64,000 nt of DNA from Hirsutella rhossiliensis (taxonomy: Eukaryota; Ascomycota; Sordariomycetes; Hypocreales; Ophiocordycipitaceae): the NCBI RefSeq assembly GCF_020360975.1, contig NW_025408670.1:186001-250000 (forward strand). Direction: 5' to 3'. Shown here piece after piece: positions 1-64,000 of the stretch (its first letter is position 1; each line of letters opens with the position of its first letter). The notes under the pieces are model-generated. The model saw nothing but the letters and a program-made list of their open reading frames with translations. It searched no databases and had not been told where the DNA came from. Both the position numbers and the translations under genes were made by a program.

Positions 1-1690
1 ATACCGTAATATAGGTAGCGGCCGTTAGCTTTTTTTTTCCTAATTTTATCGCTTATTACCTACTTCGCTTATTACTTAAAGTATAAGATAGTATAAGGGA
101 TATTTAATAATAACTTCCTACTACGTTTAGCTTAGTCTATATAGGTAGCTAATATTAAGGTATCCTTATTAGTATCGATAGTTAGCTATTCCTCTTATAA
201 AAAGGCGGTAATCCTATTACCGCTATATAGCGTACGCTTATAAAGCTTTTAGAAATATAGTATCTACTTATAGCCCTATACTACCTTTATTAACTAGCTT
301 ATATACTCGCTATAATTAATAAGTATAATTATAGGGATAAGTAGCTCTTATAAAGCTAGTATAATTAAGTTCTATAACTATATAAGCTTCGCGCTATCTT
401 CTTATACTATAGTTCCCGCTACCTATAAGAGCGTCTTTTTAAAGTTAAGGAGGAATTCGCTAAAGGTCTACCCGTCCCTTTACTTAAGGGTCTATAGCTT
501 ATCCTATGCCTTCTCCCGCTCCTATACGTTGCCGAACGTATATATAAGGTATTAAAAGAAGTCCTATAGGTCGCGTCTACTTTTAGGGCCGCCCTTATCT
601 TAGAATCTAAAGATCCGCTATATCTAAGGCTCTAGTAGTATATAGAGAAGTAAATACTATACTATATTATAATAGCTATTTAGGCCCTATTTCTTATTTA
701 TTATAAACTTCGTCTATAGCTAGCTAAGGAAGAAGTAAAAGGACTTAGGCTTACTATCTTAAGTCGGCTAAGGAAGCGGCTTCTATATTAGTAGTACCGC
801 CGCTATAACCGGTATTATAGAGGTTATAAGGGTTAACGCTAGTCTCGTAAACGGCTCTCTTAGTATAGTAAGAACCTTATTCTTCTTACTAGCCGTCGCG
901 CTTTTAATTGCTTTTAAGATAGCTACGATACTTCCTATCTACCTAGGGGGTAGCGGGTTACTCTTTTAAAAAGGCAGCACCCTTTTTAAGGAGATATTTA
1001 TTAGATCTATTAGTTAATAGCTTATATTATTATAGAGTAAGCAGAGGTATATATATAGGTGCTATCTATAGGATAATATTAATAAGCTATATAGAGCTCT
1101 TTTATACGCGGCTAGCCTATATATATATATATAAGATCCGGCCTTTTATATATAACTATATAGCTTAGGCTATAGCCTAAGCCTATAACTTATAATAGTT
1201 AAAGACTCTTATAATCGGCCTTTATAGCTTTCTAAGGACTATATTACTATTAGGGTTAATAGAGGTCTAAAGCTAGTACTATTTAGTAGTATTCTTTACT
1301 TACTTATACTACTTAGTTTAGTCTTTAAGCTTCTTAAGCGTATATATTAGCTTTAATAAGAAAGAAGATAGTTTTATTATAAGATTAATAGAGACTATAC
1401 CTTTAAGGGGGGGTTTTTAATAAGATATAATATTCGTTATAAAATTAAGGTTAATAGTATAAAAGGGGGCTTTAAATAGCTTTACTTCCTTATATTATAA
1501 TTAATTAAATAATATAAAGAGATAATAGCTATAGACTTATACTAGGCTTATAACTAGTTATTAGGTCTTTATATTAAAGAAAGAGGGTATATATTACTCT
1601 ATCCTACCTAAAAGAGGGAGTCTATAGGTATAACTATATATATATATATAAAGTGCGGGGGGGAATAGGTTTCCCTACGAATCCAGCAGC
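1..1690. repeat. AT-rich RIP-degenerated repeat block
   Basis: The stretch is dense in TA, TTA and ATA and almost lacks CA and TG dinucleotides, while CG persists. That pattern is what repeat-induced point mutation (CpA to TpA) leaves in Pezizomycotina. No ORF survives. It is most likely a dead transposon, but its class cannot be read. Composition changes sharply at about 1,680-1,700, where ordinary sequence with CA and TG resumes. Confidence 0.8.
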
Positions 1691-2034
1691 TTACGGTTAT
1701 CCGGATCCGTTAAGAAACTTCCTTAGCATCCCTTAGGTTAACTACCGCATTCGGTGCCTCCGGATACGGCGATAGCATCGTCTCCGCTTATAGGGATGAG
1801 GGGCGCGCCTGTTGGTGCGTGTGGGCGTGAGCCCAACCTTCAATAGCTACACATTAGTCTGTGGCCCACTGGGACCCTTGTTGGGTCTTTGAGACCCTCG
1901 TTGGGTCGTGACAACCTTCCAGTGATAGACAGCAGCCATTGGTGGGTGCCGCTACCCCCCCCCCTCGGTCATCGGGTGGAAAGATGCTCGCGGGAGAGGC
2001 TACCATACAAGAAGGCTACGGAGGGCATTTTCAA
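1691..2034. other. left junction of the cassette array
   Basis: Sequence between the RIP block and the first cassette gene. From the unit spacing, U0's inverted-repeat landmark should fall near 1,750, but it is absent, so the array is truncated or eroded here. No TATA-hairpin of the kind seen in other cassettes is visible; a sequence near 2,005-2,020 may be its decayed form. A 13-base C run lies near 1,955-1,965. No gene seen. Confidence 0.4.
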
Positions 2035-2791
2035 TATGCCGGTACCTCGTGGCGCGAAGGTGAAACGAGTGTCGACTACCACCTTCTCGATTCTTCCAAC
2101 TTTGTTGGTCACGTTCCGGCTTAGAAGGTCCCGCACTCAAGTGAATTGTTTCCTTGACGCTGGTTTGCGCAGCTTCATTTTTCCTGGCTGGTCTATTGAC
2201 AGCTTAGGCGAGGCCGACTCATTGTGGTACACTTCCGATCTGCTGGGCAGACTAAGAGAATCCCTGCTTCGTGAGGCAGCCATCCACGTCAGTCCATGCG
2301 AGACTGAGAAGACAGATACATGCCGTTAACGGATACAGTTTGCCGTCGACACGCGGTTGTGTTGGCAAGGGCCATAGAGTCTATTCGATCATGTCGGATG
2401 GGACTACCGAGTACCGACCCTCCCCCGAAGATAGAGCCGGGGACGCAGAACTGCATCTGCACTATCAAGTGGCGGAGGCCGAATGACCCTGAGGCCTTTA
2501 CGTGGTACTACAAAACGGACTGTCCTGTCTTACTGGACCAGCATACGCGTCATCGGGAGATATTCACACAGGCCCTGGATGGCGGCTTCGGATTTGCAAG
2601 GGACCCGGAGGGAGGTAGGATTATCATCAGCGACGGCAAGGTGAGTCGCATCTCGAGACCATCTTCTCTGCTTCATTGCGTCCCTTTCTCCTTCATGCAC
2701 CGCTAACGTGGACATGATGCCCGTCCAGGAGAGACACTCACCTTAGTTTATGTAGCCAAGCAGCCGAGCCTTTCGGTCCTTTCGAAGAAGT
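2035..2791 (+). pseudogene. U0 cassette gene remnant, unrecognised, frame-disrupted
   Basis: Protein-like sequence is spread over different frames: one ending near 2,329 that starts MPVPRGAKVKRVS, one with MSDGTTEYRPSPED from 2,391, and a good segment ending GGRIIISDGK just before a canonical GTGAGT donor at 2,641. A matching acceptor with a CTAAC branch-like site ends near 2,728, and the reading TLTLVYVAKQPSL follows to a stop near 2,791. The frames do not join without at least two shifts, so the gene is decayed or carries sequence errors. The basic MPxxxK start resembles those of U2, U11 and U14. No family recognised. Confidence 0.4.
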
Positions 2792-3109
2792 AGACGGTTC
2801 TTCACAACAGGATGGACCAACATGCGACTAGAGCTGCATATCGGTAATGTACAAGGAGACTTCGTGGAAAGCCTGCATAGATTGGTAACTGGTAAAGGGA
2901 CAATAGAATGAGATTCAGGATACTTTTCGTGTCTGTACAGAGGTGTAACCCTGTCCATTGGAGTTTGTATGCAGATCCATCCGTTTCGTGACTTCTTCCA
3001 TCGAACTTGTAAGTCGAACACTACATGGCTTTGAACATGACCCGGAGAGGACTCCAAGTGACGGGAAGTAGACTGAACTGTAGAAGGCGTAGGTCTCAAC
3101 CTGCAAGCG

Positions 3110-3595
3110 GTCACTTTGTTTCAAGAGACATCACTCTGAATGATCACCTCCGGAGGACTCCTTCATGACTACGGTCATTACCCCCGAAGGGCCCGAAGGG
3201 GGTGCGACCAGGCCGCAGGACTGGGCGTGAAGAGCCACGCTGCAAGAGACCCAGACTGAGTACACACCGTTCACAAGAACACCACCCCAGTGAAGCACCA
3301 CCCGAGCAACGCGAGGTAAACACCACCCAGTGAAATGCTACCGACAAACAGTCATCCGATAGGAGCGATCGGAGAGAGCGGACACCACCCGCCCTTATCC
3401 CGCAACGAGGCCGGCAGCCGAGTGAGGACGGGGGGGGCAAGTGAGCACCAGCGATCGCGCGGACGCCAGTATGTTTGTGTCAAGCTGGTCAATACCGCTA
3501 CACCATGCAAAATGAGGGCACCCCCCAATAGAGGTGTTACTAACGCGTATTATAGGCCCTTTTTTGTCCTGATAGTTTGGTATAAGGGGGAACCA
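3110..3595 (+). repeat. common region CR1 (interrupted)
   Basis: First complete copy of the structured region that heads every cassette. In order: a CCTCC/GGAGG hairpin; a C-run/GAA/G-run hairpin, here expanded with a second nested CCCGAAGGG; a longer hairpin with arms CCAGGCC/GGACTGG closed by GCA instead of the usual GAA; the GCGTG/CACGC hairpin; a variable spacer; then the inverted-repeat element. The left arm is altered here (GCCCTTAT). The right arm is split from its conserved lead-in by a 97-bp insertion. Confidence 0.8.
3478..3574. mobile_element. 97-bp insertion with 5-bp target duplication
   Basis: It interrupts the landmark that is contiguous in all other units. GTTTG is present on both sides (3473-3477 and 3575-3579), and the insert begins TGTCA and ends TGATA, which are imperfect inverted ends. 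A solo LTR fragment or MITE-like element are the options; it encodes nothing. Confidence 0.55.
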
Positions 3596-3766
3596 CAGAA
3601 CCAGGCACCAGCCACGTGACGGCCCCTCGTCATAAACTCGACTACGGAGAGGGACATACGTTTACCCGCACAAGGGGGAGGGAAACGGTGCTAAGTTAAA
3701 CCGCTAAACCGGTAGAGACAGAGTGTGTGTGCGGGACCCACCATGACTTGTCGACAAAGAGGGCGA

Positions 3767-3788
3767 CATAAAAGGGCAGAAGATGCCC
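3767..3788 (+). promoter_or_regulatory. U1 TATA box plus adjacent hairpin
   Basis: CATAAAA is followed immediately by the perfect stem GGGCA/TGCCC with a 5-nt loop. The same arrangement with a different stem occurs in every cassette, so this is taken as the core promoter of the U1 gene. Sequence just downstream (to about 3,870) is shared with U7, whose gene is a paralog of this one. Confidence 0.7.
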
Positions 3789-4132
3789 ACGCCAACAGGA
3801 TATCGAGTTGCGGCGAGACTCATTGCCACCTGCACTCATCAGAGTGACTGTCGAGGACCAGTGCAAATCGTCACACGAGGCCATCGCCGACCCTGACCAC
3901 CGCGGACAGACGCGCACCCACCTACCTACCCTGCACAGGATACCAGACCGACGGGACTTGCTTATCAAGCATCGAGGTCAGCTGACCACGCGCATGGTTT
4001 GTGTTGCTCGGCCGACACGTCACATACGCCAAGGGACAGACGTCACCCAGCCAAGTGGACCTTGCCTTTCCCACTGGATTGACCACAAACGATTTGGGAA
4101 TCGTCTCTCTATCATCCGAGGTCGGCCATCAT

Positions 4133-4744
4133 ATGATGGAGCATGACCAGGTCTCTCGTCAGCCCAACTTCTCCACCGCGGCAGGTGGCATGAGGCTAGT
4201 AGCGGAACACCTGGAGCTGTGTGAGAACTTGCCGGCGGTCGAAGGCGGTGCTCGCCTCATGCAGAGGATGGACACCATTTTGGAGCGCTTGGCGACAATG
4301 GAGCAGGCGATGCGCCGTGGCTTTTTGGATGTCGGCCAGAGAGTGGACGCGTTAGACCGCAAGGTCACTGTTACGTGAGTGGTTTGTCGCGTTTCTCCCA
4401 CGTGGTGATACTGACCGCTTTCGTTCCCGGGCAGGAACAAGAACTTCACGGCACGCATGCAGAACAGCATTGTCGTTCACGAAAGTGTCGAGCTGGCGCC
4501 TCTCTATAGTGCCCAAACGGGGGATCTGGTCCCCGGATGTCCAAGGAAGCTGGCTGATCTAGACAGACTATCAGGTAAGTGGCTTGTACACGTACTCCCG
4601 GGGGAAAGCGCTGATAAGTGGCTATAACCAGCTCAAGAGGCGGCGGAGCTGCTACGTCAGCTGGATGAACCCGTGCCGAGAACAGTAGATCAGAGAAGGA
4701 GCCAGCTGAGGCATGCTTTTGGCGTGAGGACGCGGGCCGCATGA
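4133..4744 (+). CDS. U1 cassette gene: small helical protein, paralog 1 of 3
   Basis: Three exons: 4133-4374, 4435-4574 and 4632-4744, 164 aa. Introns are canonical (GTGAGT...GCAG and GTAAGT...CCAG) in phases 2 and 1. The protein has a GGARLMQRMDTILERLATME amphipathic helix that should form a coiled coil, then the motif PLYSxxTGxxxP and a basic C-terminus. Exons 2 and 3 are 140 and 113 nt, exactly as in the U7 paralog, so the model is well supported. Similar small proteins (GNLPA...coiled coil...PL-S-TG) are common among uncharacterised fungal genes; no function is known to me. The start is the MM pair at 4133/4136, chosen because the U7 paralog starts at a comparable place; an upstream in-frame start at 4001 is possible. 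Confidence 0.8.
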
Positions 4745-4929
4745 AAAATGTGGCTCTTTGCGTTATCAGAGAGTGTCGGCGTTGGGCAGGAGTTCTCGGA
4801 TGGGAATCTGACTATATTTTTACTTACGTCGCAATAGCTTCACTTCTATGTAGAACATGAATAAGGACTCCCGATTGAACGTAAACTCTCATCTATTTTG
4901 GAACAGCATTGTAGTGACATTACTCAATA

Positions 4930-5550
4930 GATATTGGAGGAACCCTCGTTTACAAGAGATTGACTTAAGTGATCAACCCCGTAGGGCCCAAGCAGGACTA
5001 CGGATATTGACCCCCGAAGGGGGTGCGTCGAGGCTGAAGGTCGAGATGCGAAGAGCCACACTTGAAGCACACAGGATCGAGTCAGCCCGTTCACAAGAAT
5101 TCTTGACAACACTCACACCCGAGTGCAACGAGGCAAACACCTCCCAGTAAAACGCTACAGACAAAGTCCACAACACCAGGAGCGAGCAGCGCGAGCGGAC
5201 CCCTTCCCCCTTATCCCGCGACGAGCCACCCCGTAGGGCCCAAGCAGGACTACGGATATTGACCCCCGAAGGGGGTGCGTCGAGGCTGAAGGTCGAGATG
5301 CGAAGAGCCACACTTGAAGCACACAGGATCGAGTCAGCCCGTTCACAAGAATTCTTGACAACACTCACACCCGAGTGCAACGAGGCAAACACCTCCCAGT
5401 AAAACGCTACAGACAAAGTCCACAACACCAGGAGCGAGCAGCGCGAGCGGACCCCTTCCCCCTTATCCCGCAGCCGGAGGCGAGGACGCGGTAGCAAGCG
5501 AGTATTGACGAGCGCGCGGACGAGAGTATGTTTGGTATAAGGGGGAACCA
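4930..5550 (+). repeat. common region CR2 (internally duplicated)
   Basis: Carries the hairpin series twice because of a 252-bp tandem duplication. The first hairpin is CCC-GTA-GGG; the long hairpin has arms TCGAGGCT/GGTCGAGA in both copies. It ends with the intact inverted repeat, the right arm at about 5,537-5,547. Confidence 0.85.
4975..5478 (+). repeat. 252-bp direct tandem duplication inside CR2
   Basis: The block from ACCCCGTAGGG through the left inverted-repeat arm occurs twice in succession with an offset of 252 bp and is essentially identical. Subtracting one copy brings the U1-U2 landmark distance from 1955 to 1703 bp, the standard unit length. Confidence 0.85.
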
Positions 5551-5750
5551 CGGCACCAGGACCCAGACTAGGTGCGTCCCCGGTCATAAACTTGCCTGCA
5601 AGAGTCTTTGAGTCACCTGACTAGCAGACAGGGACGAGTCGCTAACGCCCAATGGGAACGTAGAGAGCAGGGCGGGATACATGCACGAAGGTGCAGTCAC
5701 AGTTTGGGGTGTGGCCACAAGCTCGAGTGGAGCCGCTCCCACGCAACGGG

Positions 5751-5768
5751 GTATAAAGGCAGGGTGCC
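5751..5768 (+). promoter_or_regulatory. U2 TATA box plus adjacent hairpin
   Basis: GTATAAA followed directly by stem GGCA/TGCC with loop GGG. It lies about 185 bp upstream of the U2 start codon. Confidence 0.7.
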
Positions 5769-5953
5769 GCCCTCGCATGCTCAGGACGAGAGTCTACCAC
5801 TTCCAGCCACTGACCGAGAGGCATCAAACCTGAACGCAGTGCGTTTTCTGTGAGAGAGATGCATGACTGTTTCTCCACTGAGGAGACAGGGCATTCTCGC
5901 TGAGGGTAGCTCAACGAAGACTTGGCCGGCGCGCGGAGCAGAATCGGCTGATC

Positions 5954-6724
5954 ATGCCGGGCAAGAATCGGCTGAAGGGCGATGGCCGTTTTGCTGAGAA
6001 GGGCTCGCAATCGGAGACGTCTTCTGGTAAGCGTTGGGAAACCCCGGCAGGGTTCTACTCGCCTGATACATTAACGAAGTGGACGACAGGGAGCAGTGCA
6101 TCAGATAGCAGCTTGGGGAGCCTGCATGAGTTCGTTGTGCCCGACTCACAGAGTGAAGGAGGCTTGGACGTGGCGACAGAGTCGTTGGATCATCAGCATG
6201 AAGTCCCGGAGACCCCTCCCTGCCGGCAACCTTCTCCAGACACGGTGTATCACCAAGTGGTGGAGCAAAGTAAGTTGAAGCGCAAAGCGGAACAGCAGCA
6301 CGGAAAGCGACGTCTGCTCGGCGAAAGCCCCAGGAGTTCCAGCCCCGTTCTGATGGAGAAGGAGGGGCATCTGCGCCTTCAGTCCGTAGTGGCCGGGCAC
6401 TCGGAGACACCATGTGCCGTGCACGCTTTTTTGAGAGAGCTGCCTTCGCTAGAGAGCGAGTTAGAGTCTGCCACCTTGAACCTTGTCCGCGCGGAACAGA
6501 GTCTGGCTGCCGTGAGGCAACTTTTCGACAAACATGGAAGTGGATGTGCCTGTGTCCACTGGCCCGGGCTTCGTAGTCCCCTCAAGATGAAACAGGAGAA
6601 GAGCCCTGGAACGCGGCCACATGTGGTGTTGGACGAGGAGGGAAAGACGGCGGAGTCGGAGACAGATTCAGACGTACCGCTTCGTAGATTCTCACGAGGG
6701 AGACGTGGTAGACTGGCGTATTAA
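5954..6724 (+). CDS. U2 cassette gene: basic, serine-rich protein of unknown function
   Basis: Single uninterrupted ORF of 256 aa from the first ATG. It opens with MPGKNRLKGD, like the U11 protein (MPGKKKKGA). The N-terminal half is low-complexity and rich in Ser, Thr and Gly; a KLKRKAEQQHGKRR stretch could be a nuclear localisation signal; residues of about 155-185 (LPSLESELESATLNLVRAEQ) form a heptad-like helix followed by GCACVHWPG; the C-terminus is acidic then Arg-rich (RRFSRGRRGRL). No family recognised. A nuclear or nucleic-acid-associated role is inferred from composition only. Confidence 0.6.
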   Translation: MPGKNRLKGDGRFAEKGSQSETSSGKRWETPAGFYSPDTLTKWTTGSSASDSSLGSLHEFVVPDSQSEGGLDVATESLDHQHEVPETPPCRQPSPDTVYHQVVEQSKLKRKAEQQHGKRRLLGESPRSSSPVLMEKEGHLRLQSVVAGHSETPCAVHAFLRELPSLESELESATLNLVRAEQSLAAVRQLFDKHGSGCACVHWPGLRSPLKMKQEKSPGTRPHVVLDEEGKTAESETDSDVPLRRFSRGRRGRLAY

Positions 6725-6860
6725 CCCTCTACTGGACTCTCCTTGCTCATCTCAACCGGGCTCTAGAATAGCGCATAAGCAGGGTGGATTTGATCACGAA
6801 ACATGCAGGGTCTCTTTGTGATGTGGACACAGAAACGTAAGCCAACCCGGCCCAGCAGGC

Positions 6861-7296
6861 CAACCCCTCGAGGATACCAACTCGAGGATAAACCCCGTAG
6901 GGCATATCTAGACTACGAATGCAATCCCCCGAAGGGGGTGCAGACAGGCCGAAGGACTGGCTGTGAAGAGCCACCCGCTCCAAACACACAGACAGTGTCC
7001 ACACCGTAGACTGGGAGGTCCAAGTCACATACTATCTGTATGGCAGTCCATACCGTGCTAACGCACACGGTCGGAACCACCACCAAAATCTTCATGAGAA
7101 CGATGAACACGCGGAACCACGGGGATAGCAAATCCCACAAAAATGCCCCGGCTACCAACGGAAGCCCGACCCCAAGAGCGAGCCAGCGGCGAGCGGACCC
7201 CTTCCCCCTTATCCCGCAGCCGGAGGCGAGGACGCGGTAGCAAGCGAGTATTGACGAGCGCGCGGACGAGAGTATGTTTGGTATAAGGGGGAACCA
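6861..7296 (+). repeat. common region CR3 (long type)
   Basis: Opens with a perfect CCTCGAG/CTCGAGG hairpin around GATACCAA, then CCC-GTA-GGG, CCCCC-GAA-GGGGG, and the long hairpin ACAGGCC/GGACTGGC. It belongs to the long type (also CR5, CR8, CR15), which carries an extra block including TATGG-CAGT-CCATA and ACCACCACCAAAA. The inverted-repeat pair is intact. Confidence 0.85.
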
Positions 7297-7509
7297 CGGC
7301 ACCAGGCACCAGACTGGGGACAAATTCGCCGGTCATTGCACGGGATTAATGCCGTGCGTCATACACTACGGGAGTGAGAGCGGGAGAAGTGGCCGTAAAC
7401 CCGGATGACAAAGGAAGGAGGGGGGGACTGCAGAGAATCATGCAGGCAACAGTCAAGAGGGTGTGGGGGATCCACACCCACTCGTCACACGGAGGTGACC
7501 ACCGAGAGG

Positions 7510-7527
7510 GTATAAGAAGCTGGCTTC
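7510..7527 (+). promoter_or_regulatory. U3 TATA box plus adjacent hairpin
   Basis: GTATAA followed by stem GAAG/CTTC with loop CTGG; identical to U12. A GTGTGG/CCACAC hairpin followed by CTCGTC lies about 40 bp upstream. Confidence 0.65.
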
Positions 7528-7529
7528 GC

Positions 7530-8585
7530 CCACTTCCACTCCCACCAGAAGAGAATCACTCTTCTCTTTTGAACTTCGTTCAACACTCCGCGCAAGCGCT
7601 CCGCTATCCTCGCCTGGCGGCTCGCTGGAAAAGCAGGACGGAGTAGAGGTGAATGTCCATTCCTCCGCATACGTGCACCCTGCGGTGCACTCGCTCCCTC
7701 ATTCCCCCGGTGAGGACCTCGATTGGTAGCCGGGAGGCGTCAAGAGGAACCCCTTGTAGTCCCCGTAGGGAAAATGGAGGTCCGTTTTTCACGCCCAGGA
7801 CCCAGAAAGCGCACTGCTACAGTGGCTACACGAGAGTGCTCTGCCTCCCAGAACAGGAGGTTCCATGCCTGCCGGCGGCTTTTACTCCTCGCCTGCGGCT
7901 CGCCACGCAGCATATGGTGACTCCTTCGACCCTGGGTACTGGAAGTGGGCTTTCCATCGAGCCAGATGCACCCGCAACGGAGTGAGTGGGATACCAGCGG
8001 TTCAGTCAGTGACAGTCCTGGTAAGGGGCAGCCTTCATCCATGAGGAGTTGGGAACGATTCCTCCCTCCGCTTCGCTCCGTCCGTCACGTCACCTGCGGT
8101 GCGGGTTCATAGTCTAGGCCATCCCTCCGGGGGTCATCATTCGAGGCGTAGCCAGGGGAAACAGGAGTCACCACGTGAGTATAAACTCAACGCATCTCGC
8201 AAGAGTCCGTCGGTAGCCAGTGCGACTTTGGTTGTGGACCAGCCCCCCCTCACGACGTAGCCAGGAGAAGGAACACTCGTTGTCATTGGAGTGAATGTGA
8301 ACACACACTTTGGACTGTAAAGTCAAAAGTCGAAGTCGAAGTCGAATGGACGGAGTTGAAGTAGGCTCGATACCATCCGTGAGTGTAAACAACTGTGTAG
8401 ACACCCCGCTTGCCTAGACCAGTGCTGGGGATAGCCTCACCTGTCCACCACCCCTAGACTACATCTTACCAGACCTGAAGATGTATCCGTTCGCTGGCGT
8501 AGAAGTGATGGAGTGACTGTACACTCCAATCTGCCCAGGCTACCAACAAGACCCAAAAGAGCATGAGCCAACCCGGCATCGTAGA
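7530..8585 (+). ncRNA. U3 non-coding-type cassette body
   Basis: No ORF here looks like protein; the longest readings are Pro/Ser/Arg-rich and not shared with the sister units. Instead, long blocks are shared at the nucleotide level with U4 (CTCCGCGCAAGCGCTCCGCT, a GTGCAC/GTGCAC hairpin, CTTGTAGTCCCCGTAGGG), with U12, and in the 3' half with U16 (GCATCTCG-AAGAGTCC). A GAAGAG/CTCTTC hairpin follows the TATA. A structured non-coding transcript is the best reading; a decayed coding ancestor is the alternative. Confidence 0.35.
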
Positions 8586-8589
8586 GTCC

Positions 8590-8627
8590 AAGCGTTTACA
8601 AGAGATAGATGGTATAAGGGGGAACCA
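8590..8627 (+). repeat. CR4 remnant (common region deleted)
   Basis: The usual lead-in GTTTACAAGAGATAGAT joins directly to GGTATAAGGGGGAACCA. All hairpins and the left arm, about 400 bp, are missing. The deletion explains why U3 is 1331 bp instead of about 1731. Confidence 0.85.
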
Positions 8628-8839
8628 CGGCACCAGGACCCAGACTAGGTGCTTCCCCAGCACTACACGGGATTCATCACGTGGTCCTACATGAAATGAA
8701 CTGGAGGGAAATGAAATGGTGAGTAAACCGGGAAGAACGGAGGGACTGAAGGGGAGACTGCAGAGCATCATGCAGGCCAAGACCAAGAGGGTGTGGGGGA
8801 CCCACCCCGACTCGTCCCCAACAGGGACACACAGAGATG

Positions 8840-8856
8840 TATAAGAGGGAGCCCTC
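8840..8856 (+). promoter_or_regulatory. U4 TATA box plus adjacent hairpin
   Basis: TATAA followed by stem GAGGG/CCCTC. A GTGGG/CCCAC hairpin precedes it by about 40 bp. Confidence 0.6.
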
Positions 8857-8859
8857 GTC

Positions 8860-9900
8860 CAACCCTCCAACAGAAGAGTCTTCTTCCTCTTCCACTCACA
8901 CAATAGTGGACGTGCCACAGGCACAGGTAGGATCTACTCTATCCCCGCCGGGGGACACTGGAGACACTGTCGTGACTGCGTCACTCGTCTTGCAGACAGC
9001 CTTTTGAACTACGTTCAACACTCCGCGCAAGCGCTCCGCTGGCCTCGCCTGCGGCTCGCAAAGAGCTGAACTAAGTAGAGGAGGATGTCCACTCCTCCGC
9101 ATACGTGCACCCTGCGGTGCACTCGCTCTGTCATTCCCGTGAGGAGAGACCATTGGTAGCCGGGGTGAGTGTGGAGGAACCCCTTGTAGTCCCCGTAGGG
9201 AAAACTGAGGATCGCTTTTGCCCCGCCGAACCAGCAGTCGACACTTTTGGACAAGAGTCCTCTTTTCTGTTGAAGACATTGATTCTGGAGCAGGTCTTGG
9301 TCATACCCCTGACCCTGAGCTCTGGCGGAGAGTGGTGGCCGCGTCATGATGAGTGACGACAGTTTGTTGCCCCGGACTCCTTCCCACTCCCACACCTGTT
9401 GATGTGTGGGTCTTTGAGGCTTCTGCCTATTCCTCCCGAGAGGGGTTTCGCAGTCATGAGTCGATATCGACGAGGATGAGCACAGGAGTGGGATCCCGTA
9501 TCCATGGGAGGCAGACTTCTTTCCTTGAACAGAGTGACACACACGGAGTGGAAAGGACGGAGACGGAGACAGTGACACAAGTCCAGTCTGTAGTACCCAC
9601 TGGGCATTCGCCCACCCACATCGGATCAGAGTGACATGAGTGGCTGGAAAGCCGGGACGGTAGAGTATCCATCTCACCTGACTGGAAAGGGACTGGTGAT
9701 AGCCTCATTGACCCTGGCCTTTGAGCACCTAAGAAGGTGTTGCACGAGTGGAATACCGGGAGCGTAGTCATCGACGGAATAGAGTGCATGTACAATGCTA
9801 GAACCGAGATGCGGTAGAGCCAACCAAGTAGACTCCTACAAGACACTTCTCATTCCACATGCCACCCGGCTACAGATAGACTCCAACAAGGAGAGTGATC
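8860..9900 (+). ncRNA. U4 non-coding-type cassette body
   Basis: Shares nucleotide blocks with U3 (9,003-9,240 against 7,570-7,800) and with U16/U17 (ACTGCGTCACTCGTCTTGCAG). An intron-like segment GTAGGA...CTTGCAG spans about 8,927-8,995, suggesting a spliced transcript. No ORF is conserved among the sister units. The remainder, 9,240-9,900, is unique and without recognisable coding. Confidence 0.35.
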
Positions 9901-9918
9901 CTTTCCCAGAGCGTAAGC

Positions 9919-10363
9919 CAACCCCTCGAGAGATACCAACTGAGGATAACCCCCGGAGGGCCCAGTCATGACTATGGTCATTACCCCCGCAGGGGGTGCA
10001 GGCAGGCCGAAGGACTGACTGTGAGAAGCCACACTCAAACAGAGCAGATCGTGTCACACAGTCCACACACAGTGAACAGGGAAGTCCAAATCACATACCA
10101 CTTGTATGGCAGTCCATACTGTGCCAACGCACACAGTCGGAACCACCACCAAAAAGGTGCCCAAGAACGATGAAAGCGCAGAACCACGGCGATAGCAAAT
10201 CCCACAAAAATGCCCCGGCTACCAAAGTAGTCCCAGCCCCAGGAGCGAGCCAGAGGCGAGCGGACCCCTTCCCCCTTATCCCGCAGCCGGAGGCGAGGAC
10301 ACGGGAACGAGCGAGCACCAGCGAGCAAGTGGACGCCAGTATGTTTGGTATAAGGGGGAACCA
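9919..10363 (+). repeat. common region CR5 (long type)
   Basis: First hairpin with GATACCA loop, CCCC-CGGA-GGGG-like hairpin, CCCCC-GCA-GGGGG (loop GCA rather than GAA), long hairpin GCAGGCC/GGACTGAC, TGTG/CACA hairpin, long-type insert with TATGG-CAGT-CCATA, and both inverted-repeat arms. Confidence 0.85.
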
Positions 10364-10541
10364 CGGAACCAGGCACCAGACTGGGACCAATTCCACCATC
10401 ATTGGCGAGAGCGGTCCTACATTAGTCCGAGAGACAGGAGGACAATGGTACGTAACACCTAGGCACCCAGAGGGGGGATGGTGGAAAGGTGTGGCAGGCG
10501 CATGCATGGATCCACACCAGCTTGTCGACATAAGAGGGAGA

Positions 10542-10559
10542 CATAAAAGGACAGCGTCC
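10542..10559 (+). promoter_or_regulatory. U5 TATA box plus adjacent hairpin
   Basis: CATAAAA followed by stem GGAC/GTCC with loop AGC, a stem used by no other cassette. A GTGTGG/CCACAC hairpin lies upstream. Confidence 0.65.
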
Positions 10560-11224
10560 CCCCACCCGAGAGGCACGGAGTCTGAGCAGACGCTCCTCTA
10601 CCCCCGACCAGGGAAGGTTGACTCAGTGCTCAGCATCTGGAAAAGTACGGTATTCTTGAGCTTGGTGAAATATGCTGCGACCCTTTTAGACAGAGAGACA
10701 CGGCGGTGCGTGTTTTCCGGGATTGCGGGCAGCTCGCGACGGATTGTCTATAGTCCTTGTGGACTTGCTTACAGGCGCACAGAACTGGTAGGAAGGCAGG
10801 GGAAGGCTTGGCCTGAGCCGGCGAAATGGACAACGTGGACGATTCGGCATTGGGAATGCGTGACGTCCTACTGGACACAAAGACTTGCTGGTGCAAGAAT
10901 ATCAGTCTCTTGACGGAGCTGGAAGCCTCGACCAGTTCAGTTTCAAGTGAAACGGATGATTCCGAAGGAAGGTTCTGGTTTACAGTCGTGCTTCCGGAGC
11001 TGACGTCGTACCGTGTGGGACGTGTCATGGAGGACATCGGGTTGATTTTTCCAGCAGACACCTGGTACTACGGATGTCGAGAAGAGCATGTTTCTGCCTC
11101 GAGATATGGGCATGAGACTGTCCATCATTGCATAACGCTTCTTCTTGCTTGTGCGAAGCCGTATACGTCGGCTTCCATTCGCAGCGGGGCGGAGAACCTG
11201 CTCTTATCGAGCTTAGTGGAGAAG

Positions 11225-11459
11225 TGTCACGGGCTGTGCCCGGCTGGTGGACCCGGTTGTACCGGGTCCGGTGGGTCGTGCTCCGGTGGCAACACCGGCC
11301 CCGCTCCGCGGACCCAGAAGCTGCGAGAACATTCCGAGAAGGGCAATATAGCTCGCACTCGAGGCTACGCCTCGAGTTCAGCTTCTTTTCCTCCTTAGCT
11401 CTAGATAGACAACATCTAGGCACCTGCTTGTTGAATAAACTCCGGGCCAGCCTTTCACA
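11225..11459 (+). repeat. 5' LTR of the chromovirus
   Basis: 235 bp, TGTCACGGG...CTTTCACA. It contains a TATA-like CAATATA near 11,346 and the 11-mer AGCTCTAGATA at 11397-11407, the probable start of the R region (see the primer site). Confidence 0.95.
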
Positions 11460-11470
11460 TATCTAGAGCT
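11460..11470 (+). other. self-primer binding site of the chromovirus
   Basis: TATCTAGAGCT lies directly after the 5' LTR and is the perfect reverse complement of AGCTCTAGATA inside the LTR (11397-11407). In the Tf1/sushi group the first 11 nt of the transcript fold back on such a site to prime reverse transcription. No tRNA-type primer site is seen. Confidence 0.75.
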
Positions 11471-11508
11471 CCTTCTAAATACCGCAAGCTGCAGACTGCT
11501 CGTCAGGA

Positions 11509-12346
11509 TGGACCAGCAGAGTGAGCCCAAGTCTCCAGCAGCAATGGATTGACCAACGCATTCAAGAAGCGGTCAATGCGACTCTCAGCCCTCTACAGGA
11601 CCAACTTTCCTTGCTGATGGAGCAACTCGGGCGAGCGCAGCCGCAGAGCGCCGACTTGCAATCGCCGCCAGTGGCACGAGGATTGGGCGAGAGCACGCCT
11701 GGCTTGGGCACGCCCTCCCAAAACCTGCGGTACTGGAATGCGGAAACCGTTGCCCAACCCACCCAAGTATGACGGCTCACGGAAGAGCTACTCCTCCTGG
11801 GCCAGGCAGATGCGAGACAAGCTGGACCTTGATGCACACTACTACAGTGGAAATCGCGAACTTTGGTACCTCATCAACTCATGTTTGGACGAGCGACCAC
11901 AGCAAGTGGTCGCTACCTTTACGCCGCGGGAGGCCCTGGGGTAGCTACGACCCCAAGAGTTCATGCGATACCTCGACCGAACCTACCAGGACAGCAACAT
12001 CAATCCCGCGCTGCTGCCACGCTGAGAACTATGCGGCAGCGCGAAGACCAACCTCTGGGAGACTGAAACCCGGTAGGCAGCCGACGTCGACTGAGCGGAC
12101 GCCTCAACAGCTACCAAGGCAACGACCCAAGGAGGAACCGGAGGACCCCGACGGAGATGTTAAGATGACGGACATCAACCGTATTGGCCACGAGTCGAAG
12201 GGTCGTCGACATGTCGATAAGAAGCCGAAGGATGAGCGCCGCTGCTATCGCTGTGGTCGGACGGATCATCTTATCGTGGACTGCCCAGCCCAGGTGGTCT
12301 TTCCTGGCGAAGGAAGCAACAGCGACCTAAAGCTGCGCGCATGAAG
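11509..12346 (+). pseudogene. gag region of the chromovirus (frame-disrupted)
   Basis: Pieces in successive frames: a helical N-terminal part with WIDQRIQEAVNATLSPLQDQ, then PPKYDGSRKSYSSWARQMRD (the typical gypsy Gag core start), then a tail ending in a CX2CX4HX4C zinc knuckle (CYRCGRTDHLIVDC, about 12,242-12,283). At least three frame changes are needed to read through. Confidence 0.8.
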
Positions 12347-12489
12347 AAGCCCGATGCCGCAGATGATTCGGAATCAACCGCAGCATCCAGTGAGGACGAG
12401 TCGGCGGGAAAAGACTAGCCCCGGGGCGAAAGCGGGCGCCGGGGCCTGCAAAGGCAGACATCCGGGACTGGGAAGCGTTCAAGCCACGA

Positions 12490-15400
12490 ATGAATAGTCG
12501 GACTGTATTAGTCAACGCGCGGGTAAACCGAGGCTATCGAATACGCGCCCTTGTCGACTGTGGATGTGACTGCTATGCCGTGATCGACGAAGCCCTTGTT
12601 CGGAAGCTGCGGATACCCTTCGTCGACTCGAAACCACGAGAAATTGGGGGATTCTCAGAGTCAGCGAAGAGTGTCATATCCCCAGGGTCGTGGCTGTTGT
12701 GGTCGAGACAGCTGGATTTGACGAACGTGTCTTTGCATACGTGATCCCAAGCCTGGGCCAGGACATGTTCCTCGGCCGGCCTTGGATGGAGAAATCACGT
12801 CGTGTACGATGCTGCCAAGCAGCGAATGTACCATGGGAGGGCAGGTGTGACGATACGCCTCATTGGGCAGGAAGAGCCCGCCAAGATACGCGCGATTCGA
12901 AGCGCAAGACTCGTGTCGGCAGCCGTATTCACGGCGGAGTGTCGACGCGCAAAGAGACGCAAGAAGTGCAACGCGATCTCGATTCATGCAATCAGTTTGT
13001 CGGATATAGAGAGGCGCTTCAGCCGAAGCCGCCAGTCGATCCGAGCGAGAAGGTCCCGGCAGAAGTGCTGAAAGAATTCCGCGACCTATTCTCACCAGGA
13101 GAGCAATGAAGCTGCCGCCACATCGACCGGGTGTGGATCATGAAGTCAACCTGCAGCCTGACAAGAACGGCAACGAGCCACCCCTTCCGTGGGGCCCACT
13201 CTACAACATGTCACGAGAAGAGCTGTTGGTCTTGCGAAAGACCCTGAAAGACCTGCTGGACAGAGGATTCATCCGAGCGAGTAGCTCAGCGGCTGCCGCG
13301 CCGGTGCTGTTCGTGCGGAAGCCGAATGGAGGGCTGCGATTTTGTTGCGACTACCGAGCGCTGAATGCAATCACCAAGCGCGACCGATACCCACTGCCCC
13401 TCATCGCGGAGACCCTGCAGAATCTGGCCAAGGCTAAGTGGTTCACCAAGTTGGACGTGGTGGCCGCTTTCCATAAGATCCGCATGGCTCCGGGACATGA
13501 GGAAAGACTGCATTTCGCACGAGGTTTGGGCTCTACGAGTGGCTCGTGTGCCCTTTCGGCCTGAGCGGCGCCCCGGCATCATTCCAACGATACATGAACA
13601 GTGTATTGCGCGAATGGCTGGACGACTTTGTCACAGCGTACCTGGATGATGTACTGATCTACTCGAGCGGTTCGAAGGCGGATCATGAGGCTAAGGTGCG
13701 ACGAGTTCTCCAAGCACTCGCCGACGCTGGGCTGCACCTAGACCCAGCGAAGTGCGAGTTTTCGGTACAAGAGGTCAAATACCTTGGGTTCATCGTCAAC
13801 GCAGGAAAGGAATCGCCTGCGACCCCGAAAAGCAGCGCGCCATCCGCGAATGGGAGGCCCCGACCACGGTGAAGGGTGTCAGAAGCTTTCTGGGCTTCGC
13901 CAACTATTACCGGATCTTCATCCCCGACTATGCCAAGATCACGCAGTCTCTGGATGCCCTGCTTAAGAAAGGAACTGCCTTTCATTGGGGACGAGCGGAG
14001 AACGAGGCGTTTCAGGAGCTGAAGCGACGATTTTGCGAGTCACCGGTGCTCAAGCAGTGGGACCCGAGCCTCCCGACCTTTTTGGAGACGGATTGCTCAG
14101 GCTACGCATTGGGAGGCGTCCTGTCGCAGGAAGGCCCAGATGGACGTCGACACGCATGCGCCTTCTTCTCGAAGCGACTTTCGCCAGCGGAGTACAACTA
14201 TCCCATTCACGACAAGGAGATGCTTGCCATCATGAGATGTCTCGACAACTGGAACGCCGAACTTAGGAGCTGCGGCCCATTTACAATCCTTACCGATCAC
14301 CGCAACCTGGAGTATTTCGCGACACGCCAGAAGCTCACGGAACGGCAGAGCCGTTGGGCAGCCGAATTGTCCCAGTTCGACTTCAAGCTCGAGTATCGAC
14401 CGGGAAGCGAGGCTGTCGTGCCTGATGCGTTGTCCCGCCGTGAACAAGACAAGCCACAGGGCATTGACGACGAGCGGGAACAAGGAAGAATGATACAGTT
14501 GATACCGGATAGTGCCATTCCATCATCGACAAGAGCATGTATCAACGCGATGAGTTCTGACTGTTCAGAGGCATCCACCCTGCCGAAGATGAAGGTCTTC
14601 GAGGTAGCGGACCTGCAGCAACTCTGGGACGAAACGGTGGCGAAGGACTCGATATTCCGGGCAGCCTATAAGGCAGTCCGCGATCGCGAGCGTGCCTTCC
14701 CGCCCTCGCTGGGCCTGAAGATCCAGATTTCAGAATGTGCGATCGACGCAGGCAAAGGCTGACATTCAGAGACCGTATTTGGGTGCCGGGTGGATCCGGA
14801 GAGGAGGGTAACCAGGAGGAAGCTGAGAAAGACCAGTTGAGAACCCGCATTGTGCAGCAGTCGCATGACTCTGTTGCGACCGGTCATCCCGGCAGGGAAG
14901 GTACGCTGGCTATTGTGGCTCGGCGATTCTACTGGCCTGGGCAGTCCCAGCTGGTTCGCCGGTACGTAGCCAATTGCGACACCTGCGGCAGAGCACATCT
15001 GGCGCCAGTCGAAAGGGATTTCTCAAGCCTCTGCCGATTCCAGATCGACCCCGAAGCCATTTGTCCATGGACTTCATCACAGATCTGCCGCCTACTGGAC
15101 CGAGCAAGGCAAGGTACCTGTGGGTGATTGTGGACAGACTGACAAAGGCTGTGACCCTCGAGGTGATGGACAACATGGAAGCTGAGCCGTGTGCAAACCG
15201 TTTTCTCCAGTGTCATTACCGATTTCACGGAATGCCACGGTCCATCGTCAGCGACCGCGGGAGCAACTGGCTAAGTAGGTTCTGGAAGAGGTTCTGCCGT
15301 CTTGCAGGTGTCACGCAGAAATTGAGCACGGCCTATCATCCTCAGACGGACGGAGGCCCAGAGAGAATGAACCAGGAGATCGAGGCCTACCTGAGAGCCT

Positions 15401-16220
15401 ACGTGTCGTACGTGCAGGACGACTGGGAGAACTGCTCCCTGCCGCGCAGCTGGCACTCAACAATCGTGAATCCGCAGCGACCAAGATCAGCCCCTTTTTC
15501 GCTGAGCATGGTTACCACGTCGATCCCATCAGCGTCGAGGAATCGGAAGAGCCACCGAGGCATAGAGAGGAAAGCAGAGCTGATAGCCTACTCAGTCGCC
15601 TGCAGGAGGTCAATGAGTACATGCAAGCAGTGATGGCCTCCTCACAGCAACAACAAGAAGAGGCTGCCAACGCAAAGCGACAGCCTGCGGAGCGATTTGA
15701 AGTTGGTGACAAGGTGTGGCTCTCGATGGCAAACTACAGATCGCCACGACCGTGCAAGAAGCTCGACTGGCTGCATCACAAGTACACAGTCACGAAGGTA
15801 ATTAGTTCGCACGTTGTTGAGCTCGATGTTCGTGGCTCAATTTACCCGCGATTTCATGTTGACCTTTTGCGGCGGGCGCATCAAGATCCGGCTCCTGGCC
15901 AAAAGGTAGATGACGCACAGCCACCACCGGTACAAGATGAGTCCGGCACGAATCTGTGGGATGTCGACGAGATTCTCTGCGCGAGATGGAAGAAGCGGGG
16001 ACGAGGGGAATTCAGGCAAGCACTAGTGCGATGGACGGGCTACGCAGAGCCGACTTGGGAGCCAGTTGAGTGGTTGCAAGGAACAATTGCGATGAAGGCA
16101 TTCGAGGACAAGTACGGGCCAATCAAGACCAATGATGGCCCTAGGGAGAGGTACGAGACGCTGGCAGGAACGCAAGAACCCCGCAGACGCCGACCTGGTC
16201 GGAGGGGACAAGGGGGGTAA
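12490..16220 (+). pseudogene. pol region of the chromovirus (frame-disrupted)
   Basis: Protease-like LVDCGCDCYAVID near 12,550 (Cys in the position normally Ser/Thr of D-S/T-G); reverse transcriptase with [16 protein letters not shown] near 13,441 and YLDDVLIYS near 13,640; RNase H with FLETDCSGYALGGVL near 14,080; integrase HHCC finger (14,860-14,995) and core with MDFITDLP, SDRGSNW and an Asn-Gln-Glu near 15,370; C-terminal chromodomain with RQALVRWTGYAEPTWEPVEW near 16,015-16,070. At least six frame changes separate the pieces. Confidence 0.9.
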
Positions 16221-16454
16221 TGTCACGGGCTGTGCCCGGCTGGTGAACCCGGTTGTACCGGGTCCGGTGGGTCGTGCTCCGGTGGCAACACCGGCCGCTC
16301 CGCGGACCCAGAAGCTGCGAGAACATTCCGAGAAGGGCAATATAAGCTCGCACTCGAGGCTACGCCTCGAGTTCAGCTTCTTTTCCTCCTTAGCTCTAGA
16401 TAGACAACATCTAGGCACCTGCTTGTTGAATAAACTCCGGGCCAGCCTTTCACA
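16221..16454 (+). repeat. 3' LTR of the chromovirus
   Basis: 234 bp. Relative to the 5' LTR it has one G-to-A change, lacks CC in a GGCCCC run, and has one extra A in AATATAA. Confidence 0.95.
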
Positions 16455-16977
16455 AGAAGCTTGACTTGAGTCCCTGCCCATCCCATCGGCCGCCGGGGTC
16501 GGGTGCAGGCTTTGCTTCCATAGCAACGTGGGTCAAGCATCGCATTGACTACATCCAGGCGGCTGGTAAAGGCGGCTTGCAAGGCAGTCTGGAACGCGGA
16601 GTTTTTGGCTTCAACGGTATACTGTGGGTATTGAAGAAACAGTTTGGCAGCGAGTCCGACGTGTTGGCCGTGGAGATGGCCTTGGCGAAACACTGCTCGG
16701 ACCAGGAAGACGGTATCTCAGACAGTGAATCTGTATCCTTGATGTCAGGATGCAATGACCTGCACATGAGTACGGAGGACATGAGTCTCGTCGACATCGA
16801 TATAGATTGGAGTAAGGAGCTGGACGACTTTGACTGGGACGGCTGGGGCAAGGAGTGATGGCGTTGCGGAGTGGGGCGACACATTGTAGACTACATGCAT
16901 GATACACACTGAATGATACCATGACCCTCCAAGACTGAACTGCAAAAGAGCGTAGACCAACCCGTCCCGTAGACCAA

Positions 16978-17332
16978 CCCCTCCAAGAACATTACTCTGA
17001 GCATAAGCCCCGCAGGGAGTATCTAGACTACGGATATTTACCCCGAAGGGGTGCGGTCAGGCCGAAGGACTGGCTGCGAGAAGCCACCCTGCAAGAGACC
17101 CAGACGGAACCACACACGTTCACAAGAACATCACCCCAGTGAAGCACCACCGAGTGAAACGAGGCAACAACACACAAGAGCCCAAGGGCTACAGATATAA
17201 ATCTCCCTTCCAAGAGCGAGCAGAGCGAGCGGACCCCTTCCCCCTTATCCCGCAGCCGGAGGCGAGGACACGGGAACGAGCGAGCACCAGCGAGCAAGTG
17301 GACGCCAGTATGTTTGGTATAAGGGGGAACCA
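16978..17332 (+). repeat. common region CR6 (short type)
   Basis: CCC-GCA-GGG hairpin, CCCC-GAA-GGGG, long hairpin TCAGGCC/GGACTGGC, short-type spacer. Inverted-repeat arms are at 17238-17248 and 17319-17329, separated by 70 bp. After correcting for the retrotransposon this unit lies 1734 bp from CR5. Confidence 0.9.
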
Positions 17333-17535
17333 CGGAACCAGGAACCAATCTGGTTATGTCAGCCACCGGAATGAAATGGAGGTAGGTTGATCCCCAGCTA
17401 TTGGGAACGGAGTGACTGTCATACATGGACTGGAGAAGACGGAAGGGAATGGCCGTAACACCAATGAGGACAGCGGACGCATGGTGGATGAGTGGGTGTG
17501 CAGGACCCACTCGGACTTGTCGACACAGCGGGCGA

Positions 17536-17556
17536 CATAAAAGGGCGGAGATGCCC
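17536..17556 (+). promoter_or_regulatory. U6 TATA box plus adjacent hairpin
   Basis: CATAAAA followed by stem GGGC/GCCC; a GTGGGT/ACCCAC hairpin then ACTTGTCG lies upstream. Nearly identical to U8. Confidence 0.65.
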
Positions 17557-17737
17557 ACCTGAAAAAGGCCATAGACGAGAGTCGACATATATTTCAATTT
17601 CTTTTTTCCAACTCTGCGCTGGTCGTAGCAAGGCTCAAGTGAGTATGATCTCATGCTGCAATGGAGACAGTGGATTAACCAGAGGCCGGGCGGGCTTCAC
17701 CTCGCTCATGTAGCCACGGTACGGAGTAGAGTACCTG

Positions 17738-18522
17738 ATGGAGACATCACCGTTTCGAGTAACACCCGCAAGGGTCTTCTATTCAGACTGGGCAATGCCC
17801 TGTCAACTCCCGTCAGCACACGGTCCAGAGTCACAAGAGTTCGACCCGAGCCATGAGGATGCCACCGCCGAGGAAATAGCGCGGCAACTTGTCTGTGACA
17901 CATACTGTCCCATTGTCACCTGTGCAGCCTTGAAGGCGTTGCCCGTCACGAACGGAAAAGTGTGATACACTGGCTCACAAAGGAACTGGAGCCTCTCGTA
18001 CGATGTCCTCCCAGGGACAGGAGTCGGTCATTGTGTGGAACCAAAGTGTCATCGCCAAGTGGCGTCTCTTTGAATCGAGATTTGACGTCGAGCTGGGCTG
18101 GACCCATTTTGATGAAGGTGCGCCCGGTGGGTCATCCTACCCTTCTCCTCGAGGCACTCGGGTACTATTGCCTACAGTCGGCTGTGGCTTCATCAGCGTT
18201 GCTTGGCTGTTCTGCGTGTCGCGGCAAGAGGGCAGGGCTCTGCTCGTCGAACCTGGTGGGACATTTGACGGATTCTTTTCCTTGGATGCATGTAGATGCG
18301 GTGTATGCCTTTCCTGACCATAGCCTATTTTCGGAAGAGCAAATGGCTGCTTGGTCCCTTGCTGTGAGCTTTGTTGGTTTTGGACTTCTTGGACGAGCTC
18401 TGTCAAGTGTAACCGTCGAGCGTCACGCACACACTCTGCTCCAACAATGGTGTTTGGAGATTGAACGGATTCTTGTCGGCTTTGGGCAGAATGAGCAGGC
18501 GCCTCCACCATACATTGCATGA
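17738..18522 (+). pseudogene. U6 cassette gene, frameshifted twin of U8
   Basis: Almost identical to the intact 262-aa U8 ORF but missing single bases in runs at about 17,940 (GCCC for GCCCC) and 18,014 (AGGGA for AGGGGA), and two in C runs near 18,142-18,150. The net change of four bases breaks the frame. Because all differences are homopolymer lengths, consensus error is at least as likely as true decay. Confidence 0.7.
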
Positions 18523-18656
18523 CGACGATTCAACGTAGTTCTGACGATGGCTTCAAGTTGTAGAGTAGACTCGGATTGAATAGACCTTCAAAGGCTCCGG
18601 GGCTACCAATGGAATCCGATACTGTGAAGTGACGTAGAAAACGGACAGTAGGCTCA

Positions 18657-19031
18657 ACCCCGTTTACAAGAGATAGATAGTAATATCACCTCCGGAGGAC
18701 CATTTCATGACTATGGAATTCTACCCCGAAGGGGTGCGACCAGGCCGAAGGACTGGGCGTGGAGAGCAGCGAAGCGTCACCGCACCCCAGTACATAGACT
18801 GAATACAGCGTTTACACGAATTCTTGACAACACTCACACCCGAGTGATAACGAGGCCACAACCACAAAAGTGAAATGCTACAGATATAAATCTCCCTTCC
18901 AAGAGCGAGCAGGGCGAGCGGACCCTTTCCCCCTTATCCCGCAACGAGGCCAGCAGCCGAGTGAGGACGCGGTAGCAAGCGAGTATTGACGAGCGCGCGG
19001 ACGAGAGTATGTTTGGTATAAGGGGGAACCA
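18657..19031 (+). repeat. common region CR7 (short type)
   Basis: CCTCC-GGAGG, CCCC-GAA-GGGG, long hairpin CCAGGCC/GGACTGGG, and an enlarged last hairpin (GAGAGCAGCGAAGCGTCACC variant shared only with CR9). Both inverted-repeat arms present. Confidence 0.9.
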
Positions 19032-19234
19032 CGGAACCAGGAACCAATCTGGTTATGTCAGCCACCGGAATGAAATGGAGGTAGGTTGATCCCCAGCTAT
19101 TGGGAACGGAGTGACTGTCATACATGGACTGGAGAAGACGGAAGGGAATGGCCGTAACACCAATGAGGACAGCGGACGCATGGTGGATGAGTGGGTGTGC
19201 AGGACCCACTCGGACTTGTCGACACAGCGGGCGA

Positions 19235-19255
19235 CATATAAGGGCGGAGATGCCC
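19235..19255 (+). promoter_or_regulatory. U7 TATA box plus adjacent hairpin
   Basis: CATATAA followed by stem GGGC/GCCC. Upstream promoter as in U6 and U8; downstream leader as in U1. Confidence 0.65.
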
Positions 19256-19567
19256 ACGCCAACAGGATATCGAGTAGCGGCGAGACTCATTGCCACCTGC
19301 ACTCATCAGAGTGACTGTCGAGGACCACTGGCACATCGCCACACGGGCCGTTGTTGACCCTCCCACGCGGACAGAGACACGCACCCACTTACCTACCCTG
19401 TACAGGGGAGAGGTACTCGCACTGCTTACCCAATCACTAGTCAGGTGACCTCGCGCTCAGTTACCGTGGGGACGCGCCCGCGCCACGAGGCAGCACAACG
19501 TCAGCAACGGAGTCATTTCGTCGATTCCGGATCGATCAGTCCGGGACATTTGAACCCCTCCACAGTC

Positions 19568-20175
19568 ATGGAGCAGGCATTCGAACAGCCTGATTTCGAT
19601 CAGGTGGCACATCATTTCAGGGACGCGGCAGATCACTTCGAGCGGTGTGGCAATCTGCCTGCCGTTGATGGCGGAGTTCGCCTTATGCAGAGGATGGACG
19701 CCATGATGGAGCGCTTTGCAGCTTTGGAGCAGACGGTGCGGCGCGGTTTTACTGATATGGCTCAGAGGATGGACGGGTTCGACCGCAAGGTTACCGTGAC
19801 GTGAGTCGAGGTCCTCCCAAGTCTTGCAGCATGTTTTGCTGACCTTTTTTCCCCAACAGGAACCGCAACGCAGTGGTGCGGGCTCAGAACAGCACCGTCG
19901 TCCGTGGCAACATGGACTTGGAACCCCTCTACAGCGTCCTCACCGGTGACCGGTTGGACAACTTCCCGCAGACCCTGGACCAGCTGGAGCGGCTACCGCG
20001 TGAGCCTCCCGTCGCGACTCTTTCACATGCAGTCACATACTGACCATGGACATGCATCGCAGTGCCGGCTGTCAATGATCTCTTGACACATCTCGGCGAG
20101 GAGCCAAGAGGGCGCTTGGAAGAACGGAGGAGACACTTGAAGCTTGCCGTGGGAGTCACGACCAGGGCGGTGTGA
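19568..20175 (+). CDS. U7 cassette gene: small helical protein, paralog 2 of 3
   Basis: Three exons: 19568-19800, 19860-19999 and 20063-20175, 161 aa. Introns start GTGAGT and GTGAGC and end CAACAG and TCGCAG, in the same phases as the U1 gene; exons 2 and 3 have identical lengths (140 and 113 nt). Conserved stretches: CGNLPAVDGGVRLMQRMDAM followed by a coiled-coil helix with RRGFTDMAQRMDGFDRKVT, then LEPLYSVLTG and a C-terminal RGRLEERRRHLKLAVGV helix. Function unknown. Confidence 0.85.
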
Positions 20176-20232
20176 CCTGGGAGGAGATGGATTGATAATG
20201 ACTTGGCGGGAGACAAATACATGGATGGATCA

Positions 20233-20268
20233 TGACTTGACTTGACTTGACTTGACTTGACTTGACTC
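20233..20268 (+). repeat. ACTTG pentanucleotide repeat
   Basis: About seven tandem copies of ACTTG just downstream of the U7 gene, within the 3' part of the unit. Confidence 0.9.
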
Positions 20269-20314
20269 AACCTGAACTCGACAGTGACTGAGGTAGAACC
20301 TTTGAAGTAAACCA

Positions 20315-20753
20315 AACCCCGTTCACAAGGAACAGATGGTAACATCAACCCCGTAGGGCCCAGGCATGACTATGGTCATCTACACCCGAAGGGTGTGCGT
20401 CCAGGCCGAAGGACTGGATGTGAAGAGCCACACGCTCCAAATACACTGACAGTGTACACACTGTAACCAGGGAAGTGGAAAACACACCAATTCTGTATGG
20501 CAGTCCATACTGTGCTGACGCACACGGTCGGAACCACCACCAAAATCTTCATGAGAACGATCAAAACACAGAACCAGAGGGATAGCAAATCCCACAAAAA
20601 TCACCCGGCTACCAAAGTAGTCCCAGCCCCAGGAGCGAGCCAGCGGCGAGCGGACCCCTTCCCCCTTATCCCGCAGCCGGAGGCGAGGACGCGGTAGCAA
20701 GCGAGTGTCAACGAGCGCGCGGACCAGAGTATGTTTGGTATAAGGGGGAACCA
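20315..20753 (+). repeat. common region CR8 (long type)
   Basis: Opens with CCGTTCACAAGG, CCC-GTA-GGG, ACACCC-GAA-GGGTGT (stem lengthened by compensatory bases), long hairpin CCAGGCC/GGACTGGA, TGTG/CACA hairpin, long-type block with TATGG-CAGT-CCATA, and the inverted repeat. Confidence 0.9.
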
Positions 20754-20935
20754 CGGAACCAGGAACCAATCTGGTTATGTCAGCCACCGGAATGAAATGG
20801 AGGTAGGTTGATCCCCAGCTATTGGGAACGGAGTGACTGTCATACATGGACTGGAGAAGACGGAAGGGAATGGCCGTAACACCAATGAGGACAGCGGACG
20901 CATGGTGGATGAGTGGTGTGCAGGACCCACTCGGA

Positions 20936-20955
20936 CTTGTCGACACAGCGGGCGA
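20936..20955 (+). promoter_or_regulatory. U8 TATA box plus adjacent hairpin
   Basis: CATAAA followed by stem GGGC/GCCC. One A shorter than the U6 copy. Confidence 0.65.
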
Positions 20956-21154
20956 CATAAAGGGCGGAGATGCCCACCTGAAAAGGCCATAGACGAGAGT
21001 CGACATATATTTCAATTTCTTTTTCCAACTCTGCGCTGGTCGTAGCAAGGCTCAAGTGAGTATGATCTCATGCTGCAATGGAGACAGTGGATTAACCAGA
21101 GGCCGGGCGGGCTTCACCTCGCTCATGTAGCCACGGTACGGAGTAGAGTACCTG

Positions 21155-21943
21155 ATGGAGACATCACCGTTTCGAGTAACACCCGCAAGGGTCTTCTATT
21201 CAGACTGGGCAATGCCCTGTCAACTCCCGTCAGCACACGGTCCAGAGTCACAAGAGTTCGACCCGAGCCATGAGGATGCCACCGCCGAGGAAATAGCGCG
21301 GCAACTTGTCTGTGACACATACTGTCCCATTGTCACCTGTGCAGCCTTGAAGGCGTTGCCCCGTCACGAACGGAAAAGTGTGATACACTGGCTCACAAAG
21401 GAACTGGAGCCTCTCGTACGATGTCCTCCCAGGGGACAGGAGTCGGTCATTGTGTGGAACCAAAGTGTCATCGCCAAGTGGCGTCTCTTTGAATCGAGAT
21501 TTGACGTCGAGCTGGGCTGGACCCATTTTGATGAAGGTGCGCCCGGTGGGTCATCCTACCCCTTCTCCCTCGAGGCACTCGGGTACTATTGCCTACAGTC
21601 GGCTGTGGCTTCATCAGCGTTGCTTGGCTGTTCTGCGTGTCGCGGCAAGAGGGCAGGGCTCTGCTCGTCGAACCTGGTGGGACATTTGACGGATTCTTTT
21701 CCTTGGATGCATGTAGATGCGGTGTATGCCTTTCCTGACCATAGCCTATTTTCGGAAGAGCAAATGGCTGCTTGGTCCCTTGCTGTGAGCTTTGTTGGTT
21801 TTGGACTTCTTGGACGAGCTCTGTCAAGTGTAACCGTCGAGCGTCACGCACACACTCTGCTCCAACAATGGTGTTTGGAGATTGAACGGATTCTTGTCGG
21901 CTTTGGGCAGAATGAGCAGGCGCCTCCACCATACATTGCATGA
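21155..21943 (+). CDS. U8 cassette gene: unknown 262-aa protein
   Basis: Intact ORF, 262 aa, on a transcript starting near 20,960. It is Cys- and Trp-rich in the middle (FSLEALGYYCLQSAVASSAL, CSACRGKRAG) with a C-terminal helical part (EEQMAAWSLAVSFVGFGLLG, then HTLLQQWCLEIERILVGFGQ). The ALGYY motif recurs in the open frame upstream of the U15 start (WRALGYYFHGVG), so the two may be distant relatives. No recognised family. A second copy lies in U6. Confidence 0.65.
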   Translation: METSPFRVTPARVFYSDWAMPCQLPSAHGPESQEFDPSHEDATAEEIARQLVCDTYCPIVTCAALKALPRHERKSVIHWLTKELEPLVRCPPRGQESVIVWNQSVIAKWRLFESRFDVELGWTHFDEGAPGGSSYPFSLEALGYYCLQSAVASSALLGCSACRGKRAGLCSSNLVGHLTDSFPWMHVDAVYAFPDHSLFSEEQMAAWSLAVSFVGFGLLGRALSSVTVERHAHTLLQQWCLEIERILVGFGQNEQAPPPYIA

Positions 21944-22078
21944 CGACGATTCAACGTAGTTCTGACGATGGCTTCAAGTTGTAGAGTAGACTCGGATTGA
22001 ATAGACCTTCAAAGGCTCCGGGGCTACCAATGGAATCCGATACTGTGAAGTGACGTAGAAAACGGACAGTAGGCTCAA

Positions 22079-22449
22079 CCCCGTTTACAAGAGATAGATA
22101 GTAATATCACCTCCGGAGGACATTTCATGACTATGGAATTCTACCCCGAAGGGGTGCGACCAGGCCGAAGGACTGGGCGTGAGAGCAGCGAAGCGTCACC
22201 GCACCCAGTACATAGACTGAATACAGCGTTTACACGAATTCTTGACAACACTCACACCCGAGTGATAACGAGGCCACAACCACAAAAGTGAAATGCTACA
22301 GATATAAATCTCCCTTCCAAGAGCGAGCAGGGCGAGCGGACCCTTTCCCCCTTATCCCGCAACGAGGCCAGCAGCCGAGTGAGGACGCGGTAGCAAGCGA
22401 GTATTGACGAGCGCGCGGACGAGAGTATGTTTGGTATAAGGGGGAACCA
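22079..22449 (+). repeat. common region CR9 (short type)
   Basis: Near-identical to CR7, including the enlarged last hairpin; differs by single-base run-length changes. Both inverted-repeat arms present. Confidence 0.9.
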
Positions 22450-22660
22450 CGGAACCAGGAACCAGCCACGTGACGGGCCCTCGTTATTGGGAACGGAGTG
22501 ACGGTCTTACATTGATCCGCAGTGGATGGAGGACAATGGTTATAAACCCGGCTGACGGAGGGAAGCAAGGGGTACACATGCAGAGACACTCATGCATGTC
22601 TGTCAAGGTGGGGGAGACCCGCACCGACTTGTGGACGACCGGAGAGGAGGATGCCAATGG

Positions 22661-22677
22661 TATAAGAACTGGGAGTT
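22661..22677 (+). promoter_or_regulatory. U9 TATA box plus adjacent hairpin
   Basis: TATAAG followed by stem AACT/AGTT with loop GGG, the only AT-containing stem of this set. A TGAAC/GTTCA hairpin follows at about 22,690-22,710. Confidence 0.65.
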
Positions 22678-22855
22678 TGCCCCCTCCTAGTTGAACAGAG
22701 TTGTTCATCTTTCACTTCTTCAAAGCATTTGTCGGAGACTTTGTCGCCAGAAGCCCAACTGCATTGTGTGCGGAGCGAGTACTTTCCTGCTTTGTGAGAG
22801 TAGCTCTCACCTTCTTGACCACGGAGCAGTCTTTATCCGGGGAGAGAGTGGCAAG

Positions 22856-23611
22856 ATGTCATTTTCGGGGATAGGCAGCCGTAAGGCGGACAGTTCCAGG
22901 GCGAATGGAAAGATGCGGGCACCGTCTTTGTCCAGTGTGGACTCGCTGAAAAGTGACAGTCCCACCGTCGTCCTGAATAGGCCCCTGGGGCCGGAGCTCG
23001 TACAACGGAGACCAGGTCCCTCTGGCAGGCAGCTCTCGTACTTGAGTAGTGCGGACGCAATCTTGGTGGCTAACTGTCTGTTTGGCAGCGACCGTTGGAG
23101 CACGGAGGTGCTTCGTCAGTGGGAAAGTGTCCCACGTCAGGAGAGTAACAAGTGGACTGTGGATGCGATCTGCAGGGTCCGTGTGACCGTGAGCTGGGCG
23201 ATGACGGCTCGGTCGACTTTCCACGAGGGAACCGGCTACGGCGGTGGCAGCAAGGGCGCAAAGACGCCCGGAGAGGCCCTGGAACTGGCCATCAAGGAGG
23301 CGGAGACGGATGCCTTCAAGCGAGCCCTACGAAGGTTTGGCGAGGCGCTCGGGAATTGTCTCTATGACAAGGACTACCTTGCCTGGATTGAGAAGGTGCG
23401 CGGCCGAGAAGGCAAGCGGGACCCTGAAAAGTTGTTCAACGTCGAGACTCTTCTGCGGAAGCCGTTGAGCGCATCTCCTGCAAGCCAGCCGAGCCTTTCT
23501 TCTGGGCCACAGCCGAGTTCCCGGGGTGGGGTAGACCATGGTGGACGCCCTGTGTCCAAGGATGAATTTGATGACGATGAGTTCTTCGAGGATCCAGGTT
23601 TGGACATGTAG
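22856..23611 (+). CDS. U9 cassette gene: Rad52-like DNA-annealing protein
   Basis: 251 aa from ATG 22856. Residues of about 40-190 match the Rad52 N-terminal annealing domain: RRPGPSGRQLSYLSSADAI, the FGSDRWSTEV loop, CRVRVTV, FHEGTGYG, and the hallmark AETDAFKRALRRFGEALGNC then LYDKDYL. In the family this domain forms rings that bind ssDNA and anneal complementary strands. The long C-terminal half of canonical fungal Rad52 (RPA and Rad51 binding) is missing; instead there is a short Ser/Pro tail ending in acidic DDDEFFEDPGLDM. It is therefore not the housekeeping RAD52 but a compact cassette-borne annealase. The upstream frame is open to 22,691 without an earlier ATG. Confidence 0.9.
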   Translation: MSFSGIGSRKADSSRANGKMRAPSLSSVDSLKSDSPTVVLNRPLGPELVQRRPGPSGRQLSYLSSADAILVANCLFGSDRWSTEVLRQWESVPRQESNKWTVDAICRVRVTVSWAMTARSTFHEGTGYGGGSKGAKTPGEALELAIKEAETDAFKRALRRFGEALGNCLYDKDYLAWIEKVRGREGKRDPEKLFNVETLLRKPLSASPASQPSLSSGPQPSSRGGVDHGGRPVSKDEFDDDEFFEDPGLDM

Positions 23612-23837
23612 TTGTGTTACTCACTACTCAAGTGGGTTGCGAAAGCCTTCATCTTGGGGAAGTACTAGGTAGACGGGCGGTTCAAGCTGAACTGGTCATG
23701 TAACCCTCCCGGGAATGGATAGGACGTGCTAGAAACCTCGCCAATGCCACAGACGGACTGGATGTAGATACAACCTTGCCACGTAGGCATGAGTGACTGT
23801 AAAAACATGACTGTAGACCAACCCGTCAAGTAGACCT

Positions 23838-24180
23838 TTACTCCAAGGGATACCACCTGAATGATCACCTCCGGAGGACCATTTCATCACTACGGACATC
23901 ACCCCGAAGGGGTGCGGACACGCCGAAGGTGTGGCTGCGAGAAGCCACGCTCGAGAGACCCAGACGGAACCACACCAGTCAATAGACACCCGAGTGCAAC
24001 GAGGCAACAATCACAAGAGTGAAATGCTACAGATAATAATCCACATCTCCAAGAGCGAGCAGGGCGAGCGGACCCCTTCCCCCTTATCCCGCAACGAGGC
24101 CAGCAGCCGAGTGAGGACACGGGAGCAAGCGATCGAAGAGAGCGCGCGGACGCCAGTATGTTTGGTATAAGGGGGAACCA
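23838..24180 (+). repeat. common region CR10 (short type)
   Basis: CTCC-AAGGGATACCACC lead-in, CCTCC-GGAGG, CCCC-GAA-GGGG, long hairpin ACACGCC/GGTGTGGC, inverted-repeat arms intact. Followed by an ACGTGA/TCACGT hairpin with GCAA loop also seen in U15. Confidence 0.9.
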
Positions 24181-24380
24181 CGGAACCAGGCACCAGACTG
24201 GGACCAATTCCACAGCCATTACGTGAGCAATCACGTGTCCTACATCCCACGCAAGAGAGTGGAGGGGATGGTACGTATACCGGGAGTGACAGGGGAACGG
24301 AGGGGAAACGGATGCAGCTTGTGTCAACTTGCATGCAGACCCACGCCCGCTCGTGGCGACAGTGGAAGCACGCAGAGAGG

Positions 24381-24397
24381 TATAAAGACCCGGGGTC
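24381..24397 (+). promoter_or_regulatory. U10 TATA box plus adjacent hairpin
   Basis: TATAAA followed by stem GACC/GGTC with loop CGG. Confidence 0.65.
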
Positions 24398-24621
24398 CCG
24401 CACCTCCCACGATTCGGGGGATTTCTCTCTTTCTCAACCAGAGGTGAGCCATCGACAGCAGACGGAGAGAGTCGTTATTTCGAGGCAAGATACTCGGCAG
24501 TACCCGATCCAGAAAGAAACTGGGTGCGAAAGCAAGTCGGCCCTCTGACATTCATCTACGCGAGAGAGGAGCAGCATCCATCTCCTGCAAAGGCACAGGG
24601 TGACCGAGACTCAAGTTGAGG

Positions 24622-25278
24622 ATGAACCAATTGCTGAGCACTTCACCAGTGTCGGAAGATGCCGACTGGGAGTTCCTCTTGGGCCAGTGCGACTACGAGA
24701 AACGCGCCGCATCAAAGACCGGGAAGGTATTACCGGTAGAGCCACCGGAAGGCCAGGAGGACTTACCCAGTCATCCAACGTTAGCGGACATTCTTTGCGG
24801 TCCAGGAGACCCTACCTGCCACTTCCGTAGCGGGGACGTCCTACGGACTCCAATCCGAGGAGCAAGTGCGTTCTGGGCCGTCGTCGGGGTGTACTTTGAC
24901 TCGATAGAGGCAGCCAGAGACCTCTGCTCTTCCGGCCTCAGCGTTTCTCCAGGGCTGGCCTGCGGAGTCTGGTCTTTTGTAGACGATGCTCGCTCGGAGC
25001 GTTGGCTCATCCTGTTTCTGTCCGGCGTCTACGACGGAGTCCAGCTGGGATCTCGCGAGTGGACTGCGGAGCAGTTCCTTCAAGGACTGATTGGGCTGAG
25101 GAACCCGCTGCTGCTCGATGTCGGCTTCGTGCAGTTGATTCCGTGGTGGGATTACCGGAACTGGCGCAAGCATTGTGACTTTCTCCTTGATTCTTCGTTG
25201 CGTGTCTGGTCACTGGGAGAAGATATTGATGTTGTCGAGTCTCGCACTTATCGAGAGATAGATGGTTTGCTTACATGA
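24622..25278 (+). CDS. U10 cassette gene: unknown 218-aa protein
   Basis: Single ORF of 218 aa from ATG 24622. Trp- and aromatic-rich: DADWEFLLGQCDYEKRAA near the N-terminus, then GASAFWAVVGVYFDSIEAAR, RWLILFLSGVYDGVQLG, a LQLIPWWDYRNW-like motif (VQLIPWWDYRNWRKHCDFLL) and an acidic C-terminus. No transmembrane segment is convincing. No family recognised; general size and Trp content resemble the U14 and U15 products, but I see no alignable motif. Confidence 0.6.
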   Translation: MNQLLSTSPVSEDADWEFLLGQCDYEKRAASKTGKVLPVEPPEGQEDLPSHPTLADILCGPGDPTCHFRSGDVLRTPIRGASAFWAVVGVYFDSIEAARDLCSSGLSVSPGLACGVWSFVDDARSERWLILFLSGVYDGVQLGSREWTAEQFLQGLIGLRNPLLLDVGFVQLIPWWDYRNWRKHCDFLLDSSLRVWSLGEDIDVVESRTYREIDGLLT

Positions 25279-25572
25279 GAGGGAAGGATACGGTTAAGAA
25301 AAGTCTGCATGTGGTCATGTGTAGACCGCAGACCGGACATGGTACCGAATACCTCACGTATTACCTCTCTCCGTCGAGAACATGAATTGTGAGTGGCAGT
25401 GAAAGTATCTTGAAGCAACTTCGTACACCGTGACTGCCCAGGCTACAAGTAGCAATGAACTGGGTGAAGTGATGTTGATGTAGAATCGTAGAATAGTAGA
25501 ATAGTAGAATAGTAGCTCGGCTACAGATAGACTTGAACAAAGTGAAATGGTGTAGATCCAGGATAGCTAGCC

Positions 25573-25924
25573 AAACCCGTTCACAAGGGGTGCATTGAGT
25601 GATCACCTCCGGAGGACCCAAGCAGGACTATGGAAGTCTACACCCGAAGGGTGTGCAGGCGAGCCGAAGGTTCGACTGTGGAGAGCCACCCGCACCCCAG
25701 CACCACACACGGAACCACACCAGTGAAGCACATCCCGAGTGATAACGAGGAAAACACAACAGAGTAAAGCGCTACAGATGATAATCACATCTCGAGGAGC
25801 GAGTGGAACGAGCGGACCCTTTCCCCCTTATCCCGCAACGAGGCCAGCAGCCGAGTGAGGACACGGGAGCAAGCGATCGAAGAGAGCGCGCGGACGCCAG
25901 TATGTTTGGTATAAGGGGGAACCA
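25573..25924 (+). repeat. common region CR11 (short type)
   Basis: CCTCC-GGAGG, ACACCC-GAA-GGGTGT, long hairpin GCGAGCC/GGTTCGAC (strong compensatory divergence), GTGG/CCAC hairpin, inverted repeat intact; the usual CCACGG after the right arm is shortened. A TAGAA tandem repeat lies just upstream (about 25,490-25,515). Confidence 0.9.
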
Positions 25925-26145
25925 GGAACCAGGCGCCAGACTGGAACGGTGAGTCAGCCATAAACGTGACTTGGCACGGGACATACATGAAATGGACAAG
26001 AGGGAATGCAATGGTACGTATACCGTAAACGACGGAGGAGTGAAGGGGGAGACTGCAGAGACCACTCATGCAGGCACTACGAAGTAGAATGAAGAGGAGG
26101 GGCTGGACCCACTCGGACTCGTCACACGCAATGACCACCACGAGG

Positions 26146-26162
26146 TATAAGAGGAAGACCTC
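26146..26162 (+). promoter_or_regulatory. U11 TATA box plus adjacent hairpin
   Basis: TATAA followed by stem GAGG/CCTC with loop AAGA. Confidence 0.6.
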
Positions 26163-26373
26163 GCCCACATCCAGGAACCCGGAAAGGCGTTCTCCTCTAT
26201 TCATCTCTCTCCTGAAGATGCTCTTTGAGATGCACACTCCACGACTCAATGTCGCCACCAGAGGTGACCACTGGTTGATGGCCAGCTGCTTGCAGACTTG
26301 AGGATTCTGGGAATGCATGACCATGACCCCACGCTTGGCTAAATGATTTAGGCAGAATGGACTGGTGCCCACG

Positions 26374-26394
26374 GGATAAAAGGGCAATGTGCCC
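26374..26394 (+). promoter_or_regulatory. U11 second TATA-hairpin module
   Basis: GGATAAA followed by stem GGGCA/TGCCC with loop ATG. This is the only unit with two modules; this one is nearer the gene and may be the one in use. A probable 5'-leader intron (GTAAGG...GCTTACAG) follows at 26520-26575. Confidence 0.5.
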
Positions 26395-26713
26395 CCGATC
26401 AGAGGAGACGGTCTGGCAGGCTCCTTGTCTTTCCTTCTTCCCCTCTTGGATGGAAGGTCCGTGAATAGGCGGTCCTCGTCTTACGCCAGCGGGCGTGTAA
26501 TCTTTGCTCGACTTACCAGGTAAGGAGTGGTCCTTTTCTGCACAGACGGAATTGTCTTGCGTTGATTGCTTACAGAGGCAAGCACAGTCGGTGAACCGTG
26601 GGCTCCTTTGACCTGCGGCTGGTCGCATCATCGTCCATCGTTCTTGGTATGTCCGAGATTTGTGTGTCAGTCACAAACAAGCCCGAAGCGCACGAGAGTA
26701 AGCAAAAGTGGTG

Positions 26714-27181
26714 ATGCCCGGCAAGAAGAAAAAGGGAGCCTGGAGGTGGTCTCTGCACCCGAAGCTACATGATGATGTGGCCCGACTTTTGGAGGAGGAG
26801 GACCTCTTCTTCGACTTCCGCACGGTAGATGATGCCAAGTCTTGCATCAAGCAGTACGACACCAATGTCATGGGTCGCTTTGTCTGTCATAATCAGAACT
26901 GCACTTCGGACGGTTGGTCGAGCAAGAAGGTTGCCGTAACAGTACGCATGTACCCCGGGGCACAGTATAATGTACGTGTTTACCACCAGCGTTGTTTGCA
27001 GTGCGACAGCCTGAGCAGGCCCATTCTGGACGACTCCTATGCCGAGAGAACAGCGTACCGATTGAAGAAGTGGTGTGGAATACACGTGGAGACGCCTCAC
27101 TACTTTAAGAAGGCTAGAGGCCCGCATCACAGCGATCTTTGCGAGGGATGCAGAGACGGCCACTGTAGCGAGCTATCTTGA
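26714..27181 (+). CDS. U11 cassette gene: 3CxxC-type zinc-binding protein
   Basis: 155 aa from ATG 26714 (MPGKKKKGAWRW). It matches the 3CxxC zinc-binding domain by layout: GRFVCHNQNC near residue 55, WSSKKVAVTVRMYPGAQYNV, QRCLQCDS, and the C-terminal HSDLCEGCRDGHC. The first pair is CX4C rather than CxxC. The domain also occurs in receptor-transporting proteins and in many uncharacterised fungal proteins; its role here is unknown. The start is fixed by the basic MPGKK peptide, similar to U2, and by a leader intron just upstream. Confidence 0.85.
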   Translation: MPGKKKKGAWRWSLHPKLHDDVARLLEEEDLFFDFRTVDDAKSCIKQYDTNVMGRFVCHNQNCTSDGWSSKKVAVTVRMYPGAQYNVRVYHQRCLQCDSLSRPILDDSYAERTAYRLKKWCGIHVETPHYFKKARGPHHSDLCEGCRDGHCSELS

Positions 27182-27309
27182 CTTGAGAAGCAATAAACGA
27201 GAGTGAAATGCTACGCACATGAGTGATTCTACTGCCAGTCTGCCCCAGCTACAGACAAACTAGAACAAAGTGAAGTGACGTACCAGTATCCATGCCGTTT
27301 ACAAGGTCC

Positions 27310-27678
27310 AACCCCTCAAGGGCTACCACCCTGAGGATAACCCCCGGAGGGCCATTTCATGACTATGGTAGTCTACACCCGAAGGGTGTGCTGACACGCC
27401 GAAGGTGTGGCTGCGAAGAGCCACGCTGCAAACACGTAGACGGAACCACACACGTTCACAAGAACATCACCCCAGTGAAGCACCACCGAGTGAAACGAGG
27501 CAACAACACACAAGAGCCCAAGGGCTACAGATAATAATCACGACCCCAAGAGCGAGTGGAACGAGCGGACCCCTTCCCCCTTATCCCGCAACGAGGCCAG
27601 CAGCCGAGTGAGGACACGGGAGCAAGCGAGTGTTAACGAGCGCGCGGACGCCAGTATGTTTGGTATAAGGGGGAACCA
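27310..27678 (+). repeat. common region CR12 (short type)
   Basis: First hairpin CCTCAAGGG/CCCTGAGG around CTACCA, CCCC-CGGA-GGG, ACACCC-GAA-GGGTGT, long hairpin ACACGCC/GGTGTGGC, inverted repeat intact. Confidence 0.9.
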
Positions 27679-27902
27679 CGGCACCAGGCACCAGACTGGG
27701 GACAAATTCGCCGGTCATTGCACGGGATTAATGCCGTGCGTCATACACAGAATGGACCAGAGGGGAATGCAGTGGCACGTAAGAGCCAATGGAAACGAAG
27801 TGTACATGGCCGAGGGATGCAGAGAATCATGCAGCCACCACACAACAGGAGTGGGGGGGGGGACCCACACAGACTCGTCACACGGAGGTGACTACCAAGA
27901 GG

Positions 27903-27919
27903 TATAAGAAGCTGGCTTC
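27903..27919 (+). promoter_or_regulatory. U12 TATA box plus adjacent hairpin
   Basis: TATAA followed by stem GAAG/CTTC, as in U3. A GCACGG/CCGTGC hairpin at about 27,720-27,741 is also shared with U3. Confidence 0.65.
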
Positions 27920-27929
27920 GCCCACTTCC

Positions 27930-29050
27930 ACACCCACCAGAAGAGTCCTGCTCTTCTTTCTGAGCAAAGCTCACACTCCGCGCAAGCGCTCCGCTATCCT
28001 CGGCTACGCCTCGCAATAAGGGACTGGTACCGACTGACTAGTCCACACGTTCCCGCCGCAGCCCTTGGCCGGGCTTGCGCTCCACTTGCTCCCGTGAGGA
28101 GGAATTGGTTGTCAAAGTGGAGGACTGGGTACTACTCCCGAGTGCACTCGTTCTCGCAACAGCCCCCTGGCGGGGCTTCGCTCCTCTTGTTTCCGATGGG
28201 GGAACAGTTGTCAAAGTGGATGACTTGGGTGCTTACCCCTTGTGAACGCTCACATCCCATTGCCAGTGGGCATCTTCGTGAGAACAGGTTGGATACTGTG
28301 CACGCGCTCCCACTACGCCCTGCGGGCTACGCTCCCGCTTGTTTCCCCTCTTTGAACGGGAGGGAACTTGCACTCCGCGCTCCGGCGCTCCGTCGGGATC
28401 CGTTTGCTGGCACCAGGAGGGAAACCATACCTTGGTAGGTCATGAGACAAGGTCGATACTGGGTCGGTAGCGTGCAACCGGCATGCCTCGTTGCTTCGCA
28501 GGGCTTACCCTCCTTCACACGGCCAGGCAACAGACGAGCAAGCGCAGCGCACGAGAGACAGACAAGGTGAAAGCGGGAGCGGGAGCGACCGTTGTAACTG
28601 ACACGATCAGGAAGGAGTGTTATCCCTTGGATCGAATTCGATTGGACGCCGACGTGAGTGTGGCAGTTCTCGCACCCCCCATGATCCAATCTTCGCCGCA
28701 TCACCAGCAGTAAGGTGGGCCGCCAGTGGTCTTAGGGTCTCAGGGTCCGTAGGGTTAGGAGCCGTGCGGAGCATTAGGGTTATCTGCGACATGGGCAGTC
28801 AGCGATTCGTGCAACGTGATCCACTGAAGACGACAGGTCTTGTCCTTCAGGCTCACTCATGGAGTTTTCCACTTTCCTGCTACAGACAGACAGACATGGT
28901 GATGTATTCAACCACAGCATCCGCCTGGTTACAAGTAGCAATGAACCCGGTGAGGTGATGTTGATGTGGACGTAGACGTAAGAGAGTAGAGCAATCCTGC
29001 AAGGGCTGTAGACTTGAGTCATACCAGTGAAGTAAAGGACACCAGATGGC
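27930..29050 (+). ncRNA. U12 non-coding-type cassette body
   Basis: Begins like U3 (GAAGAG/CTCTTC hairpin, ACTCCGCGCAAGCGCTCCGC), then carries two copies of a TTGTCAAAGTGGA-GACT motif (about 28,109 and 28,209) each after a GC-rich hairpin around a TGGC-GGGCTT core. No ORF looks like protein. The final 400 bp (28,650-29,050) are unique. Confidence 0.35.
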
Positions 29051-29054
29051 AAGC

Positions 29055-29416
29055 CAACCCTCGTTCACAAGAGACAGACTCCCTGTCCACCTCCGGAGGA
29101 CCCAAGCAGGACTATGGAAGTCTACCCCGAAGGGGTGCGGACGGGCCGAAGGACCGGCTGCGAAGAGCCACCCGCACCCCAGCACCACCCACGGAACCAC
29201 ACGCGTTCACAAGAATTCTTGACAACACTCACACCCGAGTGATAACGAGGCCACAACCACAAAAGTGAAATGCTACAGATATAAATCTCCCTTCCAGGAG
29301 CGAGTAGAACGAGCGGACTCCTTCCCCCTTATCCCGCAGCCGGAGGCGAGGACACGGTAGCTAGCGAGTGCCAACGAGCGCGCGGACGCCAGTATGTTTG
29401 GTATAAGGGGGAACCA
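29055..29416 (+). repeat. common region CR13 (short type)
   Basis: TCGTTCACAAGAG lead-in, CCTCC-GGAGG, CCCC-GAA-GGGG, long hairpin ACGGGCC/GGACCGGC, inverted-repeat arms intact. Confidence 0.9.
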
Positions 29417-29626
29417 CGGAACCAGGACCCAGACTAGGTTCTTCCCCAGTCCTACGTGGAACGGTCATACATTAGTCCGCACAAGGGGGAGGACAATGGT
29501 GAGTAAGAGCCAGGCGCAACGGAGTGCAGACGGCCGACGCAGGCAGAGAATCATGCATGCACTCAGACAAGAGGGGGGGCAGGACCCGCACAGACTCGTC
29601 AACGACCAGGGGGAGCAACACGGAGG

Positions 29627-29645
29627 TATAAAGGGCAGAGCGCCC
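29627..29645 (+). promoter_or_regulatory. U13 TATA box plus adjacent hairpin
   Basis: TATAAA followed by stem GGGC/GCCC with loop AGAGC. Confidence 0.65.
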
Positions 29646-29924
29646 GCCTCCATCAATCCGAAGAGGCATATAAGGCATTGGAGCGCCCACCAAGAGGTGC
29701 AAAGGAAACCTCCCAGTGCAGAACTGCCTCATCCACGAAGGGATTCAGAACCCTGTATCTTGCAAGATATGCTGATGAAAGCAGACAACTTTCCACGCTT
29801 GGGCGACATGTGGTTCCCGCGGTGACGCAAACATGCTTTTGCATTCCTATTGCCATTTGAGGGCCCAGGAGCAGCTCCCTCGATTATGTATCCTTCACTC
29901 TTTAGAGGAACCACTTCATGCGCC

Positions 29925-30552
29925 ATGGATGAGAAAGAATCTCCCCAGCAACTTGGTGTCGGGACGATATTGCGTAGCTTGCAAGTGTTGTCGCAGTGCG
30001 CAGGTAATCTACCCGCCTTCGATGACGGCCTCTGTGCTTTCCAGGCCCTCGAGAATGTCATGGCGCGTTTGGATGAGATCCAGCGGGAGAACGCTGCTAG
30101 GTGAGCCTTCACTCGGACGTGGCGTGTAGTATCAGGCCTAATGCGTGGAGATAGAGATCGGAACCACCACGTTCGCTTGGAGAACGGAGCTCGAATAGTC
30201 TGTAAGACCGGCCCGCTGAAGCCATTGTATAGCCTCGCTACGGGCGAGGTAATTCAGAGTTTTCCGCCTTGGGTACATGACGTGGATAGTCTTTGTGGCG
30301 AGTCTTCGTCCCCCCCCATTTTGACCCGTGCAGAATTGCGCTGATATTGGTATCGGCCATGTAGCTGGTGAGGTCAATCGCATTCTGACAGCATTGAAGC
30401 TCGACCTGGATGGGAGCCTTACGGAAAGGAGGGAGAGGCTATTGCTTGCTTCTGGGATCAAGCGAATGGGGACGAGGCTCTTTGCGGAGGATTTGGACCG
30501 TGCTAAGTCGCCTTGGAGATGGAGGAGGTGGAGGTGGAGGTGGAGGCGTTGA
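29925..30552 (+). CDS. U13 cassette gene: small helical protein, paralog 3 of 3
   Basis: Proposed exons 29925-30100, 30155-30272 and 30334-30552, 170 aa. Recognised by CAGNLPAFDDGLCAFQALEN, a coiled-coil helix, then LKPLYSLATGEVIQSFP and a LTERRERLLLASGI helix, matching the U1/U7 family. The first intron keeps phase 2; exon 2 is shorter (118 nt) and the second intron phase differs, so the second junction is less certain. The C-terminus runs into a TGGAGG repeat giving alternating Trp and Arg, which the paralogs lack. Confidence 0.65.
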
Positions 30553-30794
30553 CTCCCGATCGCATCTTGGACGTACAGGCACTTGTTTCGTATTGGGACA
30601 TGAGTCACATGACGATGGCTTCATCTGTCCACCGATGTACATAACAGTGTCCCTTTACTCGTGACGTCTCGTAGCAGTAATGACAGTAGACTCGTCCTTT
30701 TCATCTTGACTCGTAGCTTAATTCTACCTTCGGTGATTGTATCGACATCTCACTAGGCTACCACCACTATCTACTAAGATCAAAGACCTCACAT

Positions 30795-31159
30795 CGTTTA
30801 CAAGGTGAAACGTCCAAGTAATCCAATTCTCACTCAACCCCCGGAGGGCCCAGGCAGGACTACGGAATTCTACCCCCGAAGGGGGTGCGCACGCGCCGAA
30901 GGTGCGGGTGTGAAGAGCCACACTCAAGAACATAGATTGAGTACACCGTTTACAAGAACATCGTGAACAACACACACGACCCGAGTGCAACGAGGCCACA
31001 CCACCAGAGCCCTAGGGCTACAGACAAACAGTCGACCCAAGAGCGATCGGAGAGAGCGGACCCCTTCCCCCTTATCCCGCAGCCGGAGGCGAGGACACGG
31101 AAACAAGCGAGGGTCACCGAGCGAGTGGACGCCAGTATGTTTGGTATAAGGGGGAACCA
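30795..31159 (+). repeat. common region CR14 (short type)
   Basis: CCCC-CGGA-GGG, CCCCC-GAA-GGGGG, long hairpin ACGCGCC/GGTGCGGG (compensatory relative to the other units), GTGTG/CACAC hairpin, inverted repeat intact. Confidence 0.9.
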
Positions 31160-31367
31160 CGGAACCAGGACCCAGACTAGGTTCTTCCCCAGTCCTACGT
31201 GGAACGGTCATACATTAGTCCGCACAAGGGGGAGGACAATGGTGAGTAAGAGCCAGGCGCAACGGAGTGCAGACGGCCGACGCAGGCAGAGAATCATGCA
31301 TGCACTCAGACAAGAGGGTGTGGGGGATCCACAGCAGCTCGTCAACCCAGAGGGTGCTACCAAGAGG

Positions 31368-31385
31368 TATAAAGGCAGAGATGCC
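31368..31385 (+). promoter_or_regulatory. U14 TATA box plus adjacent hairpin
   Basis: TATAAA followed by stem GGCA/TGCC with loop GAGA; a CTTTCC/GGAAAG hairpin lies in the leader just before the start codon. Confidence 0.7.
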
Positions 31386-31442
31386 CGCTCATTCATCTGA
31401 CAAGGGTTTCTTCATCCTGCTTTCCAAATCCCTGGAAAGGCG

Positions 31443-32330
31443 ATGCCGTGCAAAAAGACCACGGTGATGCTGACCACTGCGACAGAGGCTGGAGACCATC
31501 CGTCCGGGACCACGAGAGCGGAGACTGAGTTTCACACCTACTTCGGAGGCATACTGTTGCAAATGGCCTGGGAGGACACGCATTCGCCAATGGAGTGCAT
31601 TCCCTCCTCCCAAGGGGTGGATGTTCCGTTGTGGCAGCCCAAGGCGGTGCAATGCGTCAGAGACTTGGTCGGTGCTTGTCGTGGACAGTCATGTGGATCG
31701 TTGTTTCTGGAAATGAAGAACCGAAGCGGTTCTCTGTCACGTAATCGCGGCCGGGATCATCTAGGGCGAACTGTGCGGGAGCCTTGGTGTGCCTTGACCG
31801 TCCGGTTTCGAGATCCCCACTCGCTTTTGCAGAGGCTGCGAGAGCTGCCGAAAACACTGAAAGGTAGTCTCTTCTGCTGGGTATGGATGGCGGCAGAGCC
31901 CCAATATCTATGGCGAGGCTGTCCCGCCGCGTCGACTTGTGTCCTACTGATAGGCGGAGTTCCCGCTTCTTACTCGGTCAGGAGGGTAGCACAGATTCTT
32001 CTGCAGGAGTCGTCCCTAGGCCGGAGGTCGGACGGCCATGACTTTGCCAGTGACTGGTGGTTGCGGTCTTTGGCCGATGAGGAGGATTTCGAATACTGGT
32101 ACAACTGCCACGCGTATCCCTTGCAGCGCGTGCACAGAGCGTTTGAGGTCCATCCTGGTGATAGCATCGAGGTGTACGACCTGGATTTGGAAGCCTCAGA
32201 GGGCGCCGTTGGGGTGTACCCTGGCCCGTCTGTTTCTGCAAGTAGCGACCTGGACCCTGATGGCTGCTCCTCCAGACAGCCGCTGCGAGAGTTGGACGTG
32301 AATGTCGCACCAGGTAGACCCTCGGTATAA
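31443..32330 (+). CDS. U14 cassette gene: unknown 295-aa protein
   Basis: The longest intact cassette ORF, from ATG 31443 (MPCKKTTVML, again a short basic start). Middle part is Cys/Trp-rich with segments QCVRDLVGACRGQSCGSLFL, WCALTVRFRDPHSLLQRLRE and SLFCWVWMAAEPQYLWRG. C-terminal third is acidic (LADEEDFEYWYNCHAYPLQ, IEVYDLDLEASEGAVGVY). No transmembrane helix or signal peptide is convincing. No family recognised. Confidence 0.6.
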   Translation: MPCKKTTVMLTTATEAGDHPSGTTRAETEFHTYFGGILLQMAWEDTHSPMECIPSSQGVDVPLWQPKAVQCVRDLVGACRGQSCGSLFLEMKNRSGSLSRNRGRDHLGRTVREPWCALTVRFRDPHSLLQRLRELPKTLKGSLFCWVWMAAEPQYLWRGCPAASTCVLLIGGVPASYSVRRVAQILLQESSLGRRSDGHDFASDWWLRSLADEEDFEYWYNCHAYPLQRVHRAFEVHPGDSIEVYDLDLEASEGAVGVYPGPSVSASSDLDPDGCSSRQPLRELDVNVAPGRPSV

Positions 32331-32469
32331 TTGAGCCTGGCGTGAAGCTTCTCATGATGATTATGGTGATTCTGATTTGGAATTCGGATGACTGTGAGTG
32401 GCCGAACCCAAGAGTGACGGAAGTAGACTGTAATTGTAAAAGAGCGTAAGCCTCCACCCCTCCAGTAGA

Positions 32470-32909
32470 CCAACCCGCGTTCACAAGGGACAGCCTCCAA
32501 CATCACCTCCGGAGGACCCAAGCAGGACTACGGATATTTACCCCGAAGGGGTGCGGTCAGGCCGAAGGACTGGCTGCGAGAAGCCACCCTGCAAGCACAC
32601 CAGACAGTGTCCACACCGTAGACTGGGAGGTCCAAGTCACATACTACTTATATGGCAGTCCATACTGTGCCAACGCACACGGTCGGAACCACCACCAAAA
32701 AACTGGACGAAACCGATGAAAACACAGAACCACGGGGATAGCAAATCCCACAAAAATCACCCGGCTACCAAAGTAGTCCCAGCCCCAGGAGCGAGCCAGA
32801 GGCGAGCGGACCCCTTCCCCCTTATCCCGCAGCCGGAGGCGAGGACACGGAAACAAGCGAGGGTCACCGAGCGAGTGGACGAGAGTATGTTTGGTATAAG
32901 GGGGAACCA
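32470..32909 (+). repeat. common region CR15 (long type)
   Basis: CCTCC-GGAGG, CCCC-GAA-GGGG, long hairpin TCAGGCC/GGACTGGC, long-type block with TATGG-CAGT-CCATA, inverted repeat intact, followed by ACCAC/GTGGT where most units have ACCAG/CTGGT. Confidence 0.9.
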
Positions 32910-33147
32910 CGGAACCACGCACCAGTGTGGTGACTAATCCCCAGCCATTACGTGAGCAATCACGTGTCGTTCAGTCTGCTGACAAGGGGGAAGGAGACTC
33001 GTCATAACACGCAGACGGACGGAGGGAGGAACGTGAGTGGTGGGATAAGTGAGAGGGACCCACCCCAGCTTGTCGCAGCTTCCGCCAGGTTGCATGCACG
33101 ATGACATCAGTCCGGACTGAGAGGACGGATGCACAGATAACGGAGTG

Positions 33148-33166
33148 TATAAAGGCATGAGATGCC
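33148..33166 (+). promoter_or_regulatory. U15 TATA box plus adjacent hairpin
   Basis: TATAAA followed by stem GGCAT/ATGCC with loop GAG. An ACGTGA/TCACGT hairpin near 32,949-32,965 is shared with U10. Confidence 0.65.
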
Positions 33167-33601
33167 GCCCACTCTCCTTTCCTTTCTTCTATTTCTGACC
33201 TGTGGTCACCTTTGGGTTTCCTACTCCACGCTCTTGTAGCACCTGCTTTCAGCAAGCAACAGAGTCATCTGTCGAACAGAGAGTCTCAACCAGACACAAG
33301 ATTGTCCCGCGCACACGGCGCATAGTTGAGTTTCTACCCCGGGCATCCGGACATCACGGAAAGTGATTGCGTATTCCGTTCATTTTTGGAATGGTTTGTA
33401 TTTCGAGAGAAATGATATGAAAAGGCGAGACAAGTGTTGACGGTCGTCTGTGCAGGGCAGCGTGTCTGCATTCAATGCATTGTTGCTCGGAGGAGTTTCT
33501 GGAGCAGCCAGTGCGGTACAGCACGCAATTTCTCTCTCTCACTGGGTGGGCCAAGCCTTAGCTGGAGAGCGCTCGGCTACTACTTCCACGGAGTAGGCAG
33601 G

Positions 33602-34162
33602 ATGAGTCTGGCACTTCATTCCCGGACAGTTTCTGGTGACTGTCCCTGTTCCTCGCCAGCTGCAGTGGCCACGGATTGCAACAATTGCAATCACCTTGTC
33701 TGTTCTCCTTTCTGGTCCCATCGTTGGTGTAAGCGATGGTTCATCATTCATTTGGTGACGACTCATGGCTTGTCGACTTCCTCCCTTTCCGAGGGAATAC
33801 ACAAGTGTCTACGTCCACGGGATTTGGATTACCGAGTGGCGCAGCGTGCGCAAGATGGCCTCTTTTATCATGCAGTGTTGTTGCGTCTTGGCCCAGACAC
33901 CTCGGGACTGAGTCGGGAAGAGTGCGTCAGATTGGAGAGCATGCTGGAGTCAGCCTTTGATACAACCGGTATGACAGACGAGTGTGTTCGGATGTCTACT
34001 GTGGCGTCGATGCCGTGCTGCCTGTACCGCATGAAGCCGGAGATGCACTTTTGGGCTAAGGAGATGTCGAGGGATGGTTCCGTCGTCGCTGGAGACGAGT
34101 GGCTTCTGTATGACCTTTTGACGGAAATGGAGGGTGCGGGTGTGTTTAGCACAACTATCTAG
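33602..34162 (+). CDS. U15 cassette gene: unknown protein of at least 186 aa
   Basis: ORF with an ATG at 33602 giving 186 aa. The frame is open upstream to about 33,434 (including WRALGYYFHGVG, like U8), and a TTGACGG...GTGCAG acceptor-like sequence ends at about 33,456, so an earlier exon may exist. Visible features: a Cys cluster CPCSSPAAVATDCNNCNHLV, RRDLDYRVAQRAQDGLF-like segment near residue 90, and an acidic C-terminus. No family recognised. Confidence 0.55.
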   Translation: MSLALHSRTVSGDCPCSSPAAVATDCNNCNHLVCSPFWSHRWCKRWFIIHLVTTHGLSTSSLSEGIHKCLRPRDLDYRVAQRAQDGLFYHAVLLRLGPDTSGLSREECVRLESMLESAFDTTGMTDECVRMSTVASMPCCLYRMKPEMHFWAKEMSRDGSVVAGDEWLLYDLLTEMEGAGVFSTTI

Positions 34163-34297
34163 ATGGGTTGTCCAAGAAGTGGGACATGTTCATGAACGAC
34201 CTTTTCTTTTTCCTTGAACATGCCGTGAAAAATAGATGAGAAGTCGTAAGTGGTTGCTATCAGGCGTTTACAAGAGAGCCACCCAAGATCGTAGATT

Positions 34298-34643
34298 CCA
34301 CTCTCCAAGGGATACCACTCTGAAGAGCACCGCCGGAGGCCCATATCTAGACTACGGACATAACACCCGAAGGGTGTGCGGACGGGCCGAAGGACCGGCT
34401 GCGAAGAGCCACCCTGCAAGAGACCCAGACGGAACCACACCTCAAACACGACCCGAGTGAAACGAGGTAAACACAACACAGTGAAGCGCTACAGATGATA
34501 ATCTCCCTTCCAGGAGCGAGCCAGCGGCGAGCGGACCCCTTCCCCCTTATCCCGCAACGAGGCCAGCAGCCGAGTGAGGACACGGGAGCAAGCGATCGAA
34601 GAGAGCGCGCGGACGCCAGTATGTTTGGTATAAGGGGGAACCA
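34298..34643 (+). repeat. common region CR16 (short type)
   Basis: First hairpin with GATACCA loop, GCC-GGA-GGC, ACACCC-GAA-GGGTGT, long hairpin ACGGGCC/GGACCGGC, inverted repeat intact, ACCAC/GTGG follow-on as in CR15. Confidence 0.9.
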
Positions 34644-34858
34644 CGGAACCACGCACCAGTGTGGCTCCTCCCCAGTCGTAGACACCGAGTGCAACGAAGA
34701 GTGTGGCTGTACAGTCTCTGGAGTGGGTGGAAGAGGCTGGTGTGTAACGCCCAGTCAGAGCGGAGGGAAGACGGCGGAGGCTTGCAGAGGAACCCTCATG
34801 CATGCAGACTGACAAGTAGGTGTGGAGCCCAAGGAGGGTGACACCCATCGCCGAGAGG

Positions 34859-34875
34859 TATAAAGGTCCTAGACC
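34859..34875 (+). promoter_or_regulatory. U16 TATA box plus adjacent hairpin
   Basis: TATAAA followed by stem GGTC/GACC with loop CTA. GGTGT/ACACC hairpin upstream. Confidence 0.65.
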
Positions 34876-34879
34876 GCCC

Positions 34880-36020
34880 ACTTCAACAGAACCCAGAAAG
34901 GCTGGGCTTCTTCCTCATCCAGCAGTGGACATTGCGAAGCACAAGGTGAGGCTCTTTCACAACGGAGTGAGGCGACGACGCATTCTCTATCAAGCACAAG
35001 AGTGCAACTCATCTCACTCATATCACGGGCAGTGACAGTACTCATTGCTCAGTAGTTGCGCAGAGCAGTGCATTCCACCACCACAGCCAGCAGCGTTGCT
35101 ATTCTAACCCCATCCGGGGCCCACGGGAGACACTATCGTGACTGCGTCACTCGTCTTGCAGACAGCTCTTTTCTTACTCCTCGCCTGGCGGCTCGCTTAA
35201 AGATGCCGAGTGTGACTCTCTTCTTCCACTTGGAAGATGCCCTGTTGTCCATCGTTGTTGATGAATGAATCACTTGTATTCCCTCCCCGCGCACGGAGTG
35301 CTGGCTTGAGAAGCACAAGAGTCAGGTTCTAGAACTGGGACGGGGGGAAACGGCCGAGTGCCTTAGCACATTCCTCCCACAGACAGTGGGAACAGTTAAT
35401 ATGCGTAGGGGAATCCAGTCGCGGTAGCCCGAATCCTTGAGGTTACGAGGAGAGCTTGGCTCCTTGCCTGAGGCCTCCCCCCTTCTTCCTGTCACACGCT
35501 GTGCGAGATTTGCGGTCTAGCCCATCCCTCTGACAGAGTCGGTGAGGCGGTAGCCCGGGGAACGGAATGACCACGCAAGTGTAGACCCAGTGCATCTCGT
35601 AAGAGTCCATTGGTAACCAGGCGATTGTACTGTAGACCAGTCGCCCGCTCCTCGTAACCTCGTCACATAGACGGGAAGGATGACTGGAAGTGAATATGAA
35701 TGTGAATATGATTATGTGAATGCACACTTGGGACTACCGGTATAAAGGCGAAGGTATTAGGACTTGACTCGAAGTCATCATGGATTGCACCCGCAGACGT
35801 GGCCTTGAACGTGGAGGGACACTCCACACATCCCTCATCGACAGCTGGGAATAGCTATCGGAGCGGATCGACGAATGAATACACTCAGCTGGATTTGGGA
35901 GTCCTTCCATCGATGTGGTTGTAGATTGAATCTGCCATCATCTTGTGCACCATGCTGCTACGCTCTGTCCAGAACCAATCAGGCTACATACAGACAAGAG
36001 CACGGAAGAGAGTGATCCTT
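34880..36020 (+). ncRNA. U16 non-coding-type cassette body
   Basis: Contains a CCCAG/CTGGG hairpin, a probable intron GTGAGG...CTTGCAG (about 34,946-35,161) whose 3' end matches U4, and a 3' part (35,500-35,660) that matches U3 with many substitutions. The short ORFs are not preserved in U17 because of indels. Best read as a spliced non-coding transcript; unproven. Confidence 0.35.
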
Positions 36021-36025
36021 TGAGA

Positions 36026-36372
36026 CCAACTCCTCCAAGAGATACCACCTCGAGGATAACCGCCGGAGGCCCAGAGCATGACTACGGATATTTACCCCGA
36101 AGGGGTGCGGACGGGCCGAAGGACCGGCTGCGAAGAGCCACCCTGCAAGAGACCCAGACGGAACCACACCTCAAACACGACCCGAGTGAAACGAGGTAAA
36201 CACCACAGAGTAAAACGCTACAGATAATAATCACGACCCCAAGAGCGAGTAGAACGAGCGGACCCCTTCCCCCTTATCCCGCAACGAGGCCAAGAGGCCG
36301 AGTGAGGACACGGGAGCTAGCGAGTGTTAACGAGCGCGCGGACGCCAGTATGTTTGGTATAAGGGGGAACCA
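36026..36372 (+). repeat. common region CR17 (short type, last)
   Basis: CTCC-AAGAGATACCACCTCGAGG hairpin, GCC-GGA-GGC, CCCC-GAA-GGGG, long hairpin ACGGGCC/GGACCGGC, inverted repeat intact. It differs clearly from CR16 although the body that follows is nearly identical to U16. Confidence 0.9.
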
Positions 36373-36587
36373 CGGAACCACGCACCAGTGTGGCTCCTCC
36401 CCAGTCGTAGACACCGAGTGCAACGAAGAGTGTGGCTGTACAGTCTCTGGAGTGGGTGGAAGAGGCTGGTGTGTAACGCCCAGTCAGAGCGGAGGGAAGA
36501 CGGCGGAGGCTTGCAGAGGAACCCTCATGCATGCAGACTGACAAGTAGGTGTGGAGCCCAAGGAGGGTGACACCCATCGCCGAGAGG

Positions 36588-36604
36588 TATAAAGGTCCTA
36601 GACC
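36588..36604 (+). promoter_or_regulatory. U17 TATA box plus adjacent hairpin
   Basis: Same as U16: TATAAA then GGTC/GACC. Confidence 0.65.
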
Positions 36605-37143
36605 GCCCACTTCAACAGAACCCAGAAAGGCTGGGCTTCTTCCTCATCCAGCAGTGGACATTGCGAAGCACAAGGTGAGGCTCTTTCACAACGGGTGAGG
36701 CGACGACGCATTCTCTATCAAGCACAAGAGTGCAACTCATCTCACTCATATCACGGGCAGTGACAGTACTCATTGCTCAGTAGTTGCGCAGAGCAGTGCA
36801 TTCCACCACCACAGCCAGCAGCGTTGCTATTCTAACCCCATCCGGGGCCCACGGAGACACTATCGTGACTGCGTCCTCGTCTTGCAGACAGCTCTTTTCT
36901 TACTCCTCGCCTGGCGGCTCGCTTAAAGATGCCGAGTGTGACTCTCTTCTTCCACTTGGAAGATGCCCTGTTGTCCATCGTTGTTGATGAATGAATCACT
37001 TGTATTCCCTCCCCGCGCACGGAGTGCTGGCTTGAGAAGCACAAGAGTCAGGTTCTAGAACTGGGACGGGGGGAAACGGCCGAGTGCCTTAGCACATTCC
37101 TCCCACAGACAGTGGGAACAGTTAATATGCGTAGGGGAATCCA
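36605..37143 (+). ncRNA. U17 non-coding-type cassette body, truncated
   Basis: Near-identical to U16 up to GGGGAATCCA at about 37,143, where it stops and unrelated sequence begins. Differences from U16 are single-base run-length changes (GGAG/GGG, GGGAGAC/GGAGAC) and one AC loss. This is the right end of the array. Confidence 0.4.
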
Positions 37144-37333
37144 TAAGAACAGTGAGTTCGTGGCAGGCAATAACGTCTCCTCCCGCTCGGCCATGGACTT
37201 ACACCTCGACGAGAGCGGCCTGATCCTCTGCGCCAGGCTTCTCAACTATGACAAGGAATGGGTGGATGCGACCTTCGATCTGTCCACCATATACGCAGGC
37301 AAGAAGGGCGAGCTCAAATATGAGACCCCGTAG
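37144..37333 (+). pseudogene. cyanovirin-N-like domain fragment
   Basis: Open frame from the array junction to a stop at 37,333, reading SAMDLHLDESGLILCARLLN and then KEWVDATFDLSTIY, which has the pattern of one CVNH (cyanovirin-N homology) repeat: a short hydrophobic strand, L-x-A-x-C/L, then W-x-x-A-T-x-D-L. The first half of the domain is absent, cut by the array end. CVNH proteins bind mannose-type glycans; this remnant probably does nothing. Confidence 0.5.
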
Positions 37334-37998
37334 GCCAACCTCTTCTTTAAATGTACTTATTTTACATCCAGTGATTGGGGGCGAGTTGCCCAGATACGAT
37401 CCCGGTCCGGAAGACTTCGAAGACGAAGACGCTCGATCCCATGATGGACATCTTCTGGCCGCCATTGTCAAAGAAAACCCACAAGTGACGCCCAAAGCCG
37501 AACATTCATCTTCGGTATGGGACTTCGACTCGTCTCCATTCCATTGCCAGTACCGCCGTCCTTGTATGCAAAATACGAGTCCGTGTCGTGCGGATGATTG
37601 GGATTGTATTAATTATAGTTACCCCATGTACAAAACGGGGTCCCACAATGGCACTGCCGCCTCCATCTATCTCCCTCTGCAAGCTGACACAAAACTATTG
37701 AGAAAATGGCCTGTCCCATGAGAGAATTAGTCACGCGTGACCGCGTTTGTCGGAATGGAATGAGACCCCATTGTAATCTCGTATATCCGTAGATGCATGA
37801 ATGTCCCCTTTGTGGGGAAGGATACGAGAGCCGAACTAGTTCGTATTTGTATCTGCTCTGTAGTCATCGATGTGCCATGTATAAAGCCTAATGGAACTCG
37901 AGGCAATGGAATCATGGCTCTGAAGTCTGAGCCTCTTTCAGACCTTGACCGGAGTCGCATTGGCGCAGCTAACTTCCGCTTAACACTCGTTACTCATT
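37334..37998. other. junction spacer between array and chromosome
   Basis: An open stretch (about 37,370-37,721) reads ELPRYDPGPEDFEDEDARSH and on to a stop; it could be an exon of the broken CVNH gene or a neighbour, but I recognise nothing. The last 270 bp are probably the upstream region of the next gene. Confidence 0.35.
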
Positions 37999-39738
37999 AT
38001 GCACTTGTTCAGGACTGTCGCCGTGGCTGCGGCCTTGGTCCCTGCTGTCTTCGCAGAACCAGAGATTTTCTACTCGCTTTCGAATCCTTCAACGGTCACG
38101 ACCGATACCTTTCGCTCGTCCAAACACGCATGGACTGCTACGACCCAGACCAGCACTCATGATACCCGTTCATCCCAGGCACCCACCAAGACTGGCAGCC
38201 GCTCCCGGACTCCCGGCTGGCCTCCTTCAAGCAAACACAATAGTCCTGGGCGCCCAATCGCCGGCAGCAGCACCAGGGGCTCCATCAGCGCTACCTCTAG
38301 CACTATTACGTCTTGCCCTTCTAATGCTACAAACTGCGACTCTGGAACTGTGACCGCGGACGACGTTGCCAAAGCTACTGCAAAGGTTCTCGACGTCGGC
38401 ACGTCGATCAATGTGGAGATTAGGTGCTATGGTAACTTCTGCGCCCCCGTCCTCCCCTGTGACAATTGCGGCTACTTCCGTGTTTTCTGTAAGAACAAGG
38501 ACTGCTACGTTGAGCGCTGCTCAATCGAGGAGCGCAACACCCTCATCCTATGGTCACACGCCGAGGGCAAGTTCTGCTACGCTCCCGACACGCAGGCCGA
38601 GAGCAACGAGTGGATCAGCTGCGTGGAGGGCAAGTGCACTTTCAGACTGTGCGGCGGTGACGAGTGCAACAAGAACCTGCTCTATCACGGCGAGACGTGT
38701 ATTTGGCAAGAATCCCGTGACGAGAGTTACAATCAGAAGATGCACAATGGCAAGCTTTGCAAACCCCGGCCTGATCGCAAGGAGCTTCCTCCGCAACCAC
38801 ACTGGGGTGGCCATTACAAGAACGACAGCATCGTTGATCCCCAGCCGCTTTTGCAACACTGGCTCTACAGCAGTGACGTTGACGACGCTGCCCTCGCAAT
38901 CCTGGACCGACCAGACCTCGAGGGCGTTCAAGCGCTCTACAGGTGGAGGGATCTCGAGTCTGAGAAGGCAAAGTATGACTTTTCCAAAATCATTGAAGAC
39001 TTGAAACGTGTTCAGGCCAAAGGCAAGAAGCTTTGGGTCCAGCTGCAAGACAGGACCTTCTTTATCAAGAACATCCCAACGCCAAAGTACATGCAGACAC
39101 CACTCTACAGCAACGGCAGTGTGCCGACTTGCGACGGCGAGAATTGCGAAAGGAACTTTGAGCATGGTGGTTGGATGGCGGCGCAATGGAATCCTCACGT
39201 GCGCGAGCGCTTCCAAGCACTAATGAAGGCCATGGCAGACGAACTGGACGGCCAGATCTACGGTCTCAATCTTCCAGAAACTTCAATCGAGGTGGAGCAG
39301 GGCAAGAACAACTACACCAGTGAGGGCTACTTTCAAGGCGAGTTGGAAAATGCCGCGTATGCCGCAAGTGTGTTCGAAAAATCCTACGTGGTTCAGTACG
39401 TTAACTTCTGGCCCGACGGATGGGAGAATAACAACAACTACTTCACAAAGTCCTTCAGCTTTTACGCCAAGCATGGCGTCGGGGTGGGCGGGCCGGATCT
39501 GATTCCATACGACAAAGGACAAGAGAAGAACTCATACCCATTCCTGAGAGAGTATCGCGACAAGGTTCCCATCAGCGTTGTGGCTGTCCAAGAGCCTGAT
39601 TTGAAAAAGATATACAACGAAACTGGCAAGCCCTTTACAAAGGAGGAGTTTGTAGACTATGCTACAAAACGGCTTGGCGTCAGGATTATCTTCTGGGCAA
39701 CAGCCTCTCCGTGGCTCAACGGGACAAGAAAGGCATGA
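37999..39738 (+). CDS. secreted Cys-rich protein with C-terminal barrel-like (glycosidase-type) domain
   Basis: 579 aa, intronless, start at ATG 37999. Residues 1-19 are a clear signal peptide (MHLFRTVAVAAALVPAVFA). Residues of about 20-120 are Ser/Thr/Pro-rich, likely O-glycosylated. About 140-255 is a Cys-rich module (IRCYGNFCAPVLPCDNCGYF, CVEGKCTFRLCGGDEC). From about 290 on (YSSDVDDAALAILDRPDLEG, YDFSKIIEDLKRVQAKGKKL, YGLNLPETSIEVE, VVQYVNFWPDG, GVGGPDLIPYDKGQEKNSYP, IIFWATASPWL) it resembles bacterial hypothetical proteins with a glycoside-hydrolase-like TIM barrel. Bacterial origin of this half, fused to a fungal secretion module, is an inference from remembered family resemblance. Substrate unknown. 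Confidence 0.75.
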   Translation: MHLFRTVAVAAALVPAVFAEPEIFYSLSNPSTVTTDTFRSSKHAWTATTQTSTHDTRSSQAPTKTGSRSRTPGWPPSSKHNSPGRPIAGSSTRGSISATSSTITSCPSNATNCDSGTVTADDVAKATAKVLDVGTSINVEIRCYGNFCAPVLPCDNCGYFRVFCKNKDCYVERCSIEERNTLILWSHAEGKFCYAPDTQAESNEWISCVEGKCTFRLCGGDECNKNLLYHGETCIWQESRDESYNQKMHNGKLCKPRPDRKELPPQPHWGGHYKNDSIVDPQPLLQHWLYSSDVDDAALAILDRPDLEGVQALYRWRDLESEKAKYDFSKIIEDLKRVQAKGKKLWVQLQDRTFFIKNIPTPKYMQTPLYSNGSVPTCDGENCERNFEHGGWMAAQWNPHVRERFQALMKAMADELDGQIYGLNLPETSIEVEQGKNNYTSEGYFQGELENAAYAASVFEKSYVVQYVNFWPDGWENNNNYFTKSFSFYAKHGVGVGGPDLIPYDKGQEKNSYPFLREYRDKVPISVVAVQEPDLKKIYNETGKPFTKEEFVDYATKRLGVRIIFWATASPWLNGTRKA

Positions 39739-41690
39739 GTTGAATCTGGCCGGTTGCTGCTGAAGCCAGATCAATGCTTGCAACAGCTCACTCGTTGCGC
39801 AGCGACACCCGGGTCCTCCAATTGAAAGCTTGGCGAGTCAAAACCCCTTCAGCATTAAAATATCCCAGATCTCGGAACGAATGGTATTGAGGTTGTGGGC
39901 GGAAATGAGAGGTACGAAACACTGGTACACACAAGTTCCAGAACTGCAAGTCCTGCATCATCCTACTCGAGCTTTCATCTGGAAGCAGCGAAGGTCATGT
40001 CCCTGATAGGGAGTGTGGATATACGACGCGATCATGAACGAGAGGACCTGAACTTGCTCCCAGGCAACGCGCGCTTCAAAGGCTCCATGCTGGGGGGGGG
40101 CATCTTTACCCAGTTGGTGGTTACTGGATTGATAACTATGCTGTCTTGCGTTCCTCCATGAGGACAGACTAAGCGTGCCTCAAGACACGATTTAAGCGAA
40201 AGGCTTCACTTTGCAACGGCCGCTTCATCCTCTACTATGCTTTCTCCGCCTTAGCAGCATGTGTGTGAGCCTTCATGTCACTCAGGCCTTGAGTCCTTGA
40301 TGAACATCAGATCTACGGCTTACCCTAGCATGGATTATTATGTAGCCATCTACAGTAGACAACCTTGAATAGAGACGGTATATACCTTCCATGGTGCTAT
40401 TAAAGTGATGCTAAATGACCCCATTAATACTGCACATGGTTTACTAACAAGCCTACCAAAAATAGGACTTGCCAATTTGTCTCTCACGACAACCTCTACC
40501 AAGAGGAGTTTGCCGAGATGATGGCCCAAGGCCAGGCTCTCGGCAGCAAGCTTGAGGTGTTGACTGCCTTTTCTCGACCACGTAGCCGCCGCGGAGAAGC
40601 GGAGGTGGTCCAGATGCATTTTCAGGATCGAATCAACAGCCGCCGCTGCGACGGGTCTCGACTCCTCCCGGGTCGATCAAGGGCATTCTACGTTTGCGGT
40701 GCAGCCAGAACGGTAAAGGCTGCGGGAAACGTCATGAGAGAGACGCTAAAAGACGCAAGTGACCGGGAAGACGGTCGGGCTAAGAGGTAGAGGGTCGATC
40801 GAAAGCCATCGAAGAAATGTCGAAGAAATGGTCTAAGGATGTTTAGGGTTGACACTTTCTACTTTTCGAAGAATACGTGTCATCTTTACTGGCTTATGTC
40901 TTTCGATTAGAAAGATGGGCTGTAGTGTGCATGAGACATTTGCACGAGAATAGCAGAGTCAAGGCAACGAACCAAGCAAATAGCAATCGCTCTCCACCGC
41001 ATATAAAGACAAGACTAAGGCTATCATGCCTCCTCCACCAATCCTCGGCCCCATATTAATAGTCTTAGATTATCACTAGTTATTGGGTAGGTGCATTGAC
41101 AGAGAGAGAGTGTTGTAGATATCTATCTATATATATATATAAAGCTGGTGGGGTCTCTCCGCCCGGATCCTTCCTGCCGCCGGTCAAGGTTCGTCTCTCC
41201 CTGGACATGACTGTGTGAGGAAACCACTAGGTTGTGCAGGCAAAAGTAAAGTGACACGCCAACAGATGACCTGGTAGTGGACCCTATATGCCATGGAGGT
41301 GCTGGTGGCAGCTGACAGACTGCACGCAACACCAGCACTCGGCTTGACGCATTTGCAGGTCATCCATAACCTCTGTACAAAGGCGACTGATACGGTGGAA
41401 GCCCGTTCTTATGCTCATCGCAGGTAAAAGGCGATCAACATGGACACAACTGATCATGACGGTGAACACATTCGATACAAATTTCAACCGCAAACAAGCA
41501 TGCTTCAACGACCAGAAGAAGCTCGCCCCCTGCGTCGCCCGAGTCAAGACACCGCATCACCACTACAGAAACGCCGTCATTACTCCCTCTTGCTGAAGCT
41601 ACCGTACAGGACATCCAGCGCCCAGTGGTCCGACATGAGCATGCAGCCTGCGTTGACGCCTTGCTTCGAAACGACAATACAAGACCATGC
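39739..41690. other. intergenic, no gene seen
   Basis: Short ORFs only, none protein-like. Contains an AG run near 41,101-41,110 and an AT-rich TATA repeat at about 41,127-41,141. The right end should hold the 3' end of the neighbouring minus-strand gene. Confidence 0.5.
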
Positions 41691-43325
41691 TCAGGCAAAC
41701 TCCCTAGGCCGCTGCGCACCCCCCAGAGCGGGGTGATCCTCGTAGTCCTTTGCGTCCGAGCTCTTCCACGGCGAAGGTGCCGCGGGCGAGTGGGAGACTG
41801 GCTGGAGGCCAATCTGCTGCGACGGGGGCTCGTAGCCTGGTGGGGGTTCTGACGGGTAGCCTGCTCCCGGGGGGGGATGCTGATCCGCTCGCCAGGGCTG
41901 CGCTTGGTAGCCGGTGGGGACGCCGCCGAGCGGGTCGCCCGCGCCCCGGGTCCGTTTCTTCTTGAACAGAAATTGCCGGCCGACGGAGAGGAAGAGGATG
42001 GCAAAGGCGCCGAGGATGATGAGCCCGGCGAGCACCATGCCGAACTTGCGGTTGAGGGCAAAGGTGAAGCCACTGCGAGTCTCGGTCAGCAAGCTGTTCC
42101 ATCATGGACCGACAAAGGTGGACGTACAAAAACGCGTTGAGCGTGCCGAGGAAGAGGATGATTCTTCCCAGCCAAAGGTGAGCCATGCCAAACTTGGTGG
42201 GCGCCTTGGTCTTGCGGAACTTTTGGTGGTGAAGGACGCCGAGTGTGAACTGGCCGAGGATGAAGCCGACAATGACGAAGCCGAAGATTTGGTGATAGGA
42301 CCGGAAGCCTCGCGACTAGGCAAGGGCTCGTGTCAGCAGTAGAAGACATTGGAGGGGAGCAAACGCACCCTCTGGTAGTTGAAGCTGGTCAGGATGCCGA
42401 GGGCGAGACCGGCAAGGACACCAGCCACGCCAACGGCCTGGTTGACGCCATGCCACCTTGCCTAGCGGCCGAGGCGGAGGAGGACGACGCCGAGAGGAAA
42501 CAAGACGACGATGAAGAAGACCATGAAGGCGCCGTGCAGGCCGGCCTTGTAGTCTGACTTGTGCGTCTTGCGGTAGTCGAGCGAGGTGCCGACAGCCTTT
42601 GACTTTGCGTCGAGAATGGGGGCGTCGGGGCTACCCTGGGTGCGCTTCATGTCGATGGTGAAGACGCCAAACTCGCGGTGGAACTTGAGGTCGGCGGCGG
42701 GACTGTTGCTGCGGAAGCCCTCGCTGGGGCCGAGGGCATAGATGGCCTTTTGGTTGGGCGACGAGACGTCAATGTAGCCGCTGTTGGAGTCGGCGGCGGG
42801 CCAGCTGCGGCAGTGCTCGATACATTTGGCGACAAGGACCATGTGGTCGTCGATGACGCCGGTGCCGGGGAGCAGCTCGTAGCGCAGCTCCGGGTAGTGC
42901 TGGGGCTCGTAGTTGCCGTAGGCGAGGCGGGGGGAGAAGGTGACGTTGTCGCCGCGGTCGTTGCGGTAGACCATGAGGAAGAGGGCGCCCTTCATGTCGT
43001 CGCTGCCGAGGCCGACGGCGGCCCACGAGTTGTCGACGTGGGCGCGCATGGTGAAGAAGACATCGGTGTTGCCATTGTCGGGGACGGTGAAGGCAAACGA
43101 GACGTCGCCGCCGGGGGAGACGAAGGTGGACTGGCCGTTGGGGGATTCGTCGTCTTGCGCGGCAACGAGAGCCAAGGCTGTGTGCGTGGTTAGCTAGCTA
43201 CCCTCTTCCTCTCTGGACTGGTCTCGAGGAGGGAGATGCAATCGACAAGAGCTGGGGGCCGGGGAGGACGAGGGCGGCTTACCTGCAGCAGCCACAGCCG
43301 CGCGCCAAAACCTCGTGAGCAGCAT
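41691..43325 (-). pseudogene. DOMON-cytochrome b561 membrane protein with an in-frame stop
   Basis: Four exons on the minus strand: 43325-43283, 43177-42369, 42315-42128 and 42072-41691; all junctions are canonical and in phase, giving 474 codons. Signal peptide MLLTRFWRAAVAAA; DOMON domain (FAFTVPDNGNTDVFFTMRAH to about residue 190), which in the family binds heme or sugar; then five to six membrane helices of a cytochrome b561 domain with conserved His (WHGVNQ, RSYHQIFG, LGVLHHQ, MAHLWLGR); Pro-rich cytoplasmic tail. One TAG at 42462-42464 sits between GVVLLRLGR and ARWHGVNQAVG, separating DOMON and first helix from the rest. A CAG or TTG codon with one change would explain it; sequencing error is also possible. 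Everything else is intact. Confidence 0.75.
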
Positions 43326-44384
43326 GCTGGCGAGATTTGGGGGCGCACTCGTGCGAGAGAGAGCGTGTCGAGAGGAAGAGAAGACGGGGAAGGCAAGCAA
43401 GCCCGGGGAAAACAACCCCCCCGTCGCGGCTGAATGTTGTCACATACTGTAGGTACTAGCACTAGTAGATTATCCGCAGGCGCAACATCAACCGTGACGC
43501 AGCGACCGTAGGCCATCCATCATAATAATTAAGCTCTGGCCAGCAAGGGCAGGGCAATTCTGCCCCTCCCCTTTTTTCATAAACCCCCCGTAGTTCGTAC
43601 GGTCACCCACTGAGAGAGCTGGGGGGATTGATTACTGCTAATTTCGAGAACTGCCTTCTTGTTGGGTAGGCCAATCAGCGCGTGCCCAATCAAATTCGGC
43701 TGACAGAGGGGAGGGGCCTGTCAGTGTTGCTGCAGGGTCTTTGGGTGGGTGTCTGTCTGCCAGCGAGCACAACACCTGGCGGTGCCTGCAGGGTGCCCGT
43801 GTTTATTATTAGGGCTGCCTCCGGGGCCCGGGGGACGTGCACTACCCGGCCCGTTTCCGTTCTCCATTCCTCATGACTGGGAGCCGACCTTGCGCTGTCC
43901 GACAAGTAACTTTGTCCTCTTGACCAAGATTCACATGCAACCGTCGTCATCCTACGTTACCCCGTCGATACATGCTTCTACACCGCGTGCAGACCATCCA
44001 CGGAGAGTGGAGTACGATACTCTTATTCCAACAGTACCTCGACACCGCCAACCCCCCCCCCAACAACAACAACAACATGCAGCAATGTCCGCCTCCGCTT
44101 GCGCTCGTCTTGTGAGCCCATCTGGACTCTGACTCGGCCCGTCTCCAAAAGGCAGCGGCGTGTCACTTGTGGAAGACGGCGAGCGGCATGAACCATGGAA
44201 TGCGCTCAAAATTTGATGATTGATTGGGCGCTGCACGTCCGGGTCAACCGTCATCTTCCATCGCTCATAGGCGTTCCAGCTAGGCTTCCACACGCGATTC
44301 CAGATACAGGTGCATTACATGCCCATGGCAATATACAAGGCCGATCCTACACATGCGTCTCATCTCTCATCATCGTCAACACCG
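43326..44384. other. intergenic, no gene seen
   Basis: Probable 5' region of the DOMON gene (43,326-43,520) and 3' region of the phosphodiesterase gene. A CCAACAACAACAACAAC microsatellite lies near 44,058-44,075. No coding evidence. Confidence 0.5.
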
Positions 44385-45372
44385 CTACAGCCCGTTGAGG
44401 ACCTGATGTGCCTTTTTCGCCTCGCCAATGTTGACCCAGTCAAGCTGCACCGAACGTCAGCCTCCCTTGTTCCATTCCCTCTCAAGCAAGACGGCCAGAC
44501 TCACCAAGACAACATTGGGCTGCGGCTTCCCGTCGCTCTTGCACAGGGCAACCTGCTTCTGGATCGACGCCAGCGAGTTGGTCGTGACCGCGTCAATCAT
44601 GTTGGGGAAGACAATGTCGCCAACCTGGAAGTTGAGCATGTGGTTCATGATGCCCATGAGCTTCTTGGTGTCTCCGTTGGACGGCCGGTCGACGCGGCAC
44701 GTCGGGAATTCCTTGTCGGTGATGCCGTAGGGCGTCTCCCAGAAGTAGTCAAACTCGCTGATGATGTAGTCGACCTTGGTCTGGTCGGCGTGATAGTCTG
44801 CAAGGCGTGTGAGTGAAAGTAGAGGTCAATGGAAAGGGGGACTCGTTACCCATAAAGACAATCAGACGGGTCCCCGCCTTGATGAGCTCCTGAAGCGTTG
44901 GCCACCGGTCCTTGGCCATCGTGGCCTTGGGACGAAAGACGTGTTTCTTGAGCCCGGTCTCGTCAAAGGCGGCATCGAATTTTTCCATGGGGATGGCGTC
45001 AATGTTGGTTAGCAGCAGCGTCACCACGTCGTCCGGGTGTTTGTCGAGCCAATCGGCAACCTCGCGCAGGTAGCGGCTCAGAGGGCCGACGTCGAGATAC
45101 CAGCACGACGTGTGGCACATCTCAATCTCGCCAAACTTGTCCTGCGTCTGCGCCTGCAGGAACCGCACGCCGCTGTCCAGCTGCTCCGTCACCGTCACGA
45201 ACTGGTTGTCGAAGGGCGAGTCGCCGACAAAGGCGCTGTTGTGCGTGCCGATCATGGTCACCTCCGAGTACCGCCGGCCGCACAGCTTGTCGTGGCCATT
45301 GCAGGCGGCCGCGGCGGTGCCGGCCCACGAGAGCACGAGGCCGGAGAGACGAAGCAGGCTGGAGAGGTGCAT
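44385..45372 (-). CDS. secreted PI-PLC X-domain-like phosphodiesterase
   Basis: Three exons on the minus strand: 45372-44850, 44797-44505 and 44444-44385, 291 aa. Introns are 52 and 60 bp with GTAACG and GTGAGT donors. Signal peptide MHLSSLLRLSGLVLSWAGTAAA; then CNGHDKLCGRRYSEVTMIGTHNSA, where TMIGTHNS carries the first catalytic His of the PLC-like phosphodiesterase fold; IEMCHTSCWY with the second His; LREVADWLDKHPDDVVTLLL, RLIVFMG, and the end VNIGEAKKAHQVLNGL. The family cleaves phosphodiesters of phosphoinositides or related lipids; fungal secreted members are poorly characterised. The short third exon is fixed by the conserved C-terminal DWVNIG. Confidence 0.9.
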
Positions 45373-46857
45373 CGTATGGGGCCGAGGAAGCGACGTCGAT
45401 TATCAGCAGCCGAGAGGGTCCTCGCTCGCCGTCGTCCCCCCGCGGCCCTCCCGGCGAGGACTCGGGCCTTGTTATATACGCCGATTCCCCCGCCGGATGA
45501 TAAACGACGGAAAAGCACGACGAGGCGCCTCACGTTGGGCACATGGACGGCGGCCCCGGGGTTGAGGGCCCGTGGTGGCAGGTGGTGGAGGTGGTGATGA
45601 GAAGTAGGCAGCAGGCCAAGTCATCGGATGCCGTCCATGGCCAATGTCCGTGCCGGGTTTCAGTCTCCAAGCCCAAGGCGTATTTGTACAACAGCCAGTC
45701 GCCCCTGTCGCAAAACGCCGTGCCAAGCGGGGGAGGCTTGGGGAGACGAGACGGAGAGAGGGAAGAAAAAGAGATCGCGGGCCAGCCTCGCCGCAGCTCC
45801 GGTTGATTGCTGGCTCGTATTATTACTAACTGCCCGAGGACGGAAGCGTTGGTTTCCAGCCCCTCTCAATGCGAGCTCACCCAAAGTACCATGGAGGAGC
45901 GGCTCTTGACTATTTCTGCATGCGATTGTCCCCAAGAAAAGCTTCTTCAGGCACGCGGCATGACTTGCTGCGACGGCGCTGATGCCTGGTCACACGGAGG
46001 AGCGGCGGCTGATGGGGGGCGGGTTGATCTCTCTCGGGTCCCGTGTGCCCTTTTCCGTCTGGGTTAGATACATAATTACCTCTATGTAAAGTCAAATCAT
46101 GAAGGGCATAGGGTAGGACCAGGGGAAGAAACCCTTGATTTTACTGCTCCTTTATTTTCCCGTGACTTCATTTTGGTCTGAATCAACAACGATTCATCAA
46201 GACTATAATGAAATGCTGGGGCCCCTACCTTAAGTTAACTTGATAACAATTTGATACTTTCACGGGGAGGGACAAAGGCACATACCCCAAACCACCCCGC
46301 TGCCTACGGCAGACGGGTTCAAACATGTTCTCAAATCAGATCATCTGATCATTAGGTACGCAAGCGAATGCAAGCGTAGACGAGGCTAAATCCAAAGTCA
46401 TCGGGGCGCCAATGCCGAGTTGCAAAGGCCATGGTTCCTTTTGTCCATCAGATTGCACCCCTTCTTCGAGGTATGTGCCCTTGTGGCGCAATCATGCTGC
46501 AAGCACCGACGCATCGCTCAACATCCCTGCAGGCCACTGGTGCCAAGGAGGCGACTTGTTTGGCTGAAAGCCCAGCAGCCCGCAACCCAGCAGGCCAGGA
46601 GACTCGGCTTCAACGGCTTTGTTGCCGGTGCACGGACATTTCTCCGTCTCTCGTCTTTCGCTCTGTTGGCGCGTTCATCGAAAAGCCTTCTCCCCAGAGT
46701 CCCAGGAAAAGGAGAAAGAGAGGCCGGTTTTGGGAGACTGAGAGAGCGCACTGACCAGCCCCTTATCTTATCGCGCGAACCCTGTCACGACACCCTATCC
46801 TCTCCCACCACCATCGCGGCCTTTTGCCAGGCATCCAAGCATGCTTCGCCGCCTACC
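45373..46857. other. divergent intergenic region
   Basis: Separates the phosphodiesterase and DnaJ genes, which are transcribed away from each other. A TTATATACG-like TATA lies about 95 bp upstream of the phosphodiesterase start (about 45,470). Open frames near 46,420-46,850 run into the DnaJ gene but are not protein-like. Confidence 0.5.
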
Positions 46858-48011
46858 ATGTCGAACTTTCTCTCCCTCGTAGGCTGGTACATCCTCCCGA
46901 GAGTATGTCTCCCCCACGGACTCTCCTCCATCGCCTGCGGACCACAAGCAGCTAACATGACGTCTGGCAGCTCGCAACATCATGGATCCAATCCATCTAC
47001 TACGCCATCACCATCCGCGCCGGCGACCCCAAGCCAGCCCCCGGCTCCGCGCGCTTCCTCTCCCACCGCCGCACCATCAACATCCTTGTCGTCGCCACCT
47101 ACTTGCTCTACACCATCTACGAGGCCGGCTATGAGCTGCGCGCCGAGCCCTCCTTCTACCAGGACCTCGGCGTGCCCCTCGGAGCCGCCGACCGTGAAAT
47201 CAAGTCGCGCTTCCGCAGGCTCGCCGCCATGCACCACCCAGACAAGGCCGGCGCCGCTGCTGACCTCCGCGACAAGGCCTCCTTCTTTATGCACCTTAAG
47301 CTTGCCAGTGACACGCTGCAGGACGCGGCAAGGCGGTTTGCCTACGAGCGCTTCGGCCCGGACATTGTGGAATGGCAAAAGTGCGTCACCATCAGAGACT
47401 TTGTCAGTCGGGGCGTCCTGGGCGGTATTCTCCCCCACTATGCCGTTGCTGCCGCCACAATCTACGTCCTCGGCCTCTTTGGCTACATGGAGTTTGGCAA
47501 GTTTCACCGCTGGCTGATCCTAATCACCCTCTGCGTCTTTGAGGTCCATGTTGTCACGCGGCCGGCGTTCCCCCTCGTCGTTGACGTGGTCAACGCCCTC
47601 ATCACGCGCGTTTCTTCCCGTGCGCCGTACCTGCCGTTCCAGGCCATCCAGCTCGCCCGGAAGCTCACCATTACCGTCTACATCGGACTCGCACAGATTG
47701 GACCCCTGCTGGTGCAGCAGACGCGGCCCGGCAGCCGGGCCGCCCAGGGCGAGGATAAGGCCCTCGAGCAAGGGCTTCAACGCTTGGACGCCGTCGTCAA
47801 CCAGCTCAACACGGAAACCAGCCGGCTGGTGGCCATGGAGATGGCGCCCTTCAAAGGCGATGCCGGCGCCGTCAGCAATCTCCAAGGCAAGATGCAAGAG
47901 TGGCTGGTCCAGAACACGCTGCGCTCCGATCCCATGGTGCGGGATGCGCTGGGTACTTCCTTCAGGAAGAGGCGGATAGACGCGCCGAGCGGGGCCAAGG
48001 GCAACCGATAG
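46858..48011 (+). CDS. membrane-anchored DnaJ (J-domain) protein
   Basis: Two exons, 46858-46902 and 46971-48011, 361 aa. The short first exon codes MSNFLSLVGWYILPR; intron GTATGT...GGCAG. A first membrane helix (TINILVVATYLLYTIYEAGY) precedes a J domain at about residues 72-135 with the HPD motif in MHHPDKAG, then two or more further hydrophobic segments (GGILPHYAVAAATIYVLGLF; WLILITLCVFEVHVV) and a C-terminal helix plus basic tail. J domains activate Hsp70; this architecture suggests an ER or other endomembrane co-chaperone with Hsp70 partners. Conserved across filamentous fungi in my recollection, with no assigned name. Confidence 0.85.
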
Positions 48012-48243
48012 GTGGGCATTGAGAGTGTTTAGAGAGCCAGTCATGTTGATAGAGAATCCATGAGAACATTCAGTTGATATAGAGTCAGTCACTTGACGAC
48101 GTGGCACTCGTAGATGATGTGGTCATGTGGCACGGCGCCTGCATTACCGCCGTGCCATGTTATCTATTACGCAACCGGTCTAGCCATATCGACACTTCTA
48201 TGGGCTATATACATCTCCGAATTATTTGCGTTTCCACATGCGG

Positions 48244-50322
48244 TCAAAGCCTCTGCGCCCCTCTCGTCTCAATGGGAATCAGGCACATGCCGACAAAGGC
48301 AGACAGAATCAGCGTGGCCGACATGTAGATGGGCGTCGTCGCTCCGTCGCCCGGCATGTTGGCGGCCAAGACCGGGGCCATTAAGCCCGTCAGGCGATTG
48401 AGGAAGCTCGCGACGCCGGTGCCGGCGCCGCGGACGGGCGTGGGGAAGAGCTCGGGGGTGAAGGCGTAGAGGACGCCGTACATGATGTTCTGGGCAAAGG
48501 CCTCGACGCACGAAAAGGCAAGCTGGGCGGCGGGCGTGGTGCCGAGGGTGACGAAGAGGAAGAGGAAGACGGCCGACAGCAGGGTCGAGCCGGCGAGGGT
48601 GCCGCGGCGGCCGAGCAGCGGCGACGGGTGGTCGACGAGGTAGGCGGCCAGCAGGCTGCCGGGGACGCCGACGACCGAGGTGATGGCGTAGTTGCGGTAC
48701 GCCTCGCGCGAGATGGGGGCCGTTTCCGACTGCACCGCGGCGCCGGGGCCGTGGGCGTGGGAAAAGTACTGGGGCAGAAAGGCGTTGAAGAGCGGGTAGC
48801 CCATGCCGATGCTGGCCCAGCAGAACCAGACGAGGGCCGTGGCCAGGCCGAGCGTTCGCGTGCGGAACAGGGGGCGGAGGCGCTGGCCCGATAGGTCTTT
48901 TAGCTTTTCCCGCAGGACCTGTGCGCCGGAGACGGCCGGGGCTCGGGGGATGGCGAGCGCGGCGTGGACGGGGTCTTGGTCGTCGTCGTCGTCGTCATCG
49001 TCTGCGGCAACCCGGTCGAGAATGGCCGAGGTGAGCCACGTCTTGGTGCCGTTGCGGTGGGCGATGCCGTGGACGACGGCGACGGCCTCGGCCTGGCGGC
49101 CGCGGTTGAGGAGGAACTTGGGCGACTCGAAGAGGTGGAAGCAGAAGCAGCGGACGACAAACATGGCAAAGGTGAGGACGCCGATGACGACGATGAAGTA
49201 GCGCCAGCCCTGCTCGACGGGCCACCTGGTCATGCAGTACCAGGCAGCCAGCGACGACGCAAGCTGGCCAACGGGCCACCAGACAGAGAGCAGGGTGAGC
49301 AAGGCGCTCGAGGCGTCCGGCAGGAACTCGAGGAACAGGGCGCCGTCGACGGGCAGGTTGCCGCCGACGCCGAAGCCGGCGCCGGCGAGGCAGAGGCAGA
49401 CGGCGGCCCAGGAGCGGGCGTAGGCGGCGGCGATGCCGAGCAGGCTGGTGATGAGCAGCGTCAGGTTGAAGGCCGGGCGGCGGCCGAGGAAGTCGGAGCC
49501 GATGCCCCACAGGAAGCTGCCGGCGGAGAGGCCGACGAAGAGGGCGCTCGTGGTGTAGCGCACCGTCTTTTCCGAGAGGTCGAACTCGGCCGAGAGCGAG
49601 GGCAGGCAGAGGGAGACGCCCTGTAGGTGACGAGCGTGTTAGCCGATGCTGCTGCATGTTGATGGCGCCGTCGCCGGGGCATGCTTGGCGCAGGGGGCAC
49701 TTCGTACCTGCAGCCATAGACTGGAGGCGCAACAGCGAGTCAGCGAGGAAGAGTCGACGAGGAAGAGTCGACGAGGAAGAGTCGACGAGGAAGAGTCGAC
49801 GAGGAAGAGTCGACGAGGAAGAGTCGACGAGGAAGAGTCGACGAGGAAGAGTGCAGCACACTTACTTATCCGCAAACCAGCCGAAGCCGCACAGGACAAA
49901 CAGGTGCCAGTTGTACGGGCCCATGCCAATGTCCTGGATGGCCTTGTTGATGAGCTTCGACTTGACTGCCGGCAGGTGAGCCCACGACCCCTTGTCCAGC
50001 GAGAACAAGGCAGAGACACATGACGCCGCGACTCACTCTCGTATTCCGTCCACCGCTGTCCGCCGCTGCACGCGCCGGCCCTCGTTTCCTTGCGCAGGCC
50101 CCGTATGGAGTACTCGCCCTCGTCGTCGAGCATGCCCTGGCCCTCGCCGCCATCGGCCTCCTCCTTGTCGAGGACAATGTCAGTGCCGGCAGCAGGGCGA
50201 GCATGCCGCCGCGGCGCGGAATGGCTGTACAGGTGCGCCTCCTCGAGGGGGACGAGGACGCCGGCGTAGTGGTGCGCCGACTCGACGCGGCCGAGGCTCA
50301 GGCGCCACGAGACGACCCTCAT
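48244..50322 (-). CDS. MFS transporter (sugar/SV2-like) with 13-nt microexon
   Basis: Four exons on the minus strand: 50322-50037, 49965-49866, 49720-49708 and 49620-48244, 591 aa. Cytoplasmic N-terminus of about 110 aa, then AIQDIGMGPYNWHLFVLCGF, FADNLWLQGVSLCLPSLSAE, GSFLWGIGSDFLGRRPAF (the G-x-x-D-x-x-G-R-R MFS signature between helices 2 and 3), ten or more further helices, and a long central loop with Asp repeats. The microexon supplies TLWLQ-type residues exactly where relatives have NLWLQG, and its splice sites are canonical, so the model is favoured. Substrate unknown; organic acid or sugar uptake is usual for the group. Confidence 0.85.
49708..49720 (-). other. 13-nt microexon of the MFS gene
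   Basis: TCTATGGCTGCAG, flanked by CTCCAG and GTACGAAG on the minus strand. It completes the split Asn codon and adds Leu-Trp-Leu-Gln, joining FAD to GVSLCLPS in frame. Confidence 0.8.
49745..49852. repeat. 14-bp minisatellite inside an MFS intron
   Basis: Seven perfect copies of GAGGAAGAGTCGAC plus a partial eighth. It lies in the second intron of the MFS gene, enlarging it to 145 bp against about 70-90 bp for its neighbours. Confidence 0.95.
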
Positions 50323-51049
50323 GATGGATTGATGGGGGCTCGCGTAGGAGAGGTTGCCGCCGAAACTTCGATAATGGAATATTTGTTTAGATTATATGGC
50401 CGGCGTCGCGTTGGTTCGTGATGCGAGTGAAATGGGGATCTGTATTAAAGCAAACTGTCACCTCTACTCTGCCCGGGCGAGCACAAAGTTGAGAGACGCA
50501 ACGAAAAGAACGAGTGAAGCGCAATGCAACATGAAAACGAATGAAGATGGGTTCCCTTGAAAGGATAGGAAAAGCACGAGTCAGCAGCAAGCTCATCGGG
50601 CTAAGAGGTCATTGTATGGGGCCCAGCCTTGGCTGGTTATTCACGGGCCGTGGCTAATTAATGCCTGTTTGGGTAACGTCTTCAGCACCGTCATGAACAT
50701 GAATCGTGCGCCGAGCATCGTGACTTTTTATTCCTGCGTGGACGGCGGCGGATTAACGGGGCCTGGTGGAGTCGTGACATGTGCACACCAAAGAGGCGAT
50801 TGTCTCGCACCGGCTCCCTTTTCGGATAGACCCTTATGTAAGTTCCAGCACCACAGACGAACCGCTCGGACGATGGAGATTCATTCTGTTACATTTTTGG
50901 TGCCAGCAAAGCAGATGCTACCAGACAGACGCCATCCCCGTGCTTGTACTCGAGTCGTCAGATTCGGTCACAGCACAGGCCAACGCCCCAACTCCTTGTT
51001 CCCGCTAGCCATTGACCCTGTTGGACTTGACGTGACGTCGCTGGAGCTT
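50323..51049. other. intergenic, no gene seen
   Basis: Upstream region of the MFS gene and downstream region of the Sub1 gene. No protein-like ORF. Confidence 0.5.
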
Positions 51050-51635
51050 CTAGCCCTCGTCCTCGTCGCTCGTCGCCTCGATGTTGGCCTTGGCCGGCTT
51101 GGTCTTTTCCTTCTTGACCCTGTTTTTGGCGGGGGCAGCAGCGCCTGTATCCTCGACGTCGCCGACCGTCTGGCCCATGTCGCGGAGGGTCGCGCTGATA
51201 GCGGGAGCGGCTCTGAGCAGGGCCGAGTACTGCTCCACGGACAGAGAGATTCCCTGTGGAAAAAAAAAAGAGAAACACGTTAGCCCGCGTACCATAGCCC
51301 AAGAGAGAGCTCGGAGCACACTGACCTTTTTGCCCGGGAGCAGCTTGCCGTCCTTTTCGTAGTACTCGCGGATGTTGACCAAGCTCATGTTCTTGAACTG
51401 CGACACGCCGACGCGTCGCTTGCTAGACAACTGCGTCCCTCCCCGTCAGCGCGCGCAAAGCCAGGGGGCAATGAGGCGCACGTACCTCCCAGAACGGGTT
51501 GCCTTCGTCGTCCTTGCCGTCGGGCGCACCGGGCGCGTGCTTGGTCTTCTTTGCCGGTTTCTGGGCCATCTGCGGCTCGTTTTCGTCCAGCTCGTCGGCG
51601 GCGCTGGCTCTGCGCTTCTTGGAGTGGGAAGACAT
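51050..51635 (-). CDS. SUB1: transcriptional coactivator PC4/Sub1
   Basis: Three exons on the minus strand: 51635-51486, 51430-51326 and 51253-51050, 152 aa. Lys-rich N-terminus ([20 protein letters not shown]), then the PC4 fold: [58 protein letters not shown]. The family binds ssDNA and promotes transcription by RNA polymerase II and III. The acidic/basic tail ([20 protein letters not shown]) is typical of fungal members. Junctions fall exactly between conserved blocks. Confidence 0.95.
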
Positions 51636-52578
51636 GGTTCGCGGTCCGGGGTGTTTGTCTTTTTGGCCGAGGGCTGCTGGAGAGGACCGTGTGCTGCGCT
51701 CTTGCCGGGGGGAAATGGCGCGTTGGAGGCACTGCGCCCCACTGAAGGACGGGAGCTTGGGGCGGGCCGTCGACGCGAACTCACGTGACGGATTAAGGGC
51801 TGGATACGTACCTAGCATCTGTATTCGAGTCCTCTTTTATGAAAACGCAGACGTGCATGTACATATGCACTCCTTTTCCTTGCCCCGAAACATGGCACCA
51901 GCTCGGGGCTACTTGGCGAATCATGCGCCGTAACGGCTCCGATATCTCGGCCTCGGACCAGAAGCGGGATGCGAGCCCGTCCAAGGTCGTGGGGAATCCC
52001 TTGGCTCTGTCCCATGCCTTCAACCGAATGGCCCTGATTCGGGGACAGCATCACCCGCCCGCCCTTGCATGCTCTCTCTACTGTGCCGGAAAACGTTTCT
52101 GAAGTGTCATGCTCACTCGCCACTTGCACGGCCACCATTTCGGTGCTGCTTGGCCAAGCTTGGCAATCCTAGGAAGGAATTGCACAACTCAAGAGCAAAT
52201 ATGAATGACCGAATGATTAATGCCATTTATAAACATAGCTTTGCCACCAATCACCTCCTAGGTCTGCGTCCTGGTGCTTTTTAGAGGTCAACGCATGTCT
52301 CTTTATTAATAGCTACTGCCAGGTACTGCCTGCCGGTGTAACTTTGGTGGGGGCCCGCCCGGCTCCCCTGACGGATGCAGGCAGTGTTGTGGCAAGTCAA
52401 AGCCGCTTTTCTCGAAACAACACGAGCGCAACATTGCTACACATCCACCTCGCGTCGTCTATCCCATCCCTCCTACGCTTGCTTGCCAAACTCGTCGCTG
52501 GCTATGGTTTGAGCACCATCGGGCCCGATCCACACGCTCTGGTCGAGAGGCCCCGCCCATCTGGCTGAATAGCCCCCA
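51636..52578. other. divergent intergenic region
   Basis: Lies between the Sub1 and sorting-nexin genes, which point away from each other, so it should hold both promoters. No coding evidence. Confidence 0.5.
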
Positions 52579-55500
52579 ATGGCTTCAACACCGGGCGGCG
52601 ACACGCAGCTGCCGAGCATCGCCTTCAGCCGAGAGCCCGTCGCCGGCAAGGCCATCGCACCGAATGGCTCAACCATCGGGCTCGACGCCAAGACACCCGG
52701 CCATGTCCCCGCGAGCGATGCCAAAACTCCACCGCCCGCCCCGCCGCAAGCTTCCGACTCCCTCGGCACCAGGGCCCTCCAGTTCATCTCGACCGCGACC
52801 CCGGCCACGCTGGCGGGGATCGCCGTCGCCTTCTCCGCCATAATCTACGCCATACTGGGGAGGCTGGGTCTGCTGCTCATCGGCGCGCTGGGAGGCGTGA
52901 CCGCCTTCGCAACCCTCGAGGCGAGGAACCCAGAGATTGCGAGGGCGGTGCGAGGCGAAAAGGGCCCCGACGTCTTGGACAGGGTCTGGCTCGACCTGCG
53001 GACGGCTCAGACCCGGGACGGAGACGGCGCAAACCAAGACCAAGATACCGTCAAGGCCTTCGATGACTTTGGTCCCGAGACGCGCGAGGCCCTCGGAGGC
53101 CTGGTCGATGCCGTGATCCGAGACTACGTCAAGTGGTGGTACAGCCCAATCGTGCCGACGGATCGTTCCTTTCCCCTTGCCTGCCGCAAGACGCTCAACG
53201 CCTATCTCCTCGCCATCTCGAACCGCATGTCCCGCAAGCGTCCCGCCGATGCCTTCTTGGACCTGCTGACCAACTGCTCGTCCATCATCATCGTCTTCAT
53301 GTCGGAGCTCGCCGCCGCCTACGCAGACCTGCCGCCCGAAACAAACATGACGGCCGCCGACGCCGTTTATAACTACCTAGCCTCGCATCCCGATTCGCGC
53401 CTGGCCAATCTCCTCAACCAGAGGCAGCAGGCCGCCAAGTTCAAGACCGTCGCAGAGGATCTGCTCAGCTTCCTCGACCGGAGCGCGCAAAACTGCGACC
53501 CTGCCCGCGTCTTCCTGCGCGAGATCCTGGCAAACTCGGTCCTCGAGACCACGCTGCAGACCTGCAGCAAGGCCGAGTGGATCAACGGATGGATCGTGTA
53601 CCTGCTCGAGGCCGGAGAGCCGGACCTGAATCAGGCCATCGACGTCGGAATGCAGACTGGCCGTGACACCAGCGATCACAACGTGTTCGCCGACTTGGAT
53701 GGAAACGTCGGTAACATTGGCATTGCCAAACCAGGTCGCTCCAGCACGGAGCCCGAGCGCAGCCGACGCAAGGAGTCCATGGGCCACAAGAAGAAGCTGA
53801 GCAAGGCCGACGAGAAGCTAGAGGAGGCGGCGGCAGAGTTGGGGCTGGACCGGTTACCTACGCCGGACGAGGCACACCGGACGGGACAGTCCGCCATCTT
53901 CGGCTCTTCGCCGCCAGGGCAGAGCAAAGAGAGCCTGCCCGAGCTCGATGTGTCGAGTAAACTCGGTTCGAGCGTCGCTGAAAAGTCGCCCGCTACAATG
54001 GCCTCTGTCGGCAAGACTCCACGAGGCCCAAGGCCGGACGAGTTCTCGACCAGAAGTGAAGCCGATAACCCGCCGCTGACGCCGCGATCGATCAAGGCTT
54101 CCTCTAGCGAAGGGTCGTCCTCGCCGAGAATCAGCGAACAACAATTCACCAGCTTTGATCAGATCGTGTCCCCGGCCCAGGATGACGCCGGAGAGAACGA
54201 AGCGCCCAAGAAGGCCCCCCTGACCCTCCATAACGCCTCCTTTACCCTGCACGACGACTCGACCGGGGACAGCAGCAAAATCCGCAGCAAGCCGACCTGG
54301 GATTATCTGATTCAGGTGGAACCGTCGTCGGCGGCGTATCCCGGATGGATGATTGTGCGGAGGTACTCCGACTTTGAGACGCTGCACGAGATTCTGCGGC
54401 GCATCGCGACCATCTCGGGCGCTACGGCGTTTACGGAGCTGCACAAGGAGCTGCCAGGCTGGAAGATCCACACGAGGGAATCTCTGCGCGGCGAGCTGGA
54501 GCGGTACCTGAGGGACGCGTGCTGGTACCAGACCCTGGCCGAGAGCGAGGGCATGAAGCGGTTCTTGGAAAAGTCCCAGGGGCACACGCATGGCAGCTCC
54601 AAGTCATTCGGGTGGGATTCCGTCGGCAAAAACATGCTCGACGTGCTCAACATGGGGCCAAAGGGAGCCGTGGAGGGCGGCAAGAACCTGGTCGGCGGCG
54701 TGAGCGGCGTCTTCAACAACTTTCCCAGCCTGAGCAGGAAGTCGACCAACCAGTCCATCGACCTGACCGCGAACTCCAGCCGCCTCTCCATATCCGGGCA
54801 CTCGCCGGCGACGACGGCCAAGTCCCCAGCCCGGTCGGAGCGCGCGAGCATGGACAGCCAGCGGTCATCCGTCATCTCGACGCAGCCGGGCAAGATGGCG
54901 CCGATGGACCGGCGGCCGAGCCATCCGTCCCCGGGCGACGGCGACGGCGACGGCGGGAGGGTCGGTCGGGCGGACCGAACCGAGTCGTGGTCGGGCCCGG
55001 CCAGCACGCGACCTAGCAGGGAGCACAGCCGGACATCGAGCCTCGCGCCGCTGCACTCGCCCTCCACGGCCAGCCTGGAATTCATGAAGCTGCCTCCGCC
55101 GCCCGACGAGATGGGAGACGACTACGAGGCGTCGGTCAACGGCGAGGAGACCGGGACGAGGGCCGACGAGGGCGCGACGACGCACGCCACCCCGCGCAGC
55201 AGCATGCAGGGCGTCACGTCCCCCGCCGCAGCGGTGCCGGCGACCAACGGCGGAGCCAAGAAGGCTTCCGCCGCGAAGCCGGGCAAGCAGTACTCGCAGA
55301 TGTCGGAGCACGAGACGCGGGTGGCGGTGGAGCTCCTGTTCGCCGTCATCAACGAAATGTACACGCTGTCGTCGGCGTGGAACATCCGGCGGACGCTGCT
55401 GACGGCGGCCAAGTCGTTCCTGCTGCGACCGGGCAACCCGTCGCTGCTGACGGTGCAGTCGCTGATCCAGACGTCGGTGCTCGACGCAAACACGTCGGAC

Positions 55501-55791
55501 GCGGGCATCGCGGCGTCGCTGCGCACGCTGCGCGAGAACACGGTGCCGACCGAGGCGGAGCGCGCGGGGTGGCCGGCCGAGGCGTCGGCCGACGAGAAGG
55601 ACCGGCTGGCGGTCAAGGCGCGGCGGCTGCTCATCCAGAGCGGCGTGCCCGCGGCGCTCATGGGCGTCATGGGCCAGGCGGCGACGGGGGACGCGCTGGG
55701 CAGGGTGTTTGACTGTTTGCAGATTGAAGAGGTGGCGCGGGGGTTGGTTTTTGGGCTGATTCTGCAGGCCGTCAGGATTGTGACGCATTGA
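52579..55791 (+). CDS. PXA-PX-nexin C sorting nexin-like protein
   Basis: 1070 aa, no intron. After a Pro/Ala-rich start, two hydrophobic segments at about residues 72-110 (TLAGIAVAFSAIIYAILGRL; GLLLIGALGGVTAFATLE) anchor it in a membrane. A PXA domain follows (about 125-300; LVDAVIRDYVKWWYSPIVPT), a long Ser/Pro-rich linker, a PX domain at about 550-655 with the phosphoinositide-binding RRYSDFETLHEIL, another linker, and a nexin C domain at about 905-1065 (ELLFAVINEMYTLSSAWNIR). The order is that of the Mdm1/SNX13/SNX14/SNX25 group but lacks a visible RGS domain. These proteins tether ER to vacuole/endosome membranes. Confidence 0.9.
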   Translation: MASTPGGDTQLPSIAFSREPVAGKAIAPNGSTIGLDAKTPGHVPASDAKTPPPAPPQASDSLGTRALQFISTATPATLAGIAVAFSAIIYAILGRLGLLLIGALGGVTAFATLEARNPEIARAVRGEKGPDVLDRVWLDLRTAQTRDGDGANQDQDTVKAFDDFGPETREALGGLVDAVIRDYVKWWYSPIVPTDRSFPLACRKTLNAYLLAISNRMSRKRPADAFLDLLTNCSSIIIVFMSELAAAYADLPPETNMTAADAVYNYLASHPDSRLANLLNQRQQAAKFKTVAEDLLSFLDRSAQNCDPARVFLREILANSVLETTLQTCSKAEWINGWIVYLLEAGEPDLNQAIDVGMQTGRDTSDHNVFADLDGNVGNIGIAKPGRSSTEPERSRRKESMGHKKKLSKADEKLEEAAAELGLDRLPTPDEAHRTGQSAIFGSSPPGQSKESLPELDVSSKLGSSVAEKSPATMASVGKTPRGPRPDEFSTRSEADNPPLTPRSIKASSSEGSSSPRISEQQFTSFDQIVSPAQDDAGENEAPKKAPLTLHNASFTLHDDSTGDSSKIRSKPTWDYLIQVEPSSAAYPGWMIVRRYSDFETLHEILRRIATISGATAFTELHKELPGWKIHTRESLRGELERYLRDACWYQTLAESEGMKRFLEKSQGHTHGSSKSFGWDSVGKNMLDVLNMGPKGAVEGGKNLVGGVSGVFNNFPSLSRKSTNQSIDLTANSSRLSISGHSPATTAKSPARSERASMDSQRSSVISTQPGKMAPMDRRPSHPSPGDGDGDGGRVGRADRTESWSGPASTRPSREHSRTSSLAPLHSPSTASLEFMKLPPPPDEMGDDYEASVNGEETGTRADEGATTHATPRSSMQGVTSPAAAVPATNGGAKKASAAKPGKQYSQMSEHETRVAVELLFAVINEMYTLSSAWNIRRTLLTAAKSFLLRPGNPSLLTVQSLIQTSVLDANTSDAGIAASLRTLRENTVPTEAERAGWPAEASADEKDRLAVKARRLLIQSGVPAALMGVMGQAATGDALGRVFDCLQIEEVARGLVFGLILQAVRIVTH

Positions 55792-58242
55792 TGGGTGTTG
55801 TTTTCGACTATCAAGCAGGGAAAGAAAAGAACAAGGCGATGGCAGGCATTACGATGACGGAGCGGCTACTTTTCCCCTGCCCGGGGTGGCGAGGGGGCTT
55901 TTTGTACAACCACGAGATATTCCTTTTCTTTTCCTGTTTTCTTCTTTGATGTCGTTTTCTTCCTGTTTCAAGCTTTGCAGCGTGGGCGGAGCTGTGCCCT
56001 CTGGCATCTTTCCACGGGGCAAGCGGTGGGAGGGGGTTTGTTCTTGGCGACGATGCCAGGCCGGGCGACCAGAGCGTCCACGACTTGATTTCTACACTCT
56101 TGTTGACGTTTTCTTTCCGCCTCCTTGACTGAGGAATAACGTAGCGGGTCGCGTTCGAAATACATGGCCCCATGTACGCGGGGGGGTTGTGCAGCTGTCT
56201 TTCCCGTCCTTTCTCCGCTATAAGCGAGGGGCGGAGACCTGGCCTGAAGAAGTTGGTGGGATTAAGCATAGGAGTGGCAACGCGCCCGGTATATTTGCAT
56301 CTCGTGGCTGGGCGTGGGAGGGGGGCGCTTGTTGTAGGTGGGCGTGACTTGAAGCCGTGGTCATTACGTGCGCAACGACGCGCGCTTCCGTCCATTGACC
56401 CGTCGTGGCCGTGTTTGCATGTATGAGAGTACTTTTCATATCGGAAACGAAAGACCAAAGTGGAAGTGCAAAGAAAGCAAGAACCAAGGCCCGACTTTGA
56501 ACATGGATGACCCTTAATCATCCCCCCCCCCCTTTTCCCCCCGGCTCATCACCCCAGACCCCCGACGGCAAGGAACGTCTTTTCTTTTCTAGAAGACAAA
56601 AAGGAAGACGAGGCGCAGTCCCAGCTCTGGGTGCTGCTTGCATGTCGTCCCCCCTCGCGTAGCACATGTACAGTACATCTCCTCTCTCTATACTCGTACT
56701 GTGCCAAGTCCGCACCCGCTCCTCCGGATGTGCCCCACCCACGCGCCGGCCCCCCGGCCCCGAACCCCCCCCCCCCGCCATTCCCCGGTTCGGGACACAA
56801 GATCAGCATCGGTACCAGCGGATCACCCTGCCGCATCTATATTGCAGTATATCCCTCCGTCCAGCACCAGGGTTTAAGCGTGCAGGGGGATCGGAAAGCC
56901 GGAAAACCCCAGAAGTGAGAGCCGAAAGAGAGGAATACAAGGAAAAGGTTCGGACCAAAGGAACGCTCCGGCAATCATCCTGCACTTCCTCCTCCACGGC
57001 GTGGAACCGACACCCTCCCTCCTTCCCTCCCTCATTTGCTCCTCGCGTCCCACACCAATCTGCAGTCCCAAGGGGGTCTACTTTCTTACCATGCGATACC
57101 CCTTCTTCACTTGTACAATTATCCAACGTCGGCGTACTCAGAGCAGTAAGCAGAAATAAACCCGTACTCAACCAAGGCAAGCAAACCTACACCGTAGGTG
57201 ACGTGTTACAGGAGACGATCCATCTGCAAGGTACGCGCAGACGGTCAAATACACAGCTCACAGAATCTGCATTACTGACTCAATCAGGCTATGCTCCACT
57301 CACGTTCTCAGATGGTGCGAGGCAAGATGGTGCGAGGCAAGATGCCGTCATTGGCTTCTGCTCGAGAACATACATGACGGGGAAATGACACGATAATGTC
57401 ACAATGTGGAAAGGGACCGAGCAAATAGGGCAGGCATTAATATTAGAAAGGACAATCTGTACACAGTGCTTGCACGTATGGACATGATCGTGGCCAATCG
57501 CCTTCCAAAACAAATGAAAACAAAATATCTAGAATACTGGAGAATGAAGAATCAGGCCACACCAAGGTCGCGCTCCAGACGCTAATGTCTCGTAAAGGAC
57601 GGACGAGTCAGCGGTGGTGGAGGGCGTTCGTGTTCCCGTTTCAGGCACACGTGCAACCAGCTGTAGCCGTCGCCCATGTCCTTGGGCCCGTCGTCACCAT
57701 CCCCGCAGGCTTCCTCTGCGCGTTCCAGCATCCTTCCATCCAGGGTCAGACCATGTGCACGTCACAGGTCGCCGGTCCGGGTGCTGAAAGATCAAGCGAG
57801 TAAGTGATAAGGGTAATGAACTTCGCGGAAGTGTACTCATGTCGAAGCTCCGGTGCAATGGTGCAATGCGCGGCTGAAAGAGCGCCGCAGTTCAGGCATG
57901 GTGCCATGGAGTGACGCAGGCTATGATGAAAGCTAGAAAAAGAACAATGACTGCTGGTATCTCGCGCCCCAGGCTGCCCTGGCCAAGCAGGACCCCGAAA
58001 AAGCCTTCCTTGGCATCGCCTTGTTTCGGGTGTGGAACAAAGGAAAAATCCCCAAAAACAAACGAGGAATAAGAAAGAGTCGCAGGCTCGTGTCGTCAAA
58101 AGGAAGCACGCTAGATGATGTGGCGCAACGGGTATCAAGGGCACTTTTGTAGACAAAGAAACGGCAAAGTCGCACATAGACATGGGTGTATGTACACTGC
58201 GGGTGGTGGTAGAGGATTATCGTCATGTATGGACGTGGCGGC
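55792..58242. other. convergent intergenic region, no gene seen
   Basis: 2.4 kb between the 3' ends of two convergent genes. Contains C-rich runs (about 56,520-56,535 and 56,765-56,776) and two copies of GATGGTGCGAGGCAA near 57,312-57,340. The open frames are low-complexity Pro/Ser reading of these runs. An unannotated transcript cannot be excluded. Confidence 0.5.
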
Positions 58243-60455
58243 TCAAGGCTTGAACACGGCGCTCGTGAGAAGAAGTTCACCTTCGGCCGGCTTGATGTCT
58301 TTGAGCGGCGGCGGCGGCGGCACGGACGGCATCGTCTCTTTGGGCCCGTCCTTGGTAGTCGAGGTATGGGAAGCAGGGGTTCGCGGCGGAGGAAAAACAA
58401 AGGAAGATGCCGAGCCGTTTGGGGTCGCCGAGCCCTTGGAACTCCCGTGCTTCCCGCGCTCGCCCTGCCTCCCAGAAGACTCCCACGGCTTGGCGGGGAT
58501 CCGTTGGCTGCCCATTCGGGAGATTTCGTCTTCGACGTCGGCGAGCAAGGCAAAGACATCGCCGCCCACGTAGACCCGTATGCTTTCCACATCAGACCGT
58601 TTTGGGCCTTTGGCCACGCTGCCCCGAGTCTGCTGGGCAGCCTGCTCGATCTCCACGACGGGCTGTTCGATGACGGTGCTGGGCACTTGGGCAACCACCC
58701 GCTGCGGCGATGGCGACTCGCCTCCAAGGGGGTTGGAGAATGCCTGTCTCTTCGGACTCCGGGGGGGCGTGGAGATGCCGGAAGGGACGGGCGACCTGAC
58801 GCCCATGATCTGCTGCAGGGACTCGCAGGAAGCGGCGGGGCTGCTCGGAACAGGGAGCAGGGTAGCGGCTGCGACGTGCTCGAGGAGCTTCTGGCGGATC
58901 CGTGCGCGTCGATTCTCGACATGCTCGAGCTTGTTGACCCAGTCGTCGATGGAATCGTCCAGCTCGGCCAGGGCCTCTTCTTGCCGCAGCATCGACTCGT
59001 GACTGAAACGAGTCGTGCGCGGCGAGCGAAGGTATTGGCAAATCCGAGAATGGAGATTGCGGCGCCCAGATCGTAGAGACGTGTAGGTGCGTCGGAGGTA
59101 CTCTGTCCGTTCGTCGAGTTGACGAAGTTCCTGGTGCGGGAGTTTAGCACTTGACGCCGTATGGCAGATGAAAAGGAAGAGGCGCGTACCTTGGAGAGGG
59201 CCTCGACGTCGCCGGCTCCGAGGACTTCAAACCTCTCGGCTTGACGATATGCCTGCTTCTGAAGCGACGACGAGTCCCCGGCACTCAGCTTACCCAATGC
59301 ATCGCGCGGCTTCCAGCCCCTGGGCAGGTCCTCGAAAGCCCTTCGCTCAAGGCTCTTGTCTCGCACGCACTCACTGCACTTGGGCGGAGCCGGGAGCGGG
59401 CTGTTCTTGTCCTTGTCCCTGCAAATATTGCTGCTGGGTTGGCCGTCGCGCTTCCTGGGTCGCCCTCTATCCACTATGCTCGACGAGGCGGATACCCGTC
59501 TTTGATGTCCGCAGGCGGCGCCGTAAGGCGATGCATCGTCGGTGTAAGGTGTGGCGAAGCCGTCACCGCTACCAGGGCCATCCCACGACTTGGGCGAAGC
59601 ACAGTGAAGTTCCGTAAGCGGCGCAGACATGGGAGTGGTGAGTGCAGTGCCCGAGGTGCCGTCTGTGGTGGCGGATCGGGGCAAGGAGAGATCTGGAGTC
59701 GAGACACTGGGTGTGTAGAGTTCCCGGCCCAGGGGTGAGGATTCGAGGACTGGCCGGGGAGACTCCCGGGGCGGAGCGCTATCGGAGCGAAGCTTTGCGA
59801 GGGAAATCTTGGACTGGAGGAGAGGAGCAGGGCGGTTGCGTTGGTGAATGATGAGCGGGGCTGGGCTATCGGGAAGGAGACTCGGGGGCGACCAGGCTGG
59901 CTCTGCAGTGCCAGTGAAAGCCCTGTCGAGGGTGGATGCGAAGCCATGATGGTCTCTGTCCTTGGAAATGGGGGTTGGAACTGGCCCCGTCTTCTCCTTG
60001 GGAGCGCTGGAAGAGCGCTCGTGGAGGGCCGGCCGGCCGGGAATGGTGGCTGCTTCGTTGGTCAGCGAGAATGCCAGGGTGGCTCGGAGAGGGCAGCACA
60101 TACGTGAGTCCATGGGGACCTCCTGGACGGTTGTCATGTGAGAGGAATCCTGAGGGATAGGCTTGCGTCGTCGCGCTTGACTGTGCTGGTTGGGTCTCAA
60201 GCGCAGATGGGCGACGGCATTGGCCTTGTCGGTCTTGTCGCCCATGGCATAGGCAAAGGCCTTCTCGGGATCGAGGGCCTTGCCGCTGCTGGAAAGAGGC
60301 AGCTGCTTGTCCTTGGGAAAGAGTTGATACCTGCGCTGCTGATCCGAAGGCAGCATCCTCCACGCGTGGGGCTTGTCGGAAGATGAAGCCTGTGATGGCG
60401 ATTGTCGAGGAGAGGCGTGCTCTGCGTTGGCAACGCAGCTGGCAATGTGAGCCAT
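58243..60455 (-). CDS. 'up-regulated during septation' (Uds1) domain protein
   Basis: Three exons on the minus strand: 60455-60104, 60049-59190 and 59130-58243, 699 aa. First intron 54 bp (GTATGT...CTGAC...AAGCAG) keeps the frame open if retained; second 59 bp (GTACGC...CACCAG). Disordered Ser/Pro-rich N-terminal half; then the conserved domain: RRAFEDLPRGWKPRDALGKL, SLQKQAYRQAERFEVLGAGD, ELRQLDERTEYLRRTYTSLR, GRRNLHSRICQYLRSPR and QEEALAELDDSIDDWVNKLE, a coiled-coil region; then a disordered Pro-rich tail. The domain is named from septation-time expression in fungi; its molecular role is not established. Confidence 0.9.
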
Positions 60456-63400
60456 GGTGCTTGCGACGTTCTGATGTCTATTGCTCGGAGTTGAGAGTGC
60501 GTTGGCGCGACGGTCGACAGGAGCCGTACGTCAAAGAGAGAAGCTCCGTGCCAGACGGGGACGCCGGAGTAGGCGATATATAACGACGAAGTTGTGCCAG
60601 GCCCGCAGGGGGCCCCCGCCGGCGAGAGACGAGGTGCACCATCCATCGGGAAGGGCTGCACAGACCGAGATCCTGAGACGGCACCCATGGAGGTTGGGGT
60701 GTGGTTCCGATGGTCAAGGTGGTGGAGGAGGTGGTGGTGGCGGTGGGCGGTGGGCGGTGGGCGGTGGGGAAGTACATACTCGGAACAGTGCGGAGGATTA
60801 CCTGAACCGGGCCCGTACCTGCCCGTCATGCACACTCTACGTACTAGAGTGGCCCAGCCCTTTGACCCCTCCCCTCCTCCCTCCCCTCCCCTACCCTGCT
60901 GCCCTGTAAAGGTACTAATGTACCTCCTTTTAGGAGTAGGGGGAGGAATACTGAGGTACCTTAGGTAGTTTGGGTTTGAAACCCAAATGTACTGCAGCCA
61001 TTTCCGCACAATGGGTTGCAGGCACATGTACAGTATGGCGCACGTGGGCGAGGCCGAAGCAAGTTGGAGGCGCCGTATTACCGTTGCACCCCGCCTCCCG
61101 AGGGGCTGGTTCTATCGCGCCAGGCCCTCAAGTACAGGCACCTTGGCACCCTACAGGGGGGACAGTCAGGACTCGCGGCGCCCCCGGATCGCCGGGAACA
61201 AGCGCCGGGCAGACAGGCAGCAGGCATCTCCCGGCGGCGCAGCAACGCCTGGGCTGCTGGAGCAGGGGGGGGGGGGTGTTGAAGATGCACAAAATAGCAC
61301 AGTGGCGTCACACAAGAGCGCCGCCATCCTTTCAATCCGTCGTCTCTTTTTTCTACGTCTTCCTTAAGTTACCAATTCTTTTTATTCCTTTACCTTCTTT
61401 TTTTAGCCCTGTTCCTGGTTGTCCCCTGTACTTGGCACCTGCAGGGACCCTAACTTTGAATTGCAGACAGTCCCCTCCCGCCCGGGCTTGATAGCGGGTG
61501 CACTCGCTCGTATACAGTATACATCGACGAAGTGATAGATTACGGACCAGAATCGAGTAGACATATCCCGGGCCAGCCGGATCGATGGGCTCGTGTGCTG
61601 GATAAAGTCGCGTGGGCAGCATCAGTGCGCCGCGAGCTCGCCATTGCAAGCAGTCGGAATTACCCCCGTCATTTGTCTGTGGGTGAGGAGCGAAACGTTG
61701 TCTCCCCCCCCCCTTCTACTCTGGTCCAAAACGCTCTCTTTCTTGCTTGGCCCCAAACCGGTAAGTCAAGGAATCCGAATGCAACGATTACTTGCAGAAG
61801 CAAGAAAAGAAAAACGAGGAAGCATGGAGCGGTTCGTGCTTGTTATCCACCACGGCCCAGAATGGCCCCTTGGATCCCGCCGGGGGAGCATCAAAGGGCA
61901 ATCCATCATGGCCGTTGTCCATCTTCAACGCCGATTCACCACCGTCTCCGTGCCGCCACCGGCTAAAGGGGGGAAATGAAGAGAAGGAAAAGAAGAAGCG
62001 GAGCCCGTGAGTGGTACGGTAAAGGGAAACGGCTTATACCACCCAAGACGCTAGTAAATAGTCGCCGCAATACGACGCCCTCGCTAGGACCCCGTGCTGG
62101 CGTCATAGCTCAGATGCCCTTCCACGGCTCAACCTTTGCTCTGCCGTCTGCTGTACGTATCATCACACTGTACACAGCTCGCACGTGAAGAAAAAGGATG
62201 CGGAGCAGAGGACAGAAGTGACGTTGGCTTGTCATGCGCATGCATGAACCGTACGGGCCCAAACCAACCAGAAGTCTTTGCTCGCCGGCTCTTGACGGGA
62301 GCCGGCAACTGATTACGCCACGATGAGGTTGTTGCTGTTTCACAAGCTCTCAACGTACGTCAGGCAGTCTTGGCAGTCGCTGGCTTTGGCTTTAACCAGC
62401 TGCCGGCTGGACCAAGATGGCCGAGGTCAGGCGACTGCCACGGTGCAGATGGTCGACGGCCTCGACCTGTGCCTCCAGATGCCGACAGATAGCCGCAAAT
62501 CGCGGGGGAGCAGCACGCACAAAACACTGCTGCAAGCAGGCACATGGGGCCAACTCAAAGACAGGCCATGTTCGCCGTGGAGTTTCAGCCGCATGCTTGA
62601 CGCCGGCATCGCAGACAACAAAGCGCGCGTCACCAAAGCCCCCTAGGCCCGATGCGTGACACGCGTGGACTTGGCCAAACATTGCCCATGATGAATCAGC
62701 AAGGGACAATGGAAGAGCTGGCCAAGGAAGCAGGGTAGAGAAATACGAGTCTCGAGTCGGTTCTGGGTCGGGTGTCAGGCACGGCACTGGGCCAAGATGC
62801 CCTGTAGCCACAGTGGACTGAGTGCTCCAGGTACAGTACACAGTACACACACACACACACGCACACACAGGTGCCCGCCCACCATCTCAAACCCTTCTAG
62901 ACGCGTCACGCGACTAGGCAAACCCTCTCTCTCTCTCCCTCCCCCCCCCTCGCTGGCCATTCTCGAAAGACAGCTCTGGCCTCCGTAGAGGCTTGCATGC
63001 CCGTGTGCACGTCCCGGCAGACGAGACGAAATGTTCCAACCGCATACGGCTTCTTCCGTCGTGCCCACCATCGTGATCCCACCATCGTGATCACGCTGCT
63101 GCATCTCGGCACCAGCATCGCCACTCACTTCGGGAGCCGGCTTGCCTAGCTGGATGACATGGGGCGTCATCTACCGACAAGCCGCCCGGAAAACGATGAG
63201 TAGACGGAGATTAACCACAGCATCTCGGCGATATTGACCCGGAGCTTGTCCACGTGGTGCCGTCCCGTCGCCGTGCGCGCGCAGTGGCCACCCTCATGAG
63301 ACCGGCTCTTCCCCTTCCCAGCCAGCTCGTCAGCTCATGATGACGAACTTCGCCCGAGGCCATCGTTTCCCCGGAGTTGGCTGCCCTGCACACATTGATA

Positions 63401-63910
63401 CCAACTGCAGCAGCCGAGCTGTCTCTTTGTTGCCACGGCTGGTTGGACAAAGCCAAGGCCGTATCCCCGTCCCCGTCCCCGTCCCCGTACATGTACACGC
63501 AACGCACCGGGCCTCCCTCATCTCTCAGAAACAGCTCGGCATGCAGCCCGCTTCTCGTCAAGCAGCCTGGTGTTTTCATGTCTGCGATGCAAAGGCATTC
63601 GGCGTTCCATGTTGGTGATACAAGCCGAGGTCCAAGCGGCACTCGCTGCTGTAGAGTATTCAGTTGCACGGCCGAGGTACACCGACGGCGTCGAGCATGT
63701 CCCGTCTGAAACAATGCCTTGCATTTACGCCTTTGGGCAAGGTCCATATCCAATCAACCTTAACTAATCCTTCGGGCCTATCCATGCTGGCTCAAACGCC
63801 GTCGACGGGAGAGAGATCCCGTCACCACTTGCCGCTCCATCCACACTGGAAAGGCACTACCCGTCCTCCTTTAACCACGTGCAATTATATCACCAACTAG
63901 AGCACCCGGT
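60456..63910. other. gene-poor region
   Basis: 3.4 kb with no protein-like ORF. The first few hundred bp should be the promoter of the Uds1 gene. Simple repeats: GGTGGGC-type run (60,715-60,773), an 11-G run near 61,265-61,275, CA repeat near 62,845-62,870, C run near 62,940, GTCCCC repeats near 63,462-63,488. Non-coding RNA genes were looked for and none recognised. Confidence 0.5.
60715..60773. repeat. G-rich simple repeat
   Basis: GGTGGT and then four GGTGGGC-type units upstream of the Uds1 gene; could form G-quadruplex on the plus strand. Confidence 0.8.
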
Positions 63911-64000
63911 TCAATGCTGCTCGCCATCCACCACGGTAGCCATCTTGCCCTCAAATTTCTCCTGCTTGAAACGACCAAAACAAAGCTTGAGGCTCGTCGG
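63911..64000 (-). CDS. 3' end of an unidentified gene (partial)
   Basis: Minus-strand frame open from the window edge to a TGA at 63911-63913, reading KLCFGRFKQEKFEGKMATVV and DGEQH. It looks like a conserved C-terminus but is too short to identify; the gene continues beyond the window. Confidence 0.4.
   Translation of the reverse strand, partial: PTSLKLCFGRFKQEKFEGKMATVVDGEQH

Follow-up and report, generated by a model that had tools for sequence, protein, structure and literature searches.

Arrays of near-equal-length one-gene units in the Hirsutella rhossiliensis genome: probable chromosomal copies of the segments of a multi-component rolling-circle replicon

Nanoviruses and geminivirus satellites are plant viruses with about 1.0–1.35 kb per component, and we know of neither a Rad52 nor chromosomal arrays among them. 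In the parts of the sources covered, nanovirus genomes are divided among several circles, each with one gene and all of uniform size (eight segments in FBNSV; PMC10731770), and the units described here resemble them in gene number and uniformity; geminivirus alpha- and betasatellites likewise contain size-adjusting padding (PMC3187698). Among fungi, Fusarium graminearum gemytripvirus 1 (FgGMTV1) is a comparable multipartite mycovirus, with circular ssDNA segments for Rep, capsid and accessory genes (PMC11708013, sections covered), and geminivirus-like Rep genes also reside in fungal chromosomes, some of them in multiple copies (PMC3198968, parts covered). The closest known case is Botrytis cinerea ssDNA virus 1 (BcssDV1), whose four one-gene segments measure 1,669–1,707 nt according to the sections covered.

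We analyzed a 64,000-nucleotide stretch of Hirsutella rhossiliensis DNA (NW_025408670.1, positions 186,001–250,000; hereafter the window), for which a preliminary description had proposed an array of about 18 one-gene cassettes. In this nematode-killing fungus, the landmark GGTATAAGGGGGAACCA occurs in 17 exact copies in the window, one at every position listed in that description, compared to a chance level of 0.04 matches in shuffles with up to 3 mismatches allowed. The proposed cassettes resolve into 16 landmark-to-landmark units, flanked on the left by a remnant that lacks its left landmark and on the right by a truncated unit (Table 1). The spacings, in order, are the lengths given for U01 to U16; with 3 of the 16 intervals dropped beforehand, they average 1732.5 bp (SD 17.8), and these 13 fall within 1,696–1,754 bp, as had been claimed. 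As for the events invoked for the three exceptions, the 252-bp duplication (1955-bp interval) is present as a perfect tandem repeat and the retrotransposon (6969-bp interval) as an LTR element; a deletion of about 400 bp in U03 (1331-bp interval) fits the finding that the repeat families of the 3' hairpin region have no copy there. The five units said to lack an ORF are partly an effect of introns: U01 holds a three-exon gene, whose spliced model shows 100% identity over 99% with HRG_012872 of H. rhossiliensis, and U07 and U13 resemble U01 (U13 weakly). Repeats are easily misassembled, but here the units are not identical in sequence, an LTR element has inserted into one of them, a sister array of the window family on C5 shows RIP-like decay (judged by eye), and identical proteins are encoded by two contigs (12.5 and 14.2 Mb) that correspond in length to none listed for this assembly. 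An assembly artefact is therefore extremely improbable.

Table 1 Features of the window array (window positions).
Feature	Position	Strand	Description
U00	1751..3578	+	Leftmost, decayed; left landmark absent; right landmark displaced 102 bp relative to other units
U01	3579..5533	+	1955 bp; intron-split gene 4133-4744, family F1 (coiled-coil-like)
252-bp tandem duplication	4976..5471	+	In U01 tail
U02	5534..7279	+	1746 bp; ORF 5954-6724, 256 aa, no Pfam match
U03	7280..8610	+	1331 bp; 3' hairpin region not found; no clear ORF
U04	8611..10346	+	1736 bp; no clear ORF; stretches in common with U03, U12, U16
U05	10347..17315	+	6969 bp; LTR retrotransposon inside
LTR retrotransposon	11225..16454	+	236-bp LTRs, 98.3% identical; internal ORFs; inserted into U05 later
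U06	17316..19014	+	1699 bp; 98.4% identity with U08
U07	19015..20736	+	1722 bp; F1 gene relative
U08	20737..22432	+	1696 bp; ORF 21155-21943, 262 aa
U09	22433..24163	+	1731 bp; ORF 22856-23611, 251 aa, Rad52/Rad22-family protein
U10	24164..25907	+	1744 bp; ORF 24622-25278, 218 aa
U11	25908..27661	+	1754 bp; ORF 26714-27181, 155 aa, Zn_ribbon_3CxxC protein
U12	27662..29399	+	1738 bp; no clear ORF on sense strand
U13	29400..31142	+	1743 bp; F1 gene relative, weak
U14	31143..32892	+	1750 bp; ORF 31443-32330, 295 aa, no Pfam match
U15	32893..34626	+	1734 bp; ORF 33602-34162, 186 aa; directly similar to four family B units
U16	34627..36355	+	1729 bp; no clear ORF
U17	36356..37143	+	Right-end unit, truncated; near-identical to U16 where compared
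3' common region, example	36049..36162	+	Short hairpins, e.g. CCCCGAAGGGG, with GNA loops; compensating changes between units
Boundary, example	36271..36372	+	Left arm TTCCCCCTTAT, ~70 nt, right arm ATAAGGGGGAA; origin-like inverted repeat

The preliminary description had also proposed tabulating the spacing in the rest of the genome, and this revealed a second family (B, the window family being A) with a likewise narrow distribution at a different length. Its landmark, another stem-loop, has 184 matches in the genome, at least 150 of them on C2:4.39–4.74 Mb, and 112 of the 134 same-strand C2 intervals listed average 1,918 bp (SD 48; 22 intervals dropped, C2 counts being lower bounds). The two families have in common their 3' hairpins, the TATA placement and five gene families, including Rad52 and zinc ribbon (30 family B unit records compared, 29 of them distinct because L058 and L064 overlap), so that one gene family is found in 1.73-kb units in A and in 1.92-kb units in B. 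Even the decayed U00 retains a gene remnant of a family also present in B (L062_7639). Other landmark candidates were rejected: a third type at C5:3686605 has a single exact occurrence and was therefore not treated as an array, and 2-mismatch matches to the window landmark elsewhere are background (a control with the reversed pattern gave 5), those on C16, C17, C23 and C5:1070396 (L024–L027) all belonging to a single unrelated repeat and the C1 and C3 matches showing no similarity to units.

Both families thus consist of near-equal-length segments with one gene each, though some units have no clear ORF. Seven window units, U08 included, contain an intact single-exon ORF of 150 aa or more; their ORF lengths vary with an SD of 145 bp and their unit lengths with an SD of 20 bp, the non-ORF remainder offsetting the ORF (r = -0.992); for nine family B units, the corresponding values are 124 bp, 17 bp and r = -0.991. 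Against a fixed length, two of the six Rep units exceed the usual size, at 2018 and 2199 bp. The compensation of ORF length and the narrowness of family B support the earlier claim that some process constrains unit length. We take unit length to be component length, probably maintained because circle size is under selection. An ordinary tandem gene cluster, in which unequal crossing-over and gene conversion preserve the unit length and Rep is a passenger, would account for the near-identical duplicates U06/U08 and U16/U17, for duplicates that are multi-unit blocks (L062/L066) and for the homogeneity of the B stem-loop (126 exact 32-mers). We nevertheless consider it improbable, as units carry genes that have no detectable mutual similarity (families were counted at E ≤ 1e-5, a threshold that distant relationships may escape), U07 and U09, which adjoin the U06/U08 duplicates, differ, unit lengths stay fixed despite varying ORFs, and homologous genes have different lengths of unit in the two lineages.

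The segments also have common regions, namely the boundary repeats and the 3' hairpin region. In the window, the boundary arms, compared at 14 of 17 boundaries (all but those at 3579, 8611 and 22433), form an 11-bp inverted repeat (TTCCCCCTTAT/ATAAGGGGGAA) enclosing about 70 nt in one folded boundary; as ssDNA, this boundary folds no better than shuffles (z -0.7; 40 of 200 as good). The B boundary is a 34-nt stem-loop whose TATTAC, the consensus motif, straddles the edge of the loop; it has no agreed nonanucleotide, and family A has no evident equivalent of TATTAC. Short words enriched upstream of the boundary, in an analysis of 15 of the 17 window boundaries, may be iterons. In the tails, a GNA hairpin is found in 15 of 16 window units (U03 left out). 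Perfect triloop hairpins total 19 in these 16 tails, not above shuffles (mean 23), but 15 of the 19 have GNA loops (shuffle mean 1.7), a count that is not independent because the window tails are homologous. In family B, CCGAAGG occurs in 41 of 43 distinct tails (46 landmark records compared, 43 distinct) and a perfect GNA hairpin in 29 of 43. An Rfam search of the array gave three matches, all under gathering scores.

By its N-terminal annealing domain, the U09 protein belongs to the Rad52/Rad22 family, with matches to PF04098 (E 7.1e-32, 110.9 bits, cutoff 20.3), to RAD52 in the PDB (E 3.9e-24) and to Rad52-type entries in PHROGs, where two further matches were weak. The U11 protein matches PF13695 (E 1.1e-22). 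For the U10 protein, the predicted model shows a ferredoxin-like fold with moderate confidence (mean pLDDT 70) and no match in BFVD or the PDB at E ≤ 0.001. Together with database and B-type proteins, U10 and U14 align at 19% identity; they are unlinked in the family clustering and were not counted as one gene family.

Family B encodes a Rep with a geminivirus-like HUH nuclease domain (units in L065 and L069–L074), in which motifs I–III can be recognized. Pfam scores of the array copies lie at the cutoffs or slightly below. Of seven aligned Rep proteins, one lacks motif II (P0005, which is a gene model) and two carry an altered version of it (P0006 and P0007). In the helicase region, Walker A (GRPRSGKTEWA), Walker B and motif C were read by eye; two L074 exon pieces searched apart with Gemini_AL1_M scored below cutoff (E 0.068 and 0.1). 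No Rep was found in the window, so that the assignment of the window array to a Rep replicon rests on its homology to family B.

From these sequence features, we conclude that the window array, its C5 sister and the C2 array likely represent a CRESS-type rolling-circle replicon (geminivirus/genomovirus-like) whose multiple components are integrated head to tail in the chromosomes. Each landmark-to-landmark unit would be one component, combining a single gene and its TATA promoter, placed at a fixed offset, with an origin-like inverted repeat, padding and a conserved 3' hairpin region. Each would replicate, or once have replicated, as a separate circle, with replication initiated by a Rep that one component itself encodes. 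Circle-size selection, through encapsidation or movement, would set the length, close to 1.73 kb for lineage A and to 1.92 kb for lineage B. Units may have been joined at their origins via Rep nicking-joining or annealing at common repeats, perhaps aided by the element's own Rad52-like protein. The circular monomers suggested in the preliminary description would fit the Rep gene and stem-loops of the arrays. In at least one case, a unit was copied from stem-loop to stem-loop. The near-identical pairs L057/L064 and L069/L073, which start at the stem-loop, are exceptions; against this picture, the similarity in most other such pairs starts 102–482 bp ahead of the stem-loop or within the unit, or covers the preceding unit as well.

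A capsidless Rep-based transposon or plasmid-like element of CRESS-virus descent, amplifying in the genome and owing its length to replication or repeat annealing and not to packaging, is a possible though doubtful alternative. It would agree with the lack of a recognized capsid protein among 20 ORFs scanned with Pfam, and with 184 chromosomal landmark copies alongside an IMG/VR search (run without a positive control) that returned no relative of the origin, Rep nuclease, helicase piece or zinc ribbon. The geminivirus-like element of Tuber melanosporum, with terminal inverted repeats and transposase ORFs, offers a precedent (PMC3198968, parts covered). However, one gene per equal-length unit is the pattern of a multipartite virus, and a transposon offers no reason for every different gene to have its own full-length unit. 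The mechanism of the capsidless element is mostly that of the multi-component replicon, and the two are not mutually exclusive.

Bacterial chromosomal (super)integrons are likewise large one-gene cassette arrays with structured boundaries, but their cassettes vary in length and they rely on a tyrosine integrase. A eukaryotic counterpart, in which a site-specific integrase captures cassettes at hairpin sites, would explain one gene per cassette, conserved hairpin boundaries and large arrays. It seems very improbable given the fixed unit lengths, the lack of a recognized integrase in the general Pfam scan of 20 ORFs, and the fact that most units carry their own TATA box (the pattern is absent at 17 of 43 distinct B landmarks).

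Returning to the multi-component replicon, a more speculative version is that the arrays record a highly multipartite fungal ssDNA virus-like replicon of at least eight components with its own Rad52-type annealing protein, well over a hundred of whose origin-delimited segments lie in chromosomal arrays that unit-length circles might leave and rejoin, a virus-derived eukaryotic cassette library with a length gauge. If the replicon interpretation is right, fungal multipartite ssDNA replicons would exceed the three or four components described so far, could include a gene for recombination and could persist in the form of chromosomal arrays, which would be a fossil, perhaps living, record of component gain in multipartite genomes. 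Two lineages with homologous genes at different set lengths would also make the long-standing question of what sets component size in ssDNA viruses directly testable.

Our literature search (titles and abstract starts, with few subscription journals or bioRxiv) found no description of such arrays, of a Rad52 component or of paired set lengths. FgGMTV1 differs in being exogenous with three segments (PMC11708013, sections covered). The endogenous Rep elements, including that of T. melanosporum, are described as interspersed, and the parts of PMC3198968 covered contain no equal-length one-gene arrays ('tandem', 0 occurrences). For BcssDV1, the sections covered describe one gene per segment at near-equal lengths, almost that of the window units, two common regions, one long and one short, of which the latter contains a stem-loop origin, and, as in family B, a geminivirus-like Rep with a putative intron. 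BcssDV1 has a capsid gene and purified viral particles, and no Rad52 or zinc-ribbon segment in those sections, whereas the arrays described here are chromosomal, have no recognized capsid gene, and comprise at least eight gene families at two set lengths.

In the window (C4:186001-250000), the landmark GGTATAAGGGGGAACCA occurs exactly 17 times, just where the preliminary description had placed it, and the near-constant unit length claimed there held for 13 of the 16 landmark intervals (mean 1732.5 bp, SD 17.8). Two of the off-length intervals trace to the events already proposed for them, a 252-bp duplication, which was found, and an LTR retrotransposon; in the third, U03 (units are numbered U00 to U17 from left to right), the 3' hairpin repeats of other units have no copy. 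The LTR insertion allows relative dating of the array, which ends abruptly at 37143. Its left flank (window 1-1700) is AT-rich and, by eye, resembles RIP-mutated repeats.

Pattern and BLAST searches of the rest of the genome (81.8 Mb, 40 contigs) for landmarks and their spacing, which the preliminary description had suggested, revealed related arrays, again with narrow spacing in a second family, B. Contig C5 carries a decayed sister array of the window lineage, A, with landmark spacings of 1713 and 285 bp and, by eye, heavy C-to-T-like decay; window-related tails are also present on C2 and C12. For the B stem-loop, a 22-base pattern gave 184 matches at ≤3 mismatches (reversed control, 0), and its 32-base core 126 exact matches in the genome (control, 0). 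Among the matches listed, C2:4,388,265-4,737,052 holds at least 150 B landmarks; 112 of 134 intervals between same-strand neighbours on C2 measure 1600-2300 bp (mean 1918.3, SD 48.3), and 9 of the remaining 22 span two or three units to within 0.06. At least 15 strand switches occur among the C2 landmarks listed, and unit blocks are therefore inverted relative to one another.

Unit length is a property of the lineage, not of the gene. Seven window units contain an intact single-exon ORF of 150 aa or more; across them, the SD is 145 bp for ORF length and 20 bp for unit length, with the rest of the unit compensating (r = -0.992). Nine B units with ORFs of at least 147 aa behave alike (SD 124 and 17, r = -0.991). 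A protein comparison covering 18 window units, 30 records from B, which represent 29 different units, and three C5 pieces showed five gene families common to A and B: a zinc ribbon (U11, 76%), Rad52 (U09), the coiled-coil-like family F1 (U01, where the gene is intron-split, U07 and, weakly, U13), the U15 family and the remnant in U00 (36%). Members of one gene family thus occupy units of 1.73 kb in A but of 1.92 kb in B. For 12 of the 51 records, the comparison turned up no relative.

The cargo is diverse, with at least eight gene families mutually lacking detectable similarity at E 1e-5 (counted from Rep, Rad52, zinc ribbon, F1, U15, U00, U06/U08, U02 and a six-unit B-only family). The U09 product belongs to the Rad52/Rad22 family (E 7.1e-32) and matches RAD52 structures (E 3.9e-24), and that of U11 is a Zn_ribbon_3CxxC protein (E 1.1e-22). 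Once spliced, the U01 model agrees at 100% identity with the annotated Hirsutella rhossiliensis protein HRG_012872, and it has relatives in Ustilaginoidea virens, Beauveria and H. minnesotensis; the other intact ORFs, in U02, U08, U10, U14 and U15, gave no above-cutoff Pfam match. In all, two array proteins are 100% matches to H. rhossiliensis, and the host is therefore this nematode-parasitic fungus or a strain very close to it. Some B units encode Rep, a geminivirus-like replication protein; none was found for lineage A. Relatives of the Rad52 and zinc-ribbon genes away from the arrays found (see table) could be lone units or host genes, and two divergent, decayed Rep copies perhaps derive from other lineages.

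Features in and outside the window array
Feature	Position	Remarks
LTR retrotransposon	window 11225-16454	inserted into one unit; 236-bp LTRs, nearly identical
579-aa cysteine-rich ORF	window 37999-39738	right of truncated array end
Inverted truncated unit	L028:4500-5740 (C5)	adjoins decayed C5 array; carries F1-family gene
Unit tail with third landmark type TTTGGTATTAGGGCGGCACC	L052:1479-2074 (C5:3686 kb)	one exact genome copy; AT-rich surroundings
Rad52 relative	C9:3056759-3057454	65%; open frame
Zinc-ribbon relative	C1:11004045-11004488	72%; open frame
Zinc-ribbon relative	C16:440796-441254	54%; open frame
Decayed Rep copy	C5:864095-864487	4 in-frame stops
Decayed Rep copy	C1:3462152-3462541	7 in-frame stops

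Units of both families are bounded by repeats. The A boundary is an inverted repeat (TTCCCCCTTAT / ATAAGGGGGAA, arms ~70 nt apart) whose ssDNA fold is not better than that of shuffled sequences (z -0.7); the B boundary (C2, C12) is a different, 34-nt stem-loop (GCCCCCTATTACTTAAGTTTGGTTTATAGGGGGC in transcription orientation; z -2.7, with 6 of 200 shuffles equally good). Window units carry a TATA box 225 ± 15 bp downstream from the landmark in 16 of 17 cases, against 0/16, 1/16 and 1/16 in three same-size control windows, and one is present at 26 of 43 distinct B landmarks (17 without). Aligned window tails, U03 left out, contain short hairpins whose stems differ between units by compensated changes (for example ACCCC-GAA-GGGGT, ACACCC-GAA-GGGTGT and ACCCCC-GAA-GGGGGT). 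The 3' region of B is similar to the window's, reaching 90% over 96 nt; of 43 distinct B tails, 41 contain CCGAAGG and 29 a perfect GNA hairpin. Strongly enriched words, AGCGAG and AACGAG in the 180 nt preceding each A landmark and GGAGGGA and CGACTGG in the 250 nt preceding each B stem-loop, are possibly iterons.

Two B units ~150 kb apart (in stretches L057 and L064) share 98.7% identity between the stem-loop base and a point 42 bp after the next landmark begins, and diverge beyond those ends (left flank of L057 compared over 44 bp only); a third copy of the searched part lies at C2:4395893. Similarity between L069 and L073 likewise begins ≤13 bp from the landmark. In the other near-identical pairs, by contrast, similarity begins 102 to 482 bp before it or inside the unit, or, in L062/L066, takes in the unit before as part of one block. 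Copying thus sometimes follows unit limits, and whole blocks are duplicated as well. Within the window, U06 shares 98.4% identity with U08, and their neighbours U07 and U09 are mutually unrelated.

We propose that each unit would be one circular component of a CRESS-type ssDNA replicon, with Rep acting at the unit boundary, arrays arising by joining at origins, and selection on circle size holding unit length. PMC3187698 reports a return of geminivirus genomes to wild-type size, probably via encapsidation, and size-adjusting padding in geminivirus satellites; the compensating padding in our units is in keeping with this. No capsid gene was recognised among the 20 ORFs scanned with Pfam, so the replicon may be either a virus or capsidless.

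The literature surveyed describes no arrays this large, no Rad52 or zinc-ribbon components and no two set lengths, and an IMG/VR search, run without a positive control, matched no relative. The window and B units resemble the Botrytis cinerea virus BcssDV1 in having one-gene segments of near-equal length: PMC10731770 gives it four, of 1690, 1690, 1669 and 1707 nt, and describes two common regions (one long, one short), a stem-loop origin and a putative intron in Rep. Segment numbers are three for FgGMTV1 (PMC11708013) and up to eight in nanoviruses (FBNSV; PMC10731770). Endogenous geminivirus-like Rep genes of fungi, with a transposon-like form in Tuber, are described in PMC3198968. On these accounts, neither one-gene segments of equal length nor endogenous Reps in fungi are new.
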